Shown in pieces: positions 1-64,000 of a stretch of 64,000 nt of DNA (the stretch's first letter is position 1; every line of letters begins with the position of its first letter). The stretch is from Cytobacillus dafuensis (GTDB lineage Bacteria; Bacillota; Bacilli; Bacillales; Cytobacillaceae): positions 3,638,001-3,702,000 of the forward strand of contig NZ_CP042593.1 in the NCBI RefSeq assembly GCF_007995155.1, written 5' to 3'. Below the pieces are notes generated by a model, which was given only the letters and a program-made list of their open reading frames with translations, was not told where the DNA came from and made no database searches. The position numbers and the translations under genes were made by a program.

Positions 1-310
1 ACGTTTCTGCACCTAACGCTTCTGCAATAAAATTTGCAGCAATGCTAGGGTCAAGATCACCACACGTATATACATCAATGCTGGCATAACCATGCTCAGG
101 AAAGCTGTGAATAGTTAAATGTGACTCCGAGATAATGACAACTCCACTTACACCTTGAGGTGCAAATTTATGGAAAGCAACCTCTCGAACTTCAGCTCCA
201 GACTTTAAAGCAGCATCCACAAAAGTACGCTCAATAAAATTCATATCATTTAACTTTTCAAAATCGCATCCCCATAGTTCTGAGATTACGTGACGACCCA
301 TCGTTTCCAT
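1..310 (-). CDS. speD: S-adenosylmethionine decarboxylase proenzyme, N-terminal part
   Basis: Pyruvoyl-dependent AdoMet decarboxylase makes decarboxylated AdoMet, the aminopropyl donor for spermidine. About 103 N-terminal residues are visible, beginning [17 protein letters not shown]; the gene runs off the left edge. The self-cleavage site is visible as Glu62-Ser63 in [15 protein letters not shown], followed by His68 and Cys83 (DVYTCG), the residues that process the proenzyme and act in catalysis in this bacterial class. The ATG lies 11 bases after AAAGGGGG. It follows gapB on the same strand, as in B. subtilis, but has its own promoter. Confidence 0.95.
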
Positions 311-377
311 ATTCAAATTTCCCCCTTTAAGAATAATAATGAAATTCTTAATTTCCAGATAACTACCACGGGGGAAA

Positions 378-399
378 GTTAGTCCAAAGAGGTCCTAAC
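378..399 (-). other. small hairpin in the speD leader
   Basis: GTTAG and CTAAC arms (378-382 and 395-399) enclose a short loop between the speD promoter and its start codon. The pairing is weak and no T-run follows on the minus strand, so a regulatory role is only a possibility. The rest of the 319-base gap between gapB and speD holds the promoter and hairpins listed separately. Confidence 0.3.
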
Positions 400-446
400 C
401 CTTTAAGTAGCTACTATAAACAAAATTAAAGAAGTTCACGAGGACT

Positions 447-475
447 AGTATACTTTGTTTAATTTCTTTTTGCAA
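447..475 (-). promoter_or_regulatory. speD sigma-A promoter
   Basis: On the minus strand TTGCAA (470-475) and TATACT (447-452) are separated by exactly 17 bases. This gives a transcript start about 130 bases upstream of the speD ATG. It is the best promoter in the gap and sits downstream of the gapB terminator. Confidence 0.75.
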
Positions 476-498
476 TATGATTTCTTAAAAATTGTGAA

Positions 499-516
499 AG
501 GACTCGAGTGAGTCCT
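499..516. other. 7-bp hairpin between gapB and speD
   Basis: AGGACTC (499-505) and GAGTCCT (510-516) are perfect arms around a 4-base loop. It lies just upstream of the speD -35 region and below the gapB terminator. It could be a second termination structure for gapB or an operator; a T-rich stretch follows only after several bases on the minus strand. Confidence 0.35.
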
Positions 517-575
517 GCTGTATAAGGCTAAAAATAAATCAAAAAACTATATAGAAATGCAGAATAACACAATAA

Positions 576-602
576 GGCCTGCCATTAATTAACTGGCAGG
601 CC
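576..602 (-). terminator. gapB terminator
   Basis: GGCCTGCCA (576-584) and TGGCAGGCC (594-602) form a perfect 9-bp stem with a 9-base loop, 28 bases after the gapB stop codon. On the minus strand it is followed by a TT-rich tail without a long T-run. It separates gapB from the independently promoted speD. Confidence 0.7.
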
Positions 603-629
603 ATCATAAGCTTGTCTAGGTATTTCTAA

Positions 630-1661
630 TTAACCTACATTTACCGCAGTAGATTTATGAAGCTCCTGTGCTACATATTTTGTTAGGTCAACAACACGGC
701 AAGAGTAGCCCCACTCATTATCATACCAAGCTAAAACCTTTACTTTATTTGATCCTATTACCATTGTTGATAATCCATCGATAATAGCTGAATGCTCATT
801 TGTATTGAAGTCAATTGAAACTAAAGGCTCATCAGTAATATCTAAAACGCCATGTAATGCACCTTTAGAAGCTTGTTCAAATGCCTCGTTAATCTGTTCA
901 ATCGTTACATCAGATTTTAAATCTACAACTAAATCAACAAGGGACACATTTGGCGTAGGTACACGTAAAGCCATCCCATGTAGCTTTCCTTTTAAATGAG
1001 GAAGTACTAATGTTAATGCTTTCGCAGCCCCTGTTGAAGTTGGAATAATGGATTGAGCACATGCACGAGCACGACGCAAATCCTTATGTGGGTTATCAAT
1101 ATTATTTTGGTCATTTGTATAAGCATGAACTGTCGTCATTAATCCATTCTCAATCCCAAACTGCTCATCTAAAACTTTAGCTACAGGTGCTAAGCAGTTA
1201 GTCGTACAAGATGCATTTGAAATGATATCATGTTCCTGGATATTTAATGCGTTTTCATTCACTCCCATAACAATCGTTACATCTTCATTCTTTCCAGGTG
1301 CAGTAAGGATAACCTTTTTCGCACCAGCTTCTAAATGAAGAGCTGCTTTATCACGAGAGTTGAATTTACCAGTTGCTTCAATCACAATATCAATATTTAA
1401 TTCTTTCCAAGGAAGCTCCTGAGGATTACGGTTGCTCAATAATTGAACACGCTTTCCATTTACAACAATCGCTCCATCTTCAGGAACAACCTCTGCTTCA
1501 AATCGTCCATGATTTGTATCATATTTTATTAAGTGTGCCAAAGTTTCAGCAGGGTAGCTTGCATTAATGGCAACCACATCAAGTTTATCATCAAGAATGG
1601 CCTTTCTAAATACCATTCGTCCAATTCTTCCAAAACCGTTAATTGCAATTTTCGCCTTCAT
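630..1661 (-). CDS. gapB: glyceraldehyde-3-phosphate dehydrogenase, gluconeogenic (NADP-type)
   Basis: GapB interconverts glyceraldehyde-3-phosphate and 1,3-bisphosphoglycerate in the gluconeogenic direction. The 343-residue protein has the Rossmann motif NGFGRIGR (residues 8-15) and the catalytic Cys152 in SNASCTTN. The segment at residues 32-35 reads INAS rather than the Asp-containing VND of glycolytic NAD-dependent GapA, which favours NADP use. Its neighbour speD and two CcpN-type operators at its promoter fit B. subtilis gapB, which CcpN represses during growth on sugars. ATG start with GAAGGAG upstream. Confidence 0.95.
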   Translation of the reverse strand: MKAKIAINGFGRIGRMVFRKAILDDKLDVVAINASYPAETLAHLIKYDTNHGRFEAEVVPEDGAIVVNGKRVQLLSNRNPQELPWKELNIDIVIEATGKFNSRDKAALHLEAGAKKVILTAPGKNEDVTIVMGVNENALNIQEHDIISNASCTTNCLAPVAKVLDEQFGIENGLMTTVHAYTNDQNNIDNPHKDLRRARACAQSIIPTSTGAAKALTLVLPHLKGKLHGMALRVPTPNVSLVDLVVDLKSDVTIEQINEAFEQASKGALHGVLDITDEPLVSIDFNTNEHSAIIDGLSTMVIGSNKVKVLAWYDNEWGYSCRVVDLTKYVAQELHKSTAVNVG

Positions 1662-1681
1662 TTTACGGCTCCTTCCGCATA

Positions 1682-1725
1682 AGTGTTATACTTTTATTGT
1701 TATCCGATGCAATTAGTATAACATA
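1682..1725. promoter_or_regulatory. two CcpN-like operators at gapB
   Basis: The published CcpN consensus is TRTGHYATAYW. TATGTTATACT on the minus strand (1715-1725) matches all 11 positions and covers the -10 box. AGTGTTATACT on the plus strand (1682-1692) matches 10 of 11, in opposite orientation, just downstream of the expected transcript start. B. subtilis gapB also carries paired CcpN sites. The function here is inferred from that parallel. Confidence 0.7.
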
Positions 1726-1742
1726 TTAATGGACATTTGTAA
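1715..1742 (-). promoter_or_regulatory. gapB sigma-A promoter
   Basis: TTACAA (1737-1742), a 16-base spacer and TATACT (1715-1720) on the minus strand, about 55 bases upstream of the gapB start. The -10 is embedded in a CcpN-like operator. Confidence 0.7.
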
Positions 1743-1836
1743 TGATTAAAATATGGATTTTTAATGTTTTATAATTCAGACATATTATTAACCTTATTAA
1801 TGTATATTATTTAAAATCACATTGAAAAAGAGCCCT

Positions 1837-2448
1837 TTATAGGCCCTTTTTCAATGCATTCCATTTATTTAATATCTCCATTAATTGCTGTTCGGTTTCT
1901 TTGATTGTTCCGTTATTATCAATAACTGCATCTGCTAACTGGATCTTATCCTTTAACAGCATTTGTGAGTTAATTCTCGCGAGTGCTTCCTCCTTCGAAA
2001 GCTGATTACGCTTCATTAAACGCTCCATTTGAGTGTATTCGTCCACAAAAACTAATATCGTTTTATCAACCATATAGGTTAGCTTACTTTCAAACAAGAG
2101 CGGAATATCTAAAATAACCAATTTTTCACCACTTGCAACAGCCTGATCCCTCTTGCCTAACATTCTTTTTCTCACTGCAGGATGGACAATATTATTTAGC
2201 TTTAGACGCTGACTTTCATTATGGAATATGATTGATCCCAGTTTACCTCGATCAATAGATCTGTCTTCAAGCAGAATTTGATCGCCAAAGTGTGCAATGA
2301 TTTCTTCATATGCTTCTTCACCTTTTTCAACAGCTAAACGAGCCTCTAAATCTGCATCAATAACAGTAATACCTTTTTCAATTAGTAAGGAGGAAACGGT
2401 ACTTTTCCCGCTTGCAATTCCACCTGTTAAGCCAACAATAATGGACAT
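1837..2448 (-). CDS. coaE: dephospho-CoA kinase
   Basis: Phosphorylates the 3'-hydroxyl of dephospho-CoA with ATP, the last step of coenzyme A synthesis. The 203-residue form begins [17 protein letters not shown], with the P-loop GGIASGKS near the N-terminus. A longer open frame exists upstream but would run into ytaF; the ATG at 2448 has AAAGGA at good spacing and gives the usual family length (about 200). The conserved DIPLLFE segment is present. It lies 20 bases after ytaF on the same strand, probably in one transcript. Confidence 0.95.
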
Positions 2449-2468
2449 AGACAAGTCCTTTCTGGAAG

Positions 2469-3104
2469 TTAAATTTTCCAAATACCAATTACTATTAATA
2501 GAAGTCCAGGAACAAATGAGAACCTTTGAATCCAACCGCTATTAGAGAAAACTGATCCTACTTTTAAACCAAAGTAAACAAACATTGAACTCATAATCGC
2601 AACAGATAGTGCTAAAAAGTATGGAGAATAGCCAAGCAGTGCTGCTCCAACTCCAGCACCGAATGCATCAAGCGATAGTGCAAGCCCCAGCATTAAAGCT
2701 TCAATTCCTGTTATCGTTCCCGATTTATCAAAATCTGCTGACATTGGTTTTTTTAAGATATTAATGACTAATCCTAATGATTTTATTTCAAAATTAACGA
2801 TCGTTTTTTCATGCGGAAGAACATCCCTTGTTTTTTCAGGTCGAAAAAATTGAAAAAGTACCCATGCTCCAAGACATATTAGAATAATTCCCCCTATACT
2901 TTCTTCAAATGCAGGTGATAAAAATTGAATGGTAATATGGCCGATCGTCATTGCAATCATTAATGTGATTGCTGAGCAACACGCAATTATTCCAATTGAT
3001 TTAAATGGGATACGCATTTTTCTTAAGCCATATGTTAATCCAACACTAAAGCTGTCAATACTTACAGCAAATGCTAGTATTAGAAGTGACATTATTTGCA
3101 TCAT
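2469..3104 (-). CDS. ytaF: sporulation membrane protein YtaF (MntP-like)
   Basis: A 211-residue polytopic membrane protein with about six hydrophobic segments. Two related halves carry the MntP-type signatures [14 protein letters not shown] and [14 protein letters not shown], whose acidic residues may bind a cation. B. subtilis YtaF is linked to sporulation; its substrate is not established. It precedes coaE in the same direction, as in B. subtilis. The ATG is preceded by GGGAGGAG at about 10 bases. Confidence 0.85.
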
Positions 3105-3168
3105 TTAGATAGAACTCCTCCCTGTCAATCAATAAGATAGTATATGGGAGAAGCCTATCCAATGTTAT

Positions 3169-3433
3169 ACGAAATGCGGATGCGCCTTGAAGAGGAACGT
3201 CAACTAAAAACTGCCACGTCCTGTGGCAAACGTCGACGTCAGCACATCCTGTGCAAGTCCGACAAGCATAAGACGAGCCGGCATAAAGGTTGTTCTTTAA
3301 CCTTTGTGACGGATTGGCTTATGACCTAGAGGTCGACAAAAACGAGATGTCCTGTCGCATTGTCGACACTAATACGTCTTGTACGTCGGTGCTAGGCGCT
3401 GAAGCTAGACAACGAAATGCGGATGCGCCTTGA
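3169..3433 (+). repeat. family 1 structured repeat, expanded copy
   Basis: Non-coding, fills most of the 352-base gap between ytaF and mutM. The core matches the other family 1 copies: CGACAAGCATAAGAC, a hairpin with loop GTTCTTT (arms AAAGGTT 3285-3291 and AACCTTT 3299-3305), GGCTTATGACC and an end TAGGCGCTGAAGCTAGAC. It is enlarged by two insertions (about 3191-3260 and 3335-3390) carrying small hairpins such as 3212-3228 (TGCCAC, loop GTCCT, GTGGCA) and 3242-3254 (GCAC, loop ATCCT, GTGC). A 22-base direct repeat (3169-3190 and 3412-3433) flanks it; the second copy looks like the start of another, truncated element abutting mutM. No mobility gene is present. Confidence 0.8.
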
Positions 3434-3456
3434 TCAGCGTCTATACTTTGAGAAAT

Positions 3457-4284
3457 TTACTTTTTTTGGCATGAAGGACAGAAGACTGTGCCTCGGCCAC
3501 CAACAACAATTCTTTCAAGCTCACTGTCACACACTTTGCAATTTTCCCCATTTCTTCCGTAGACAAAAAGCTCTAGTTGAAACATCCCGATTTGGCCTTG
3601 AGAGTTCACATACGAACGAATCGTACTTCCTCCTTTTTGAACAGCCTCTGCTAATGTAGAAATAATCTCTTTATACAACCTTGTCAATTCTAAATCAGAC
3701 AAGCTATCTGCCCGTCTTTCAGGATGTATTCTTGCTCGGAAAAGTGCTTCATCAACATAAATATTTCCTAAACCAACTACAATCTTCTGATCAAGGAGGG
3801 CTGTCTTTAAATGTCTCTTCGACTTCGAAAGCTTTACAGCTAAGATTTCTTTCGTAAATGCATCGGAAAGAGGTTCCGGGCCTAATTGCGACAATGGAAG
3901 GCAGTCATATTCTTGCCCTTTTAAATAAAGATGCATTGTCCCAAATTTTCTAACATCCTTATAGCGAAGCTCTGTACCATCTGTAAAGTGAAAAATAACA
4001 TGGGTATGCTTATCAGTCTCATCTGTATTCTTAAAAAGTCCGTATTTCCCCTCCATTCTTAGATGGGAAACAAGGGCAAAATCATCTGAATAAAGAATAA
4101 GATATTTACCTCTACGCCCTGTATTAATAAAAGTCTGACCGACTAAGGCATCTTTAAATTGAGCAACCTCTTCTGGATGCTTAATAATTTTGGGCCAAAA
4201 AACTGAAACGCTCTCAATTTTTTTATTGAGGATTAATTCATGTAATGTTCGGCGGATCGTTTCCACCTCTGGCATTTCTGGCAT
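3457..4284 (-). CDS. mutM: formamidopyrimidine-DNA glycosylase / AP lyase
   Basis: Removes 8-oxoguanine and formamidopyrimidines and cuts the abasic site. The 275-residue protein begins MPEMPEVETIRRTL; after Met removal, Pro1 is the Schiff-base nucleophile and Glu2 the acid. HLRMEGKYGL carries the conserved Lys. A C-terminal zinc finger (two CxxC pairs, CKVC and CPSC) includes the R of GGRGTVFCPSC. The third residue after PE is Met rather than the usual Leu, a conservative change. GGGGGG lies just upstream of the ATG. It sits downstream of polA, as in other bacilli. Confidence 0.95.
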   Translation of the reverse strand: MPEMPEVETIRRTLHELILNKKIESVSVFWPKIIKHPEEVAQFKDALVGQTFINTGRRGKYLILYSDDFALVSHLRMEGKYGLFKNTDETDKHTHVIFHFTDGTELRYKDVRKFGTMHLYLKGQEYDCLPLSQLGPEPLSDAFTKEILAVKLSKSKRHLKTALLDQKIVVGLGNIYVDEALFRARIHPERRADSLSDLELTRLYKEIISTLAEAVQKGGSTIRSYVNSQGQIGMFQLELFVYGRNGENCKVCDSELERIVVGGRGTVFCPSCQKK

Positions 4285-4332
4285 CGAACCCCCCCGTTCA
4301 TTGATATTAAAAAAATATGTGCTTCTACTTTT

Positions 4333-6963
4333 CTATTTTGCATCAAACCACGTTGGTCCGTATGAGAAATCAACTTTAAGCGGGACTTTTAATTCAACCG
4401 CATTTTCCATTACCTCGGGTACTATTTTCTTCAGCACTTCAATTTCTTCTTTCGGCGCTTCAAATATTAATTCATCATGAACTTGAAGAAGTAGCTTTGT
4501 TTTCAAGTTTTCATTTTTTAGACGAGCAGCCATATCAATCATTGCTTTTTTAATAATATCTGCCGCACTTCCTTGAATAGGTGTATTCATTGCAGTACGT
4601 TCTGCAAAGCTGCGAAGATTGAAATTTCTGCTAGTAATCTCAGGGAGATACCTTCTACGGTTAAGCAAAGTAGATACAAAGCCTTTTTGTTTCGCATCTA
4701 TTACGATCTCTTCCATATATTGTTTCACGCCTGGATAACTTTCTAAATAACGGTCAATGAAATTTCCTGCTTCTTTGCGCGAAATACCAAGGCTTTGAGA
4801 CAGACCGTAATCACTAATTCCATACACAATTCCAAAATTTACAGCCTTGGCATGGCGACGCATATTAGAAGTAACTTCCTCTTCACTTACATGGAACACT
4901 TCCATAGCTGTTTTTGTATGAATATCCATGTCCTTTTTAAATGCATCAATTAACTTTTCATCTTCTGCAATGTGGGCTAGCACCCTTAATTCAATCTGAG
5001 AATAATCTGCTGCAAAAATAACCCAATCCTTATTAGATGGAATAAAAGCTTGTCTAATCTTTCTTCCTTCTTCAAGCCTAATTGGGATGTTTTGAAGGTT
5101 CGGATCTGTTGAGCTTAGTCTGCCTGTTTGGGTAAGGGCCTGATTAAATCTCGTATGAACTTTTTCATTTTCTTTATTTGCGATTTTAAGTAATCCTTCT
5201 ATATAGGTAGATTGAAGCTTTCCTAACTGTCTGTAATGAAGTATTTCCTTGATAATTTCATGATCCTGTTCAAGCTTTTCAAGAACATCTGCAGACGTGG
5301 AATAGCCAGTTTTTGTCTTCTTAAATACAGGAAGCCCTAACTTTTCAAATAAAATAACACCTAGTTGTTTTGGTGAATTGATATTAAATTTTTCCCCTGC
5401 TAATTCATGAATCCTTGCTTCAATATCTACAAGCTTTCCTTGTATTTCCTCTCCCATTTTCTTTAAACGGTCGAGATCCATCTTAATCCCTGAAGACTCC
5501 ATGTCAGCCAAAATTAGTGATAAAGGCAATTCCAAATCATAGAATAACTCTGCTTGCTGATTTTCCTGAAGTTCATTGTCCAACTTATCCTTTAAAGACA
5601 TAAGGGCATCTGCTTTTCTAGAAAGATGCTCTGCAAGCAACTCTTCTTCTGGCACCTTTCTTTTTGCTCCCTTTCCATAAAATGCTTCATTTGATTGAAC
5701 AGATGTATAGCCATGTTTTTTTACAGCAGATGCGACATCTTCAATCGTTTCAGATGGATCGATCAGGTAAGAAGCGATAAGCAAATCAAAGCTTATTCCA
5801 GCTAAATGAATTCCATGGTGTCGTAGTGAGACCTCTGATCTCTTAGCATCATAAACAAATTTTTTCTTGCTCTCATCCTCTGCCCATTGTTTAAAAATAG
5901 GCGAAGAAAGTGCTGTCTCTGTTGAAATATAGAAATTGCCTTTATCATTCGTAATGGAAAAACCAAGGATATCAGCATAGTGGTAATTATCTTCCAATAT
6001 CTCTACATAAAAAGCATTTTCATCAGAAAAAATTTCCTCTGTTAATTCTTTTACAATGGTAAAATCAATTTCTTCTAGATTTACTTCGTCTGTACCAGCT
6101 GTTTCGTCACCAAGCTTGTCTAATAAGGAATTAAATCCAAGCTCTTTATATATGCTAACGACTTTTTCTTTGTCGAATCCTTCGTATTCGATTTCACTAA
6201 TTTGTATATCAACGGGAGCTTCTCTCGTAATCGTTGCCAGTTCTTTACTCATTAAAGCCTGGTCCTTAAATTCTTCTAGTTTTTCCTTTAGCTTTTTCCC
6301 GCTAACATGCTCGACAGAATCAAGAAGAGACTCAAGAGTTCCAAATTCCTTGAGTAATTTTAAGGCTGTCTTTTCACCTACACCGGGCACACCAGGAATA
6401 TTATCAGAGCTATCCCCCATTAATCCCTTCATATCAATAATTCGTTCTGGAGTGATTCCATATTTTTCTTGAATATAAGAAGGTGTATATTCCTCAATAT
6501 CCGTAATTCCTTTGCGGGTGATCGCAACCGTTGTCAAACTTGAGCTTAATTGGGTTAAGTCTTTGTCTCCTGATATAACCTTTACCTCATAACCATCTTT
6601 TTCAGCTTGAAGTGACAGAGTTCCTATAATATCATCCGCTTCATAATTCTCAAGCTCATACCGTGAAATCCTATAAGCGTCTAAAAGTTCTCGAATAAAC
6701 GGAAATTGTTCTGATAATTCAGGAGGTGTTTTTTGTCTTCCACCCTTATATTCACTAAAAGTCTTATGGCGAAATGTAGTTTTTCCCGCATCAAACGCTA
6801 CAAGGATATGAGTAGGTTTTTCATCCTCAAGTATTTTTGATAGCATCATTGTAAATCCATAGACAGCATTTGTATGTATTCCTTTATCATTATTCAGCAA
6901 TGGCAGAGCAAAAAATGCGCGATAAGCAATGCTGTTACCATCAATTAAGACTAATTTTTTCAA
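4333..6963 (-). CDS. polA: DNA polymerase I
   Basis: Repair and Okazaki-fragment processing polymerase, 876 residues. The order is: 5'-3' exonuclease domain (about 1-290, with VAFDAGKTTFRH and GDSSDNIPGVPGVG), a degenerate 3'-5' exonuclease-like domain (about 300-470), and the family A polymerase domain. Motif A is DYSQIELRVLAH, motif B RRHAKAVNFGIVYG and motif C VHDELIFE. The proofreading domain lacks the acidic metal ligands typical of E. coli, as in Bacillus enzymes. The start is a TTG behind GGAGGG. mutM follows about 50 bases downstream. Confidence 0.95.
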   Translation of the reverse strand: MKKLVLIDGNSIAYRAFFALPLLNNDKGIHTNAVYGFTMMLSKILEDEKPTHILVAFDAGKTTFRHKTFSEYKGGRQKTPPELSEQFPFIRELLDAYRISRYELENYEADDIIGTLSLQAEKDGYEVKVISGDKDLTQLSSSLTTVAITRKGITDIEEYTPSYIQEKYGITPERIIDMKGLMGDSSDNIPGVPGVGEKTALKLLKEFGTLESLLDSVEHVSGKKLKEKLEEFKDQALMSKELATITREAPVDIQISEIEYEGFDKEKVVSIYKELGFNSLLDKLGDETAGTDEVNLEEIDFTIVKELTEEIFSDENAFYVEILEDNYHYADILGFSITNDKGNFYISTETALSSPIFKQWAEDESKKKFVYDAKRSEVSLRHHGIHLAGISFDLLIASYLIDPSETIEDVASAVKKHGYTSVQSNEAFYGKGAKRKVPEEELLAEHLSRKADALMSLKDKLDNELQENQQAELFYDLELPLSLILADMESSGIKMDLDRLKKMGEEIQGKLVDIEARIHELAGEKFNINSPKQLGVILFEKLGLPVFKKTKTGYSTSADVLEKLEQDHEIIKEILHYRQLGKLQSTYIEGLLKIANKENEKVHTRFNQALTQTGRLSSTDPNLQNIPIRLEEGRKIRQAFIPSNKDWVIFAADYSQIELRVLAHIAEDEKLIDAFKKDMDIHTKTAMEVFHVSEEEVTSNMRRHAKAVNFGIVYGISDYGLSQSLGISRKEAGNFIDRYLESYPGVKQYMEEIVIDAKQKGFVSTLLNRRRYLPEITSRNFNLRSFAERTAMNTPIQGSAADIIKKAMIDMAARLKNENLKTKLLLQVHDELIFEAPKEEIEVLKKIVPEVMENAVELKVPLKVDFSYGPTWFDAK

Positions 6964-7046
6964 ATAAATCCCTCCATCAAAAAACCGTTATTTCCTTTCT
7001 TCATTCTACCATGAGCAAACAAAGAAAGAAAAATAACGGTTTTAAA

Positions 7047-7982
7047 TTATTCAGTATAACCCATTAGCAAGCGGGCATATGGAGAATCAGACGGCAATAC
7101 AATGACCGTTTCGCCGTTAATTGTCTTTTTATATGATTCAAGAGTTCTGTATAAAGAATAGAAGTTCGGATCCTTTGAAAAAGCTTCATTATAAATTTTT
7201 GCTGCTCCTGCTTCACCTTCAGCACGAATCGTTTCAGCATCTGCTTGAGCTTTTGCTAATATTTCCCTAACCTGCTTATCCGTGTTAGCGATTATTTTAT
7301 TTTTCTCTGCATCCCCTTTTGATAAATATTCTTGAGCTGTCGATTGGCGCTCAGAAATCATTCTAGTGTACACAGATTGCTCATTCTCAGCTGGCAAATC
7401 TGTTCGTTTAATACGAACATCCGTCACAACTATCCCATAATTATCTTTTTCTAATAGTTCATTTACCTTTTCAGTGATTTGGTCATTTAATGAACCGCGT
7501 GATGATTTACCATCGTTAATAATATCAGCATAATTTAAACGACCAAGTTCTGCACGAGTGACAGAATAAATGAACTCTTCCATTCTTGATTCTGCACCCT
7601 CTAACGTCCTAGCATTAGCGATCATTTTCTTTGGATCTTCAATTCGCCAGACAGCATAATTATCAATAATCATCCGCTTTTTATCTTTAGTATTAATCTC
7701 TGCTTCTGATACATCATACGTTAATTGATGTTTTGGAAGTGTTGATACGCTTTGCACAAACGGAATTTTATAATTAAGACCAGGTTCATCTATAATTTTA
7801 ACAACTTCACCAAACTGGCGAACTACTTTAAATTCTCCCTCTTTCACAACAAAAAGATTACTAAAAATCAGCCCGAGCAACACGAGTAGGATTACAAAAA
7901 ATATTCCCACTTTTATATATTTTCTCCACTCAAAATTATTTTGGCCATGTTCATTTATATTCACTACATTTTGATCAGACAT
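7047..7982 (-). CDS. hflC: HflC-type SPFH membrane protein (FtsH modulator)
   Basis: SPFH/prohibitin-family protein of 311 residues. A single N-terminal membrane segment (about 24-46) is followed by the SPFH domain (VVKEGEFKVVRQFG onward) and an Ala/Glu-rich coiled coil (about 215-260). HflC and HflK form a large membrane complex around the FtsH protease in E. coli. Its ATG overlaps the TAA of hflK by one base, so the two are translationally coupled. I do not recall this pair at this place in B. subtilis, so it is probably an insertion or ancestral retention relative to that species. Confidence 0.9.
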   Translation of the reverse strand: MSDQNVVNINEHGQNNFEWRKYIKVGIFFVILLVLLGLIFSNLFVVKEGEFKVVRQFGEVVKIIDEPGLNYKIPFVQSVSTLPKHQLTYDVSEAEINTKDKKRMIIDNYAVWRIEDPKKMIANARTLEGAESRMEEFIYSVTRAELGRLNYADIINDGKSSRGSLNDQITEKVNELLEKDNYGIVVTDVRIKRTDLPAENEQSVYTRMISERQSTAQEYLSKGDAEKNKIIANTDKQVREILAKAQADAETIRAEGEAGAAKIYNEAFSKDPNFYSLYRTLESYKKTINGETVIVLPSDSPYARLLMGYTE

Positions 7983-8962
7983 TATTTCTTTTCACTTCCT
8001 TCCTCTTTTTCTTGTGGAAGTTCATTTTCTTTTGGAAGCTCTTTTTCAAGTGGACGAATTGGGAAGTACTTCATGGTGTTCCCATCATCATTCATGATAT
8101 AAATTTGTGCACTTGGCAGAACTTGCTCAAGTGTTTCTAGAACAAGGCGCTCTTTTGTAATATCAGGATTTTTGCGATATTCTTCATACAGCTTGTTAAA
8201 AACCGCAACATCACCACGTGCTTTTTCTAAGCGGGCTGCTTTCTCTCCTTCTGCCTTTAATTTAATGGCAGCCTCTTCACCCTTCACTTCATTCATTCGT
8301 TGATTGACATATTTATCTGCTTCATTCTTTTTCGTATTCGCTGTTTCACGTGCATCGGTTACATCTGTAAAGGCTTTACGGACTTCTTCATTTGGAAGTT
8401 CAACATCTTGAAGCTTTACTGCTAGGATAGAAATTCCAATGTCATAATTCTTAACTAGCGATGATAATAAATCTCTAACATCTGCTTCAATATCTGCTTT
8501 TCCAGATGTTAAGGCGTCATCAATTGATGAATTTCCAATAATGCTTCTTAATGAAGCAGATGTTGCATCATAAAGAATTTCTTTTGGATTTTGCGCATTA
8601 TATAAATATTTTTCAGGATCTGTGATTTTCCATTGCACAACTAGATCTGCTAGAACTATGTATTCATCGCCTGTGATCATTTTTGTTTCTTCGGGAAAGT
8701 CCTTCATTTTTTCAGCTTTTCCTTCATAGCCAAATTGCAGACTGAATGTTTCTTTGGAAACCTTTTCAACAGTTTGAATTGGCCATGGTAATTTAAAATG
8801 GAGACCAGGCTCTGTTATGCCTTCCTCAACCTTTCCAAAAGTTAAAATAACAGCTTGGTCAGATTCATCAACTGTATACCATGTAGTAAATGCTGTAATA
8901 CCTAAAATAATAATTAAAAGTACAAGTCCAGTTATTGTATATATTTTCTTTAAGCTAACCAT
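7982..8962 (-). CDS. hflK: HflK-type SPFH membrane protein (FtsH modulator)
   Basis: Partner of HflC, 326 residues. It has one membrane anchor (about 7-29), the SPFH domain (TVDESDQAVILTFGKV, EPGLHFKLPWPIQTVEKV), a helical coiled-coil region (about 205-265) and a charged Glu/Lys-rich tail. The PGLHFKLPWPI motif is typical of HflK as opposed to HflC. First gene of a two-gene unit, with GGGGAG before the ATG. Expected to face the outer side of the membrane and restrain FtsH; the function here is inferred from family membership. Confidence 0.9.
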   Translation of the reverse strand: MVSLKKIYTITGLVLLIIILGITAFTTWYTVDESDQAVILTFGKVEEGITEPGLHFKLPWPIQTVEKVSKETFSLQFGYEGKAEKMKDFPEETKMITGDEYIVLADLVVQWKITDPEKYLYNAQNPKEILYDATSASLRSIIGNSSIDDALTSGKADIEADVRDLLSSLVKNYDIGISILAVKLQDVELPNEEVRKAFTDVTDARETANTKKNEADKYVNQRMNEVKGEEAAIKLKAEGEKAARLEKARGDVAVFNKLYEEYRKNPDITKERLVLETLEQVLPSAQIYIMNDDGNTMKYFPIRPLEKELPKENELPQEKEEGSEKK

Positions 8963-9035
8963 TTTCTCTCCCCTTCCTTTTACTTTTTATAACATTTAAT
9001 ACGATTTATTCTAAAAAAGGTTTCAATTATATAAC

Positions 9036-9074
9036 GAAAAAAGACGAAAGCGGGGTATGCTTTCGTCTTTTTTC
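9036..9074. terminator. strong bidirectional terminator after phoR
   Basis: A perfect 16-bp stem: arms 9036-9051 and 9059-9074 with a 7-base loop, A/T tracts at both ends and GACGAAAGC in the core. It lies 115 bases beyond the phoR stop codon and upstream of hflK, so it insulates phoPR from hflKC. No gene is seen between 9075 and 9188. Confidence 0.9.
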
Positions 9075-9188
9075 ATTTTTAGGATGAAAGGGTATTTCAC
9101 TTATAATTGTAGCAACCATATATTAAGAGGAAGTTTACAAATTGTTAAGATCATGTAAAAGCCACCCTTTTCCCACTTCATCCATTCA

Positions 9189-10958
9189 TTAGCTAATCGG
9201 AAATTTTTTATTCAATTCTACTAAGAATCTTGTCCCTTTACCAACCTCACTTACAACATGAATTTTTCCTTTATGCGCCTCTACTATATGTTTTACTATA
9301 GCAAGCCCTAGCCCTGTTCCTCCAGAATTACGGCTTCGTGCTTTATCCACTCTATAGAATCGCTCAAATATCCTATTTATTTCTTCTTTTTCTATTCCGA
9401 TCCCAGTGTCTTTTACTTCTACAAAAATATTTTTTTCTGTTTCTGATAATGAAAGTGAAACACTTCCTCCATTTGGAGTATAAGAAATAGCATTCGAAAC
9501 TAAATTAATAAAAATCTGTTTTAGTCGATTTGCATCTCCCTCAATGTGCATTGGTTTATGCCCTTGATCAAAGGTAATCTGTATTTCCTTTTCTACAGCT
9601 TTTTGATTTACAATGGCAATTACTGCATCTAGTGTGTCTGTAATATTGAATGTCTGAATATTGAGACTGAAACTATGTTGTTCGATTTTTGAGAGATCCA
9701 ACAAATCATGAATGAGCGACTGCAATCTGTCACTCTCTTGCAGAATGATTTTTATAAATGCTTCTAATGCTTGTTTGTCTTCCATGGCACCATCTAATAG
9801 CGTTTCTGAAAATCCTTTAATTGAAGTAATCGGAGTTTTTAATTCATGAGAAACATTCGCTACAAAATCCTTTCTCATTTGTTCAAGCTTCTTCAGATCC
9901 GAGATATCATGGAAGACTAGAAGGACTCCCTTCCATACATCATTCGTTCCAATAATCGGCGCCCCATATACCTCAAAATACCGTTTCCTACTTCTTAAAG
10001 GAATGATCATTTGCTTTTTTATCTTTTCCTCTGTCATAAAAATCTCTTCTATTAATGAGCTGATTTCTCGATGTTGAATCACCTCATAATATAGCTTATT
10101 TATAAATTCATCAGAATTTGAAATAAATATTTCTTTATAAGCACGATTCACCATGTTGATGTAACCTTTGCTGTCAATTAATATCAATCCGCTGCCCATG
10201 TTTTCGATAAGGGCTGCCAGCCTGTCTTGGTGCATTTCCTGGGATTTTCTCATATCCTGCAGGTTCCTTGCTAAGACATTAATTGAAGCACTTAGCATTC
10301 CAGTCTCATCAATATGATCCTCATATGTTCGGGCTCGATAATTTCCCTTTGCAAGTTCAATTGCAGCATTTGTTGCTGACTCAATTGGCTTAGTATAACG
10401 TGCTGTAATCCTTGAACCTAATAAAAGGATGACAACAAATGAAAAACCTAGGCTAATCGTTAACAACCACCATATTTGTTTATATGCATTATTAATTTCA
10501 GTCATTTTTGAACTAAGAAAAATATAGCCCTCGATTTTACCAGCTTGAAACACTGGCTTCCAATAGTAATGCAAATCATCGCCGGTGATGTCTTCAATTA
10601 AATAATGATTTTTACCTTTTTTCTTGATCATATCATTAATATTGTTTTGGTGTTCCTCATAGCTAGGTTCTTTTAACTTTCCACTATCATAAATAATGGC
10701 TCCTGAAATATCTACAACTGTTACACGAGCATCAAGCATCCTACTAAAATTATCTATCGTTTCATTTTTAAAAGATCGTATACCGCCTTCTTCTTCAACA
10801 AAACTTGATACGATTTCGATTTCTTTAATTAATCGCTGATCAAAGGCATTTAAATAATAACTTTTGAAAAGCTGCCCTAATAGTAGACCTAATCCGATTA
10901 AAACTGCAGATATTAAAGTGATTAGTGCAAAAAGGAGCCGTGAACGAAATTTCGTCAT
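9189..10958 (-). CDS. phoR: phosphate-responsive sensor histidine kinase PhoR
   Basis: Membrane sensor kinase of 589 residues. Membrane segments at about 8-30 and 162-183 enclose an extracytoplasmic PAS-like domain. HAMP (about 184-236), a cytoplasmic PAS (about 245-355), HisKA with phospho-accepting His371 in ANVSHELKTPITS, and HATPase with the N-box NLVSNAISYTPNGG and G-box GTGLGLAI follow. It autophosphorylates and passes the phosphate to PhoP under phosphate limitation. The start lies 2 bases after the phoP stop, so they form an operon. Confidence 0.93.
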   Translation of the reverse strand: MTKFRSRLLFALITLISAVLIGLGLLLGQLFKSYYLNAFDQRLIKEIEIVSSFVEEEGGIRSFKNETIDNFSRMLDARVTVVDISGAIIYDSGKLKEPSYEEHQNNINDMIKKKGKNHYLIEDITGDDLHYYWKPVFQAGKIEGYIFLSSKMTEINNAYKQIWWLLTISLGFSFVVILLLGSRITARYTKPIESATNAAIELAKGNYRARTYEDHIDETGMLSASINVLARNLQDMRKSQEMHQDRLAALIENMGSGLILIDSKGYINMVNRAYKEIFISNSDEFINKLYYEVIQHREISSLIEEIFMTEEKIKKQMIIPLRSRKRYFEVYGAPIIGTNDVWKGVLLVFHDISDLKKLEQMRKDFVANVSHELKTPITSIKGFSETLLDGAMEDKQALEAFIKIILQESDRLQSLIHDLLDLSKIEQHSFSLNIQTFNITDTLDAVIAIVNQKAVEKEIQITFDQGHKPMHIEGDANRLKQIFINLVSNAISYTPNGGSVSLSLSETEKNIFVEVKDTGIGIEKEEINRIFERFYRVDKARSRNSGGTGLGLAIVKHIVEAHKGKIHVVSEVGKGTRFLVELNKKFPIS

Positions 10959-10960
10959 AC

Positions 10961-11671
10961 TTATTTAGGCTCCTCTAGCTTGTACCCTAAACCACGAATT
11001 GTCTTTATATATATAGGCTTTTTAGTATCTTGCTCAATTTTTTCTCTTAGATGGCTAATATGCACATCAACAATTCTTGTATCACCAGCAAAGTCATAGT
11101 TCCATACCGCACTTAATAATTGATCTCTCGTCAGTACACGGCCCTTATTTTTAGCTAAATATAGCAGAAGTTCAAACTCTTTTGGTGTTAATTCAATTAA
11201 TTTCTCTTCAAAATATGCCTCATATTGATCAGGGAAAATTTTCAGACCTGAAATTTGAATATTATCTAATTCCTCTTCGATTTTCTCCATCGTCTCCGTT
11301 AGAGTTTGGGTTCTTCTCAAAATCGCTTTAACCCTTGCTATCACTTCTCTTGGACTAAATGGCTTCGTCATATAATCATCTGCACCTAGTTCTAAACCAA
11401 GAACTTTATCAAATTCATCATCTTTTGCAGTTAACATTAGTATTGGGGTCATTACCCTATTTTGGCGGAGTTCTTTACAAACCTCAATTCCATCCATCTT
11501 TGGCAGCATGAGATCAAGCACAATTAAATCAGGATTTTCTTGGATAGCAAGGTCCTTTCCTTCTTCCCCGTCCATAGCTGTTATCACATCATAACCAGCC
11601 TGCTTTAGATTGTACTCCAATAATGTTAAAATTGATTGTTCATCATCTACAACTAGAATTTTCTTCCCCAT
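10961..11671 (-). CDS. phoP: response regulator PhoP
   Basis: OmpR-family regulator of 236 residues. The receiver domain has the acidic pocket VVDDE (Asp9-Asp10), phospho-acceptor Asp53 in IVLDLMLP, and the Lys of MTKPFSP. The C-terminal winged helix includes LTPKEFELLLYLA and VDVHISHLREKIE. It controls the Pho regulon together with PhoR, directly downstream. CGGAGG precedes the ATG. In B. subtilis mdh lies immediately upstream of phoP; here about 760 bases of repeats and a MaoC-like gene intervene. Confidence 0.95.
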   Translation of the reverse strand: MGKKILVVDDEQSILTLLEYNLKQAGYDVITAMDGEEGKDLAIQENPDLIVLDLMLPKMDGIEVCKELRQNRVMTPILMLTAKDDEFDKVLGLELGADDYMTKPFSPREVIARVKAILRRTQTLTETMEKIEEELDNIQISGLKIFPDQYEAYFEEKLIELTPKEFELLLYLAKNKGRVLTRDQLLSAVWNYDFAGDTRIVDVHISHLREKIEQDTKKPIYIKTIRGLGYKLEEPK

Positions 11672-11787
11672 TTTATCCTCCGTTTTTCGGTATTACCCCT
11701 AAATTAGCCCGAACTATATAGGAAATTAACTAACCATAGTTCTATAATTCTGAGCTAACAAAACCCCTTTTATACCATCCTAATAAT

Positions 11788-11816
11788 AATATATACTGGC
11801 AACCAAATTGTAACAA
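11788..11816 (-). promoter_or_regulatory. likely phoP promoter
   Basis: TTGTTA (11811-11816), a 17-base spacer and TATATT (11788-11793) on the minus strand, about 115 bases upstream of phoP. B. subtilis phoP has several promoters, so others may exist here. Confidence 0.55.
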
Positions 11817-11900
11817 GAGCAACATTAGAAGAAGTGCCTTCGAAACACTCGATAGACAATTGTTCCTTTAATGCCTACTCGCCGCCACTTTCCTTTTACT

Positions 11901-11938
11901 GTTGCATTGTCGACACTAGTAAGTCTTATTCGTCAGGT
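11901..11938 (+). repeat. degenerate remnant of a family 1 repeat
   Basis: GCATTGTCGACACTAGTAAG and the following bases resemble 3355-3390 of the expanded family 1 copy, where GCATTGTCGACACTAATACG is found. The similarity fades after about 40 bases, before a passable TAGC-rich end. Probably a decayed copy. The region 11672-12434 otherwise holds the phoP promoter, one hairpin and the two repeats listed next. Confidence 0.4.
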
Positions 11939-11996
11939 AGCTGCTTGCTATAGTCAGCAATCTAACTTCAAAGAAGTTATTCTTATAATATAAATA

Positions 11997-12024
11997 AAGA
12001 GACATGCAAGTTTGCATATCTCTT
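11997..12024 (-). terminator. hairpin terminator upstream of phoP
   Basis: AAGAGACATGCA (11997-12008) and TGCATATCTCTT (12013-12024) form a 12-bp stem, complete on the minus strand with one G-T pair. On that strand it is followed by TTTATTTATATT. It could end transcription coming from the MaoC-like gene. Confidence 0.55.
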
Positions 12025-12034
12025 AGTAAAATAA

Positions 12035-12093
12035 TTAGAAAAACTCAGCGTTCGCCAAGTCTTTTTGGCGTATGCCTTAGTTTTTCTTATGCG
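12035..12093. repeat. family 3 palindromic repeat
   Basis: Arms AGAAAAACT (12037-12045) and AGTTTTTCT (12079-12087) enclose two small inner hairpins (GCGTTCGC and GGCGTATGCC), giving a cloverleaf-like fold. From memory, similar AGAAAAACT...TTCGCC...AGTTTTTCT palindromes are common between genes in many Bacillaceae. A degenerate copy is at 17246-17303. Confidence 0.65.
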
Positions 12094-12145
12094 ATCTTAA
12101 TAGCAGATATTTAATTGAAAACACTCATTACTTTAGTACGTTTAT

Positions 12146-12416
12146 AAAGTGAAACTTCAATCAGTGGGGGTTTTCCTTCATCCCCCACTGATTGTTAGTC
12201 ACGCTGAGCCTGATTGAATTTTCTAAGGGCTGAGGCCCAAAGAAAATTCTTATTTCACCAATCACGCTCAAAACGCCACGTTCTGTGGCTTGCGCCTGAC
12301 TAGGACATCCTGTCCGTCGTCGGGCTTTTACGGGCTGTTGATCCCCCACTTAGAAATTTATTCTTAACTCAACTTCTTGAGGTGGGGGTCTTACAGCCCG
12401 TTAATCTGCGATAAAC
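12146..12416 (+). repeat. family 2 structured repeat, copy A
   Basis: A 271-base non-coding element. Its left hairpin has arms ATCAGTGGGGG (12160-12170) and CCCCCACTGAT (12182-12192). The right hairpin has arms ACGGGCTGT (12330-12338) with ACAGCCCGT (12393-12401), continued by GATCCCCCAC and GTGGGGGTC. It ends TTAATCTGCGATAAA. The middle is a tower of stems (GAATTTTCT 12216-12224 with AGAAAATTC 12241-12249) plus two small hairpins: 12275-12289 (GCCAC, loop GTTCT, GTGGC) and 12303-12315 (GGAC, loop ATCCT, GTCC), the latter inside GCCTGAC...GTCGGGC. Same ends as copy B at 57520, different middle. Confidence 0.85.
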
Positions 12417-12434
12417 TTAAACTTTCCGATTAGC

Positions 12435-12911
12435 TTAAAAATTTTCAAGTGCTTCGCCATCCATACCTTGAATGCGATGTGGGGGACATACAAGTAATGA
12501 TCCACGAATAACCGTTTCTTCTTCTTCATTTGTACCTTGTACTTTAATTTGAATTGTATGACTACTATTGCTAACCTCTGTAACCTCAAAAAGAAACTGA
12601 ACAGTTCCGTAATGATATACTGGCTTAAGATATTCGATATCCTGCTTTAGTATATGGCTTCCGGGACCTGGTAAATATTTCGAAACGGCAGAGTTTATAA
12701 TTCCATTTAGCATAATACTAGGAACAATTGGCTTTTTATAAGGAGTTTGTGATGCATAATCATGCTGGATATAAAGCGGGCTCGCATCATTAGTAAGTCC
12801 AAGATACAATAATAAATCTTTATCCTCTATTTTCTCTGTTAATGTAAGTTTTTCGCCAACAGAAATTTCTTCGATTCCTCTTCCTAACTTCCTCTTTTTT
12901 CCAAGTAACAT
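12435..12911 (-). CDS. MaoC-like hot-dog domain protein
   Basis: A 158-residue protein resembling (R)-specific enoyl-CoA hydratases (hydratase 2). The signature region reads YLGLTNDASPLYIQHDYA, where active enzymes have a D...NPxH pattern. Asp42 is kept but the dyad His is Tyr47, and the following HG motif reads PS in IVPSIMLNG, so catalysis is doubtful; His50 is nearby. It lies between the mdh terminator and phoP as a single gene. The ATG has GGAGGTG upstream. A substrate-binding or scaffold role is possible; I assign no specific reaction. Confidence 0.75.
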   Translation of the reverse strand: MLLGKKRKLGRGIEEISVGEKLTLTEKIEDKDLLLYLGLTNDASPLYIQHDYASQTPYKKPIVPSIMLNGIINSAVSKYLPGPGSHILKQDIEYLKPVYHYGTVQFLFEVTEVSNSSHTIQIKVQGTNEEEETVIRGSLLVCPPHRIQGMDGEALENF

Positions 12912-12961
12912 TTTTGCTGCACCTCCATAGTTATGTAAACGGTTCCAATGATACTTTTAAA

Positions 12962-13003
12962 AAATAAACTAAATAAAATCTATTAAAATTATTCAGTTTA
13001 TTT
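12962..13003. other. 9-bp inverted repeat upstream of the MaoC-like gene
   Basis: AAATAAACT (12962-12970) and AGTTTATTT (12995-13003) are perfect arms separated by 24 AT-rich bases, in the only upstream region available for a promoter of the MaoC-like gene. Might be an operator; in AT-rich DNA it could also be chance. Confidence 0.3.
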
Positions 13004-13047
13004 CATTTATTATATCATTTATATAGTATCCAAAAAAGATAAATAAT

Positions 13048-13083
13048 AAAAAAATTCGGGAGTATTCAATCCCGAATTTTTTT
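13048..13083. terminator. mdh terminator (citZ-icd-mdh unit)
   Basis: Arms 13048-13061 and 13070-13083 with an 8-base loop, core ATTCGGGA/TCCCGAAT, and A/T tracts on both sides. It starts 15 bases after the mdh stop and ends the TCA-cycle transcript. Confidence 0.9.
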
Positions 13084-13098
13084 ATTTTGGTATATATA

Positions 13099-14037
13099 TT
13101 ACACTAATACAGCCATTACACTGCGTACAGCTTCAACAGACTTATCAAGAGCTGCTTTTTCATCTGCAGTAAGCTCAAGCTCGATCACTTTTTCAATACC
13201 GTTAGCACCTAGGATTGTCGGTACACCTAAGTAGATTCCTTCGTAACCATACTCTCCTTCTAGATAAGCAATGGAAGGAAGTACACGGCGCTGGTCTTTA
13301 AGAATTGCTTCACACATTTCTACTAGAGACGCTGCTGGTGCATAGTATGCACTACCGTTTCCTAGCAGATTCACAATTTCTCCGCCGCCTTTACGAGTAC
13401 GTTCAACGATTGCATCAAGACGGTCTTTCGGAATTAAAGTTTCAAGCGGAATACCGCCAGCATAAGAATAACGTACTAACGGAACCATATCATCGCCATG
13501 GCCACCAAGAACAAATCCAGTAATATCTTTTACTGAAAGATTTAATTCTTGAGAAACAAATGTACGGAAGCGAGCAGTATCAAGAACTCCAGACTGTCCA
13601 ATTACACGGTTTTTTGGAAAACCAGACTCTTTAAAAATGGTGTAAGTCATTGCATCCACAGGATTTGTTAATACAACAATAAAGCAATTAGGGGAGTGTT
13701 TAGCAATCTCCTGTGCAACACTTTTCATGATTTTTTGGTTTGTTTGAACTAAATCATCTCGACTCATGCCCGGCTTACGTGCAATACCTGCTGTTACAAC
13801 AACGATATCAGAGTCGGTCGTATCATCATAACTTGAAGTTCCTGTAATATTTGCATCAAAGCCTTGAACAGGACTTGCTTCAAGCATATCTAAAGCCTTA
13901 CCTTTTGTCGGATTTTCCATTTGTGGAATATCAACGAGTACGACATCACCAAGCTCTTTTTGTGCTAGTAAAAAAGCAGTTGTTGCTCCTGTAAAACCGC
14001 CACCAATAACAGAAATCTTTTTACGCTTTAATGACAT
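13099..14037 (-). CDS. mdh: malate dehydrogenase
   Basis: NAD-dependent malate/oxaloacetate interconversion in the TCA cycle, 312 residues, the usual LDH-like bacillar length. The Rossmann motif is [12 protein letters not shown], the NAD-specific Asp is in VLVDIP, the substrate-binding loop contains [11 protein letters not shown], and the catalytic His is in [10 protein letters not shown]. It follows icd by 39 bases with AAGGGGGAT before its ATG, as the last gene of citZ-icd-mdh. Confidence 0.96.
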
Positions 14038-14076
14038 TTCGAATCCCCCTTAGAAATATCGTGTAAGGTAAATAAA

Positions 14077-15345
14077 TTACTCCATATTCTTAATTAATTC
14101 ATCACCAAATTCAGAGCATTTCACTTCTGTTGCACCTTCCATTAAGCGAGCAAAGTCATAAGTAACAACTTTAGAAGCAATTGATTTTTCCATTGATTTC
14201 ACAATCATGCTAGCAGCTTCGTTCCATCCTAGATGTTCAAGCATTAACACACCAGATAGAATGACAGATGAAGGATTCACTTTGTCTAAACCAGCATATT
14301 TTGGAGCAGTTCCATGAGTTGCTTCAAAGATTGCATGTCCTGTAACGTAGTTGATGTTTGCTCCAGGAGCAATACCAATTCCTCCAACTTGTGCAGCAAG
14401 TGCGTCAGAAATATAGTCGCCATTTAGGTTCATTGTTGCTACAACATCGAACTCATTTGGACGCGTAAGAATTTGTTGTAAGAAGATATCAGCGATCGCA
14501 TCTTTAACGATAATCTTACCAGCAGCTTCTGCATCAGCTTGTGCTTTATTCGCTGCTTCTACGCCTTGCTCATCTTTAATACGATCATACTGTGCCCAAG
14601 TGAATACTTTGTCACCATATTCTCTTTCAGCTAACTCATAACCCCAGTTTTTAAATGCTCCTTCAGTAAATTTCATAATATTGCCCTTGTGTACAAGCGT
14701 AAGTGATTTGCGGCCTTCTTTAATAGCATATTCAATTGCTGCACGAACTAAACGGCTAGTACCCTCTTCTGATACAGGCTTAATACCGATTCCAGAAGTT
14801 TCTGGGAAACGAATTTTATTAACACCAAATTCATTTTGAAGGAAAGAGATTAATTTTTTCACTTCATCCGTGCCTTTTGCATATTCAATTCCTGCATAGA
14901 TATCTTCAGTGTTTTCACGGAAAATAACCATATCTGTATCTTGTGGACGCTTTACAGGCGATGGTACTCCTTCAAACCAGCGTACTGGACGCAGACAAAC
15001 ATATAAGTCTAATTCTTGGCGAAGTGCAACATTCAATGAACGAATACCGCCTCCGATTGGAGTTGTTAGTGGACCTTTAATTGCGATTAAAAATTCATCA
15101 ATTACTTCTAATGTTTCAGAAGGAAGCCATTCACCTGTTTGATTGAACGCCTTTTCTCCAGCTAATACTTCCTTCCAGACAATTTTACGTTCGCCATTAT
15201 ATGCTTTTTCTACAGCAGCATCCAGTACTCTAGAAGCAGAAGCCCAAATGTCAGGACCAGTTCCGTCTCCTTCAATAAATGGGACAATTGGATTATTTGG
15301 AACGTTTAATTTACCATTACTAACCGTGATTTTTTCACCTTGCAT
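14077..15345 (-). CDS. icd: isocitrate dehydrogenase (NADP)
   Basis: Oxidative decarboxylation of isocitrate to 2-oxoglutarate. The ATG at 15345 ([13 protein letters not shown]) with GGAGG 8 bases upstream gives 422 residues, matching B. subtilis Icd; a longer frame upstream lacks this support. The substrate-binding segment [20 protein letters not shown] and the NADP-site motif [17 protein letters not shown] are present. It lies between citZ and mdh, with a family 1 repeat in the citZ-icd gap. Confidence 0.96.
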
Positions 15346-15431
15346 TGTTTTTTCCCTCCATTTTTTAAGCAGCATGACATATTCCCTGGCTATAAGATCT
15401 ATTTATAGGGGTGACGATGCTATTTATCATA

Positions 15432-15553
15432 AGAAAAGCGCAAGCGCCTCGGTCACCCCCGACAAGCACAAGACAAGCCTCCTAGAAAGGTGTTCTTTAC
15501 CTTTCTGGGAGGATTGGTTTGTGACCTCGAGGGGGTAGGCGCTGGAGCTAGAC
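15432..15553 (+). repeat. family 1 structured repeat
   Basis: AGAAAAGCGCAAGCGCC to GGCGCTGGAGCTAGAC. Nested arms: AGCGCCT with AGGCGCT, CCCCC with GGGGG, CACAAG with TTTGTG, CCTCC with GGAGG, then AGAAAGGT (15484-15491) with ACCTTTCT (15499-15506) around the family loop GTTCTTT. It lies between icd and citZ in the opposite orientation to both, and would be transcribed as an antisense fold in the operon mRNA. Confidence 0.85.
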
Positions 15554-15562
15554 ATCTCTCGC

Positions 15563-15593
15563 AAAGGTTAGATGGCGATTGCCCCTAACCTTT
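15563..15593. other. inverted repeat after citZ
   Basis: AAAGGTTAG (15563-15571) and CTAACCTTT (15585-15593) with a small GGC/GCC inner stem. It sits about 60 bases downstream of the citZ stop. There is no T-run on either strand, so it may be an mRNA processing or stabilising structure rather than a terminator. Confidence 0.45.
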
Positions 15594-15655
15594 ATCTGCT
15601 CTCTTTATATTAAAACAATTTTTCAAATTACGTAAATTACTCTGTCTTTAGTTAC

Positions 15656-16774
15656 TTATCCTCTTTGCTCAATCGGAATATACTTTTGCATACCCGGTCC
15701 TGTATAATCTGCACGCGGACGGATTAAACGGTTATTCTCATATTGCTCTAGAATATGAGCAAGCCATCCAGAAACACGGCTTACAGCAAAGATTGGCGTG
15801 AATAAATCATGATCAATTCCTAAGCTATGATAAACAGATGCAGAGTAGAAATCAACATTTGGCGGCAGATTCTTCTCACCAGTTACGATGCTTTCAATTC
15901 GTGTTGACATTTCATACCAATGTGGTTCACCTGTCAGCTCTGTTAATTTTTGAGACATTGCTCTTAAATGCTTAGCTCTAGGGTCACCCTTGCGATAAAC
16001 TCGATGACCAAAGCCCATTATTTTTTCTTTCTTTTCAAGCTTCTCACGAATATAAGTATCTACGTTTTCAAGTGTACCAATTTCAGACAGCATGTTCATA
16101 ACTGCTTCATTGGCACCTCCGTGTAATGGTCCTTTCAAAGCACCAATTGCTGATGTAACCCCTGAATATACATCTGATAAAGTAGCTACGCAAACACGAG
16201 CTGTAAATGTTGACGCATTTAATTCATGATCAGCATGTAGAACTAATGCTTTATCTAAAGCTTCAACTGCAATTGCTTCGGGTTCTTTTCCTGATAGCAT
16301 GTATAAGAAGTTCGCGGCAAAGCAAAGGTCCTTTCTTGGAGCAATTGGTTCTAGACCTTTTCTGATCCGTGCAAATGCGGTAACAATTGCTGGCATTTTC
16401 GCTTGCAAACGAATTGCTTTTTTATAGTTTGACTCTTTATCCATTAAATCTACATCTTCATCATATAAGCCTAAAAGAGACACAGCCGTACGAAGGGCAG
16501 CCATCGGGTGTACTTTATTGATAGGATACATTTTAAAATGTTCCAAAACTTCTTGTGGTAATTCTGCATTCTCAGCTAATTGATTTTTTAATTCCTCTAG
16601 TTGGACTTGATTCGGAAGCTGTCTGTGCCAAAGCAAATATATTACTTCTTCAAAACTTGCATTTTCAGCTAAATCATCAATATCATATCCAACATATGTT
16701 AATGTATCATCAATGATTGAGCTGATAGATGATGTTGTAGCCACTACCCCTTCAAGACCGCGTGTTACTGTCAT
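15656..16774 (-). CDS. citZ: citrate synthase
   Basis: Condenses oxaloacetate and acetyl-CoA to citrate. The ATG at 16774 with AAAGGAGAG upstream gives 372 residues (MTVTRGLEGVVATTSSIS), the B. subtilis CitZ length; upstream in-frame codons lack a ribosome site. Catalytic regions visible are LVLHADHELNAS, GPLHGGANEAVM, GFGHRVYRKGDPRA and the Asp of NVDFYSASVYHSLGI. First gene of citZ-icd-mdh, with a long leader and CcpA/CcpC-type sites upstream. Confidence 0.95.
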   Translation of the reverse strand: MTVTRGLEGVVATTSSISSIIDDTLTYVGYDIDDLAENASFEEVIYLLWHRQLPNQVQLEELKNQLAENAELPQEVLEHFKMYPINKVHPMAALRTAVSLLGLYDEDVDLMDKESNYKKAIRLQAKMPAIVTAFARIRKGLEPIAPRKDLCFAANFLYMLSGKEPEAIAVEALDKALVLHADHELNASTFTARVCVATLSDVYSGVTSAIGALKGPLHGGANEAVMNMLSEIGTLENVDTYIREKLEKKEKIMGFGHRVYRKGDPRAKHLRAMSQKLTELTGEPHWYEMSTRIESIVTGEKNLPPNVDFYSASVYHSLGIDHDLFTPIFAVSRVSGWLAHILEQYENNRLIRPRADYTGPGMQKYIPIEQRG

Positions 16775-17035
16775 ACTGAATCTCTCCTTTACATAATAAA
16801 TATTCCCCATACCCAATTGTCTGTAAGTCATGTTCTTAATCTCATGACTCTATTAGTTAATAAATAATCTGAGATATATAGGCTATTAATCGACCTAAAA
16901 AGACGACTAAAAAGTCCGAACCACAGACCAAATTAATAAATATTAAAAGGCAACCATTTGTAACTCTCCTAATTATAATAAATCAACATTAAGGAGTTGT
17001 AAAAATCGAGCGAATGCTCGGTAATATGACAGAAA

Positions 17036-17050
17036 AGAAAATGCTTACAA
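17036..17050 (-). promoter_or_regulatory. CcpA cre-like site in the citZ leader
   Basis: TTGTAAGCATTTTCT on the minus strand matches 13 of 15 positions of WTGNAARCGNWWWCA; the central CpG is CA and the last base is T. It lies at about +70 to +85 relative to the predicted citZ start, close to where the B. subtilis citZ cre is reported. The rest of the 16775-17035 leader shows only a small CGAGC/GCTCG hairpin. Confidence 0.6.
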
Positions 17051-17127
17051 TTTTCAATGTAATAGAACTAATTTAGTTAAACTATCTTTCATTTAGTTCT
17101 ATGAGAAAGGTTGCACTTTCAAGTCCT

Positions 17128-17156
17128 ATTATAAACAATTATCAGACTTTTGTGAA
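17128..17156 (-). promoter_or_regulatory. citZ sigma-A promoter
   Basis: TTCACA (17151-17156), a 17-base spacer and a perfect TATAAT (17128-17133) on the minus strand. The predicted leader before citZ is about 345 bases, unusually long, and carries the cre-like site. Confidence 0.75.
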
Positions 17157-17204
17157 TGGAAAGCGATGAAAAATAAGAATTAATTAATATTTTTTTAAAA
17201 AGAC

Positions 17205-17219
17205 ATAAGTTTATCTTAT
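17205..17219 (-). promoter_or_regulatory. CcpC box upstream of citZ
   Basis: ATAAGTTTATCTTAT fits ATAA-N7-TTAT exactly, the dyad recognised by CcpC, the citrate-responsive repressor of citZ and citB. It is centred about 70 bases upstream of the -35 centre. Assignment rests on the motif and position. Confidence 0.65.
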
Positions 17220-17245
17220 GGAGATTTATTAATATTTCTTATATA

Positions 17246-17303
17246 CTAGAAAAACTTACCATACGGCAAGTTCCTTTCGGCGAAAACTTTGATTTTCTTT
17301 TGC
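17246..17303. repeat. degenerate family 3 palindromic repeat
   Basis: CTAGAAAAACTTACC...CGGCAAGT...TTTTCTTTTGC aligns with the family 3 copy at 12035-12093, including the AGAAAA/TTTTCT outer arms and a GGCAAGTxCxTTT middle, but the arms are partly decayed. It lies between ytwI and the citZ promoter. Confidence 0.45.
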
Positions 17304-17387
17304 ATTTTTCTCAGCAGTAAATTAATCATAAATCAAATATACCTATTTACGTTAATAAACTTATACATTCCTATTAGCCAAGAACAT

Positions 17388-17849
17388 TCATTTAAAGAAT
17401 TCAACTATTTTAATTGCCGTGTAAGCAATACCTGCACCAATTAATGGTCCTACCGCAACTCCTTTAAATAATGTAACTGCTAAAATCGTTCCAAATGCTA
17501 GAGCTGTTGTAATTTCAGGATCTTTACTTAATAGCGTGACTCCACCTTTGGCCAGAAGTGCAACAGCCACTCCAGATATTAATGCAATCCACGCATAGAG
17601 GGATTTAAATGAAGCTGTTAATTCCTTGAATCCGATATCTCCGCTTGCAATCGGCGCAAGGACTGCAATCGTAATGATCGTAACTCCCCAATTTATTCCT
17701 TTAGACTGTAAATATGAAAAGCCTTTCGAATCAAATCCGACAAGCTTTAGAATCATGAGTACTATTACAGCAATTAATATGGATTGATTTTTAGCAATAG
17801 CTCCAATAACTAATAAAAGCAACAAAAAAATGAATGATTGGGAAATCAA
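17388..17849 (-). CDS. ytwI: DUF441 membrane protein YtwI
   Basis: A 153-residue hydrophobic protein with about four membrane segments (for example SFIFLLLLLVIGAIA and WGVTIITIAVLAPIA) and a Gly-rich C-terminal stretch FKGVAVGPLIGAGIAYTAI. It belongs to the UPF0756/DUF441 family, of unknown function. Its place between citZ and ytvI matches B. subtilis ytwI. The start is TTG behind AAGGATGG. Confidence 0.85.
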   Translation of the reverse strand: MISQSFIFLLLLLVIGAIAKNQSILIAVIVLMILKLVGFDSKGFSYLQSKGINWGVTIITIAVLAPIASGDIGFKELTASFKSLYAWIALISGVAVALLAKGGVTLLSKDPEITTALAFGTILAVTLFKGVAVGPLIGAGIAYTAIKIVEFFK

Positions 17850-18140
17850 ATAATTACCATCCTTCCGATATTATTCTAACATAGCATTAGAAATATTAAA
17901 AATGTAATAACCTTTATACATAGATGAATCTAAAAATAATTATAATAAATTTTTTACTAATCTAGAATCTTGAGTGAATCCTTTTAGATCTTGATACGTA
18001 TCTATTAGATGAATATGCTGCATGAAAATGATAAAATATTTTTCAAGGAATATTCAATATGAATTGATAGATCTTCTCATTTATAAGTGAAAAGAACAGC
18101 AGAAGATTATTTATTTAAGCTATATAAGGGAGGAACCTAA

Positions 18141-19256
18141 TTGAACCCTAAATATATTAATCGTACGATACGTTTTTTAATTGTTATTGCTTCTATTGTT
18201 TTAATTTTCATGGGCTTTTACTATTTATCAAAATTAACCTATCCTTTTTTAATAGCATTTGCTATTGCATTTCTAATAAATCCTCTCGTTAATTTCCTAC
18301 AACATAAGTGTAGGATACCGCGAGGACTTTCAGTAGTAATAAGCCTAGTTTTATTAATTTCTATTTTTGCTGGTCTGATTACTCTTTTAATAGTTGAAAT
18401 TGTTTCAGGGACAGAATATTTAGCGCAAGTTGTTCCTGATCATCTTGATACATTAATTGATTACACTGAGCAATTCATAGCTGCACAAATTATTCCATTA
18501 TATAATAAGATAACAAGCATATTTGTTAATCTAGGTACTGGACAGCAAGATACAATCTTAGCGAATATAGAAAGTGTCGGTAAAGAGATCGGTTCTACTG
18601 TTGGTGCATTTATCCAAGACTTTTTTGGAAAAATCCCTAAAATCATTTCGTGGTTTCCGAATGCAGGAAGCGTTCTAATTTTCTCTTTATTAGGGACATT
18701 TTTTATTAGTAAGGATTGGTATCGACTATCCACCTTGGGAAGCAAGATTATTCCTAACCGAGCAAAAAAAAGCGGAATCACTGTGTTTGCAGATTTGAAA
18801 AAAGCTCTATTTGGATTTATTAAAGCTCAAGCAACACTCATTTCCCTTACCACAGTCATTATTTTAATAGGATTGTTAATATTACGTATTGATTATGCCA
18901 TGACAATTGCATTAATTACTGGCATTATTGATGTTATACCATATTTAGGAACTGGGCTAGTCTTTGTTCCATGGATTATTTATGAAGCAATTACTGGAGA
19001 TATTGGAATGGCTATTGGATTAGGAGTTTTGTATACAATCGTTCTTGTTCAGCGTCAAATAATGGAACCAAAAATACTTTCATCCAATATCGGACTTGAT
19101 CCGCTTGCAACATTAATTTCCTTATTTGTTGGATTTAAGCTAATTGGATTTTTAGGTTTAATTGTCGGACCAGTCACACTTGTGATTATTACGACTCTTC
19201 ATAAAGCGAACGTATTCCGAGATATATGGGCATTTATTAAAGGTAGCGAAGCATAA
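18141..19256 (+). CDS. ytvI: sporulation membrane protein YtvI (AI-2E transporter family)
   Basis: A 371-residue polytopic protein of the AI-2E/TqsA permease family. Two N-terminal membrane helices, an extracytoplasmic region (about 85-170) and about five C-terminal helices, with the family signature GIIDVIPYLGTGLVFVPW and a late LIGFLGLIVGPV. In B. subtilis YtvI is annotated as a sporulation integral membrane protein; the substrate is not known. TTG start with AAGGGAGG. It is transcribed away from ytwI; the 291-base gap between them shows no other gene. Confidence 0.85.
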   Translation: MNPKYINRTIRFLIVIASIVLIFMGFYYLSKLTYPFLIAFAIAFLINPLVNFLQHKCRIPRGLSVVISLVLLISIFAGLITLLIVEIVSGTEYLAQVVPDHLDTLIDYTEQFIAAQIIPLYNKITSIFVNLGTGQQDTILANIESVGKEIGSTVGAFIQDFFGKIPKIISWFPNAGSVLIFSLLGTFFISKDWYRLSTLGSKIIPNRAKKSGITVFADLKKALFGFIKAQATLISLTTVIILIGLLILRIDYAMTIALITGIIDVIPYLGTGLVFVPWIIYEAITGDIGMAIGLGVLYTIVLVQRQIMEPKILSSNIGLDPLATLISLFVGFKLIGFLGLIVGPVTLVIITTLHKANVFRDIWAFIKGSEA

Positions 19257-19296
19257 GATAATTTTTTTAGAATTATTTTAAACAAATATATATAAC

Positions 19297-19330
19297 AAAG
19301 CCACTCTTTTAGAGCAAAAGAGTGGCTTTT
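19297..19330. terminator. bidirectional terminator between ytvI and fxsA
   Basis: AAAGCCACTCTTTT (19297-19310) and AAAAGAGTGGCTTT (19316-19329) form a 14-bp stem with a 5-base loop, followed by TT. It serves the convergent ytvI and pfkA-pyk-fxsA transcripts. Confidence 0.9.
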
Positions 19331-19348
19331 TAATGTTCTTCTTTACAA

Positions 19349-19735
19349 TTACCTAATGATTGTAAATGTATTTCTATCCATCCATTTTCGAAACATCTTT
19401 AAAATTAGCTTTTTGAAAAAGAGCTTCGTTGGTGAAGTAAGCATAAGTAAGCCGGTAATATCCGTTATAAATCCAGGTGTGAGCAGCAATATGCCACCGA
19501 TAAGAATACAAATCCCATCCAAAATAGCATCTCCTGGCATTTGGCCATTCTGAAGCTGCTCATTGACTCTTCTAATCGTCTCAAGCCCCTGCTTTTTAGC
19601 TAAGTAGGCACCTAGAAATCCAGTAAATAAAATTAAGGCTATTGTTGGCCAAACTCCAATAATCTTACCTGATAAGAGTAAAACTGCAATCTCGGCAGCA
19701 GGAACAGTAATCATGATTAAGACAAGATAACGCAT
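19349..19735 (-). CDS. fxsA: FxsA family membrane protein
   Basis: A 128-residue protein with three to four hydrophobic segments (LVLIMITVPAAEIAVLLLSG, TIALILFTGFLGAYLA, DGICILIGGILLLTPGFITD). The GAYLAKKQGLETIRR and LLTPGFITDITGLLLL-like patterns are typical of FxsA, named for suppression of F exclusion of phage T7 in E. coli; its cellular role in bacilli is unknown. It starts 11 bases after the pyk stop and is probably the last gene of the pfkA-pyk unit. Confidence 0.88.
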   Translation of the reverse strand: MRYLVLIMITVPAAEIAVLLLSGKIIGVWPTIALILFTGFLGAYLAKKQGLETIRRVNEQLQNGQMPGDAILDGICILIGGILLLTPGFITDITGLLMLTSPTKLFFKKLILKMFRKWMDRNTFTIIR

Positions 19736-19746
19736 TCTATCACCTA

Positions 19747-21507
19747 TTAAAGTACACTAGCATGTCCGTTATATATTACACCACGATTGGAATCTACTGT
19801 AATTTCTTGACCATCTTTAAATAATTTTGTTGCATTTTCAACCCCAACGATAACCGGAATGCCAATATTTAATCCCACTACAGCTGCATGGCTAGTCAGC
19901 CCACCCTCCTCAGTAATTAGGGCGCTGCATTTCTCTATAGCCGGTACCATTTCTCGATCAGATCCTATTGTAACTAGTATCGAGCCTTCTGTAACTTTTG
20001 AGAGTGCTTCTTCTGCATTTCGTGCAATTACAACCTTTCCAAATGCAGATTTACGCCCAATTCCTTGAGCTTTTGCAACGATATCCCCTATAACATGAAT
20101 TTTCATCAAATTCGTTGTACCCGTCTCACCTACTGGAACTCCAGCTGTAATCACAACTAAATCGCCAGAGGATACGATTCCGCTATTTAAACTTTCTTCG
20201 ACAGCTGCATCTAACATATCGTCTGTTGTTGTAGCTTTTTTTCCAATTTGCGGATAAGCCCCCCACACTAATGCAAGGCGTCGTGATACATAATCATTTG
20301 ATGTTACAGCAACGATAGGAGCCTTAGGACGGTATTTTGAAATCATCCTTGCTGTATGGCCGCTTTCAGTCGGAGTGATAATTGCATCTACGCCTAAATT
20401 AAGAGCAGTATGCGCAACGGATTGACCAATAGCATCCGTGATATTATGTTCATTATCTTTACTGCGAGAAGATAGAATTTCTTTATGTGCTAACGCCGAC
20501 TCAGCTCGAGAAGCAATATTATGCATCGTTTGCACAGCTTCAACAGGATAGGATCCAGCAGCGGTTTCACCTGATAACATAATTGCATCTGTACCATCAA
20601 AAATAGCATTCGCTACATCACTTGCTTCCGCACGAGTCGGACGTGGATTGCGCTGCATGGAATCTAGCATTTGTGTCGCTGTAATAACTGGTTTTCCTTG
20701 TGCATTACACTTTTTTATTAATTGCTTTTGCACCAAAGGAACTTCTTCAGCAGGGATTTCTACACCGAGATCTCCTCTTGCTACCATTAAGCCCTCAGAA
20801 ACTTCAAGAATTTCATCGATCTTATCGACCCCTTCTTGATTTTCAATTTTAGGAATAATATGTATATGCGAGGCATTATTTTCTTCTAAAAGCTGTCTAA
20901 TTTCCAGAACATCTGAAGCTCTGCGAACAAAAGATGCTGCAATGAAATCTATTCCTTGTTCAATTCCGAACAGAATATCCTGTGCATCCTTTTCTGTAAT
21001 ACCCGGTAAATTTACAGAGACTCCAGGAACGTTTACACCCTTTTTATTTTTTAATGTCCCACCGTTTAAAATTTTTGTAGAGATTTCCCTTGATGCATGA
21101 TTAATATTAATGACCTCTAGTGCAATCAAGCCGTCATCAAGTAATATTTTTGTACCTATTTCAATATCATCAATTAATTCTTCATATGTAACAGAAAACT
21201 TTTCTGCAGTTCCCTCTACTTCATCCATCGATACGATAATTTCGCTGCCAGCCATTAATTCAATTGCGCCATCTTTCATATTATGTGTACGAATTTCTGG
21301 ACCTTTCGTATCTAAAAGTATCGCTATTGTTTTCCCTGTTTGTTTTGCTGCCTCCCGAATATTATTAATACGTTGCCCGTGCTCTTCAAAATTTCCGTGA
21401 GAAAAATTTAATCGTGCAACATTCATACCAGCTTCAATTAACTGTATTAATTTCTCTACACTTTCACTTGCTGGCCCTATCGTACAAACGATCTTTGTTT
21501 TACGCAT
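19747..21507 (-). CDS. pyk: pyruvate kinase with C-terminal PEP-utiliser-like domain
   Basis: Converts PEP and ADP to pyruvate and ATP. The 586-residue protein is the long bacillar type: barrel and B domain ([26 protein letters not shown]), active-site region ([38 protein letters not shown]), allosteric C domain, then about 110 extra residues like the PEP-synthase phosphohistidine domain with [15 protein letters not shown]. It is downstream of pfkA by about 90 bases, a standard glycolytic pair. Confidence 0.96.
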
Positions 21508-21599
21508 AATGATTCCTCCTCATTGTGGTTGCTGCGACTCCCAAAATAATCGAGACTAGGGTTGTTCCGTCGCCTCGCTTTTCTTAAATATACAATAAT

Positions 21600-22571
<972 letters not shown>

Positions 22572-22811
22572 TTAATTCATATTTTCATATGTAAATTGTG
22601 TGAAGTACTATATTTAATAAAAATTACAATGAGTACTATGTTGGTATAAACAAAACACATTGTAAAAATTCTACCAATAGTTCAGAAATTCTTTCATTAT
22701 GTTGGTTTATCTCTAAAATACCATGAAGATACAGCTATCACAACTTAATCCGTTTGAGCGCATAATTAATACGTATAGTAGCGTATCTTTCTTGGAAGAG
22801 AAAAAAATAAA

Positions 22812-22832
22812 AACGTGCTTTAATAGCACGTT
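22812..22832 (-). terminator. accA terminator
   Basis: AACGTGCT (22812-22819) and AGCACGTT (22825-22832) form an 8-bp stem with a 5-base loop, followed on the minus strand by TTTATTTTTTT. It touches the accA stop codon and ends the accD-accA transcript before pfkA. Confidence 0.85.
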
Positions 22833-22833
22833 C

Positions 22834-23811
22834 TTATTTTACCCCAATAAATTCCTTTAAAAAAGAATATTTTCCAATTGCTTTGTACTTATCATATCGA
22901 TGAGCGACTAATTCGTCCTCAGATAATCCTCTAAGCTCTTTTAAGGATGATAGTAGAAGGTTCTCAATATTTTTTGCCTGCTCGTTTACATTTTTATGTG
23001 CTCCGCCCTTAACTTCAGGGATGATTTCATCAACAACACCTAATTCCTTTAGATCAGGAGCAGTGATTCTCATACTTTCCGCAGCCCTTTTAGCTTGAGA
23101 GGCATCCTTCCATAGAATGGCCGCAGCACCTTCTGGTGATATTACCGAATAGGTTGAATTCTCAAGCATATGAATTTGATTTCCTACTCCTAGTGCCAGC
23201 GCACCACCGCTTCCACCTTCTCCAATTACGATGCATATCACAGGTACTTTTAAACCGGCCATCTCAAATAGATTCCTGGCAATCGCTTCACTTTGCCCGC
23301 GTTCTTCTGCTGCTTTTCCTGGGTAAGCCCCTTTTGTGTCGATAAAGCAGATGATTGGACGTCTAAATTTTTCAGCCTGTTTCATTAATCTTAATGCTTT
23401 ACGATACCCTTCAGGATGAGGCATTCCAAAATTTCTACGAATATTTTCTTTTGTATCTTTCCCACGCTGATGACCTATTACCGTAATAGGAAGCCCTTTA
23501 AATTTAGCAATCCCACCAACAATTGCCTCATCATCAGCATAAGTTCGATCTCCATGACATTCAAAGAAATCAGTAAAAAGGAGTGAAATATAATCCAAAG
23601 TTGTTGGACGACCTGGATGGCGTGCAATTTGTACTCGATCCCACGGTTTCATATTTTCATAAATATCTTTTTCTAATTTTTCTAATCGAGCTTCCAATTT
23701 CTCTATTTCAGCTGATAAATCAACCTCAGCATTTTTTGTAAATTCTTTTAGCTCTGCTATTTTTTTTCTTAGTTCTGTAACTGGACGTTCGAATTCAAGT
23801 TCTCCTACCAT
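22834..23811 (-). CDS. accA: acetyl-CoA carboxylase, carboxyltransferase subunit alpha
   Basis: With AccD it transfers carboxyl from carboxybiotin to acetyl-CoA to make malonyl-CoA. 325 residues: an N-terminal helical part ([18 protein letters not shown]), then the crotonase-fold carboxyltransferase domain with [32 protein letters not shown] and [15 protein letters not shown]. It overlaps accD by 7 bases, indicating coupled translation. ATG with GGGGGTGA upstream. Confidence 0.95.
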
Positions 23812-24674
23812 TCGAGGTCACCCCCATGTTGATGTATAGACAGAATCGATGCAATCTTTTCTTTCATTTCAAGTCTAGAGATTACAGCGTCTAATTGTCC
23901 ATGCTTTAATAGGAATTCAGCAGTCTGAAAATCTTCTGGCAATTCTTCACGAATCGTTTGCTCAATGATTCTTCTTCCGGCAAAGCCAATTAATGCGCCA
24001 GGCTCCGCTAAATTATAGTCACCTAAAGATGCGAAGCTTGCTGATACACCGCCTGTTGTTGGATGTGTCATGATCGATATGATCAATCCGCCATTGTCAC
24101 TAAATCTTTTCAAAGCAACACTCGTTTTAGCCATCTGCATGAGACTGAGTACACCCTCCTGCATCCGAGCTCCACCTGATGCTGTAAAAATGATAAACGG
24201 AACGGATAACTCATCTGCCTCTTCAATAGCAAGGGTTATTTTCTCACCTACTACAGATCCCATGCTCCCCATTCGAAAGGTAGAATCCATAACGGCTACG
24301 ACCACTTTTTGTCCTTCTACCATACCAATTCCAGTTACTACCGCTTCATTTATCCCACTTTTTTTACGGTCTTTTTCAAGCTTCTCAATATAATCTGGAA
24401 AATTCAGCGGATTTTCCGATATCATATCAGCATTCAATTCTTCAAAACTATTTTCATCTAGGAAGCTTCCCAGTCTTTCTTTTGAGTTCATTGAATGATG
24501 ATATTGGCAATGAAAACAAACCTTTAAATTTTTGACTAGTTCCTTAGTATACATAATCTTTTTGCAGTTCGGACACTTCGTCATAATTCCTTCTGGTACA
24601 TCCTGCTTGGCTGTTTCCGAAGGGATTGTTGCATATTTCTTCTTTTTTGGTTTTGAAAAAATCTCTTTAAGCAA
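23805..24674 (-). CDS. accD: acetyl-CoA carboxylase, carboxyltransferase subunit beta
   Basis: Partner of AccA. An N-terminal zinc finger (CPNCKK and CFHCQY) is followed by the carboxyltransferase fold with [39 protein letters not shown] and [12 protein letters not shown] place the start at the TTG at 24674 ([17 protein letters not shown], 289 residues): a GGGAGG site lies 7 bases before it, it matches the B. subtilis N-terminus, and the in-frame ATG seven codons earlier would itself contain that ribosome site. A GntR-type operator lies upstream. Confidence 0.94.
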
Positions 24675-24768
24675 GGTTATACCTCCCTGATCCATCTATA
24701 ACTGTGCATGACTTTAATCAAACAATAAGTAAATTAGGTATTTATAATTACAAAAGTGAAAATACGAG

Positions 24769-24787
24769 ATAGTGGTCAGACCACTAT
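24769..24787. promoter_or_regulatory. palindromic GntR/FadR-type operator before accD
   Basis: ATAGTGGTCAGACCACTAT is a perfect 9-bp inverted repeat around one base. TGGTCnGACCA is a typical recognition pattern of FadR-subfamily GntR regulators. It lies about 95 bases upstream of accD, between accD and the GntR gene, and its core recurs at the ytsJ promoter. No convincing -10/-35 pair was identified next to it. Confidence 0.8.
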
Positions 24788-24873
24788 TGAAAAATTAAAG
24801 TCATACAGGCAAAGGCTTGTCTATCCTATTTAATATAAAATAAAAAAGCTACAAAATCTGCAAAAAACTGTCG

Positions 24874-25497
24874 TTAAACATTCGACATTTTTCTTAAGCT
24901 TCTATAGGCTTCCCTAAGTTCTGCTCTTTGTCTGGATAACAATGTATTTATTACATTCATATACTCAAGCTTTGTCGTTTCTACCTTGTCCATTTTTAAT
25001 GAATTATAATAGTCTTTTAATATTGTCCAAATTCTAAGAAAAAGATGATTGTCTGCTAGCATAGCAACCTTCAGGAAAAACTCGTCATCTGTAAAGACGG
25101 CAGAATCTGCCCAGCTTTTGAAGCTCAACAATTGATCGTCATTTGATTTATTTTGAACTAACAGCAAGCAATCCATTTCAATTAAATATTTTGTTTCTAC
25201 TATATCCTTTTTCGCTTTTTCATCTCGCAATATAAAGGTACTTAACAATTGCACAAGCTGGTGTCCCTGAAAATCACGAATAAAGGTTCCTTCTCCCCTT
25301 CTGGTTTCAATTAAACCTAGGAGTTCAAGAGCCCTCAATGCTTCACGAACGGAAGAGCGCCCTACAATCAGGCGCTCCGATAGCTCACGTTCAGAAGGCA
25401 ATTTATCACCAGGCTTCAATCCATCTCTATCAATCATCGTTCTTAATTCTTTTACAATTTCAACATAAATCTTTGAATCTTTTTGATATTGACTCAC
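24874..25497 (-). CDS. GntR-family transcriptional regulator (FadR subfamily)
   Basis: A 207-residue regulator. The N-terminal winged helix has LKPGDKLPSERELSERL and GRSSVREALRALELLGLI followed by ETRRGEGTFI, diagnostic of the FadR group. The C-terminal helical part is of FCD type, probably binding a small acid or acyl effector. GTG start, 9 bases after ytsJ, so it is co-transcribed with malic enzyme. Identical palindromic cores before ytsJ and before accD make autoregulation and control of accDA likely. The effector (malate, acyl-CoA or other) is unknown. Confidence 0.85.
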   Translation of the reverse strand: MSQYQKDSKIYVEIVKELRTMIDRDGLKPGDKLPSERELSERLIVGRSSVREALRALELLGLIETRRGEGTFIRDFQGHQLVQLLSTFILRDEKAKKDIVETKYLIEMDCLLLVQNKSNDDQLLSFKSWADSAVFTDDEFFLKVAMLADNHLFLRIWTILKDYYNSLKMDKVETTKLEYMNVINTLLSRQRAELREAYRSLRKMSNV

Positions 25498-25506
25498 GAT
25501 TAAGGA

Positions 25507-26745
25507 TCACTCACTTTTCCCAATATCTGCGAGTTTTCGTGTTTTTTCTTTAATTTCTTCTGGATCTACTTTGATTCGAGCTACACCTGTTTCCATAGCT
25601 GATTTAGCTACTGCTGCGGCAACCTCAGGAGCCACCCTTGGGTCAAAAGGACCTGGAATGACATAATCTGCATTTAGTTCGCTTTCTTTTACAAGACCAG
25701 CAATCGCTTCTACAGCTGCAATCTTCATTCTTTCATTAATATGAGTTGCTCGAACATCTAATGCACCACGGAAAATCCCAGGGAATGCAAGGACATTGTT
25801 TACTTGGTTCGGGAAATCTGATCTTCCTGTTCCAATGACAGCTGCTCCAGCAGTCTTTGCTTCCTCAGGCATAATTTCTGGTGTAGGATTTGCCATCGCA
25901 AATATAATTGGATCTTGATTCATCGAACTAACCATTTCTGATGTCAATGCACCTGCTGCAGAAACACCAATAAATACGTCAGCACCTTTTATTACATCAG
26001 CTAAGCTTCCTTGCAATTTATCACGATTTGTAAATTTCGCCACATTATTTTTTACTTCATTCATTCCTTGTGGACGACCTTCGAAGATTGCACCCTTTGT
26101 GTCACACATAATAATATCTCGAACACCATAGGTATAGAGAAGTTTAATAATCGCAATACCAGCAGCACCAGCACCATTTGCAACTACACGAATTTCATTC
26201 ATTTTTTTACCAGTTATTTTTAGTGCGTTAACAAGCCCTGCAACCGTTACAATAGCAGTTCCATGCTGATCATCATGGAAGACAGGAATATTTGCTTCTT
26301 TCTTTAATCTTTCTTCAATAGCAAAGCAATTTGGAGCAGCAATATCCTCCAGATTAATTCCACCAAATGTCGGTTCTAGTAATTTAACGGTTTCAACTAT
26401 TTTATCAATATCCGTAGTATTTAAACAAATTGGAAAGGCATCTACCCCTGCAAAGCTTTTAAAAAGAACAGCTTTTCCTTCCATAACAGGGAGAGCAGCT
26501 TCTGGACCAATATTTCCAAGACCAAGTACAGCTGTTCCATCTGAAACCACAGCAACCATATTGCCTTTCATCGTATATTCATATACTGTTTCAGGCTTAT
26601 CATAAATTTCCTTACAAGGCTCAGCAACACCAGGTGAGTAGGCGAGACTCAAGTCCCTAGCATCCCTCACTGGTACTTTGGACTTTGATTCCAGTTTTCC
26701 TTTGTTCACTCTATGCATGTGAAGAGCTTCTTCACGTAAAGTCAT
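25507..26745 (-). CDS. ytsJ: NADP-dependent malic enzyme
   Basis: Oxidative decarboxylation of malate to pyruvate, producing NADPH in B. subtilis YtsJ. 412 residues: N-terminal malic domain with LAYSPGVAEPCKEI and IGPEAALPVMEGKAVLFK, metal/substrate segment INLEDIAAPNCFAIEERL, HDDQHGTAIV, then the NAD(P) domain with VVANGAGAAGIAI. NADPH and pyruvate made here would feed the fatty-acid pathway started by the nearby accDA, which fits the shared operator. ATG with GGAGAG upstream. Confidence 0.94.
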   Translation of the reverse strand: MTLREEALHMHRVNKGKLESKSKVPVRDARDLSLAYSPGVAEPCKEIYDKPETVYEYTMKGNMVAVVSDGTAVLGLGNIGPEAALPVMEGKAVLFKSFAGVDAFPICLNTTDIDKIVETVKLLEPTFGGINLEDIAAPNCFAIEERLKKEANIPVFHDDQHGTAIVTVAGLVNALKITGKKMNEIRVVANGAGAAGIAIIKLLYTYGVRDIIMCDTKGAIFEGRPQGMNEVKNNVAKFTNRDKLQGSLADVIKGADVFIGVSAAGALTSEMVSSMNQDPIIFAMANPTPEIMPEEAKTAGAAVIGTGRSDFPNQVNNVLAFPGIFRGALDVRATHINERMKIAAVEAIAGLVKESELNADYVIPGPFDPRVAPEVAAAVAKSAMETGVARIKVDPEEIKEKTRKLADIGKSE

Positions 26746-26856
26746 CTAGTTTCTCTCCTTTGGATTACTATTATTCGTGAATAACCCCTTAGTTGCTATA
26801 TTTACATAATGGTAATCGGCTAATATATAAACCTCATAACAATCATCTCCACTACT

Positions 26857-26877
26857 AGTATAGTGGTCAGACCAGTT
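26857..26877 (-). promoter_or_regulatory. ytsJ-gntR promoter -10 overlapped by GntR-type operator
   Basis: TATACT (26857-26862, minus strand) overlaps the palindrome with core TGGTCAGACCA (26864-26874), the same 11 bases as the accD operator. A clear -35 at proper spacing was not found. Binding here would block the polymerase, so the GntR protein probably represses its own operon. Confidence 0.75.
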
Positions 26878-26941
26878 CTCTTTTTACAAATATATCATAT
26901 TTGATCATGTTGTAAAGTATAATCATGAGTAGAAAAATGTA

Positions 26942-29900
26942 CTATTTCTTTAAAATAACATTACTTTCGCCAAGGGATGATTTAATTTTTCGGATGAAGT
27001 TTTCACCAGGATTTACCATATCCTCTTCACCTAAACGAATGCTCTTTTTGGTGCTTTCATAATATAACACAACTTGAATGTTTCCTTCATTTTCTCCAAA
27101 TAATTTTTTTAAGAAATGAAGAACTTCTGCATTTTCATTTTCTCTTGTAATTTTTAAATACAATACTGGGTCTTTATTTTCTTCCTCTTCTATAGCCGCT
27201 TTCACATCTTCACACTTATCAATAATAAATTGACGTTTCCCATCCTTTTCTTCGATCTTACCCTCAATGACAAGAATATTTCCTTGTTTTAATAGAGATG
27301 AGAACTTGCTGAATGTAGTTGGAAACACAACTGCTTCTATTTCCTCTGTTTGGTCACTAACAGATAAAAAAGCCATAGGTACATTTTTTTTCGTACGGAT
27401 CTTTTTGATATTTGTCAAGTATACAACAGCCTTCGCTTTTTTCATGTTGGGCTGTAAATGGTTAAGCGGATTTGCACCTAATAGAGGTAAATACGTCTCA
27501 AATATTGAAACTGGGTGATCTGAAAGATACAGTCCTAGCACTTCTTTTTCAAACGAAAGCTTATCCTCTGAACGAATTGGGTCTACTTCTGTATATTTTG
27601 GCTTTGGAAAAAAATCACCGTCAGCAAAGAAATCAATTTGTTCATCATCAGCCTTCAATAAATTGGCATGATCGATTGCAGCATCCAGGCTTGCAAGAAG
27701 GACAGCCCGGTCTTGTCCAAATTCATCAAAGCTTCCTGAATGTATGAATGCCTCCATCACTTTACGATTAATGGCTTTAGAAGATACTCTAATACAAAAA
27801 TCAAATAAATCGTCGAATTTCTTATTTTTCCTCGAGCTAAATATTTCCTTTAACACAGACACACCAAGGCCTTTTATGGCTGATAAACTGTATCTTATCG
27901 CATCTTTTTCTACTAAAAATGTATAGCCGCTATTGTTGATAGAGGGAGGAAGTATTTTAATATTCATTTGTTTAAGTTCTCGAATATATTGTGAAACCTT
28001 TTCCTCATTTCCTATAGCTGAACTTAGAAGGGCAGCCATAAAATGTAGTGGATAATGACTCTTTAAATACGCTAACTGATAAGAAATAAAGCTATAGGCG
28101 ACAGCATGACTTCGGTTAAAGCCATAGTTTGCAAAGCGGACGATTAAATCATAAATTTCATTCGCTGTTTTTTCGTTATACCCTTTGTTCAATGCCCCGT
28201 TTACAAAATGACTACGCTCCTTGTCAAGGACCTCTTTTTGCTTCTTGCTGACAGCTCTCCTTAGTAAATCTGCTTCTCCTAATGTGAATCCTGCCATTTT
28301 TGCCGCTATTTGCATGATCTGTTCCTGATAAACTATGACACCGTACGTATTCTCTAGGATTGGAATTAGATCAGGATGTGGATAAGTAACCTTTTGCTTA
28401 CCATGCTTTCTTTCAATAAATAATGGAATATTATCCATAGGACCTGGACGATTTAAAGCGTTAACAGCCACTATATCATCAAAGCAGGTAGGTCTAAGTC
28501 TCGTTAAAACTCTTCTGACTGCTTGGGCTTCAAGCTGAAAAATACCAGTCGTTTCTCCTCTGCTTAATAACGTAAAGGTTGCTTCATCATCTAGTGGAAT
28601 CTCTTTAATCTTGATTTCTTTCCCTGTCTTTCTTTTGATCGAGGTTAAAATATTCTCAATCAAGGATAAATTTCTTAATCCAAGGAAGTCCATTTTCAAT
28701 AAACCGACATCTTCTAAATGCTCCATCGAATACTGAGTTAAATAAACATTATCATGGCCATTCTGGATTGGAATGACATTTACTAATGGCTTTTCACTAA
28801 TAACAACACCTGCAGCATGTGTGGAAGTATGTCTTGGCAAGCCTTCAATTTTAAGTGTAGTTTCAAATAGCTTGCGATTAAAATCTGACTCCTTTACAAA
28901 CATTCTTAACGCCTCAGATTCCTTATAAGCATCTTTAAGCGTCATTCCCAATTTAGATGGAATTCTTCTCGAAAGATTATCCAATTCCTTAGGATTTAAC
29001 CCGAAAGCTCGTCCTACATCACGTACTGCAGCCTTTGCCGCAAGTGTTCCAAAAGTGATGATTTGTGCAACATGCAAATCTCCATATTTGTTGGAAACAT
29101 ATTTGATCACTTCATCCCTTCGATGATCCGGAAAGTCAATATCAATATCAGGCATTGAAATACGCTCTGGATTAAGGAAGCGCTCGAATAGCAGCTTGTG
29201 CTCAATAGGATCGACATCCGTAATATACAAAACATACGCTACCATTGATCCAGCTGCCGATCCCCGGCCTGGCCCTGTTAAGATCCCATTCTCTCTTGAA
29301 AACCTCATAAAATCCCAAACAATTAAGAAATAATCACTAAACTTCATTTTTTTTATAATTTGAAGTTCATATGATAATCTTCTTTGATGCTCATCATGAA
29401 TAGTTGAATATCTTTCTTTAAAGCCCTTCCAACAAATCTCCTCTAACAGCTCGTAAGCAGATGTATCTTTATCAACTGGATACTTAGGCAAGTTTTGCTG
29501 ATTAAGTTCAAGACTAACATTACATTTGTCAGCAATTTTCAGTGTGTTTTCCAGAGCCGATGGATATTCCACAAACAATTCTACCATTTCAGTTGAAGTC
29601 TTTAAGTGGTATTCATCACTATTTAGATGTTCTCTAGCATCATCCTGTATTTTCTCACCATTTTTTATTGCCAGCAGGCAACCTTGCGCAAATGCATCCT
29701 CTTTTGATAAATAATAAACTTGATTCGTTACCGTTAATTCGATGTCTGTTTCACTTGAAATACGAACTAAACTAGGAAGTATTTTTATTTCTTGATCAAT
29801 ACGATGATTCTGCAGGGAGAGATAAAAATGTTTTTTTTCAAACAATCCTTTATATAATTCCGCCACTTCTTTTGCTTTATCATATTCATCATGGCTCAAA

Positions 29901-30304
29901 TACTGCTCTATTTCCCCTTCCATTCCAGGACTTATTGCAATTAGACCATGTGAATACGCTTTGAGCCATTTCAACGGAATTCCCTCATGAGATTTCGTCT
30001 GAACAACACTAGAAATTTTTACTAGATTTTGAAATCCTATTTTGTTTTTTGCAAGAAGGACGAGCGGATAGGCATTAGAAGGAGTTATTTCGCTAAGTAC
30101 ATCAACTGTTAAGCCAATGATAGGCTTGATTGATTGCTTTAAGCATTCCTTATAAAAAGCAATCGCACCGTACATGACATTACGATCCGTTAATGCTAGT
30201 GAAGAAAAACCTTTTTGCTTTGCGTCTGCAACCAATTGCTCAATAGGTGCAGTACTAGTTAACAAGGAATACGCACTATATACATGAAGGTGAATAAATG
30301 ACAA
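26942..30304 (-). CDS. dnaE: DNA polymerase III alpha subunit, DnaE type
   Basis: Second replicative polymerase of low-GC Gram-positives, extending RNA primers. An N-terminal PHP domain (FIHLHVYSAYSLL), palm with the catalytic triad region ISMPDIDIDFPDHRRDEVI, fingers (LNRPGPMDNIPLFIERKHG), tandem helix-hairpin-helix and a C-terminal OB domain (about 970-1050). An in-frame GTG at 30313 is only one to two bases after AAGGG; the TTG at 30304 has good spacing and gives MSFIHLHV, matching B. subtilis DnaE, so I use it (1120 residues). Confidence 0.94.
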   Translation of the reverse strand: MSFIHLHVYSAYSLLTSTAPIEQLVADAKQKGFSSLALTDRNVMYGAIAFYKECLKQSIKPIIGLTVDVLSEITPSNAYPLVLLAKNKIGFQNLVKISSVVQTKSHEGIPLKWLKAYSHGLIAISPGMEGEIEQYLSHDEYDKAKEVAELYKGLFEKKHFYLSLQNHRIDQEIKILPSLVRISSETDIELTVTNQVYYLSKEDAFAQGCLLAIKNGEKIQDDAREHLNSDEYHLKTSTEMVELFVEYPSALENTLKIADKCNVSLELNQQNLPKYPVDKDTSAYELLEEICWKGFKERYSTIHDEHQRRLSYELQIIKKMKFSDYFLIVWDFMRFSRENGILTGPGRGSAAGSMVAYVLYITDVDPIEHKLLFERFLNPERISMPDIDIDFPDHRRDEVIKYVSNKYGDLHVAQIITFGTLAAKAAVRDVGRAFGLNPKELDNLSRRIPSKLGMTLKDAYKESEALRMFVKESDFNRKLFETTLKIEGLPRHTSTHAAGVVISEKPLVNVIPIQNGHDNVYLTQYSMEHLEDVGLLKMDFLGLRNLSLIENILTSIKRKTGKEIKIKEIPLDDEATFTLLSRGETTGIFQLEAQAVRRVLTRLRPTCFDDIVAVNALNRPGPMDNIPLFIERKHGKQKVTYPHPDLIPILENTYGVIVYQEQIMQIAAKMAGFTLGEADLLRRAVSKKQKEVLDKERSHFVNGALNKGYNEKTANEIYDLIVRFANYGFNRSHAVAYSFISYQLAYLKSHYPLHFMAALLSSAIGNEEKVSQYIRELKQMNIKILPPSINNSGYTFLVEKDAIRYSLSAIKGLGVSVLKEIFSSRKNKKFDDLFDFCIRVSSKAINRKVMEAFIHSGSFDEFGQDRAVLLASLDAAIDHANLLKADDEQIDFFADGDFFPKPKYTEVDPIRSEDKLSFEKEVLGLYLSDHPVSIFETYLPLLGANPLNHLQPNMKKAKAVVYLTNIKKIRTKKNVPMAFLSVSDQTEEIEAVVFPTTFSKFSSLLKQGNILVIEGKIEEKDGKRQFIIDKCEDVKAAIEEEENKDPVLYLKITRENENAEVLHFLKKLFGENEGNIQVVLYYESTKKSIRLGEEDMVNPGENFIRKIKSSLGESNVILKK

Positions 30305-30509
30305 TTCGTTCACACCCTTAATTCTTCTACTATTGAATATATTATAGGACGATTATAGAAAAAAGGAAAATATGTTCTATTTTGTGAATGAAAAATGCTT
30401 TTCGTAAATGATCATATTTTACAAGGTTTGTCCATATGATGTAGTAACAGTGTATCTTTTGCAGGGGAGAGATGAAAGGAATATATTCCTGCAGTAAGGA
30501 TGATAGAAG

Positions 30510-30848
30510 ATGAATGACCAACCATTTTTCGCATCATTAATAGAAAGCTATTTCATTGCATTGGGTGTTGTTATTGGCGGATCCATCATTGGCGGATTGG
30601 CTGCCTTTCTAACAGGAAAGCCTCCTTTAACTGAAGTAATAAGGATATCTAATATCATTCGGATTTGGGCCATCATTGCTGCAATCGGAGGGACATTTGA
30701 TACTGTTTACAGCTTCGAGAAAGGATTCTTAGATGGGCAAACTAAGGATTTATTTAAGCAATTTCTACTAATCCTCTCTGCTCTTGGAGGTGCCCAAACT
30801 GCCGCTATGCTCATTAATTGGCTCACTCAGGAGCAGATTTCACCATGA
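30510..30848 (+). CDS. ytrH: sporulation membrane protein YtrH
   Basis: A 112-residue protein with about three hydrophobic segments (AIGVVIGGSIIGGLAAFL-like, IRIWAIIAAIGGTFDTVY, FLLILSALGGAQTAAMLI). In B. subtilis ytrH and ytrI form a sporulation operon needed for full spore resistance and transcribed by sigma-E. Here it is divergent from dnaE. The stop TGA overlaps the ytrI ATG (ATGA). A CATATGATG-like sequence upstream (about 30433) could belong to a sigma-E promoter, but the -10 is not convincing. Confidence 0.85.
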   Translation: MNDQPFFASLIESYFIALGVVIGGSIIGGLAAFLTGKPPLTEVIRISNIIRIWAIIAAIGGTFDTVYSFEKGFLDGQTKDLFKQFLLILSALGGAQTAAMLINWLTQEQISP

Positions 30849-31345
30849 GGATTCCTCCATATTACCGTCGGCCTTCCTGGCAGCGATTTTTAGCTGGAGC
30901 CGCTATCGGAGGGATTATCAGCTGGACTGTTTTTTTGTTTATTTTCGGTGAATGGCAGGAGAAATATAGCCACCTGATCAATAAGCAAGCTGAAGAAATA
31001 TATGATCTTAAAGAAGATAAAAAAATTTGGCAGGAAGAATTTAAAGAGCTTAATAAAAAGAATCGTGACAAGTTAACCGTTCAAGAAATAAAAATTAAGA
31101 TTAGAAACAGTGAGAAATATAAATTGGACTCCTACAGCGTTTTTGAAATTGAACATCAAATTCAAGAAGACATCAACATGATGAGGGCTAAAGATATTGA
31201 AACTGTTGATAAAAGCAGTGATTTAATAGAAAAGATAATCGAGAATAAGGTCTTTAAGGTAAATGATAAACGTTACAGTCTTGATGTAAAAAAAATGGTC
31301 ATTTATACAACTTTATCGATTCAATTAGAAATTAAATTAGAGTAG
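30845..31345 (+). CDS. ytrI: sporulation membrane-anchored coiled-coil protein YtrI
   Basis: Beginning at the ATG overlapping the ytrH stop (MRIPPYYRRPSWQRFLAG, 166 residues), it has one membrane segment (about 14-36) and a long charged coiled coil (about 40-80), then a mixed C-terminal domain. Length, order and the PPYYRRPSWQRF start match YtrI. Coupled to ytrH; likely acts with it in the forespore or mother-cell membrane. Confidence 0.83.
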   Translation: MRIPPYYRRPSWQRFLAGAAIGGIISWTVFLFIFGEWQEKYSHLINKQAEEIYDLKEDKKIWQEEFKELNKKNRDKLTVQEIKIKIRNSEKYKLDSYSVFEIEHQIQEDINMMRAKDIETVDKSSDLIEKIIENKVFKVNDKRYSLDVKKMVIYTTLSIQLEIKLE

Positions 31346-31357
31346 AAATAGCAACTA

Positions 31358-31477
31358 TGGGGTTGTCCCAAAAGCAAAGGTGTCAGGCACCACGAACAAT
31401 ATCTAATATCAATAAGCGAGTGAGATTCTAGGTATTGTTTCTTATGTGGATGCCAGACACCTTATGGGACAACCCCA
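31358..31477. repeat. 120-base imperfect inverted repeat between ytrI and nrnA
   Basis: TGGGGTTGTCCCA (31358-31370) pairs with TGGGACAACCCCA (31465-31477). Inside, AGGTGTCAGGCACCA pairs with TGGATGCCAGACACCT, and GAACAATATCTA with TAGGTATTGTTTC. About 23 bases in the centre are unpaired. Followed by AATTTTTATTTTTT, it works as a large terminator for the convergent ytrI and nrnA transcripts. The AAGGTGTCAGGCACCA motif is, from memory, a frequent intergenic repeat in several bacilli, so it may also be a miniature mobile element. Confidence 0.75.
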
Positions 31478-31481
31478 ATTT

Positions 31482-32417
31482 TTATTTTTTACAAGCTTCT
31501 TCTAAATCCTTTATGACTAATCCCATGTCATCCCAAGAATAGATGGATGCTCCTGCAGCTAGCGGATGGCCGCCGCCTTGATATTTTCTAGCAATTTCAT
31601 TGATAATTGGGCCTTTAGAGCGGAGTCTAACCCTTATCTGATCTTCTTCTTCAATAAAGAAAACCCAAGCTTTAATCCCTTTAATATTTCCTAAAGTTCC
31701 GACAAGAAGGGATGCTTCCGATGCACTAACCTGAAATTCCTCTAATAATTCCTTCCTTAAAACCATTGCTACGGCACCGTTTTCTTTCGTTTCAAAGTTT
31801 TGGAGAACATAGCCATTTAATTTAATAACATTCGGTGATAGCTCATACATTTTGTCAAAGAGCTCAGTACGAGAAAAATCATAATGAATAAGCTCTCCAG
31901 CATAAGCAAATGTTTTTTCTGACGTGCTTGGAAAAAGGAATCTGCCTGTATCCCCAACAATTCCTGCAAATAATAGTCTGGCTGCTTCATTTGACATTTT
32001 TAAACCTCTATCTTTTCCAGCTAGATAAAATTCATATATCATTTCGCTGACGGAGCTTGCATGCGTATCAACCCACATTATATCCCCATATGGATCTACA
32101 TTTGGATGATGGTCAATTTTTATTAACTTATCACCTAGATGATAGCGATCATCACATATCCTTTCAGCATTTGCGGTATCACAAACAATGACTAAAGCCC
32201 CTTTATAAGCCTCATTGGGAATTTGATCAAGTCTTCGAAGATAATGTAATGTTTCTTCCTCCTTCCCAACCGTGTATATATTTTTTTCCGGAAATGATAC
32301 TTTAAGGATTTCGGCTAGCCCTCCTTGAGAGCCATAAGCATCTGGATCTGGCCGCACATGTCTATGAATAATAATTGTTTCATATTCTTTTATCACTTCT
32401 AAAATATGTTCTTTCAT
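31482..32417 (-). CDS. nrnA: oligoribonuclease / pAp phosphatase NrnA (DHH family)
   Basis: Degrades nano-RNA and dephosphorylates 3'-phosphoadenosine 5'-phosphate. The ATG at 32417 (MKEHILEVIKEYETI) with AAAGGAG upstream gives 311 residues; in-frame codons upstream lack such a site. DHH motifs: HRHVRPDPDAYGSQGG, VCDTAN, KIDHHPNVDPYGD, GDTGRFLF; the DHHA1 end has YQGGGHPLAAGAS. Convergent with ytrHI, as in B. subtilis (ytqI). Confidence 0.93.
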   Translation of the reverse strand: MKEHILEVIKEYETIIIHRHVRPDPDAYGSQGGLAEILKVSFPEKNIYTVGKEEETLHYLRRLDQIPNEAYKGALVIVCDTANAERICDDRYHLGDKLIKIDHHPNVDPYGDIMWVDTHASSVSEMIYEFYLAGKDRGLKMSNEAARLLFAGIVGDTGRFLFPSTSEKTFAYAGELIHYDFSRTELFDKMYELSPNVIKLNGYVLQNFETKENGAVAMVLRKELLEEFQVSASEASLLVGTLGNIKGIKAWVFFIEEEDQIRVRLRSKGPIINEIARKYQGGGHPLAAGASIYSWDDMGLVIKDLEEACKK

Positions 32418-32544
32418 TGTTTGCTCCTTTATTATCAAGAATTTTTTTATATGATTAAAAATAGTTAATGAACAAGTAATGGCATTTTTTTGAATGAACC
32501 GTTAAAATAAAATCAAAGTGTCGAATCATGGAGGTTATTCTATT

Positions 32545-32841
32545 ATGCCAGTGTTAGTTATTTTAATCACGATTTCACTTTCATTTTATCTATACTACAA
32601 AGTAAAATATGTACGCTGTAAACGACGTCCTGCAGAAAGAAAATGGATTTCTTCTAAATCCAGCATTGCTCTAGGAATTTTTGTAGCCCTTTTTGGCATT
32701 AATCAGCTATTTTTAAATGGTGACGCTATTACTTATATAGTAGCTGGGATTTTTATCCTTTTAGGAAGCTTTTCAATATTTGGAGGCATCAAAAGCTATA
32801 AATATTATTTACCGCTTGCAGCACAAGAAGCTAAAGAGTAA
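32545..32841 (+). CDS. ytpI: small membrane protein YtpI
   Basis: A 98-residue protein with three hydrophobic segments (MPVLVILITISLSFYLYY, IALGIFVALFGINQLFL, YIVAGIFILLGSFSIFGG) and a basic stretch between the first two. Length and position beside nrnA and ytoI match YtpI, whose function is unknown. The ATG at 32545 has GGAGGT at 10 bases; the earlier in-frame ATG does not. Confidence 0.82.
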   Translation: MPVLVILITISLSFYLYYKVKYVRCKRRPAERKWISSKSSIALGIFVALFGINQLFLNGDAITYIVAGIFILLGSFSIFGGIKSYKYYLPLAAQEAKE

Positions 32842-32850
32842 TATGTTTTA

Positions 32851-32874
32851 AAGCCGTTCCTAAGGGAACGGCTT
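32851..32874. terminator. terminator between ytpI and ytoI
   Basis: AAGCCGTTCC (32851-32860) and GGAACGGCTT (32865-32874) form a perfect 10-bp stem with a 4-base loop. The right arm overlaps the ytoI stop codon. It is shared by the two convergent genes, with weak T-tails. Confidence 0.75.
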
Positions 32875-34189
32875 ATCTTTCAATCAATTGACACATCATC
32901 ATTGCCTTACCTACAAGGACACCTTCGTTATATACTTCCACATCCACTTTTCCAAATTTACGGCCAACTTCTAGCACTCGCGGATATATTTCAAGCATGC
33001 TTTCAATTTGAACTGGCTTTAGAAAATAGATTGTCATGTTCTCTACTACTAAATCGCCCTTTTTATAATTTCTTAACACTCTATTTGCTGCTTCAGATAC
33101 GATCGTTGTAAAAACGCCATACGAAATTGTACCAAGATGATTTGTCATTTGCGGTGTCACTTCGCAACGATACACATCATCTCCTTTTGTTTTTCCTCTA
33201 GTTAATACAAGCTGATTTGTCACAATGTCATCAATGGTTTCACCTACTTGAGGCTGCCGTTGAATCATTTGCAGTGCTTTTAACACATCTTGTCTGCTGA
33301 TAATCCCTTCTAGTCTATTAGAATCATCCACTACAGGCAGTACTTCAATCCCTTCCCATACCATCATATGGGAGGATGATGCAACACTTGTCTTTTTTCC
33401 TACAGTCATCGGATTTTTTGTCATAAGCTTATCAATTGGTGTTTCGTGATCATGACCCATAATATCTTTAGATGTTATCATACCGCATACCTTTAAATTT
33501 TTATCAACAACAGGAAAGCGGCTGTGTTTTGTTTCACGATTATATTGAAGCCAATCTGAAACCTTTTCAGTTGTTTTGACATACACCGTATTTTCAAGAG
33601 GGGTTAAAATATCCTCAACAAGAATGATTTCTTTTTTGATAAGCTGATCATAAATCGCACGGTTGATCATCGTAGCTACTGTAAATGTATCATAGCTGCT
33701 AGAGATGATGGGCAGCTGCAGTTGATCAGCTAGTTTTTTTACTTGATCATCCGTATCAAATCCACCTGTAATAAGAACTGCTGCACCTGCTTTAAGAGCA
33801 AGCTCATGTGCACGCGTTCGGTTTCCGACTATTAGAAGACTTCCTGCATCCGTATACCGCATCATGGCTTCAAGCTTCATGGCACCGATTACAAATTTAT
33901 TAAGTGTCTTATGCAAGCCATCTCTTCCACCAAGCACTTGTCCATCGACAATATTTACCACTTCAGCAAAAGTAAGCTTTTCAATATTTTCTTTCTTTTT
34001 ACGTTCAATTCTAATCGTACCTACTCGTTCGATCGTACTGACATACCCCTTATTTTCTGCATCCTTAATGGCTCTATAGGCAGTACCTTCGCTTACAGTC
34101 ATTGCCTTGGCGATTTGTCTTACTGAAATTTTTTCTCCTACAGGCAGTTCATCGATATATTGCAATATTTGTTCATGCTTTGTAGCCAA
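32873..34189 (-). CDS. ytoI: CBS/DRTGG/hot-dog domain regulator YtoI
   Basis: Four-part protein of 438 residues: an N-terminal winged helix (VRQIAKAMTVSEGTAYRAIKDAENKGYV), a DRTGG domain (about 70-180), paired CBS domains (about 190-310, DILTPLENTVYV, GMITSKDIMG, GIISRQDVLKAL), and a C-terminal thioesterase-like hot-dog domain (about 330-435). CBS and DRTGG domains usually sense adenine nucleotides. I choose the TTG at 34189 (MATKHEQIL) because AAGGGTGA precedes it at good spacing and it matches B. subtilis YtoI; a GTG three codons earlier overlaps that site. Target genes are not known. Confidence 0.85.
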   Translation of the reverse strand: MATKHEQILQYIDELPVGEKISVRQIAKAMTVSEGTAYRAIKDAENKGYVSTIERVGTIRIERKKKENIEKLTFAEVVNIVDGQVLGGRDGLHKTLNKFVIGAMKLEAMMRYTDAGSLLIVGNRTRAHELALKAGAAVLITGGFDTDDQVKKLADQLQLPIISSSYDTFTVATMINRAIYDQLIKKEIILVEDILTPLENTVYVKTTEKVSDWLQYNRETKHSRFPVVDKNLKVCGMITSKDIMGHDHETPIDKLMTKNPMTVGKKTSVASSSHMMVWEGIEVLPVVDDSNRLEGIISRQDVLKALQMIQRQPQVGETIDDIVTNQLVLTRGKTKGDDVYRCEVTPQMTNHLGTISYGVFTTIVSEAANRVLRNYKKGDLVVENMTIYFLKPVQIESMLEIYPRVLEVGRKFGKVDVEVYNEGVLVGKAMMMCQLIER

Positions 34190-34287
34190 GACGTTCACCC
34201 TTTTTCTATAATTCCTTTATCTTCATTATAAGGTTAAAAACGCCTTAATATCAATTCGGTGCATGTATCGTCTTAAATATTCTACAA

Positions 34288-34533
34288 TTACCGATAGAAG
34301 GATCTTGCTTTTTTTCTCTCATTTATCGCTTGCGATCTTGTACTTGTCATAAGTTTCTTTGGAGAATAAAGCAATGCTGTTAAATTCCCAGCTATCACAA
34401 AAAGTGCAAATGCAAGCCAAGTCATCGCAAATATCCCTTCCAATCCTACACTAAATATATCGAGCCTTGGCAATGCAAAATAAAGCAGTGCACCACAGAC
34501 GAGTAAACATAGTAAATATCGATTTTTTTTCAT
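34288..34533 (-). CDS. small two-helix membrane protein, unknown function
   Basis: An 81-residue protein with two hydrophobic segments (YLLCLLVCGALLYFALP and GIFAMTWLAFALFVIAGNLTALLY) and a basic C-terminus (RSQAINERKKARSFYR). GGGAGG lies 7 bases before the ATG at 34533; an in-frame TTG precedes it directly. It lies between ytoI and ytkL, with room for its own promoter. I do not recognise the family. Confidence 0.7.
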   Translation of the reverse strand: MKKNRYLLCLLVCGALLYFALPRLDIFSVGLEGIFAMTWLAFALFVIAGNLTALLYSPKKLMTSTRSQAINERKKARSFYR

Positions 34534-34617
34534 CAAGATTCCTCCCGCATTTCTCTTATTTCATATATGTATGCGGACAGACAATAGAAAATGATTTTTA
34601 CCTAATGAATATGAAGA

Positions 34618-34647
34618 AAAGCGCAGCTCATTGGTAAGCTGCGCTTT
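34618..34647 (-). terminator. ytkL terminator
   Basis: AAAGCGCAGCT (34618-34628) and AGCTGCGCTTT (34637-34647) form an 11-bp stem with an 8-base loop, immediately after the ytkL stop codon and followed on the minus strand by TCTT. Confidence 0.85.
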
Positions 34648-34650
34648 GGA

Positions 34651-35331
34651 TTATATTTGAATGAACTCTCCTGCCTCAAGAACCTGGCCAACACCAGAAT
34701 CAAGCATCTCAACAAATTTATGTGGGTCCTGCTTAATAGGTGGGAATGTATTATAATGAATGGGAACGACCCGTTTTGCGCATAACAGCTTAGCAGCATA
34801 TGCAGCATCTTCTGGTCCCATTGTGAAATTATCACCAATTGGCAGGAACGCAAGATCAATAGGATGGCGATCTCCAATTAGTTTCATATCAGAAAAAAGG
34901 CCAGTATCACCAGCATGGTAGATGGTCTTTCCCTCCAAAGTGATAAGAACTCCTGCAGGCATGCCTAAATAAATAATTTCTTTGTTCTCAGTAACTAATC
35001 CTGTTCCGTGAAAAGCAGGAGTTAACTTTACCTTACCAAAATCAAACTGGTAAGCCCCTCCAATACTCATTCCATGTGTATGGACATCCTGCCAGCTTAA
35101 GTATGTGGCTAATTCAAAGTTGGAAATTACAAGAGCATTGTGTTTTTTCGCAAGTTCAACTGTATCCCCAAGATGGTCTCCATGGCCATGAGTAACAATA
35201 ATGACATCAGGCTTCACATCATCAACCTTTAAATCCGTTAATGTATTCCCGGTTATGAATGGGTCAATAAGAATGGTCTTTCCTTGGGACTCAATTTTTA
35301 CAAATGAATGTCCATGATAGAATACTTTCAT
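34651..35331 (-). CDS. ytkL: metallo-beta-lactamase-fold hydrolase YtkL (UPF0173)
   Basis: A 226-residue member of the UlaG-like UPF0173 family. Metal-site motifs: [10 protein letters not shown] (about 47-56), [16 protein letters not shown] and the C-terminal [10 protein letters not shown]. Substrate is not known. It is a single gene ended by a strong hairpin, and position and length match B. subtilis ytkL. The ATG has GGGGGAA upstream. Confidence 0.88.
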
Positions 35332-35492
35332 TTCAATTCCCCCTTCAACTAATCATTATGTAAAATAGTTCAACGAAAGAATAATTTTTCCTTCTTCTTA
35401 CTCACTTATACCATTTTTCATACTGTTCTAAAAGTTTACATTTGCTCATTTCATTGCTACTCTTTTTATATGAATATATAGGAGGTCCTATC

Positions 35493-36590
35493 ATGAATAC
35501 TAGATTGATAAAATTATCCGAGTGGATGAAGGAAAATGATATACAATTTTGCTTTGTATCATCGCCTGAAAATGTTTTTTATCTTAGTGGTTTTTTAAGT
35601 GATCCTCATGAGAGACTTCTTGGTATAGCTGTTTTCCAAGAGGAAGAACCCTTCCTTGTTTGCCCTGCATTAGATAAGACTGATGCAAAAAATGCAGGCT
35701 GGAACAACCAAGTTATCAGCTACACTGACATTGAAAATCCTTGGGAATTTATCCATAAAGAGATTGATAAACGATTGAAAAAGGTTGAGAGAATTGCTGT
35801 TGAAAAAGAGCATATGAATGTTGAAAGATATGAAGTGCTTTCGCAAATGTTTAATGGCGTACAATTCATTTCAGCTGAAGAAAAATTAAGAAAGCTGCGC
35901 ATGGTAAAGGATGAAAAAGAGCTAAACATTATTCGCGAGGCTTGTGCATTAGCTGATTTTGCCATTGAAACTGGATGTGCTGAAATTAAGGAAGGAAAAA
36001 CAGAGCTTGAAGTTCTAGCTGCTGTCGAACTCGCTTTAAAGAAAAAAGGCGTTCGTGAAATGTCATTTTCTACTATGGTCCTTACCGGAGCGAATGGTGC
36101 TTCTCCGCATGGTAATCCCGGTATGACTAAAATTAAAAAAGGCGATCTGGTTCTATTTGATTTAGGTGTCATTGTTGACGGCTATTGTTCTGACATTACA
36201 AGAACCGTTGCCTATGGAGACATAGATGATAAACAAAAAGAAATATACGATACCGTATTAAAAGCCCAGTTGGCTGCTGTTGAAGCATGTAAACCAGGTG
36301 TCTCATGTTCTGAAATCGACTTGACTGCTAGAAACATAATTGCAGGAGCAGGATACGGAGAATACTTCCCTCATCGTTTAGGTCATGGTTTAGGCATTAG
36401 TGTACATGAGTTTCCTTCATTAACCGAAACAAATCCTCTATTGCTTGAAGAGGGAATGGTTTTCACAATTGAGCCTGGGATTTATGTACCTAATGTAGCA
36501 GGTGTTAGGATCGAGGATGATTTAGCGGTCACTGCAAACGGGGTTGAAATCTTAACGAAATTCCCGAAAGAGCTGCAAATTATAAAATAA
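35493..36590 (+). CDS. M24 family Xaa-Pro aminopeptidase/dipeptidase
   Basis: A 365-residue cytoplasmic metallopeptidase. An N-terminal creatinase-like domain (1-130) precedes the pitta-bread domain with dinuclear metal ligands: Asp in LFDLGVIVDGYCSDITRT, His in HRLGHGLGISVHE, Glu in FTIEPGIYVP and GVRIEDDLAV. Likely cleaves Xaa-Pro dipeptides (PepQ/YqhT/YkvY-like); the exact paralogue cannot be decided. The ATG at 35493 has GGAGGT upstream, whereas the open frame extends further without such a site. A family 1 repeat begins 3 bases after its stop. Confidence 0.88.
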   Translation: MNTRLIKLSEWMKENDIQFCFVSSPENVFYLSGFLSDPHERLLGIAVFQEEEPFLVCPALDKTDAKNAGWNNQVISYTDIENPWEFIHKEIDKRLKKVERIAVEKEHMNVERYEVLSQMFNGVQFISAEEKLRKLRMVKDEKELNIIREACALADFAIETGCAEIKEGKTELEVLAAVELALKKKGVREMSFSTMVLTGANGASPHGNPGMTKIKKGDLVLFDLGVIVDGYCSDITRTVAYGDIDDKQKEIYDTVLKAQLAAVEACKPGVSCSEIDLTARNIIAGAGYGEYFPHRLGHGLGISVHEFPSLTETNPLLLEEGMVFTIEPGIYVPNVAGVRIEDDLAVTANGVEILTKFPKELQIIK

Positions 36591-36592
36591 TT

Positions 36593-36712
36593 AGAAAAGC
36601 GCAAGCGCCTTGCCCACCCCCGACAAGCATAAGACAGGCCGACTTGAAAGTTGTTCTTTAACTTTCTTGGCGGACTGACTTATGACGTCGGGGGTAGGCG
36701 CTGGAGCTAGAC
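36593..36712 (+). repeat. family 1 structured repeat
   Basis: AGAAAAGCGCAAGCGCC to GGCGCTGGAGCTAGAC. Nested arms: AGCGCC with GGCGCT, CCCCCGAC with GTCGGGGG, CATAAG with CTTATG, then GAAAGTT (36646-36652) with AACTTTC (36660-36666) around loop GTTCTTT. It lies in the 3' untranslated region of the M24 peptidase gene, same orientation, before the terminator hairpin. Confidence 0.87.
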
Positions 36713-36720
36713 ATAAGTAG

Positions 36721-36752
36721 GAAGCTGTCAATTTGCATGACAGCTTCTTTGT
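36721..36752 (+). terminator. terminator after the M24 peptidase gene
   Basis: GAAGCTGTCA (36721-36730) and TGACAGCTTC (36738-36747) form a 10-bp stem with a 7-base loop followed by TTTGTTATTT on the plus strand. It also lies just beyond the stop of the small minus-strand gene, where it lacks a T-run. Confidence 0.75.
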
Positions 36753-36755
36753 TAT

Positions 36756-36932
36756 TTAAAACTGTTGATTTTCCCCTACAACAGGGGCATCATTCGAATC
36801 GAGATCAAAATTGGCATTTGATTGGTCGATAACCCCGCTATTATAAACATCCATAATTTGATCTGAAACCTGGTTCATTCCTTCCTCATTGAGAAAATGA
36901 ATGGATTGCTTCTTAGGATCACGTTTTTCCAT
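36756..36932 (-). CDS. 58-residue conserved-looking small protein, unknown
   Basis: Short gene reading MEKRDPKKQSIHFLNEEGMN... and ending DAPVVGENQQF. AAAGGAGCT stands 9 bases before the ATG, an excellent ribosome site. Basic N-terminus, acidic middle and C-terminus (NANFDLDSND), no hydrophobic stretch, so soluble and probably flexible. It is transcribed toward the terminator hairpin at 36721-36747 and divergently from the universal stress gene. I do not recognise the family; small acidic proteins in this region of bacilli are often sporulation-associated, which is only a guess. Confidence 0.7.
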   Translation of the reverse strand: MEKRDPKKQSIHFLNEEGMNQVSDQIMDVYNSGVIDQSNANFDLDSNDAPVVGENQQF

Positions 36933-37041
36933 CTCAGGGTAGCTCCTTTTATTTTATTTACTAACTTTCTTATTGTTCGATAATTTGTTACAGATATACA
37001 CATTTTGGTATTATATAATTAAAGTAAAGGAGGAGATATTC

Positions 37042-37494
37042 ATGGGAATGAAATATTCAAACATTTTAGTAGCTGTAGATGGGTCAACAGAAGCAGAATG
37101 GGCTTTTAAAAAAGCGATAGAAGTTGCTAAAAGAAATGATGCACGAATCACATTAGCACATATTATTGACACTCGTACTTTTGCAACTGTGGAAGCATAC
37201 GACCGTACAATCGCAGAAAGAGCTGATATGTTCGCAAGAGAACTAATGGAGAAATACAAAAATGAAGCATTGGAAGCAGGCGTTTCTAATGTTGAGTATG
37301 TGATCGATTACGGCTCACCTAAAATTAGAATTCCAAAGGACATCGCTAAAAAGCATTCTGTAGACTTGATCATTTGTGGAGCTACAGGTATGAATGCAGT
37401 AGAACGCTTCCTAATTGGCAGCGTATCTGAAAACATTGTCCGATATGCTCCTTGTGATGTATTGGTTATTCGTACAAATAAGGAAGATGAATAA
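37042..37494 (+). CDS. universal stress protein (UspA family)
   Basis: A 150-residue single-domain Usp: SNILVAVDGSTEAEWAFKKA at the N-terminus and the ATP-binding signature ICGATGMNAVERFLIGSVSENIVRYAPCDVLVIR (GxTG...G-S at about 115-140). Likely a dimeric ATP-binding stress protein of the cytosol. AAAGGAGGAG precedes the ATG at 37042. A TTACAG-17-TTATAT pair (about 36991-37019) may be the promoter. Single gene with its own terminator. Confidence 0.88.
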   Translation: MGMKYSNILVAVDGSTEAEWAFKKAIEVAKRNDARITLAHIIDTRTFATVEAYDRTIAERADMFARELMEKYKNEALEAGVSNVEYVIDYGSPKIRIPKDIAKKHSVDLIICGATGMNAVERFLIGSVSENIVRYAPCDVLVIRTNKEDE

Positions 37495-37543
37495 CTTTAA
37501 GACATACTGTTCTTATTAATATTATTAATTTTCAAATAGAAAT

Positions 37544-37582
37544 AATGATGCATGGAAAATTTTATCCATGCATCATTTTTTG
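37544..37582. terminator. terminator after the universal stress gene
   Basis: AATGATGCATGGA (37544-37556) and TCCATGCATCATT (37565-37577) form a 13-bp stem with an 8-base loop followed by TTTTTG. It separates two convergent genes. Confidence 0.9.
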
Positions 37583-37587
37583 TTGAC

Positions 37588-37896
37588 CTAGTTAAAAAAT
37601 TCTAACCAATTGGGATAACCATATTGACCATTAGAAATACGGAAGAAAATCCCCATAAATCCGAAGTGAACAATACCGTAATGATTCAACGGGCCCTTTG
37701 GTGCATAAGTAGAAAATAAATAAAAGTTCAGTCTCTCAATTTCTACATTTACATTTTCAGGTGTTTTAAGCCCTGTTAGCTCTTCACTAAATAGGATATA
37801 GTCCTTTTTGGTTGGATTTGTTAAAATAGCTGCAATGAATAATATTCCAAACAGAACAATTAAAAAGTATCTCTTTTTTACATGAAATTTCTTCAT
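37588..37896 (-). CDS. single-pass membrane protein of unknown function (DUF4359-like)
   Basis: A 102-residue protein: basic start KKFHVKKR, one membrane segment (about 11-25, FLIVLFGILFIAAIL), then TNPTKKDYILF and an outer domain ending YGYPNWLEFF. The TNPxKxDY stretch after the helix recalls DUF4359 proteins, from memory. GGAGGAA precedes the ATG. It starts the accessory block not found in this order in B. subtilis. No function assigned. Confidence 0.65.
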   Translation of the reverse strand: MKKFHVKKRYFLIVLFGILFIAAILTNPTKKDYILFSEELTGLKTPENVNVEIERLNFYLFSTYAPKGPLNHYGIVHFGFMGIFFRISNGQYGYPNWLEFFN

Positions 37897-38064
37897 ATCT
37901 GTTCCTCCGTAAAATCCTTCTTTTTAAATAACTGGATCAAATATGAGTATCCTCTTACTTTCTCGTGATAATTTATTCTAATCATCCTCTTTTAATATTG
38001 ATCTTTTATTCATCAAAGGCTAGTTTTATTCCTTGTTCTCCCCTCTCATCCCTTATAATAAAAA

Positions 38065-38691
38065 TTATGCCGAAATTTCTTTTTGGATTAGTTTGATGAT
38101 CGTTTCGTAATATGATATATCATGTGGTACAAAGTCATTTTTATCAACATTTTTCTTAAACAAGGTATTCTCGCCAGATTTATTTATTTCGAACCCTTCG
38201 ATAGTAATGACAGATTTTCCCCCTAACCAAAGCTGACAAAAATCAGTAAATTTCGCTTTTACAATTCCTGACACTTCTTCTTTTTGCAACTCAAAGTCAG
38301 AGAATGTATTTTGACTTTTGAATAAAAAAACGTGAGCAATTTCATTATCAATTAATTCAGCTTTAGTCACACTATAATCAATGATTCCTAATGAAATTAA
38401 ATCAGTAAACTCAACTTCTATTCCAAGCTCTTCCTTAATTTCCCGCACTCCGTCATAAATAGTTTCATGAACTAATAAATGGCCAGCTGCAGTAATATCT
38501 AATAGATTTGGATAGTCTTTTTTTTCACTACTTCTAATTTGTAAATAAATAAAGTCAACTTCCTCCTCACGATGAACAAACCAACAGTGAAAGGTTTCAT
38601 GCCAAAGCCCAAGTCTATGTACCTCTTCCCTAACAGCCACACCTATTTGCTCTCTTCGTTGATTAAAGATTTTTAGTATTTCATTCTCCAA
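38065..38691 (-). CDS. NUDIX hydrolase
   Basis: A 208-residue protein of the IPP-isomerase-like NUDIX group. The box reads GHLLVHETIYDGVREIKEELGI; the spacing between the first Glu and REIKEEL is one residue shorter than the canonical pattern, as in some members of this group. N-terminal EEVHRLGLWHETFHCW is also typical of this subfamily. Probable nucleotide diphosphate-type pyrophosphatase; substrate unknown. TTG start with AGGAG 6 bases upstream. It is 45 bases from the next gene in a row of same-strand accessory genes. Confidence 0.82.
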   Translation of the reverse strand: MENEILKIFNQRREQIGVAVREEVHRLGLWHETFHCWFVHREEEVDFIYLQIRSSEKKDYPNLLDITAAGHLLVHETIYDGVREIKEELGIEVEFTDLISLGIIDYSVTKAELIDNEIAHVFLFKSQNTFSDFELQKEEVSGIVKAKFTDFCQLWLGGKSVITIEGFEINKSGENTLFKKNVDKNDFVPHDISYYETIIKLIQKEISA

Positions 38692-38735
38692 TTTCTTCTC
38701 CTACTTCCGTTTCTCTTGAAGCTCTATTTCTATTG

Positions 38736-39284
38736 TCACGATAAATTCATTTCGTTAATTATGCCTTTTTCAATCCCATATTCAAGTAATCTTTCATATG
38801 GATCCCCTTGTAATCCTAATATTTTACAAAATGCAGGTTCTGTTTTATAGCCTTGATGCTTCAGTGTCAGTACTTCTTCCTTTAACTGCGGTGATTCCTG
38901 CATTAATCGATATTCAATTAGCATATGAAGAAAAGCGTTTTGTTTAAGAACAGGCTTAGGCTGACCAAACAACTCAAATTCAAAGCCTTCAAACATAAAA
39001 TTAACCTTAATAACGGGAGAATTTCTTATATTTGTTTGTTTTGATCTAAATTCTGATTTATCTCCATATAATGATTCAACCTTTTTTCCGAACTGATTAA
39101 AATGATGAACTTCCAAAATAATATCTAAATCTGAACCTCCGATATCAATTTCGATTGGAATAGTCCCACAAAGTAAGGGGGTAAAGTCCTCTAAGTCTTT
39201 CATAATGCCTAATGTGGATATAACTTTATAGGCATTTCTCTGTCTCTCATTTCCGACATTTAAATATTCAATCGTTCGAAACAT
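38736..39284 (-). CDS. DUF4269 nucleotidyltransferase-like protein
   Basis: A 182-residue protein with LCGTIPIEIDIGGSDLDIIL (about 38-57), the pattern of DUF4269, where the SDLDI acidic pair resembles the metal-binding motif of nucleotidyltransferase folds. FMFEGFEFELFGQPKPVLKQNAFLHM is also characteristic. Probably acts on a small molecule or RNA; activity is unknown. AAAAAGGAG precedes the ATG. Confidence 0.78.
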   Translation of the reverse strand: MFRTIEYLNVGNERQRNAYKVISTLGIMKDLEDFTPLLCGTIPIEIDIGGSDLDIILEVHHFNQFGKKVESLYGDKSEFRSKQTNIRNSPVIKVNFMFEGFEFELFGQPKPVLKQNAFLHMLIEYRLMQESPQLKEEVLTLKHQGYKTEPAFCKILGLQGDPYERLLEYGIEKGIINEMNLS

Positions 39285-39356
39285 AAAGTCTCCTTTTTCT
39301 ATCTTTCTTAAATCGATGTAGGTCTAGCACTTATTGTATGCATTTTACTTTGTATC

Positions 39357-40844
39357 TTATTTCATATTTGGGCTTCTCCTATGTTTAGTTGCCTGTTCAA
39401 ATGCAAAGGCAATCTTTATCAAAACCCCTTCGCTAAAAGCGGTGCCTGCAAACGTTACTCCAAAAGGTCTACCACTTTCCATATATCCTGCAGGTACAGC
39501 AATGGAAGGATAACCAGCTTTGGCACATAGTGTTGAACCAATATACGAAGGGAAAAGGATCGCATCTAGATCATACTTTTTTAAAGCATAATCAATCCCT
39601 TGTTCTTGTGAAAAATACAAATCTTCTAATTTGGCATTCAAATACTCCGGATTTCTTAATGTATTTGAAAAAGCTTCTCTCATTTCTAATTTATTTTGTC
39701 CGTATTTTAATGCCCTTTCTTCTAACTTTTTATTAAACTCAATTAGTTCCGTAATGGAGTGTACAGGCATGTGTGAAGGCAGTTTGGAGAGATAATTATC
39801 TAAGCTATGCTTTAATTCATAAAGCGATACTCCCCAACTCCATTCTCGATGGAAAGAAGGGATCTCGATATCACAAATGACTTTAGCTCCTTCATCCATG
39901 AGCGTCTGAATCACATTCTTAAATAAGTCTTCATTGTTATCTTCAGAAGTATAATGTTCATTTAAATGATAATATTCTTTAGAAACAGGATTGAATATAC
40001 CTATTCTGGCTCCTCTTAAACCATATCTATCTAAATATTCCGAATAATTATCATGTAACTTTCCTTCACTTTTAAAAGTAACAGGATCATCCTTATCCAC
40101 ACCTGCTAAAGCTTCTAATAATATAGTCGCATCCGTAACTGTTCTAGCAAATGGCCCTGCAGTATCTTGTGAATAGGTAAAGGGAATCAAACCAGTACGG
40201 CTTATTAAACCAACAGTAGGCTTAATCCCGACAACCGAGTTTTGAATCGCCGGACTGAGAATGGAAGCATCGGTCTCTGTTCCTACCGATAATGCGGTGA
40301 AGTTTGCAGCTACCGCTACCGCTGATCCTGAGCTTGATCCACCAACATATAGGTTTGCATCCCCATATGGATTTAACACTTGTCCCCCTCTGGAACTGTA
40401 GCCTGCCCACATTTCAGTTGACATTCCATTTGCTAATTCAGTCATGTTCGTCTTACCTAAAATAACTGCACCTGCTTTCCGAAGCTTCTCTACAAGGAAC
40501 GCGTCATGACTGCTGATATTATTTTCAAGTGCAATGGTTCCAGCACTCGTATGCATAGAATCATTCGTTTCAATATTATCCTTTAACAAGACAGGAATGC
40601 CATGTAATGGTCCTCTAGAACCTTTTGTTTTTCTTTCAGCATCTAATGCTTCAGCAATAAAAATGGCATCAGGATTTATTTCAAGAATGGAATTGATGTT
40701 TGGGCCAGCTTGGTCATACTTTGCTATTCGAAAAAGATAATACATAACTAACTCTTTTGAAGTAATTTCGCCATCTTCCATTGCTGCTTGAATTGCTTGA
40801 ATCGTAAGTTCTTCTTGAAAAAATTCATTAAAAATAATTTCCAT
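39357..40844 (-). CDS. amidase-signature family hydrolase
   Basis: A 495-residue amidase of the GatA/AtzF fold. Ser-cisSer-Lys triad: Lys in GIPVLLKDNIETND, the cis-Ser and nucleophile in VGGSSSGSAVAVAA and TETDASILSPA. The last differs from the usual GGSIRxPA by having DASILSPA, which is common in YdeE/peptide-amidase-like members. Not the GatA of a GatCAB operon, as gatC and gatB are absent here. Substrate unknown. It lies in the accessory block. Confidence 0.85.
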   Translation of the reverse strand: MEIIFNEFFQEELTIQAIQAAMEDGEITSKELVMYYLFRIAKYDQAGPNINSILEINPDAIFIAEALDAERKTKGSRGPLHGIPVLLKDNIETNDSMHTSAGTIALENNISSHDAFLVEKLRKAGAVILGKTNMTELANGMSTEMWAGYSSRGGQVLNPYGDANLYVGGSSSGSAVAVAANFTALSVGTETDASILSPAIQNSVVGIKPTVGLISRTGLIPFTYSQDTAGPFARTVTDATILLEALAGVDKDDPVTFKSEGKLHDNYSEYLDRYGLRGARIGIFNPVSKEYYHLNEHYTSEDNNEDLFKNVIQTLMDEGAKVICDIEIPSFHREWSWGVSLYELKHSLDNYLSKLPSHMPVHSITELIEFNKKLEERALKYGQNKLEMREAFSNTLRNPEYLNAKLEDLYFSQEQGIDYALKKYDLDAILFPSYIGSTLCAKAGYPSIAVPAGYMESGRPFGVTFAGTAFSEGVLIKIAFAFEQATKHRRSPNMK

Positions 40845-40882
40845 CTAATCTCCCCATTAATAAAGATAATTTAAGAAAAATA

Positions 40883-41206
40883 TTAATTGGTTATGTTTTT
40901 TATAGCCAATGAACTATTTATCCAATACGATGAACAATCCTTACTTCTTTCAAGTAACTGATAATCCACTAGATACCTTCTTAATATTGCAAAATCCTTA
41001 TAGAAATTCTTAATAATTTCATTCACTTCTTTTTCAGAGTAAGAACTACCCTCTTCAAACTTTTTTATCAGTTCTAATAAGATAATTACCTTTCGCTTTT
41101 CTTTACTTGGCAATTCTCTCAGTACTCCGTTTTTAATAAAAGCTTCAATCGTCTTTTTCCGTTCTTCTTCAGTAAAATGAAACTTTTCAATGTACATTTG
41201 CGACAC
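40883..41206 (-). CDS. DUF2087 domain protein
   Basis: A 107-residue protein with the DUF2087 pattern: LRELPSKEKRKVIILLELIKKFEEG, YSEKEVNEIIKNFYKDFAILRRYLVDYQLLER and a terminal YW. The fold suggests a winged-helix-like module that in other proteins is fused to an ArsR-type DNA-binding domain; none is fused here. It sits between the APH-like kinase and the amidase. Function unknown. Confidence 0.78.
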   Translation of the reverse strand: MSQMYIEKFHFTEEERKKTIEAFIKNGVLRELPSKEKRKVIILLELIKKFEEGSSYSEKEVNEIIKNFYKDFAILRRYLVDYQLLERSKDCSSYWINSSLAIKNITN

Positions 41207-41248
41207 CCTCTCTTACTGCCCATTTTTGAAAAAATCAGTTAACTAGAC

Positions 41249-42160
41249 TTATAAACTATTCATTATTTCTGTACTTAAATAATCTACACGTTTTAAATAG
41301 TGCTCTCTTTTTTCCACGTCATTAACAAACGAGATGAATAAAATAGAAAGCATTAATGCCGTGTCTAGGCGGTAAATAAATTGAATAGCCTTATCAGTAT
41401 TTTCATCAATACTCATATTGTTATATCCCTTTAAAAATTCGTCTACATGCAGCTCCTCTGTTTCAGCAATTCGCATTAATTCCATAATTGGATTACCGAT
41501 AAAGGCATTATCCCAATCAATAATCGCTTTAATGCTTCCCTTTTCTCCAATTAAGTTCGGTCGTCTAACATCAAGGTGCAATAAACAATTATCAGCTTGT
41601 GATGTGTCCAAAATCGCCTGTAATTCTTTTAAACAAGGAAGAGTAATTTTTGAATTGGTGAGTTCTCTTAGTGTTTGAGCACGATTGATAATTCTATGGG
41701 ATATAATTTGACTTAAAGACTGCTGATGTTGATCAATAATTGACAATCTATCCAATGGAACTTCATGAATCTTAGAAGTAAGTTGACCAATATCAAATGA
41801 GGAAATCGGACTATTATCTCCCGATACGAAATCAGATATTAGAAAGTTTATTTCATTACTTAAATGCAGTTTATGGACTTTAGGGACTGGTAAACTATAC
41901 TTGTGGCAATGTTCAGAAATCTGAGCTTCCTTTTTAAGTGAAATAATTCCACTCGAATGCTTATCCATCATATTCTCTTCAGCTCGCCAAGGTGTTCTAA
42001 CAGCAAGCATCCCTAAATTTTTCTCTCTTATAAGAAAAACAGCATTAATAACTCCGCTGCCGATTAATTTTATCTCTTCAAGCTGCCAGTTCAAATCTTG
42101 GATAATCACTTTTGAAATACTAGCTTTTAATTTTTCAATACTATTTTTTGTTAGAATCAT
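41249..42160 (-). CDS. aminoglycoside phosphotransferase-like kinase
   Basis: A 303-residue protein of the APH/choline-kinase fold. ATP-lobe LIGSGVINAVFLIRE, catalytic loop LLHLDVRRPNLI (HxDxxxxN) and metal-binding IDWDNAFIGNPIMELMRI are intact. Such proteins phosphorylate small hydroxylated compounds; the substrate could be an antibiotic, a sugar or homoserine-like compound and cannot be told. GAGGTC precedes the ATG. Upstream end of the same-strand accessory row. Confidence 0.8.
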   Translation of the reverse strand: MILTKNSIEKLKASISKVIIQDLNWQLEEIKLIGSGVINAVFLIREKNLGMLAVRTPWRAEENMMDKHSSGIISLKKEAQISEHCHKYSLPVPKVHKLHLSNEINFLISDFVSGDNSPISSFDIGQLTSKIHEVPLDRLSIIDQHQQSLSQIISHRIINRAQTLRELTNSKITLPCLKELQAILDTSQADNCLLHLDVRRPNLIGEKGSIKAIIDWDNAFIGNPIMELMRIAETEELHVDEFLKGYNNMSIDENTDKAIQFIYRLDTALMLSILFISFVNDVEKREHYLKRVDYLSTEIMNSL

Positions 42161-42345
42161 TGTTTATGACCTCTTCTAATGTTTCCATTTAATTTGCTTT
42201 ATTTTACCATACATTTTTACATTTTCTCTTACTTTTCCATCTTTTTGCCCCTATATTAACGCTTGCGAGATTGATCTATTTTTTCATAGTTAACATATCT
42301 TGTTCATAATGATTGGTTCCATTTACTTAAAGAATGCAAAAAAAT

Positions 42346-42378
42346 AACCTTCTTCAATCATTTCGATTCAAGAAGGTT
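42346..42378 (-). terminator. terminator after the GHL10 gene
   Basis: AACCTTCTT (42346-42354) and AAGAAGGTT (42370-42378) pair, with an A-tract at 42338-42344 that gives ATTTTTTT on the minus strand. It lies directly after the stop codon of the glycosidase gene. Confidence 0.85.
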
Positions 42379-42385
42379 TTGATAA

Positions 42386-43951
42386 TTATTGTTTTTGTAT
42401 AATTGCCTCAATACTAACTTCACTTTCGTTATGAAGTCGATCAAGTGCGGTTACCACATACGTATAAGTTTCTTCCGCTTTAGTTGTTTGATCAAGAAAA
42501 ACTTGTTCATTTCCTGTTTTTCGAACTGTCTTTACTAAATTTTCTGAGTCCTCAATATTTCCTTTTATATCTCCAGTAAATCGATAAATTGCATAGTATG
42601 TAGAGTCTTGATTTAGTGGATGATCCTCAATAATTAGCTCGATGCCGTCTTCTGTACGATCAGCACTTTTTATACTCGGTGACTGCGGTATAATATTATC
42701 AAGCCATGGCATCGTTGGAATTATGGCTGGCTGCCTATAAAGATCATTACTTAAACGATCTTTTATTCCGAGTGGATTTCGAATTAGATCTTTTAAGCTA
42801 AAATGCATACTACCCATAAATGTATCATATTGACGATTTAAGAGAATTTGCTTTGGATACTCTTCAGCTTTCTTCCATGCTGAACTGGAATCATTATTGA
42901 TCTTATAAGCTGCTTGTCCGATATATAGGTGAACCGGCTTGCCGCTCGTTTCCTTAGCCCACCAATCTAGTAAAATATCATAAGCAGCTGGCTTATAGCT
43001 GATATTCCAATAGATTTGTGGAGTGATATAATCGATATAGCCTTGGCGAATCCATTCTCTTGTATTAGCGTATAAGTCATCGTAATTCGTTACGCCGGCT
43101 GCTGTTTTAGAACCTGTTGAATCAATAGCATTGTTTCGCCATACTCCAAATGGGCTTATTCCAAACTTCACATCAGGCTTTTCTTTTTTGATCGCTTTAT
43201 TTAGATCACGTACCAGCTGATTTACATTATCTCTGCGCCAATCTCCGACCGTTTTAAACTTGCCTTTTCCATACTTTTTAAATTCAGCCGCATCAGGAAA
43301 ATCCTTTCCTTTCACTTTATAAGGATAGAAATAATCATCCATATGAACAGCATCAATATCATAGTTCTTTACTACTTCTAAAATTCCGTCAATAATAAAT
43401 TGTTTTACCTCAGGTATTCCAGGATTATAGTAAAGCTTTCCTCCATAAGAAGCGATCCAATTTTGATGCTTTCGAGCTGGATGGTCAGCGGCTAAGTGTT
43501 TAATATTCGTATGGTTCATCGTAATCCGGTAAGGGTTGAACCATGCATGAAACTCCAGATTACGTTTATGGGCCTCCTCAATCATAAAGGCAAGTGGATC
43601 ATAGCCGGGATTTTTCCCCTGTGTTCCCGTTAAATACTCTGACCACGGACCGTATTTTGAAGGGTAAAATGCATCTGCCGTTGGCTTTATCTGAACAACA
43701 ACCGCATTCATCCCCATTTTCTCAACGTCATCTAGAAGCTTCACGAACTCTTGCTTTTGCTTATCTATTGAAAGTCCTTTTTTTGAAGGCCAATCAATAT
43801 TCGCTACTGTAGCAATCCATACAGCTCGAAGCTCCCGTTTTTGGGACTTAGTTTGTATTTCAGCCTGTCCATCTTTAGGAGATTGAAAGATTAATATCCC
43901 CATTAAGGCAAAAATCAGCAATGACAATGCTGCCTTTTTTAACACCCTCAT
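42386..43951 (-). CDS. secreted family 10-like glycosyl hydrolase (GHL10, YngK-like)
   Basis: A 521-residue exported protein: signal peptide (about 1-31, LKKAALSLLIFALMGILIF), GHL10/DUF187 barrel (about 40-350, with RELRAVWIATVANIDWPSK, GMNAVVVQIKPTADAFYPS, FHAWFNPYRI, HMDDYFYPY with likely acidic catalysts, and ITPQIYWNISY), then a fibronectin III-like C-terminal domain (about 430-520). It resembles B. subtilis YngK. Probably acts on cell-wall or environmental glycans; the substrate is unknown. Single gene with its own terminator. Confidence 0.85.
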   Translation of the reverse strand: MRVLKKAALSLLIFALMGILIFQSPKDGQAEIQTKSQKRELRAVWIATVANIDWPSKKGLSIDKQKQEFVKLLDDVEKMGMNAVVVQIKPTADAFYPSKYGPWSEYLTGTQGKNPGYDPLAFMIEEAHKRNLEFHAWFNPYRITMNHTNIKHLAADHPARKHQNWIASYGGKLYYNPGIPEVKQFIIDGILEVVKNYDIDAVHMDDYFYPYKVKGKDFPDAAEFKKYGKGKFKTVGDWRRDNVNQLVRDLNKAIKKEKPDVKFGISPFGVWRNNAIDSTGSKTAAGVTNYDDLYANTREWIRQGYIDYITPQIYWNISYKPAAYDILLDWWAKETSGKPVHLYIGQAAYKINNDSSSAWKKAEEYPKQILLNRQYDTFMGSMHFSLKDLIRNPLGIKDRLSNDLYRQPAIIPTMPWLDNIIPQSPSIKSADRTEDGIELIIEDHPLNQDSTYYAIYRFTGDIKGNIEDSENLVKTVRKTGNEQVFLDQTTKAEETYTYVVTALDRLHNESEVSIEAIIQKQ

Positions 43952-44089
43952 TAGTTACCCTCCTAATAATTAAAAGAAACTCTATGTATCATTCATTTTC
44001 CTAATTATTAGAAGAATAGTCAAATATTATATTAATGAAACTTATAGATTGTGAGGTTAATTATCTGAATCGTCTTTTAAAAAATAAAT

Positions 44090-44119
44090 AGAGTGCAAAT
44101 CACAAATGATTCGCACTCT
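44090..44119 (-). terminator. argGH terminator
   Basis: AGAGTGCAAATCA (44090-44102) and TGATTCGCACTCT (44107-44119) form a 13-bp stem with one mismatch and a 4-base loop, 12 bases past the argH stop codon, followed on the minus strand by ATTTATTTTTT. Confidence 0.88.
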
Positions 44120-44131
44120 ATATCTCTTTAT

Positions 44132-45514
44132 CTACTTGCTAGTTTTCATCGCTTCCTTCGCCTTTTCGATTGCGGCAGCGACTTGCTTAAAACCTGTTCC
44201 TCCTGCACTATTTCGTCTTTTTACAGCCGTAACAGGATCTAAAACTACGTATATATCTTCTGCAAATAGAGGATTGGCTTCTTTATAGACCTCTAGTGGC
44301 AAATCACCGAGGAAACAGCCTTTTTTCACACAATCTAGCACGAGCTTACCAACAATTTCGTGAGCTTCCCTGAACGGAATGCCTTTATCTGATAAGTAAT
44401 CTGCGAGCTCTGTTGCATTTGAGAAATCAGTTTTTGTTGCCTTTTCCATATGCTGCTTGTTTACAGTCATCGTCTGGATCATGCCAGCAAAGATTTTTAA
44501 AGAGCCTGTTACAGTTTTTACTGTATCAAACATGCCTTCTTTATCTTCTTGCATATCCTTATTGTAAGCTAGAGGCAAGCCTTTTAAAACAGTAAGGAGA
44601 CCCATAAGATTTCCATACACTCGCCCTGTTTTTCCACGAATTAATTCTGCCATATCAGGATTTTTCTTTTGTGGCATGATGCTGCTGCCTGTTGCAAAGC
44701 TATCATCAAGCTCAATAAATTTAAATTCTTGACTGGACCAAAGAATAAATTCCTCACTTAATCTTGACAAATGCATCATTAATATAGAGCTGTCCGATAA
44801 AAACTCCAGGATAAAATCTCTATCGCTCACTGCATCAAGACTATTTTCGTAAATACCTTCAAATCCAAGCAATTCTGCACTTAAATGACGGTCAATTGGA
44901 AATGTGGTTCCTGCCAATGCGCCAGCACCAAGAGGGGATAGATTGATTCTTTTCACACTTTCAATGAAACGCTCTTTATCCCGCTCCAGCATCCAAAAAT
45001 AAGCCATTAAATGATGAGCAAATGAAATCGGCTGTGCCCTTTGAAGATGGGTATAGCCCGGCATAACCGTTTCAATATTCTCCTCAGCTTGTTCTATTAA
45101 TGCTTGCTGCATTTCTCCAATCAGCTCGATAATAACTTGAACCTGATTGCGTAAATATAAGTGCATATCGGTTGCAACCTGATCATTCCGGCTTCGTGCC
45201 GTATGAAGCTTTCCGCCAACAGGACCAACAAGTTCAGTTAAATAGCTTTCTAGATTCAAATGAATATCTTCCAGCTTTACTGAGTAAGTTAGTTCATCGT
45301 TAGATGCTTTTTCCTTTAGTTGTTCAAGGCCGTTTTTTATCTCATCTGCTTCTGTCTCGGAGATGATGCCACACTTCGAAAGCATGGTGACGTGGGCGAT
45401 GCTGCCCTCAATATCCTCCATGACCAATTCCTGGTCAAAGGAAATCGATGCACCGAATTCATCTACCCATTCCTCAGCTGATTTTGTGAATCGGCCGCCC
45501 CATAATTTCTTCAC
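44132..45514 (-). CDS. argH: argininosuccinate lyase
   Basis: Splits argininosuccinate into arginine and fumarate. The GTG at 45514 ([16 protein letters not shown], 460 residues) overlaps the argG stop by 4 bases (GTGA) and has GAAGGTGA upstream; a longer frame would run inside argG. Family motifs: [26 protein letters not shown] and the signature [15 protein letters not shown] with the catalytic Ser loop. Last gene of argGH. Confidence 0.96.
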
Positions 45515-46719
45515 ACTGTCACCTTCTTGTTTTTCTGAACGATGCTTTGAACCTTTGTTGGTAAGCCCCAAAGCTTAATGAATCCAACCGCTGCATTATG
45601 GTCAAATTCATCCTCAGATGTATACGTGGCAAGCTTTTCATCGTATAAAGAATATGGAGATTTTCTTCCTTCCACAATCGCATGGCCCTTAAACAGCTTT
45701 ACTCTTACTGTTCCTGTTACAAAGGTTTGTGTTTCCTCCAGGAATGCAGCCAAAGCTGTTCTTAAAGGAGAGAACCATAGTCCTTCATAAATTAACTCTG
45801 CAATTTTCTTTTCGATATTTGGTTTGAAATGAGCTACTTCTTTTACTAGTGTTAAATCTTCAAGCTCTTTATGCGCTTTAATTAATGTCATCGCACCTGG
45901 ACATTCATAAACCTCACGTGACTTAATACCAACAAGTCGATTTTCAACATGGTCTATACGTCCCACACCATGCTTGCCAGCAAGGGAGTTCAATTCCAAA
46001 ATAAGCTCTGCTAAAGGATATTGTTTTCCGTTCAAGCTAACAGGAACACCCTTTTCAAATCCAATTTCCACAACATCTGGAGTGTCGGGAGTGTTTTCAA
46101 GACTTGAAGTAAGCTCATACGCTTCTTCTGGAGGCGCAGCCCATGGATCTTCTAAAATTCCACATTCATTGCTTCTTCCCCATAAGTTTTGGTCAATCGA
46201 AAACGGAGAATCTAGATTAATAGGAATTGGAATATTCTTTTGCTTCGCATACTCAATTTCTTCCTCGCGTGACCATCTCCATTCACGTACAGGCGCCAAT
46301 ACTTCTAGCTCTGGATTTAGTGCATGAATAGCAACCTCGAAACGTACTTGGTCGTTTCCTTTCCCAGTACATCCATGGGCTACAGCAACTGCTCCTTCTT
46401 GTTCAGCCACTTCAACTAGTTTCTTCGCAATAAGTGGGCGAGAAAGTGCAGAAACAAGCGGATATACATTTTCATATAATGCATGTGCCTGCAAAGCCAT
46501 TAATGCATATTCATTAGCAAACTCTTCTTTTGCATCAATCACATACGATTGAACTGCCCCAACCGTTAATGCTTTTTGCTGGATAAAATTTAAATCCTTT
46601 CCTTCTCCAACATCTAAACAGCAGGCTACAACGGAATAACCTTGTTCCTCTAACCATTTAATTGCTACTGAAGTATCTAAACCGCCTGAATAGGCAAGAA
46701 CGACTTTTGGATTTGACAT
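45511..46719 (-). CDS. argG: argininosuccinate synthase
   Basis: Joins citrulline and aspartate with ATP hydrolysis. 402 residues; ATP pyrophosphatase motif [16 protein letters not shown], citrulline/aspartate site [15 protein letters not shown], and [17 protein letters not shown] precedes the ATG. Upstream sequence holds ArgR/AhrC-type boxes, so repression by arginine is likely. Confidence 0.96.
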
Positions 46720-46740
46720 GATAAAATCCTCCTCTATTTA

Positions 46741-46847
46741 TCGAATAAATATTCATATTTTATTATCTTTATTCATTATACTGTATTATATTATCATAAT
46801 TTAAATGAAAATCAATACTTATTCGTAAAAATGAATAAAAATTAATA
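46741..46847. promoter_or_regulatory. ArgR/AhrC-type boxes in the argG promoter region
   Basis: TCGAATAAATATTCAT (46741-46756) and the pair around TATTCGTAAAAATGAATA (46819-46836) continuing into AATGAATAAAAATTAATA (to 46847) resemble the AhrC box CATGAATAAAAATKCAAK. They bracket a TATAAT/TTGATT-rich promoter region on the minus strand whose exact -10 and -35 I could not fix. In an AT-rich stretch the individual matches are weak, but three in 110 bases at an arginine gene is supportive. Confidence 0.6.
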
Positions 46848-46892
46848 CAGATCCTAAAAAGTATTAGAATTTAACCATCCAGTCAGCAAAAA

Positions 46893-46920
46893 AGCAGAAG
46901 TCCACTGAAGGAATTCTGCT
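46893..46920 (-). terminator. terminator after the serine hydrolase gene
   Basis: AGCAGAA (46893-46899) and TTCTGCT (46914-46920) form a 7-bp stem, and the A-tract at 46888-46893 gives TTTTTT on the minus strand. It lies 8 bases after the stop codon. Confidence 0.75.
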
Positions 46921-46928
46921 ATTTTACT

Positions 46929-48329
46929 TTATATTATCATTGCCTCATAAACAGCTTTTATTATTTTTCCGTATTGGCTAATCTCATTTGTGTCCCCTTG
47001 AAACCTATTGGAGTCAATTTGCGGATTTATAACTGGAGAATGCTTTTTATTTGTTAACAAAGCGATGGCTAATTGATTGTCTCTATCAATAACTGTAATT
47101 GTCCCTGTCCAGCCTGTGTGCCCTATTACATTTTTATTTGCATGTTCGCTGAACATCCATTCCATACTTTCATTTGCGTTAATTCTCCAACCCAATCCAT
47201 ACGTAGGGTTCATATCAGATGGTTTAACAAAAAGATCAATTGTTTCTTTATCAAAGAGTTTCACCTTTCCATATCCTCCATTATTGAGCATAACTTGGAG
47301 TAATACTGCTAGATCGCCTGTTGTGGAAAATAAGCCAGCATGTCCGGATACTCCATCCATAGAATAAAATGAATTCTCATCATGAACTTCACCTTGTAAA
47401 GTATGCGTCCTAATATTAGGAAATGAAATGACCCCATCCCGTGTATTTCCTATTAATTCAGTAGCTGCAAAATCCTTTTCTTTATGACCATATTTAAGAG
47501 GATTGAACTTAGTAGATTTTAATCCTAAAGGTTTATAAATATGTGTTTCAACATATTTATCTAATGGCTGTCCTGTAATTTTTTCTATAATAAAGCCAAG
47601 AAGGATATAATCGATGTCGCTATAAATTTGTGAGGTACCAGGTTCATATTGAAGAGGTGTTTTTAATACCATTTCCAGAGTGGTATTTCGATCTTGGGAA
47701 TACAGTTCGGCTGCTCTTACAGGATTATAGTAATGCACACTAGAAGAAAACCCGGCCGTATGGTTGAGGAGGTCAATAATTCGTATAGAATCTTTTCCTT
47801 TGATTTTATCTGTTGGATTGTCTCTAAAAGATGAATAATAATGCGAGATTGTTTGGTTTAAATCAATTCTTCCTTTACTAACCAAATGCTGAAGTGCAAA
47901 ATTAACAGCATACATTTTTGTATTCGATGCTAAATCAAACATAGTATCCACTTTCATTTTTTGAGGGTTTTTTAAAAGTCTATGGCCATCATACTTTTTA
48001 GCAAACCCATACGCTGTATTTTTTACAATTTTTCCATCTTTAATTACGACAAGTGCGGCCCCTGGGAATCCATTTTTGATTTCCTGTTTTATAAGCCTAT
48101 CAATTCGACGCAATTTTTTTGATGAAAACCCTGCTCGTTCCGGTTTACTAGCTTTTTTTAAGGTAGGATACTTCAATTTATCCTTTTTATCATATTTGTT
48201 GTGTGTAATCGGGCTAGTTATTATTCTTTTCGAATTGTAAACGATAGTTGCGGAAGGCGATGAATACCAAGGCATCATTATGCCTAAAACCATTAAAGTA
48301 ATGAGCACAATGTAAAAATATTTTTTCAT
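46929..48329 (-). CDS. exported beta-lactamase-family serine hydrolase
   Basis: A 466-residue protein: N-terminal signal/anchor (about 4-20, YFYIVLITLMVLGIMM), a Lys-rich linker, then the class C beta-lactamase/DD-peptidase fold. The active-site SxxK is SNTK (in FDLASNTKMYAV), the second motif is YSD in YSDIDYILLG where YxN is usual, and the third is HTG in VIGHTGWTG. Such enzymes act on D-Ala or muramyl peptide bonds; B. subtilis YbbE/AmiE is one possible relative. It follows a gap and is read toward argG. Confidence 0.8.
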   Translation of the reverse strand: MKKYFYIVLITLMVLGIMMPWYSSPSATIVYNSKRIITSPITHNKYDKKDKLKYPTLKKASKPERAGFSSKKLRRIDRLIKQEIKNGFPGAALVVIKDGKIVKNTAYGFAKKYDGHRLLKNPQKMKVDTMFDLASNTKMYAVNFALQHLVSKGRIDLNQTISHYYSSFRDNPTDKIKGKDSIRIIDLLNHTAGFSSSVHYYNPVRAAELYSQDRNTTLEMVLKTPLQYEPGTSQIYSDIDYILLGFIIEKITGQPLDKYVETHIYKPLGLKSTKFNPLKYGHKEKDFAATELIGNTRDGVISFPNIRTHTLQGEVHDENSFYSMDGVSGHAGLFSTTGDLAVLLQVMLNNGGYGKVKLFDKETIDLFVKPSDMNPTYGLGWRINANESMEWMFSEHANKNVIGHTGWTGTITVIDRDNQLAIALLTNKKHSPVINPQIDSNRFQGDTNEISQYGKIIKAVYEAMII

Positions 48330-48596
48330 TTCTTCCTCCTTCCGAAAAAGACAGAATATTCTAATGAATATTTATTAATATCATATGCTTGATATTTTCC
48401 CCTGTATAGAGAGTTTTAATCAAATGGTTCCTTTTATGTAATATTTAGTACAAGTGAACTAGAAGTATATCGATGATTTATAAAAATTTTTGCTCCTTTA
48501 TATTAATCTGCTAATGAGTGTAAATGAAATAATCCATGGAATGAAGTACCTGTATATAGTAGAATGGAAGCAACATAATTCATTGGAGGATTTTTA

Positions 48597-48911
48597 ATGG
48601 ATGAGTATTTTTCATATGACGAACGCCTTGGAATTCCGATTCCATCATTCAAAGTGGATTGGGATCAATTTTCTAAAAAGATTCAGCAATCAATCTTATT
48701 CCAATGGGAAAAAATTAGAGGAACAATCCCTGACCGGATCTCTGAACTTGAAAAATTAATCAACGTAAAACAAGATCAGCTCTCAGATGAAGAAAATTTC
48801 ATTAAATCTTGCGAGTTGAATAGTCAAATATCTGAGCTGGCTTCCATCATAAATGACCTATGGCTATGGTATCGAACAAATCAGGACATATCTGAGAAAG
48901 TTCATATGTAA
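48597..48911 (+). CDS. small conserved-looking soluble protein, unknown
   Basis: A 104-residue protein beginning MDEYFSYDERLGIPIPSF with IRGTIPDRISELEKLI and a C-terminal helical part ELASIINDLWLWYRTNQ. No membrane segment or known domain; the second half looks like a helical hairpin. TTGGAGGAT lies 7 bases before the ATG and a strong terminator follows, so it is a real single-gene unit. I have the impression that it is conserved in bacilli but cannot name it. Confidence 0.72.
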   Translation: MDEYFSYDERLGIPIPSFKVDWDQFSKKIQQSILFQWEKIRGTIPDRISELEKLINVKQDQLSDEENFIKSCELNSQISELASIINDLWLWYRTNQDISEKVHM

Positions 48912-48913
48912 AA

Positions 48914-48950
48914 AAAAAATCCTTTCAATCAAAAACTGAAAGGATTTTTT
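48914..48950. terminator. bidirectional terminator between the small gene and moaB
   Basis: Arms 48914-48927 and 48937-48950, core ATCCTTTCA/TGAAAGGAT, 9-base loop, A-tract before and T-tract after. It serves both convergent genes. Confidence 0.92.
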
Positions 48951-48966
48951 TTCACAGAATTGAAGA

Positions 48967-49479
48967 TTATAAATCTTTTTTTAGCTCACGTACGACGTGT
49001 CCGAGTTCTGGCAAGATTAGCTTATTCATGGCTAAGCGAACTGCACCTGATGAACCCGGTGTTGAAAATACAGCTTTGTTGTTTACAACTCCTGCCGCTG
49101 CCCGTGAAAGTATTGCTGCTGAGCCAATATCTTCTTGATAGCTTAGCATTCTAAAAAGCTCTCCAAAACCGGAAATTTCCTTATCAAATAAGTCTTTGAC
49201 TGTCTCAATTGTAATATCTCGAAGTGCAATTCCTGTTCCGCCATTCGTGAGAACGACATCAATTTCTGGATCTTTACACCCTTTTAACACTTCAGCACGA
49301 AGCTGATCTGCTTCGTCTTTTACAATGACATAATCGCGGATTATATGACCTTTTTCCAATAAAAGATCGATCATTAGCTTTCCGCTTTTATCTGTTTCCT
49401 TATCCCTTGTATCACTAATCGTAATGACTTTACAATTAACCTGTTTCGGTGCTTCTTTTTTATGCTCGGTCGTACTCAT
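48967..49479 (-). CDS. moaB: molybdenum cofactor biosynthesis protein B
   Basis: Molybdopterin adenylyltransferase-like protein of 170 residues (MogA/MoaB fold). Signature motifs VVLTNGGTGIALRDITIE (substrate-binding GGTG) and FSTPGSSGAVRLAM are intact. Its ATG overlaps the stop of the EcsC-like gene (ATGA), so the two are coupled. Confidence 0.93.
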   Translation of the reverse strand: MSTTEHKKEAPKQVNCKVITISDTRDKETDKSGKLMIDLLLEKGHIIRDYVIVKDEADQLRAEVLKGCKDPEIDVVLTNGGTGIALRDITIETVKDLFDKEISGFGELFRMLSYQEDIGSAAILSRAAAGVVNNKAVFSTPGSSGAVRLAMNKLILPELGHVVRELKKDL

Positions 49480-50318
49480 ATCATTTCTCCACCCTTCCTA
49501 TGTATGTATCTAAATTGATAATATGTATGGGCGAATTCAGTTACTTTTCGTGTCAGCCGATAATTTGTTCCGGCTCCAATGGCCATGCTAATAAAAGGAA
49601 TTCCTTGAATGGACTTTTTCCTGAATATGAAAATAGCTATTCCCTTTAATAACTGTTGTAGTGGCTGCTCCATCCAAGCTAAATTAGCGAGCTCCTCATT
49701 TCCTTCATAAAAGTAAAAATCCTTTTCATTATTAAGCTCTGACATTAATTCATCCCAAGCTCTGCTTTGCATACGCCTTGGAAGTGTAGCCGCATGAAAA
49801 ACTTTAAGCGAGCACATCATCTCATAAGGAGTATTAACCTCAATACCGTATGTCATTGCGATTAGCTGGACGACCCTAAGATTAATAACTGCCATTGCAG
49901 GGATATCCGCCCCAAGCATAATGGAGCTTCCTGTTCCAGCCAATCCTCCTTGTGCTATTGAATACACCCTATGCCGAGAAATTTGCTGCTGTGCGATGTA
50001 CTGAAGCTTATCAATATCTAAAGAAATTAATTCTTCAATTGTTTCTATTCCTGGGTTAAACACACGCCCGGCTGTTATTATCCGTTCTTTCGCATCAAGT
50101 TGCAGCTGAGAGCCTTGAATAAGAGCATGAAGATGAAACAGCCAATTGTCCAATACAGAAAAAAACTGTTGCTGAATGTTTTCTGGAAGCAGCGAAAAAG
50201 ATCTTTCCAAATATTTTTCATAAGTTAACTCAAAATCATTGGGTTCATAGCTATAAAGTTTATTTACCCAATCTTGGATTTGGGCCAAGACCACTTTCTC
50301 CCGTTCGGTCATTGCCAT
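49476..50318 (-). CDS. EcsC family protein
   Basis: A soluble or membrane-associated protein of the EcsC family (about 280 residues), with SISRHRVYSIAQGGLAGTGS-like and LGADIPAMAVINLRVVQLIAMTYG regions that are the hallmark of this family. EcsC accompanies the EcsAB transporter in B. subtilis, but this paralogue is alone with moaB. Two starts are possible: ATG at 50333 behind AAGGA and ATG at 50318 behind GGAGG at 8 bases; I prefer the second. Function unknown. Confidence 0.82.
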   Translation of the reverse strand: MAMTEREKVVLAQIQDWVNKLYSYEPNDFELTYEKYLERSFSLLPENIQQQFFSVLDNWLFHLHALIQGSQLQLDAKERIITAGRVFNPGIETIEELISLDIDKLQYIAQQQISRHRVYSIAQGGLAGTGSSIMLGADIPAMAVINLRVVQLIAMTYGIEVNTPYEMMCSLKVFHAATLPRRMQSRAWDELMSELNNEKDFYFYEGNEELANLAWMEQPLQQLLKGIAIFIFRKKSIQGIPFISMAIGAGTNYRLTRKVTEFAHTYYQFRYIHRKGGEMI

Positions 50319-50378
50319 GCTGTAAGCCTCCATTTCAAATCCTTTTGATTTCCTTTTAAATAACTGTGGTCTCTCAAA

Positions 50379-51566
50379 TTATTTTGTTAATTTCATTACA
50401 TCACGTGCAATCATGACTTCTTCATTTGTTGGAATGACCATAACTTTTACAGGTGAATGAGGATAATTAATAAATGCTTCTTCTCCACGAACCTTATTTA
50501 GTGCAGGATCACAATAAACACCCATGAATTCAAGACCTTGAATTACTCGTGCACGAATGACATCACTGTTCTCTCCAATTCCAGCTGTGAAAATGATGGC
50601 ATCAACTCCGTACATTCGCGCAGCGTATGAACCAATATATTTATGGATTCTGCCTGCAAATACTTCAAGTGCTAATTTCGACCGTTCATCGCCTTCTGAT
50701 GCATGGGTCTCTATATCACGCAAGTCACTTGAAAATCCTGAAACCGCTAACATTCCACTCTTTTTATTCAGGACATCTAATACCTCGTCTGCCGTTTTAT
50801 TTGTTTTTTCCATAATAAATGGAATTAAGGCAGGGTCAATATTCCCAGATCGTGTCCCCATTGTAACACCAGCTAACGGTGTAAACCCCATTGAGGTGTC
50901 AATGGATTTCCCGCCTTCAATCGCAGCAATACTTGCACCATTGCCAAGATGGCAGGAAATTAAACGAAGTTGATCTAATGGGCGGCCAAGCATTGCAGCA
51001 GCCCGCTGCGAAACATATTTATGAGAAGTGCCGTGAAATCCATATTTTCGAATTCCGTACTTTTTGTAATATTCATATGGCAGGCTATATAAAAACGAGC
51101 TTTCTGGCATTGTTTGATGAAATGCAGTATCAAAGACAGCAATAGCCGGAACATTAGGAAGAGCATGCTTAAAAGCTTCGATTCCCGTTATATTAGCAGG
51201 ATTATGTAAGGGAGCAAGCTCTGATAGTGCATCAATCTTTTTCAAAACCTCTTCATTAATTAAAACAGAATCAGAAAATTCTTCACCGCCATGAACGACT
51301 CTATGGCCAATTCCATCTATTTCATTTAATGAATGAATAATTCCTAAGGATGTTAATTTCTCTAATAAAAGCTTAACAGCTATTTCATGATTAGGTATTT
51401 CCATCGTTTCTTTTATTTTTTTACCATTTGCAACAATGTTAAATATCGAATCATTTAATCCAATGCGTTCAATTAATCCCTTCGTTATTACCTCTTCGCT
51501 CGGCATTTCAAATAGTTGAAATTTCAATGAAGAGCTGCCGGCATTTATCGCAATTATTTTTGCCAT
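50379..51566 (-). CDS. ackA: acetate kinase
   Basis: Interconverts acetyl phosphate and acetate with ATP formation, the overflow route from acetyl-CoA. 395 residues. Motifs: N-terminal [56 protein letters not shown] and [13 protein letters not shown]; the C-terminal [11 protein letters not shown] carries the conserved Glu. AAAGGAG precedes the ATG. No cre site was recognised in the 209-base upstream gap. ytxK lies upstream, as in B. subtilis. Confidence 0.96.
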
Positions 51567-51738
51567 ATATACAACCGCTCCTTTTAAAGGATTTCTTATT
51601 ATTCATTCTTGTTTTTCTTTATTTTGTACTTCAAAACATATTAGCATCTCTCGAGTATTCATTTAATCATTATTAATCAAAATTTTCAAGAATCACCATA
51701 TATTTTACCTACTATTAGAATACTACACTTTTGAAAAT

Positions 51739-51781
51739 AAATAAGAAGGAAGCCACACTTTTGTGGGCTTCCTTCTTATTT
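51739..51781. terminator. terminator at the end of ytxK
   Basis: Arms 51739-51754 and 51766-51781 give a 16-bp stem (core GAAGGAAGCC/GGCTTCCTTC) with an 11-base loop. It overlaps the ytxK stop codon and separates it from ackA. Confidence 0.87.
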
Positions 51782-52759
51782 ATTTTCTTTAAACCATATA
51801 TCAATTTTATTCAGTATTTTCTCTACTTCCACAGTTTTTGACAAGCTAGGCAGATGCACAAGAAGAACTTGTTTCGGAGGCTTTACACCTTCTCCCTTCT
51901 TTTGCAGGATAAATATACTTTTTGCAGCCTTTTCATTTTTAAATATCGATTGCGGCAGCTGTAAGAACCCCTGAATATTTGTATATTTCTTTATGTATTC
52001 ATGAAGCTTTGAAGCCTGCTCACTTTCAAAAAGACCATTCGGTACAATAAAAAATAAATATCCGCCCTCTTTCACATGCCGAACGCTTTGTTCAATAAAA
52101 AGATGGTGAGCAAATGTATGCCCTTGATCTGCCTTCATTTCGTATTCTGATGCTCTAAGATCATTTGGATAATATCCTACAGGCAAGTCACTTACTACCA
52201 CATCTGCCTTCTCTATAAATAATGATTCTAGGCTATCTTGATTAAAAAATTGAATTGGGTGCTGCTGCAGATTTGCATTAACATAACTCAGTTTAATTAA
52301 TATATCGTCAATATCGATCCCCGTAGCCTCAACCATTTTGTTTTGCTGTTGATTGATAACGGTTGTTAAAAGGTTTCCTGTTCCCACAGCAGGGTCAAGT
52401 AATCGAAATTCGTTTTTCTGTACAAACTTATCAACTAAATAGCCAATGAGCAGTCCAATAGCATCAGGTGTCATTTGATGATTCGGCTGAATAAGCTCGT
52501 TCATTCCTTTAAGAATGGCAAGCTGGATGGATTTTCGAATTTCTTCCTTCGAGTAATTCTCCATTTGAATCGTCTCATAATTTTTTCTTAATCTTTTTAC
52601 CGTCAATTCGCTCAATTCTTCCTGAAGGATACTTCCGTGAAAAATATTTTCCCCTGTTTCTGCTAATGCTTCTAAATATGTACATGCTAGTTCTTCTTGA
52701 ATGATCATTGCCGTTTCATTAAAAACAGTAAACAATTCCTCAACCGGTGTACTATTCAT
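51776..52759 (-). CDS. ytxK: class I SAM-dependent methyltransferase YtxK
   Basis: A 327-residue protein with an N6-adenine-methylase-like fold: motif I LLDPAVGTGNLL (about 119-130), an acidic motif VEATGIDIDD, and motif IV VVSDLPVGYYP at the place of (D/N)PPY. An N-terminal helical domain of about 100 residues precedes it. No restriction or specificity partner lies nearby, so it is not an obvious restriction system; the target is unknown. Position beside ackA and tpx matches B. subtilis ytxK. Confidence 0.86.
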   Translation of the reverse strand: MNSTPVEELFTVFNETAMIIQEELACTYLEALAETGENIFHGSILQEELSELTVKRLRKNYETIQMENYSKEEIRKSIQLAILKGMNELIQPNHQMTPDAIGLLIGYLVDKFVQKNEFRLLDPAVGTGNLLTTVINQQQNKMVEATGIDIDDILIKLSYVNANLQQHPIQFFNQDSLESLFIEKADVVVSDLPVGYYPNDLRASEYEMKADQGHTFAHHLFIEQSVRHVKEGGYLFFIVPNGLFESEQASKLHEYIKKYTNIQGFLQLPQSIFKNEKAAKSIFILQKKGEGVKPPKQVLLVHLPSLSKTVEVEKILNKIDIWFKENK

Positions 52760-52869
52760 TATATATTCCTCCCGATTCTTTTCTATTGTCCTATTTTAAC
52801 GAGGTTTTATTTTTATCACAAGTATTAGGGGATAGTAACAAACAAGAATTCATTTTACTTACTCAAGTA

Positions 52870-52899
52870 AAAAAAAAAAGAAGCTCAACATTGAGCTTC
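52870..52899 (-). terminator. tpx terminator
   Basis: GAAGCTCA (52880-52887) and TGAGCTTC (52892-52899) form an 8-bp stem with a tetraloop-sized loop, followed on the minus strand by ten T residues (52870-52879). It lies beyond the family 1 repeat, so the repeat is part of the tpx transcript. Confidence 0.92.
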
Positions 52900-52928
52900 C
52901 ATTCAGGACATGGCTTAAGCTTTTCTTT

Positions 52929-52996
52929 GTCTAGCTCCAGCGCCTAGGGGCTCGACTTATGCTTGTCGCCCCTGATCACGGCGCTTCCGCTTTTCT
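52929..52996 (-). repeat. family 1 structured repeat, minimal copy
   Basis: On the minus strand it reads AGAAAAGCGGAAGCGCC to GGCGCTGGAGCTAGAC in only 68 bases. AGCGCC pairs with GGCGCT, AGGGGC with GCCCCT, and the tip is CGACAAGCATAAGTCG. It lacks the inner hairpin with the GTTCTTT loop found in longer copies, so it shows the basic unit into which other copies seem expanded. It begins 2 bases after the tpx stop, same orientation. Confidence 0.85.
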
Positions 52997-52998
52997 AC

Positions 52999-53499
52999 TT
53001 ACTTCGCTTGCTTTGCAGCTTCAACTGCTGCTTCGTAATTTGGATGATCTGTTGCTTCGCTTACATATTCTGCATATGTAACTGTATCATTCGAATCAAC
53101 TACAAATACAGCACGTGCTAGAAGGCGTAGCTCTTGAATAGCCACTCCATAAGCTTCTCCAAAAGAAAGCTCGCGATGGTCTGAAACAGTTTGAACATTT
53201 TCAATTCCAGCTGCTGCACACCAACGTTTTTGAGCAAACGGAAGATCCACACTAACAGTTAAGATCTTTACATTATCTAATTTAGATGCCTCTTCATTAA
53301 AACGGCGGGTTTGCGCATCACAAACACCCGTATCGATTGAAGGAACTACACTGATTAAACGAACATGTCCTTTGGAATCAGCTAAAGTAACTGCAGATAA
53401 ATCATTTGCAAGAACCTTAAAATCTGGAGCTTTATCTCCTACTTTAACTTCATTTCCTAATAAAGTTACTGGATTCCCTTTAAAAGTAATTGACGCCAT
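52999..53499 (-). CDS. tpx: thiol peroxidase
   Basis: Atypical 2-Cys peroxiredoxin reducing hydroperoxides with thioredoxin. The ATG at 53499 ([15 protein letters not shown]) with AAGGAGG upstream gives 166 residues, the family length; an upstream in-frame ATG lacks a site. Peroxidatic Cys60 is in [15 protein letters not shown], resolving Cys94 in [10 protein letters not shown] family 1 repeat and a strong terminator follow in its 3' region. Confidence 0.95.
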
Positions 53500-53626
53500 T
53501 ATTTCATCCTCCTTAAACAACATATGTACAATGTAAATCATATCTTTTCAAAATCTTTTTTGCAATTATTTCATTTTATTTCGTATTAAAATTATCTTTT
53601 TTTTCAATACTCTAATGGCCAAGAAA

Positions 53627-53664
53627 AAAGTTAACCTCTCCTAACTGTTGGAAAAGTTAACTTT
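53627..53664 (-). terminator. ytfJ terminator
   Basis: AAAGTTAAC (53627-53635) and GTTAACTTT (53656-53664), with partial inner pairing, followed on the minus strand by TTTTTT-rich sequence. It begins 6 bases after the ytfJ stop. Confidence 0.82.
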
Positions 53665-53669
53665 AATAC

Positions 53670-54140
53670 TTAAATATTTAAATCATGCTTTGGGCCATTA
53701 TAGTCTTGGTTTTTATTATGAGTATGATCGCTGCTTCCTTGTTTGTTTTTATTGTTAAACATCTGTTGGATCTTATCGACTGCTTGAGGAGCAAGATCGA
53801 GAATTCTCTCGTATAAATGTGTGCTTTCATCAAGATGAACCATTTTCACGCCACCAGAGTTGACGATAAGAAATGCGATCGGAGTGATCGATACTCCGCC
53901 TCCGCTTCCACCGCCAAATGGATGTCCACTCGATTGCCCTTGCCCGCCACTATTGGACTGGCTGTCTAGCTTGAATTCGCTGCCACCAGCTGCAAAACCG
54001 AATCCAACCTTTGAAACAGTCAATATTACACTGCCATCTGGTGTTTCAACTGGATCACCAATAATTGTATTAACATCAATCATTTCCTTCAGATTTTCCA
54101 TAGCAGTTGTCATTAATCCTTGAATTGGATGCTCAGACAT
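53670..54140 (-). CDS. ytfJ: sporulation protein YtfJ (GerW)
   Basis: A 156-residue protein of the GerW/YtfJ family: EHPIQGLMTTAMENLKEMIDVNTIIGDP at the N-terminus, KVGFGFAAGGSEF in the middle, a Gly-rich loop (about 85-100) and VSITPIAFLIV. In B. subtilis GerW is needed for L-alanine-triggered germination. The C-terminus is Asn/His-rich. It starts 18 bases after ytfI, in the same unit. Confidence 0.9.
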   Translation of the reverse strand: MSEHPIQGLMTTAMENLKEMIDVNTIIGDPVETPDGSVILTVSKVGFGFAAGGSEFKLDSQSNSGGQGQSSGHPFGGGSGGGVSITPIAFLIVNSGGVKMVHLDESTHLYERILDLAPQAVDKIQQMFNNKNKQGSSDHTHNKNQDYNGPKHDLNI

Positions 54141-54158
54141 CTACTAAAACCCCCTCTT

Positions 54159-54848
54159 CTATACTGATTTTGTTTTATTATTAGAAAGAGCGGCTAACGG
54201 CTTTGTTCTAAATCTAGCCCTTCCACCTTTCCAATATTTAATTAATTTGATTCCTGCTAACATAGCATGTCCGATTCGAAAATAAATCATACATGAAATG
54301 GTTGTTTGTGAGACGGCAACTTGGAATTGAGGGGTAATCGTAATGTTCGGGAATGATTTCAATCTCATAAAATGACTTACCACTCCAACAATGCTTCCTT
54401 TAACTGCCCAAAAAGCTCCTGTCAGCATCCCCGTATATGCTGCATCTCCAATCCCAATTGTTGTATGCCACTCCAGTGTTTGAATCGTCACTTTTCTCAA
54501 GAACTTTTTAATAATTCTATTAATGGAGACAACACTATGAAGTAATTCCCTCATATCATGCATGCTATCAAGCATATACTTTGCACTATATTGCTTCGTA
54601 TCCTTCTTTATTGAATCACTTTCATTCCCCTTCTGTTGCTTCACTACAATAGTTGGGGAATCATCATCAATTTTAATAAGGGGCATTTCAATTTTATATT
54701 TAATCAAGCCAAACCAAGCTTTGATTTCAATTTTCAAATGATCATCATCATTAAAATGAGTAAAATGCAATAAAATTTTTAATTTTGTTATGATGATGAT
54801 GATAAAAAGTAATATAAGAATAATTAAGGCTATAAGCACCCATTTCAA
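54159..54848 (-). CDS. ytfI: DUF2953 membrane-anchored protein YtfI
   Basis: A 229-residue protein with an N-terminal membrane helix (about 2-21, all hydrophobic Ile/Leu) and a DUF2953 region (IEIKAWFGLIKYKIEMPLI, WHTTIGIGDAAYTGMLTGAFWAVKG, TITPQFQVAV). It precedes ytfJ, as in B. subtilis. Likely sporulation-linked by context; molecular role unknown. The start is TTG. Confidence 0.82.
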   Translation of the reverse strand: MKWVLIALIILILLFIIIIITKLKILLHFTHFNDDDHLKIEIKAWFGLIKYKIEMPLIKIDDDSPTIVVKQQKGNESDSIKKDTKQYSAKYMLDSMHDMRELLHSVVSINRIIKKFLRKVTIQTLEWHTTIGIGDAAYTGMLTGAFWAVKGSIVGVVSHFMRLKSFPNITITPQFQVAVSQTTISCMIYFRIGHAMLAGIKLIKYWKGGRARFRTKPLAALSNNKTKSV

Positions 54849-54895
54849 ATATATTCACAACCTTTCAGCCTATTATTATAGCCTTTGCAAAAAAA

Positions 54896-54934
54896 AATAA
54901 ACCTGTAAGCTCTATTGAGTCTAACAGGTTTATT
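54896..54934 (-). terminator. sppA-yteJ terminator
   Basis: AATAAACCTGT (54896-54906) and ACAGGTTTATT (54924-54934) form an 11-bp stem, followed on the minus strand by nine T residues. It lies 9 bases after the yteJ stop. Confidence 0.9.
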
Positions 54935-54943
54935 ATGAAATCA

Positions 54944-55480
54944 TTAATTCTCGTGGACAACCGTTGTATCTGTAAAGATATCATGCAATCCTTGTTTTTT
55001 CGGTAAAAATGCAACAATGACATACCCAATTACGATTGTACCTGATATAAATCGTCCAATCCATTCTCTAAAAATAATGGTTCCCCATGTCAGCTTCTTC
55101 CCTTTTAGATCAACAACCCTCAAGCCAAAAACCATTTTTCCTAAAGTTTGGTTAAAGAAACGTGTCATTAGAACGAAATAAACATAAAACGTAATAGCTG
55201 TTGCAATTGAAATTGGTGCAAAGAAATTATATTCAATTAGAGATATATCTAATAGCCTAAAAATTGGATTAATAATTAATCGATCAATACTGCCTATAAC
55301 TATTAAATCAAGTAAAAAAGCCCAAAATCGCATCCAAAATCCAGCAAATCGAACCGGATTAGAGCTGCTATTCGATTCACTCTTTTCTAAAGATGGACTG
55401 GCTATCGTTGTATCAGTATGATGGACATCTTGTTCCGCAATTGAAAACTCTTTTTCTTCAGATTGATTTAAAGTCATCAT
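54944..55480 (-). CDS. yteJ: RDD family membrane protein YteJ
   Basis: A 178-residue protein with a charged N-terminal region (about 1-42) and the RDD domain of three membrane helices: FAGFWMRFWAFLLDLIVIG, ATAITFYVYFVLMTRFF and FREWIGRFISGTIVIGYVIVAF, with QTLGKMVFGLRVVD between them. It starts 8 bases after sppA. In B. subtilis YteJ works with SppA and restrains it during lantibiotic stress. Confidence 0.88.
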   Translation of the reverse strand: MMTLNQSEEKEFSIAEQDVHHTDTTIASPSLEKSESNSSSNPVRFAGFWMRFWAFLLDLIVIGSIDRLIINPIFRLLDISLIEYNFFAPISIATAITFYVYFVLMTRFFNQTLGKMVFGLRVVDLKGKKLTWGTIIFREWIGRFISGTIVIGYVIVAFLPKKQGLHDIFTDTTVVHEN

Positions 55481-55488
55481 TGCACCTC

Positions 55489-56499
55489 CTACTCAGCATA
55501 TAAATACATAAGACGCGGAGAATTAGGCTGTGACAAGAGCTTCATCAAGCCTGCCATTTCGGTGTCTTTGCCGATAAACTTTTGCGTTCCCATACTAAAA
55601 ATGGAGCCAAATCCAAGATTCTCAGTATACTTTACAACTTTTGCATCATTAAGCTTTTGATCCTTCTTCATTGTTTCAATAACGTCATCAAGATAACCGA
55701 ACTCATCAATTAAATTTAACTCTTTCGCTTGACGGCCATCATAAATTCTTCCATCTGCAATTTCTTTTACTTTTGCAGCAGGAATATTACGCCCTTCAGA
55801 AATCACCTTCACAAAGCCTTCATAAGAATTATTGATCATTGCTTGCAAAATTTTTCTTTCTTCTTCTGTCATTTCCCTTGATGGGCTCATGATATCCTTA
55901 TATGGACCACTTTTAATCGTTACGAAATCTACACCGTACTTTTCAGCAAGACCGGAATAATTGATTCCTTGCATAATGACGCCAAGTGAGCCCGTTAATG
56001 TCTCAGGACTTGCAAAAATTTTATCTGCTGGTGCTGAAATATAATACCCACCTGAAGCAGCCATTGAGCCCATTGATACATAGACAGGCTTCTTTGTTTC
56101 CGTTTGAATTTCTTTAATTTTGTCGTGTATCTCAGCACTTTCTACGACTCCACCACCTGGTGAATTCACTCGAATAATTACCGCTCTAACAGTATCATCT
56201 TCTTTTACTTGCTCGAGCTTTTTCATAAAGGCTTTATGATTATATCCTGCTGAAGTAAAAAGAGAAGTGGGCTGGCCTGTATCTTGGATGACACCATCTA
56301 CTTCAAGAACTGCAATTTTTTTGAGCTCGTTTCCTTCCTCAATTACTTCCTCTACAAATGCATCATTACTGCTTGCAAACATCTCTGTAAATGAGCTTTC
56401 AACATCCTTGAATGCAAGCCCCGTAAGAAAATTTGTAAAAACTGAAAAAATAAATAATCCAAACGCAATCCCTAATGCGGCCCATCGCTTTCCATTCAT
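55489..56499 (-). CDS. sppA: signal peptide peptidase SppA
   Basis: Membrane-anchored serine protease that degrades leftover signal peptides, 336 residues. One N-terminal anchor (about 7-25), then the ClpP-like domain. Catalytic Ser149 is in MAASGGYYIS and general base Lys201 in SGPYKDIMSP, equivalent to Ser147/Lys199 of the B. subtilis protein. First gene of sppA-yteJ, with GGAGGAT before the ATG. Confidence 0.95.
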   Translation of the reverse strand: MNGKRWAALGIAFGLFIFSVFTNFLTGLAFKDVESSFTEMFASSNDAFVEEVIEEGNELKKIAVLEVDGVIQDTGQPTSLFTSAGYNHKAFMKKLEQVKEDDTVRAVIIRVNSPGGGVVESAEIHDKIKEIQTETKKPVYVSMGSMAASGGYYISAPADKIFASPETLTGSLGVIMQGINYSGLAEKYGVDFVTIKSGPYKDIMSPSREMTEEERKILQAMINNSYEGFVKVISEGRNIPAAKVKEIADGRIYDGRQAKELNLIDEFGYLDDVIETMKKDQKLNDAKVVKYTENLGFGSIFSMGTQKFIGKDTEMAGLMKLLSQPNSPRLMYLYAE

Positions 56500-56599
56500 T
56501 TCTTAATCCTCCCTTTAAGAAAAACAACCTTTTGAATCTTTAAGAAGATAATATAATATCCCCTAAAGATGTCTCGCCCAATCTTAATAAGTCATAAAC

Positions 56600-56628
56600 T
56601 TTCAAATTGTTCTAAAAAAGTGTAAACT
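56600..56628 (+). promoter_or_regulatory. possible nadK2 promoter
   Basis: TTTCAA (56600-56605), a 17-base spacer and TAAACT (56623-56628) on the plus strand, about 94 bases upstream of the gene. Moderate match only. Confidence 0.45.
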
Positions 56629-56721
56629 AATTTTGATGAACATTACATATCATACCAAATAATCATGAACTTCGGTTGATCTATTATTTTTTTATTATCT
56701 TTATTATTTGGAGGAAAATAG

Positions 56722-57522
56722 ATGTCTACACGTCGTAACATATATTTTTATCATAAAAAAGATTCAGACATGAATCTTAAGGTTAAACCTCTTTATGAGC
56801 TTGCTAAGTTTCATCATTTTACAATTGTAAATGATTACAAAAAGGCCAATATTATCGTTAGCATTGGCGGAGATGGGACATTTTTACAAGCAGTTCGAAA
56901 AACTGGGTTCCGGGATGATTGTTTATATGCAGGAATTTCTACTCTTGGAAGTCTCAGCATGTATTGTGACTTTCATATTGATAATACAGATAAAATGATT
57001 GAGGCAATGACAAATGAACAGATTGAAGTCCGGCGTTATCCTACAATTGAAGTAACGATTGATGATCAAACTTCTTTTTATTGCTTAAATGAGTTCAGCA
57101 TCCGATCAGCTATTATTAAAACATTTGTATTGGATGTATTAATTGACGACTTGCATTTCGAAACTTTCCGAGGAGACGGAATGGTTGTTGCAACACCTAC
57201 CGGAAGCACCGCCTATAATAAATCTCTCAGAGGTTCAATAGTCGATCCGCTTCTTCCATGTCTTCAAGTAAGTGAAATGGCTTCACTCAATAATAATCGC
57301 TATCGTACACTTGGCTCGTCCTTCATATTAAGTGGAGAAAGAAAACTAACATTAGAAGTCGTACAAGACGGAAATGATCATCCGACCATGGGAATGGATA
57401 ATGAGGCATTGAGCATTCAACATGTTGAGAAAATTGATATTAAGCTCAGTGATAAAAAAATAAAAACTGTAAAATTAAAAGATAATTCCTTCTGGGAAAA
57501 GGTGAAAAGAACATTCTTATAA
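56722..57522 (+). CDS. nadK2: NAD kinase 2
   Basis: Phosphorylates NAD to NADP. 266 residues. The diagnostic GGDG motif is in VSIGGDGTFLQAVRK, the NE/D motif in YCLNEFSIRS, and the Gly-rich loop in GDGMVVATPTGSTAYNKS. Length and position beside sppA match YtdI, the second NAD kinase of bacilli. TTTGGAGGAAA precedes the ATG. A family 2 repeat begins at its stop codon. Confidence 0.94.
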   Translation: MSTRRNIYFYHKKDSDMNLKVKPLYELAKFHHFTIVNDYKKANIIVSIGGDGTFLQAVRKTGFRDDCLYAGISTLGSLSMYCDFHIDNTDKMIEAMTNEQIEVRRYPTIEVTIDDQTSFYCLNEFSIRSAIIKTFVLDVLIDDLHFETFRGDGMVVATPTGSTAYNKSLRGSIVDPLLPCLQVSEMASLNNNRYRTLGSSFILSGERKLTLEVVQDGNDHPTMGMDNEALSIQHVEKIDIKLSDKKIKTVKLKDNSFWEKVKRTFL

Positions 57523-57795
57523 AGTAAAACTTCCATCAGTGGGGGTTTTTCGACGCACAGGACGTGCTAGTGCCGACGTTGCCACAGGACGTGGCGTTCT
57601 TAGTCGGCCTTCATCCCCCACTGATAGTTAGTTGCGGCCCACAGGAAGTGGGTCACGCAGACTTTGCCACACGATGTGGCGCTTTTAATCTGTGTTCATT
57701 TTATGGGCATTTACGGGCAGTTGATCCCCCACTTACTCTTCTTTGCATACGCGAATCCTTGAAGTGGGGTCTTACTGCCCGTTAATCTGCGATAA
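57520..57795 (+). repeat. family 2 structured repeat, copy B
   Basis: Same ends as copy A at 12146. Left hairpin ATCAGTGGGGG (57535-57545) with CCCCCACTGAT (57615-57625), but its loop holds about 65 extra bases containing two small hairpins: 57555-57567 (GCAC, loop AGGAC, GTGC) and 57581-57595 (GCCAC, loop AGGAC, GTGGC) inside GCCGAC...GTCGGC. Middle hairpins are at 57638-57652 (CCCAC/GTGGG) and 57666-57680 (GCCAC/GTGGC). Right hairpin is ACGGGCAGT (57713-57721) with ACTGCCCGT (57774-57782), a compensated change from copy A. Ends TTAATCTGCGATAAA. No coding capacity of its own. Confidence 0.87.
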
Positions 57796-57815
57796 AAAAG
57801 CTCAAGTGCCTTCAG

Positions 57816-57855
57816 AAAAAAAAGTGCTGACCTTCTTTAGTCAGCACTTTTTTTT
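57816..57855. terminator. bidirectional terminator between nadK2 and the RocB-like gene
   Basis: Perfect 16-bp stem, arms 57816-57831 and 57840-57855, core GTGCTGAC/GTCAGCAC, 8-base loop, A-tract and T-tract flanks. The family 2 repeat lies between nadK2 and this terminator. Confidence 0.92.
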
Positions 57856-57861
57856 GAAGAT

Positions 57862-59475
57862 TTACTGTTTAATATGTGTTTGCAAAAGATGCTCCAAAAG
57901 CTTTGGCAGCTGCTCAAAGGCAAAAGGCAAATAAAGTCTTTCGGTTTTCTTATGTGCGTCTCTTCCAATCGGTCCAACATTAATGACTGGAGCTGTAAGC
58001 TTTGACATTTCCATGAAGGGGATGGAATAAATCTCCTGACCACCAGGCAAATTCGCATCATATGTTTTCATATTAGTAAGCTCCCCTTGAAGCCCAGCAT
58101 AGCTTAAGTCACAAATTCCATTAAAATATTCAATTGGCTGAAGATCATAGCCAAAATGCTGATTTGTATATTGAATAATTGCATCCGACAGCTCAAGAAT
58201 AACAGGATTATCCCCAGTATTGATGGCAGGATAATATGGCGGTGCATAGAACAAAACAATCATCGGACCTAACTCTTGGCAAAGCATTGCCATTTGATCA
58301 ACAATCTCTATACATTGTTCGCGATTATCCCCAATTGTTTGTTCAGCTATTTTTTTCTCTAAATCATATATAAACGTATTTCCCATTTTTTTGCATGCAT
58401 ATTCTTTTAATTCCTCATAAAATACAACTCGTATTTTAGATATTTGATGTGTATCCAGATTAAATTTACGGTATTTTCCGATCATAAATTTTTCCATTTT
58501 ACCAGCAGCTGTTTCAGCAACAGTTTTCATTGCTTCCATGACATCAGCTGCATTTTTCTTCATCAAAAATACATTGTATAAGCTTACAGATCGATGAGGA
58601 ATTTGAGTTGAATAATCCTTCTTTAAATCCCGTTGCCATAATAAGGTCGGAGGCGGACATTGCTGACCATTCACTGTTTCACAAAGCATCTCATTCCATT
58701 CAACTTCCTGAGTTAACACAGCTGACATCCAGCCGGCATTAATGCCTGAAAGAGACTCGCCTACATGCGTCTCTCTTCCAAAGCAAAGTGCAGCTGGCAT
58801 AATCTTTCCAATCGTACCTGTGTAGAAATAATAATTTTTATCTCTAGGCTCTAATGCAAACATCGGCTCTGAATTTAAGAATAATGTATAGTTTAATTGA
58901 TATTGCTCAGCAATTTCTAAAAGCCTTGGAATAGCTTCACGCATCCCAACAGAATTGACCTCTTCGTCAGGAACAGTAAGTAATAATAAATTGATTTTCC
59001 ACTGTTCATTTGAGGCTTTTTCAAGCAGTGACATATGTTGAACTAATCCACATTTCATGTCCATTGTTCCTCGGCCGAAAAGCCATTCATTGCTTTGTAA
59101 ATCCTCTCTTGCATCTTCTGGCAAATCATCTTCGCGATCAAACAAAGCCTTTGTCAGCTCAATAGGCTGAAAGGCAAGATGCTTTAATTCACCATAATCC
59201 TCAACATTCACAACATCAAAATGGCTGATCATTACAACCGTTTTTACTGCTTCTTCATGTCTATACAATGCTGTTAAAAATGACCTTCCATCCTTAGTTG
59301 GATGTTCCGTCATATAGGATTGATTTTCTGTGAAATAAGGTATTTTCATTAAATGCTCTATTACTCTTAATGGGAATTGTTTTTCTGCTTCTGATAACGA
59401 AATACTGCCAATAGAAATAAGATCATTTAAAATTTGCAGCATTTGATCTGATGTTTGCATAAATAGTTTATCCAT
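57862..59475 (-). CDS. M20 family metallopeptidase, RocB-like
   Basis: A 537-residue protein of the M20/M25/M40 family, close in length and pattern to RocB of the arginine utilisation regulon. Metal-site motifs: VVMISHFDVVNVEDYGEL (His and first Asp), LFGRGTMDMKCGL (bridging Asp), VPDEEVNSVGMREA (Glu pair) and FLNSEP. The lid domain (about 230-360) is present. It may hydrolyse an acylated amino acid or peptide; no other roc genes are nearby. ATG with AAAGGGG somewhat far upstream; an internal Met6 is an alternative. Confidence 0.83.
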   Translation of the reverse strand: MDKLFMQTSDQMLQILNDLISIGSISLSEAEKQFPLRVIEHLMKIPYFTENQSYMTEHPTKDGRSFLTALYRHEEAVKTVVMISHFDVVNVEDYGELKHLAFQPIELTKALFDREDDLPEDAREDLQSNEWLFGRGTMDMKCGLVQHMSLLEKASNEQWKINLLLLTVPDEEVNSVGMREAIPRLLEIAEQYQLNYTLFLNSEPMFALEPRDKNYYFYTGTIGKIMPAALCFGRETHVGESLSGINAGWMSAVLTQEVEWNEMLCETVNGQQCPPPTLLWQRDLKKDYSTQIPHRSVSLYNVFLMKKNAADVMEAMKTVAETAAGKMEKFMIGKYRKFNLDTHQISKIRVVFYEELKEYACKKMGNTFIYDLEKKIAEQTIGDNREQCIEIVDQMAMLCQELGPMIVLFYAPPYYPAINTGDNPVILELSDAIIQYTNQHFGYDLQPIEYFNGICDLSYAGLQGELTNMKTYDANLPGGQEIYSIPFMEMSKLTAPVINVGPIGRDAHKKTERLYLPFAFEQLPKLLEHLLQTHIKQ

Positions 59476-59499
59476 TTTTCCAAGACCCCTTTATTCACA

Positions 59500-60432
59500 T
59501 TAAGCTCCGAGACTTTTTCCTTTCTTCCTCTTTAGATCAAAGGAGGAAAAAATCTTTGTTTTAGAAAGAGAAAACAGTGTAATAGCTGACCAAATAAATA
59601 GAAATGAGATGAAATGCACCTTTGAAAAAGGTTCATGATAAATAAAAATACCAAGAATTAATGTTAAGGTTGGTGCAATAAATTGTAAAAAGCCAAGAGT
59701 CGACATTGGTATCTTTTGTGCTCCTTTAGCAAAATACAAAAGTGGAATAGCCGTGGCGGCTCCTGCACCAATCAAAAGCAAATCCGTACCGACAGATACT
59801 GTCAAAAAGGATTGTGTCCCCTTAATAAATAGAATAGCTATATATATTAATGAAATAGGCATAACAACAAGTGTCTCTAAGGTTAATCCGATTGCTGAAT
59901 CTACTTTTATCATTTTTTTTGATAAACCATATAAACCAAAGGACAATGCCAAAATAAATGAAATCCATGGAAATCTACCATAGGATATCGTTAAAATTAG
60001 AACACCTATAATTGCTAAAGAAAAAGAGAAATACTGGGCAGGCGATAATTTCTCCCTGAATACAATCATTCCAAGTAAAACACTTACTAGAGGATTAATA
60101 TAATATCCTAGGCTTGCTTCAATCAACTGGTCTGAATTGACTGCCCATATATAGATAAACCAATTGCAGCTTATTAGGAGTGAAGCAATGACTAAAGCAT
60201 ATAGCTGTTTTTTATTCGAGCGAAAATTTTTCAGTGTTTGAATAAATTCTCCCCATTTTCTAGTAACTAGCAGAACACCTACCATAAAGAAAAATGACCA
60301 AAAAATCCGGTTCGCCAATATTTCATCAGCACTTACATGATGAAGAAACTTCCAATAAATCGGCAATAATCCCCATATAAAATAGGAAAAGCCTGCATAC
60401 AAGACCCCCATCTGGACTTCGTTTTTTTTCAT
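59500..60432 (-). CDS. rarD: EamA family transporter RarD
   Basis: A 310-residue membrane protein with ten predicted helices in two EamA repeats; GVLYAGFSYFIWGLLPIYWKF at the N-terminus and NWFIYIWAVNSDQLIEASLGYYINPLVSVLLG are characteristic of RarD. Probably an exporter or permease of small metabolites. GAGGGAAAAG precedes the ATG. It is 24 bases from the RocB-like gene on the same strand, so co-transcription is possible. Confidence 0.88.
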   Translation of the reverse strand: MKKNEVQMGVLYAGFSYFIWGLLPIYWKFLHHVSADEILANRIFWSFFFMVGVLLVTRKWGEFIQTLKNFRSNKKQLYALVIASLLISCNWFIYIWAVNSDQLIEASLGYYINPLVSVLLGMIVFREKLSPAQYFSFSLAIIGVLILTISYGRFPWISFILALSFGLYGLSKKMIKVDSAIGLTLETLVVMPISLIYIAILFIKGTQSFLTVSVGTDLLLIGAGAATAIPLLYFAKGAQKIPMSTLGFLQFIAPTLTLILGIFIYHEPFSKVHFISFLFIWSAITLFSLSKTKIFSSFDLKRKKGKSLGA

Positions 60433-60537
60433 TTGCTTTTCCCTCTATTCATTCTTTTATCGAAATAATATTATTATAGATCGAATCGAAAGAAGCTCGC
60501 AATCTTTTATGTTCAATTCTAAAAAAAGGAAATTCCT

Positions 60538-62151
60538 TTATTTCTCTACTTCTGAATCGTAAACTATCTTCCCGCCAATAACCGTTTTAGAGATTGCTAT
60601 ATATGGAATTTTTTCGGGGTTGATCTTAAAAATATCGTCATTCAGAATTGTAAAATCTGCCAAAAACCCTTCTTTCATTACACCCCTGTCTTTTTCATGA
60701 CAAGCTGCATAAGCACTTCCTTTTGTAAAAAGGCTAACAGCTTCAAAAGCTGATAAGCACTCGAGCGGATGATAAACCGTTTTCGCTGGATCATCAACAT
60801 TTGTCCGAGTTACTGCAGCATGGATGCCTAGAAGTGGATTTAGCGGTTCAATTGGTGCATCAGATCCACCTGCACAATGTAATCCATTTTGTAGTAATGT
60901 TTTCCATGAATAATAACAACCTACACGATTCTTTCCAATGCGATCGATTACCCAAGGAAAATCTGAAGCTAGGAATCTAGGCTGAATATCAAGTATCACC
61001 GGTAATTGTCTCACTCGATCGATTAATTCTTCCCGTAAAATTTGCGCATGGATGAGTCGGTCTCTTCCATCTCCCTTAAGTGGATGTTTTTCAATTGAGT
61101 TTAAGACCATTTCAAATGCCAAGTCTCCAATTGCATGAACAGCTACTGGTAATTCATATTCTCGCGCTTTTTTAACAAGTTCATCTAACTCTTCCTGTGT
61201 AAAAATCGCTACCCCTGAAGTTGAAGGATCATCCGCATAAGGATGACTTAGTAAAGCGGTTCGACCTCCCAATGCCCCGTCAGCAAAAATCTTCATGGCA
61301 CCAAATTCAATCCATTCATTTCCACTCAAATAGTGCTCACCAGCCGCTTTCATATCATCAACAACAAGGTGGTGGACAAGAAGATGCGCTCTGAATAAAT
61401 AGCCCTCCTCCTCCTCTATAACCTGCCTAAATGCTTGATATGTCTGATTGTATCCGCCATAATAGCTTAAATCTTCTGTATGGGCGCCTGTTATACCTAA
61501 TTGATGTGCATCTTTTATTGCTGCACGAAGGGCATTTTTCAAATAAGTATCTGACACTTTTGGAAGGACATTGTAGATCAATTCCTGGGCCTGATCCTTC
61601 ACAATACCGGTTAACTGTCCATTTACATCCTTTTCGATTACGCCACCAGCTGGACTTATCGTATTTTCATCAATATTGGCGGTTCTTAATGCTGAATTAT
61701 TCGCTACGAGAGCATGACGGCAGATTCTTTTTAGGAGAACAGGATGATCGGGCACAATCTCTTCCAATTCATGGGCAAAAATAGGCTCTGCATCTTGCCC
61801 CCATAGATTTTCATTCCAACCTTCCCCTATAATCCAATCTCCTATTTCTTGTTTTCTAGAATAATTTTTTACGGCCATTAGTACTTCTGCTTTCGATTGA
61901 CAGCCAGAAAGATCTAATCGAATAAGCTTTTCACCATGACCAATTAAATGCATATGACTGTCAACAAATCCTGGGATCATCGTACCACCAAGCAAGTTCA
62001 TTCTCTTTGTAATCTCTGTGGAATATTTTTTTTCTAAATCTTTTTGTGCACCTAACTCAATAATTCGATTGCCTCTTGTAAAAACAGCTTCAACGATATG
62101 ATTTTCAGATTGCATTGTATAAATATTTCCTCCATACCAGAGTTTACCCAT
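60538..62151 (-). CDS. ytcJ: amidohydrolase YtcJ
   Basis: A 537-residue amidohydrolase of the YtcJ group. Zinc-site motifs FVDSHMHLIGHGEKL, then GAMKIFADGALGGRTALL (likely carbamylated Lys/metal region), VAVHAIGDLAFEMVL and GGSDAPIEPLNPLLGIHAAVTR. The ends form the small beta-sandwich domain (MQSENHIVEAVF, LADFTILNDDIF). Substrate unknown. Follows the acyl-CoA synthetase, as in B. subtilis ytcI-ytcJ. Confidence 0.9.
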   Translation of the reverse strand: MGKLWYGGNIYTMQSENHIVEAVFTRGNRIIELGAQKDLEKKYSTEITKRMNLLGGTMIPGFVDSHMHLIGHGEKLIRLDLSGCQSKAEVLMAVKNYSRKQEIGDWIIGEGWNENLWGQDAEPIFAHELEEIVPDHPVLLKRICRHALVANNSALRTANIDENTISPAGGVIEKDVNGQLTGIVKDQAQELIYNVLPKVSDTYLKNALRAAIKDAHQLGITGAHTEDLSYYGGYNQTYQAFRQVIEEEEGYLFRAHLLVHHLVVDDMKAAGEHYLSGNEWIEFGAMKIFADGALGGRTALLSHPYADDPSTSGVAIFTQEELDELVKKAREYELPVAVHAIGDLAFEMVLNSIEKHPLKGDGRDRLIHAQILREELIDRVRQLPVILDIQPRFLASDFPWVIDRIGKNRVGCYYSWKTLLQNGLHCAGGSDAPIEPLNPLLGIHAAVTRTNVDDPAKTVYHPLECLSAFEAVSLFTKGSAYAACHEKDRGVMKEGFLADFTILNDDIFKINPEKIPYIAISKTVIGGKIVYDSEVEK

Positions 62152-62189
62152 TTTCTTAGTCCCCTTCCTTCAATTTTTATCACAGAAAA

Positions 62190-62214
62190 ATGCAGGTGCT
62201 TTATTCACCTGCAT
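62190..62214 (-). terminator. terminator after the acyl-CoA synthetase gene
   Basis: ATGCAGGTG (62190-62198) and CACCTGCAT (62206-62214) form a 9-bp stem with a 7-base loop, followed on the minus strand by TTTTTCTG. It lies 13 bases after the stop codon. Confidence 0.85.
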
Positions 62215-62226
62215 AAAAAAATAAAA

Positions 62227-63810
62227 TTAATTTGTAGTTGCTTCCATTTCTTGTTTCCTAAGTTCAATACGTCTAATTTTTCCAGAAGTTGTTTTCGGAA
62301 GTTCAGATATAAACTCAATTTTTCTTGGGTATTTATATGGCGCTGTCAATTCTTTTACATGGTCTTGAAGTACTTTAATAAGATTCAGATCCTCTTCATC
62401 TACCCCATCCTGTAAGACAACAAATGCTTTTACAATATGCCCGCGAACCTCATCAGGACTTGCTACAACAGCGCATTCCTTAACAAAAGGATGCTTGACA
62501 AGCGCATCTTCTACTTCGAATGGTCCAATCGTGTAGCCAGAGCTAATAATAATATCATCTCCACGGCCTTCGAACCAGAAATAGCCTTCTTCATCCTTTT
62601 TTGCTTTATCTCCTGTGATGTAGTAATCTCCTCGGAACTGCATAGCTGTTCTTTCAGGATCTTTATAATAGTTTTTAAATAACGCTGGTGTTTCTATATG
62701 AACAGCGATATCACCAACTTCATTTACTTCACAAGGTTCTCCATCTTCGTTAATGATTTCAACTCTGTTTCCCGGTGTTGGCTTGCCCATAGAACCAGCC
62801 TTTAAATCCATACCTTTCGTAACACCAACTAGCAGTGTGTTTTCGGTTTGTCCATATCCATCTCGTACATTCACATTAAAATGCTTCTTAAATATATCGA
62901 TCACTTCTCGGTTCAATGGCTCTCCTGCCGAAACAGCACTTCGAAGGTGAGGGAGTTTGTATTCATGGATATTATCTGCTTTCGCCATAATTCGGTACTC
63001 TGTCGGTGTACAGCAAAGAACATTTACATCATAATTCTGGAGAAGCTGTAAATACTTTTTCGGTTCAAACTTTCCATTATACACGAACCCTGTAGCACCA
63101 GAGCCTAGTACAGATAAGAATGGACTCCAAATCCACTTTTGCCAGCCAGGTCCTGCTGTTGCCCAAACTGTATCGCCCTCTTCAATGCATAGCCAGTTTG
63201 GAGCAGCCGTCCGAAGATGTGCAAATGCCCAACCATGAGTATGAACGGCTCCTTTCGGATTTCCAGTTGTTCCAGATGTATAGGATAAGAAAGCCATATC
63301 ATCCTGTTTCGTCTCTGCCATGTCTAGCTTATCAGATGCAGCTTTCATGGCGTCATCTAGATCTATCCAATTTTCTGCTTGACCGCCGATAACAAACTTC
63401 GCAAGTTGCTCCGCTTCCTTTACTTCCGTAAACTGTTCGACATATGGATAATAGCTAATAATTCCCTTCACATCACCGTGAGTAATTCTATATTGTAAAT
63501 CTTTTTCTCGTAGCATTTCAGAGCTTGGTATTACGACAAGTCCAGCTTTTAAAGCAGCTATATATACTTGGTAAGCTTCTATTAATCGTGGAACAATTAT
63601 AAGAAGAACATCACCTTTTTTTAACCCATGATTGATAAAAATGTTCCCAATTTTATTTGCATTACGAATCAGTTCTTTGTAAGTGATTTCACTCTTTTCC
63701 CCTTGCTCGCCTTCCCATCTGATCGCCAGCCTCTCAGAATCACATGCAAAACGCTCTATCTCCGATACAAGATTATACTTCTCTGGAGCCAGTAAGTCTT
63801 CGCGCTTCAT
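62227..63810 (-). CDS. ytcI: acyl-CoA synthetase, AMP-forming (YtcI / MbcS type)
   Basis: Activates a short- or medium-chain acid to its CoA thioester through an acyl-adenylate. About 527 residues. Core motifs: FLSYTSGTTGNPKGAVHTH, VRDGYGQTENT, DYYITGDKAKKDEEGYFWF, FEGRGDDIIISSGYTIGPFEVE, and the catalytic Lys in LPKTTSGKIRRIELR. The second of two adjacent ATGs (63810) has better spacing from GGGGGAG. Position before ytcJ fits YtcI. The acid used cannot be read from sequence. Confidence 0.88.
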   Translation of the reverse strand: MKREDLLAPEKYNLVSEIERFACDSERLAIRWEGEQGEKSEITYKELIRNANKIGNIFINHGLKKGDVLLIIVPRLIEAYQVYIAALKAGLVVIPSSEMLREKDLQYRITHGDVKGIISYYPYVEQFTEVKEAEQLAKFVIGGQAENWIDLDDAMKAASDKLDMAETKQDDMAFLSYTSGTTGNPKGAVHTHGWAFAHLRTAAPNWLCIEEGDTVWATAGPGWQKWIWSPFLSVLGSGATGFVYNGKFEPKKYLQLLQNYDVNVLCCTPTEYRIMAKADNIHEYKLPHLRSAVSAGEPLNREVIDIFKKHFNVNVRDGYGQTENTLLVGVTKGMDLKAGSMGKPTPGNRVEIINEDGEPCEVNEVGDIAVHIETPALFKNYYKDPERTAMQFRGDYYITGDKAKKDEEGYFWFEGRGDDIIISSGYTIGPFEVEDALVKHPFVKECAVVASPDEVRGHIVKAFVVLQDGVDEEDLNLIKVLQDHVKELTAPYKYPRKIEFISELPKTTSGKIRRIELRKQEMEATTN

Positions 63811-63951
63811 CATATCTCCCCCTAGTAATTTATGTATTGTACTGCTTATTTCGAATACGTATTTAAAAATTATTATACTAAATTATTTCAAAATTTTAAA
63901 TTATTTATTTTTAACAAGGCTGTTTAGTCTATTTTACTGGAAAACATGAAT

Positions 63952-63979
63952 AAGGAGCAGGAAAGATATCCTGCTCCTT
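63952..63979. terminator. hairpin near the right edge
   Basis: AAGGAGCAGGA (63952-63962) and TCCTGCTCCTT (63969-63979) form an 11-bp stem with a 6-base loop. It probably ends a gene lying beyond the right edge on the minus strand. The rest of 63811-64000 shows only AT-rich sequence. Confidence 0.75.
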
Positions 63980-64000
63980 GTAGCCATATTATTTATTTTT

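Follow-up and report, generated by a model that had tools for sequence, protein, structure and literature searches.

The ten small hairpins in the window analysed here, a stretch of 64,000 nucleotides from the genome of Cytobacillus dafuensis, are five copies of the two-hairpin RNA motif Bacillaceae-1 (Rfam RF01690), and this motif is probably a non-autonomous, fold-defined insertion cassette of the Bacillales that enters as a block and has been amplified in this genome through two larger repeats, carriers A and B. The unit has clear-cut edges within unrelated flanks, and among sibling rRNA operons and sibling repeats some carry it at a given place and others lack it there. The kind of motif is not new, being already catalogued, named and listed in Table 1 of Weinberg et al. 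2010 (PMC2864571). The original prediction had thus correctly spotted a known RNA motif, and its reading of an inserted unit is well supported while its claim of novelty is not. The new part of the finding is the block-wise mobility, as suggested by the comparison of related genomes, in which the unit has come to lie in larger repeats and even in rRNA operons. No report of Bacillaceae-1 moving as a unit was found among the open-access records surveyed or in passages of PMC4333381, PMC2864571, PMC9029176, PMC4005645 and PMC2267715.

The unit is about 65-70 nt long and comprises two 5-bp hairpins in succession, the first of them enclosed by an 8-bp stem. All ten hairpins were confirmed at the predicted positions (Table 1); they pair into five two-hairpin modules, which rules out the single mini-hairpin as the unit. 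In a search with the Rfam covariance model, three of the five modules were above the RF01690 gathering cut-off of 35 bits, whereas modules 2 and 3 fell below Rfam reporting and were recovered solely with our own model, R2, which was built from 48 copies in 33 genomes. An intact counterpart of the decayed module 2 is present in another locus (L032).

Table 1. Modules and carrier repeats in the window. E values of R2 are over the window.
Feature	Hairpins	Positions	Strand	Scores or other basis	Location
Module 1	3212-3228, 3242-3254	3188..3255	+	RF01690 65.9 bits; R2 56.8 bits	Carrier A left arm
Module 2, decayed	3346-3356, 3373-3383	3322..3385	+	R2 18.3 bits, E 0.014	Carrier A right arm
Module 3, divergent	12275-12289, 12303-12315	12253..12316	+	R2 19.9 bits, E 0.0056	Middle of carrier B variant
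Module 4	57555-57567, 57581-57595	57554..57619	-	RF01690 64.7 bits	Loop of carrier B first hairpin
Module 5	57638-57652, 57666-57680	57638..57704	-	RF01690 67.1 bits	Between the two large hairpins of carrier B
Carrier A, palindromic repeat with two modules		3169..3434	+	Bounded by 22-nt direct repeat 3169-3190 / 3412-3433	
Carrier A core without modules		15459..15532	+	Comparison of carrier A copies	
Carrier A core without modules		36620..36686	+	Comparison of carrier A copies	
Carrier B with two modules		57519..57796	+	93% identity over 280 nt to the L003 copy	
Carrier B variant, both carrier B ends, different middle		12144..12415	+	BLAST pieces of carrier B 12144-12174, 12322-12415	

The proposed common form, nnAC-RTCCT-GTnn with a nearly fixed loop, holds for part of the set. 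RTCCT was present on one strand in 6 of the 10 loops, and five of these six are also closed by AC/GT on arms of 4 bp or longer, while the site at 3346 (loop GTCCT) lacks the AC closure; the four departing loops are GTTCT at 12275, GTCTT at 3373 and, on the minus strand, TTCCT at 57638 and ATCGT at 57666. If arms of 4 bp or longer are required, the strict pattern ACRTCCTGT occurs 5 times in the window; of 200 dinucleotide shuffles, 191 gave no occurrence and 9 a single one. Without the arm requirement the 9-mer is weaker evidence: it is likewise found 5 times, but one of the 200 shuffles also contained 5. Genome-wide, CACRTCCTGTG occurs 208 times versus once for the reversed control pattern. 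The hairpins are genuine and more frequent than chance would give.

Arm sequences that differ yet stay complementary had also been predicted, and the arms do covary strongly across genera. In the 48-copy alignment, standard pairs made up 95.9% of 844 cells (75.5% in shuffles), 14 of the 18 pairs had changed on both sides (9.3 in shuffles, with none of 500 as high) and the covariation score was 0.539, compared with 0.159 for shuffles and at most 0.108 for slid versions, figures to be read with the fact that set A1 consists chiefly of top-scoring copies, which biases it toward good pairing. Further pair types showed no excess in this alignment (24 versus 24.9 in shuffles). The covariation is real, and the suggestion of a recognised structure under selection is borne out as far as the structure is concerned. 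Covarying arms might alternatively be a by-product of the correction of quasi-palindromes by template switching, with neither selection nor insertion, and the rarity of wobble or A.C intermediates (14 of 846 cells) is in line with such a process. However, the loops, the junction segments CTAA and CAACG and the edges are conserved across 33 genomes, which already speaks against template switching as the whole story, and sites exist in both filled and empty form. We consider this explanation very improbable.

As predicted, the modules occur in two separate repeat families, the carriers A and B, and in both orientations, with modules on either strand of the window. Depending on the copy, carrier A has a module in the left arm, in the right arm or in each of them, and the right-arm module may face either way (L032, L034, L007 and L068 versus L031 at 7658-7709 and L039). 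Apart from the cores in Table 1, a carrier A without modules is also found in L031, among the 17 carrier A copies listed. Copies of carrier B differ in whether the loop of their first hairpin contains a module (that of the variant in Table 1 does not), and a second module sits in the middle of the repeat. The fold of carrier B places module 5 outside either large hairpin, contrary to the claim that the modules always lie inside loops of larger hairpins, and insertion into hairpin loops only is ruled out by copies in rRNA spacers, in a tRNA array and in other intergenic DNA. Some apparently empty carriers may be deletions, since in L016 and L025 the stretch between two ACAGGACGTG repeats is missing.

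Two loci contained an additional element of about 57 nt (CCCAAAAGC...CTTTCCTT) inside a mini-hairpin loop, directly after GTCCT (L068, approximately 1765-1830, and L031, approximately 11000-11055). GTCCT is repeated at the far end of the element and the two host modules have different arms; the module loop itself has received a nested insertion. Pieces related to this element were seen in L007 and in L031 near 7600. In L083 (2014-2145), two modules in opposite orientation stand head to head and nearly touch.

The conserved block of the 48 copies extends from about AAAGGA to GG-CC, and outside it the most frequent base reached at most 20 of 48 upstream and at most 31 of 48 downstream after the CC. 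In 19 genomes with few copies, 12 of the 25 loci lay inside an rRNA or tRNA gene or at most about 300 nt away from one, as did 7 of 30 loci in a second set that served to repeat the test (14 genomes; 30 fetched of 34 matches) and all four scanned loci, of six, in G053; the stable-RNA placement of L185 and L189 was made partly by reading the sequence, and the count leaves out L193 and L202 of G093, which are at least 593 nt from an rRNA match, and L275, which starts at a contig end. The type of site varies and includes the 16S leader, the 16S-23S and 23S-5S spacers, the region after the 5S rRNA gene and a tRNA array; one copy lies inside a 5S remnant of G097.

The same site was found both filled and empty at rRNA loci as well as in the carriers. 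A module was present in one of seven 16S leaders in G139 (one leader was masked further upstream, its insertion site being readable), in three of eight in G043 and in all eight in the related G235. In the 23S-5S spacer of the genus g24, G126 has a filled and G064 an empty site between matching flanks, and both states occur within G020 and within G098, as judged from the 27 loci listed out of 30 fetched (39 places in all), several of them cut by contig ends. These sibling sites, the carriers with and without a module and the sharp edges uphold the prediction of an inserted or copied unit, with the amendment that the unit is a hairpin pair with its outer stem. As a separate observation, the eight filled leaders of G235 (L243, L223 and the other six) look like a case of spread by gene conversion.

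No regular target duplication was seen in G126, G139 or G043, and the insertion sites differ: CCTG stands on both sides in G126, CTT is lost in G139 and a 28-nt hairpin is exchanged in G043. Since regular target duplication was not seen, some cases could represent spacer exchange or conversion between operons. The idea that the arms are copied from the target was suggested by G126, where hairpin 2 has a 3' half, CCTGTTAG, identical to the empty G064 site; G139 and G043 do not show this, and the idea was rejected as a general rule.

Placement beside stable RNA genes would also be expected of a host RNA element that acts in the precursors of rRNA and tRNA, where the RUCCU strand folds and aids processing or spacing and the dispersed copies are offshoots. 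Besides the proportions of low-copy and G053 loci given above, the orientation favours it: the RUCCU strand is codirectional with the stable RNA at 21 of 23 loci and, counted as genus-by-site events, in 12 of 14 (12 versus 2, p=0.013; 10 versus 2, p=0.039, if the two site-sharing pairs are counted once). Some rRNA sites are shared by different families (G107 with G203, and g24 with G053), a pattern consistent with ancient insertions that were retained through descent or transfer, possibly because of a role in the precursor RNA. Yet the module is absent from most operons of G139 and G043, two leaders (L180 and L278) carry it in the opposite orientation and its site within the operon is not constant, and we judge a dedicated precursor role to be improbable. 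The excess of RUCCU-sense copies in stable-RNA operons is not predicted by a strand-blind element either, unless the AGGAY sense is harmful there. The AGGAY strand of several modules matches a terminator-like pattern, and the rarity of the AGGAY sense in rRNA operons could be due to this pattern.

Under the insertion-cassette reading that we favour, the unit would enter as a block, in either orientation and without regular target duplication, and would persist where an extra hairpin is tolerated, as in palindromic repeats, rRNA leaders and spacers, and tRNA arrays. In this genome it would have multiplied by riding the larger palindromic repeats, carriers A and B. The least certain step is the movement itself, which may proceed via a folded single strand; because of such a route, the stems and the RTCNT / ANGAY loop would be kept whichever strand is transcribed.

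The C. dafuensis genome contains at least 150 matches to Bacillaceae-1 (150 of 658 candidates were scored, and all passed). Across the order, at least 120 of 249 genomes and at least 63 of 104 genera had a match. Among eight other genomes of the family of C. dafuensis, f1, three had 16, 5 and 1 copies and five had none, among up to 19 candidates scored, and the high copy number here beside few or no copies in these relatives points to a recent amplification. Modules were also found in 2 of 33 named loci searched with our own model, L116 of Peribacillus saganii and L156 of Neobacillus terrae. In another record, L115, titled Pseudomonas sp. ISL-84, a gene matches a protein of the window with the identity and span seen for Cytobacillus firmus DS1 (L117), and the title may be wrong.

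RF01690 has no known role in the catalogue and its discoverers were unsure of the strand, and the accessible text of Gardner and Eldai 2014 (PMC4333381) proposes its reverse complement as a binder of CsrA. According to this proposal, transcripts of the AGGAY strand present GGA hairpins in pairs that bind CsrA, in the manner of CsrB and RsmZ in gammaproteobacteria. The loops on this strand are of the same kind as those of SL3 and SL4 of RsmZ, for which PMC4005645 describes an AGGAX loop of five nucleotides closed by C-G and a low-micromolar affinity for RsmE. We also examined the distribution of csrA. Modules were present in 117 of 236 genomes with csrA compared with 3 of 13 without (p=0.087), in 2 of 4 versus 0 of 15 in family f23 (p=0.035), and in 118 of 239 versus 3 of 21 when pooled (p=0.0023), although shared descent confounds these tallies and the p values assume independence of genomes and copies. 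In the C. dafuensis genome itself, a leader hairpin CGTTCAC-AAGGAT-GTGAACG precedes the gene following csrA, which from its sequence we take to encode flagellin. In the csrA-less G052, the GGA core was lost in 15 of 15 good-arm hairpins, whereas it was kept in 129 of 160 in an 84-copy comparison set that includes L116 and L156, named records from outside the csrA survey; the G034 copy L203 was read by eye instead. Three genomes (G034, G052 and G053) nevertheless carry modules but gave no csrA match, so that the association is statistical only, and the loops are intact in two of them, G034 (2 copies) and G053 (marked as 7% contaminated).

Taken together, the tests of the CsrA proposal gave a divided picture. 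On the RUCCU strand, A.C outnumbered G.T by 18 to 7 in the other genomes and by 74 to 10 in C. dafuensis, but the excess is confined to the three outer pairs of the long stem, without which the counts were 4 versus 4 and 13 versus 9, respectively; given this location of the excess, inference of the strand from G.U bias was set aside. Orientation near protein genes was near random, with 42 AGGAY and 49 RUCCU codirectional placements in tandem, the remainder being 28 divergent, 20 convergent and 5 at locus edges (144 merged elements, crude ORF caller). A GGA in the hairpin loop exists on the AGGAY strand only, and, judging from orientation, the RUCCU sense would be the one mostly transcribed in stable-RNA operons; these RUCCU-sense copies still kept the core in 20 of 25 hairpins. 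Retention of the core was likewise independent of gene orientation (42 of 46 versus 34 of 39 in the other genomes, 37 of 54 versus 68 of 95 in C. dafuensis). ACGAY loops are common, and in one copy (L089 1560-1626, G032) both loops are ATCGT, with GGA on neither strand. For G032, many copies are listed that score as high as this one.

The most economical reading of these data is that the loop is kept for its fold on either strand and that GGA is the majority state. We regard CsrA binding as the function of the motif as unlikely, slightly more so once the outer pairs had been set apart in the A.C count. A combined possibility, that a fold-only mobile element of about 67 nt spreads across the Bacillales into rRNA operons and other repeats in either orientation and disperses CsrA-type hairpin pairs as decoys when suitably oriented, seems doubtful to us. 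Under the insertion-cassette reading, transcription of some copies may have a side effect, since their AGGAY strand resembles hairpins bound by CsrA. One array in G101 (L108 1414-1975) comprises five modules, or ten hairpins, in one orientation over approximately 560 nt, each module with one AGGAY and one ACGAY loop, and is a natural candidate for a CsrB-like transcript.

The Bacillaceae-1 family is generally described near rRNA operons. The copies studied here share its sequence, two-hairpin structure and RUCCU loops, and nearness to rRNA operons was found here too; they differ in forming a high-copy unit within larger repeats and in that two of the window copies score under the cut-off. The Rickettsia palindromic elements resemble the modules in being small, structured and able to enter other genes and repeats. 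They are known for insertions into protein genes, whereas here 5 of the 144 merged elements lie within an ORF, as called by the crude ORF caller. MITE- and REP-like repeats, such as bcr1 of the Bacillus cereus group in the descriptions available, resemble the modules in being short, structured, intergenic, noncoding and present in many copies. Unlike these, the 65-70-nt unit occurs across many genera, and neither the terminal inverted repeats nor the regular target-site duplication of a MITE were seen, the edges being AAGG and CCT only. The CsrA-binding RNAs of the CsrB and RsmZ type, as characterized in the accessible part of PMC4005645, have in common with the AGGAY strand a paired AGGAX loop on a stem closed by C-G. 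The modules differ from them in occurring in both orientations, in hundreds of dispersed copies, with many ACGAY loops and mostly with the other strand in sense in rRNA operons.

The filled and empty sibling rRNA operons give RF01690 a concrete biology and caution against treating every RF01690 copy as an sRNA gene; they weaken the CsrA proposal without excluding it. The entry of so small a unit without the usual marks of transposition becomes testable. If the decoy-spreading possibility were true, sites of regulatory RNA would be dispersed by a minimal selfish unit.
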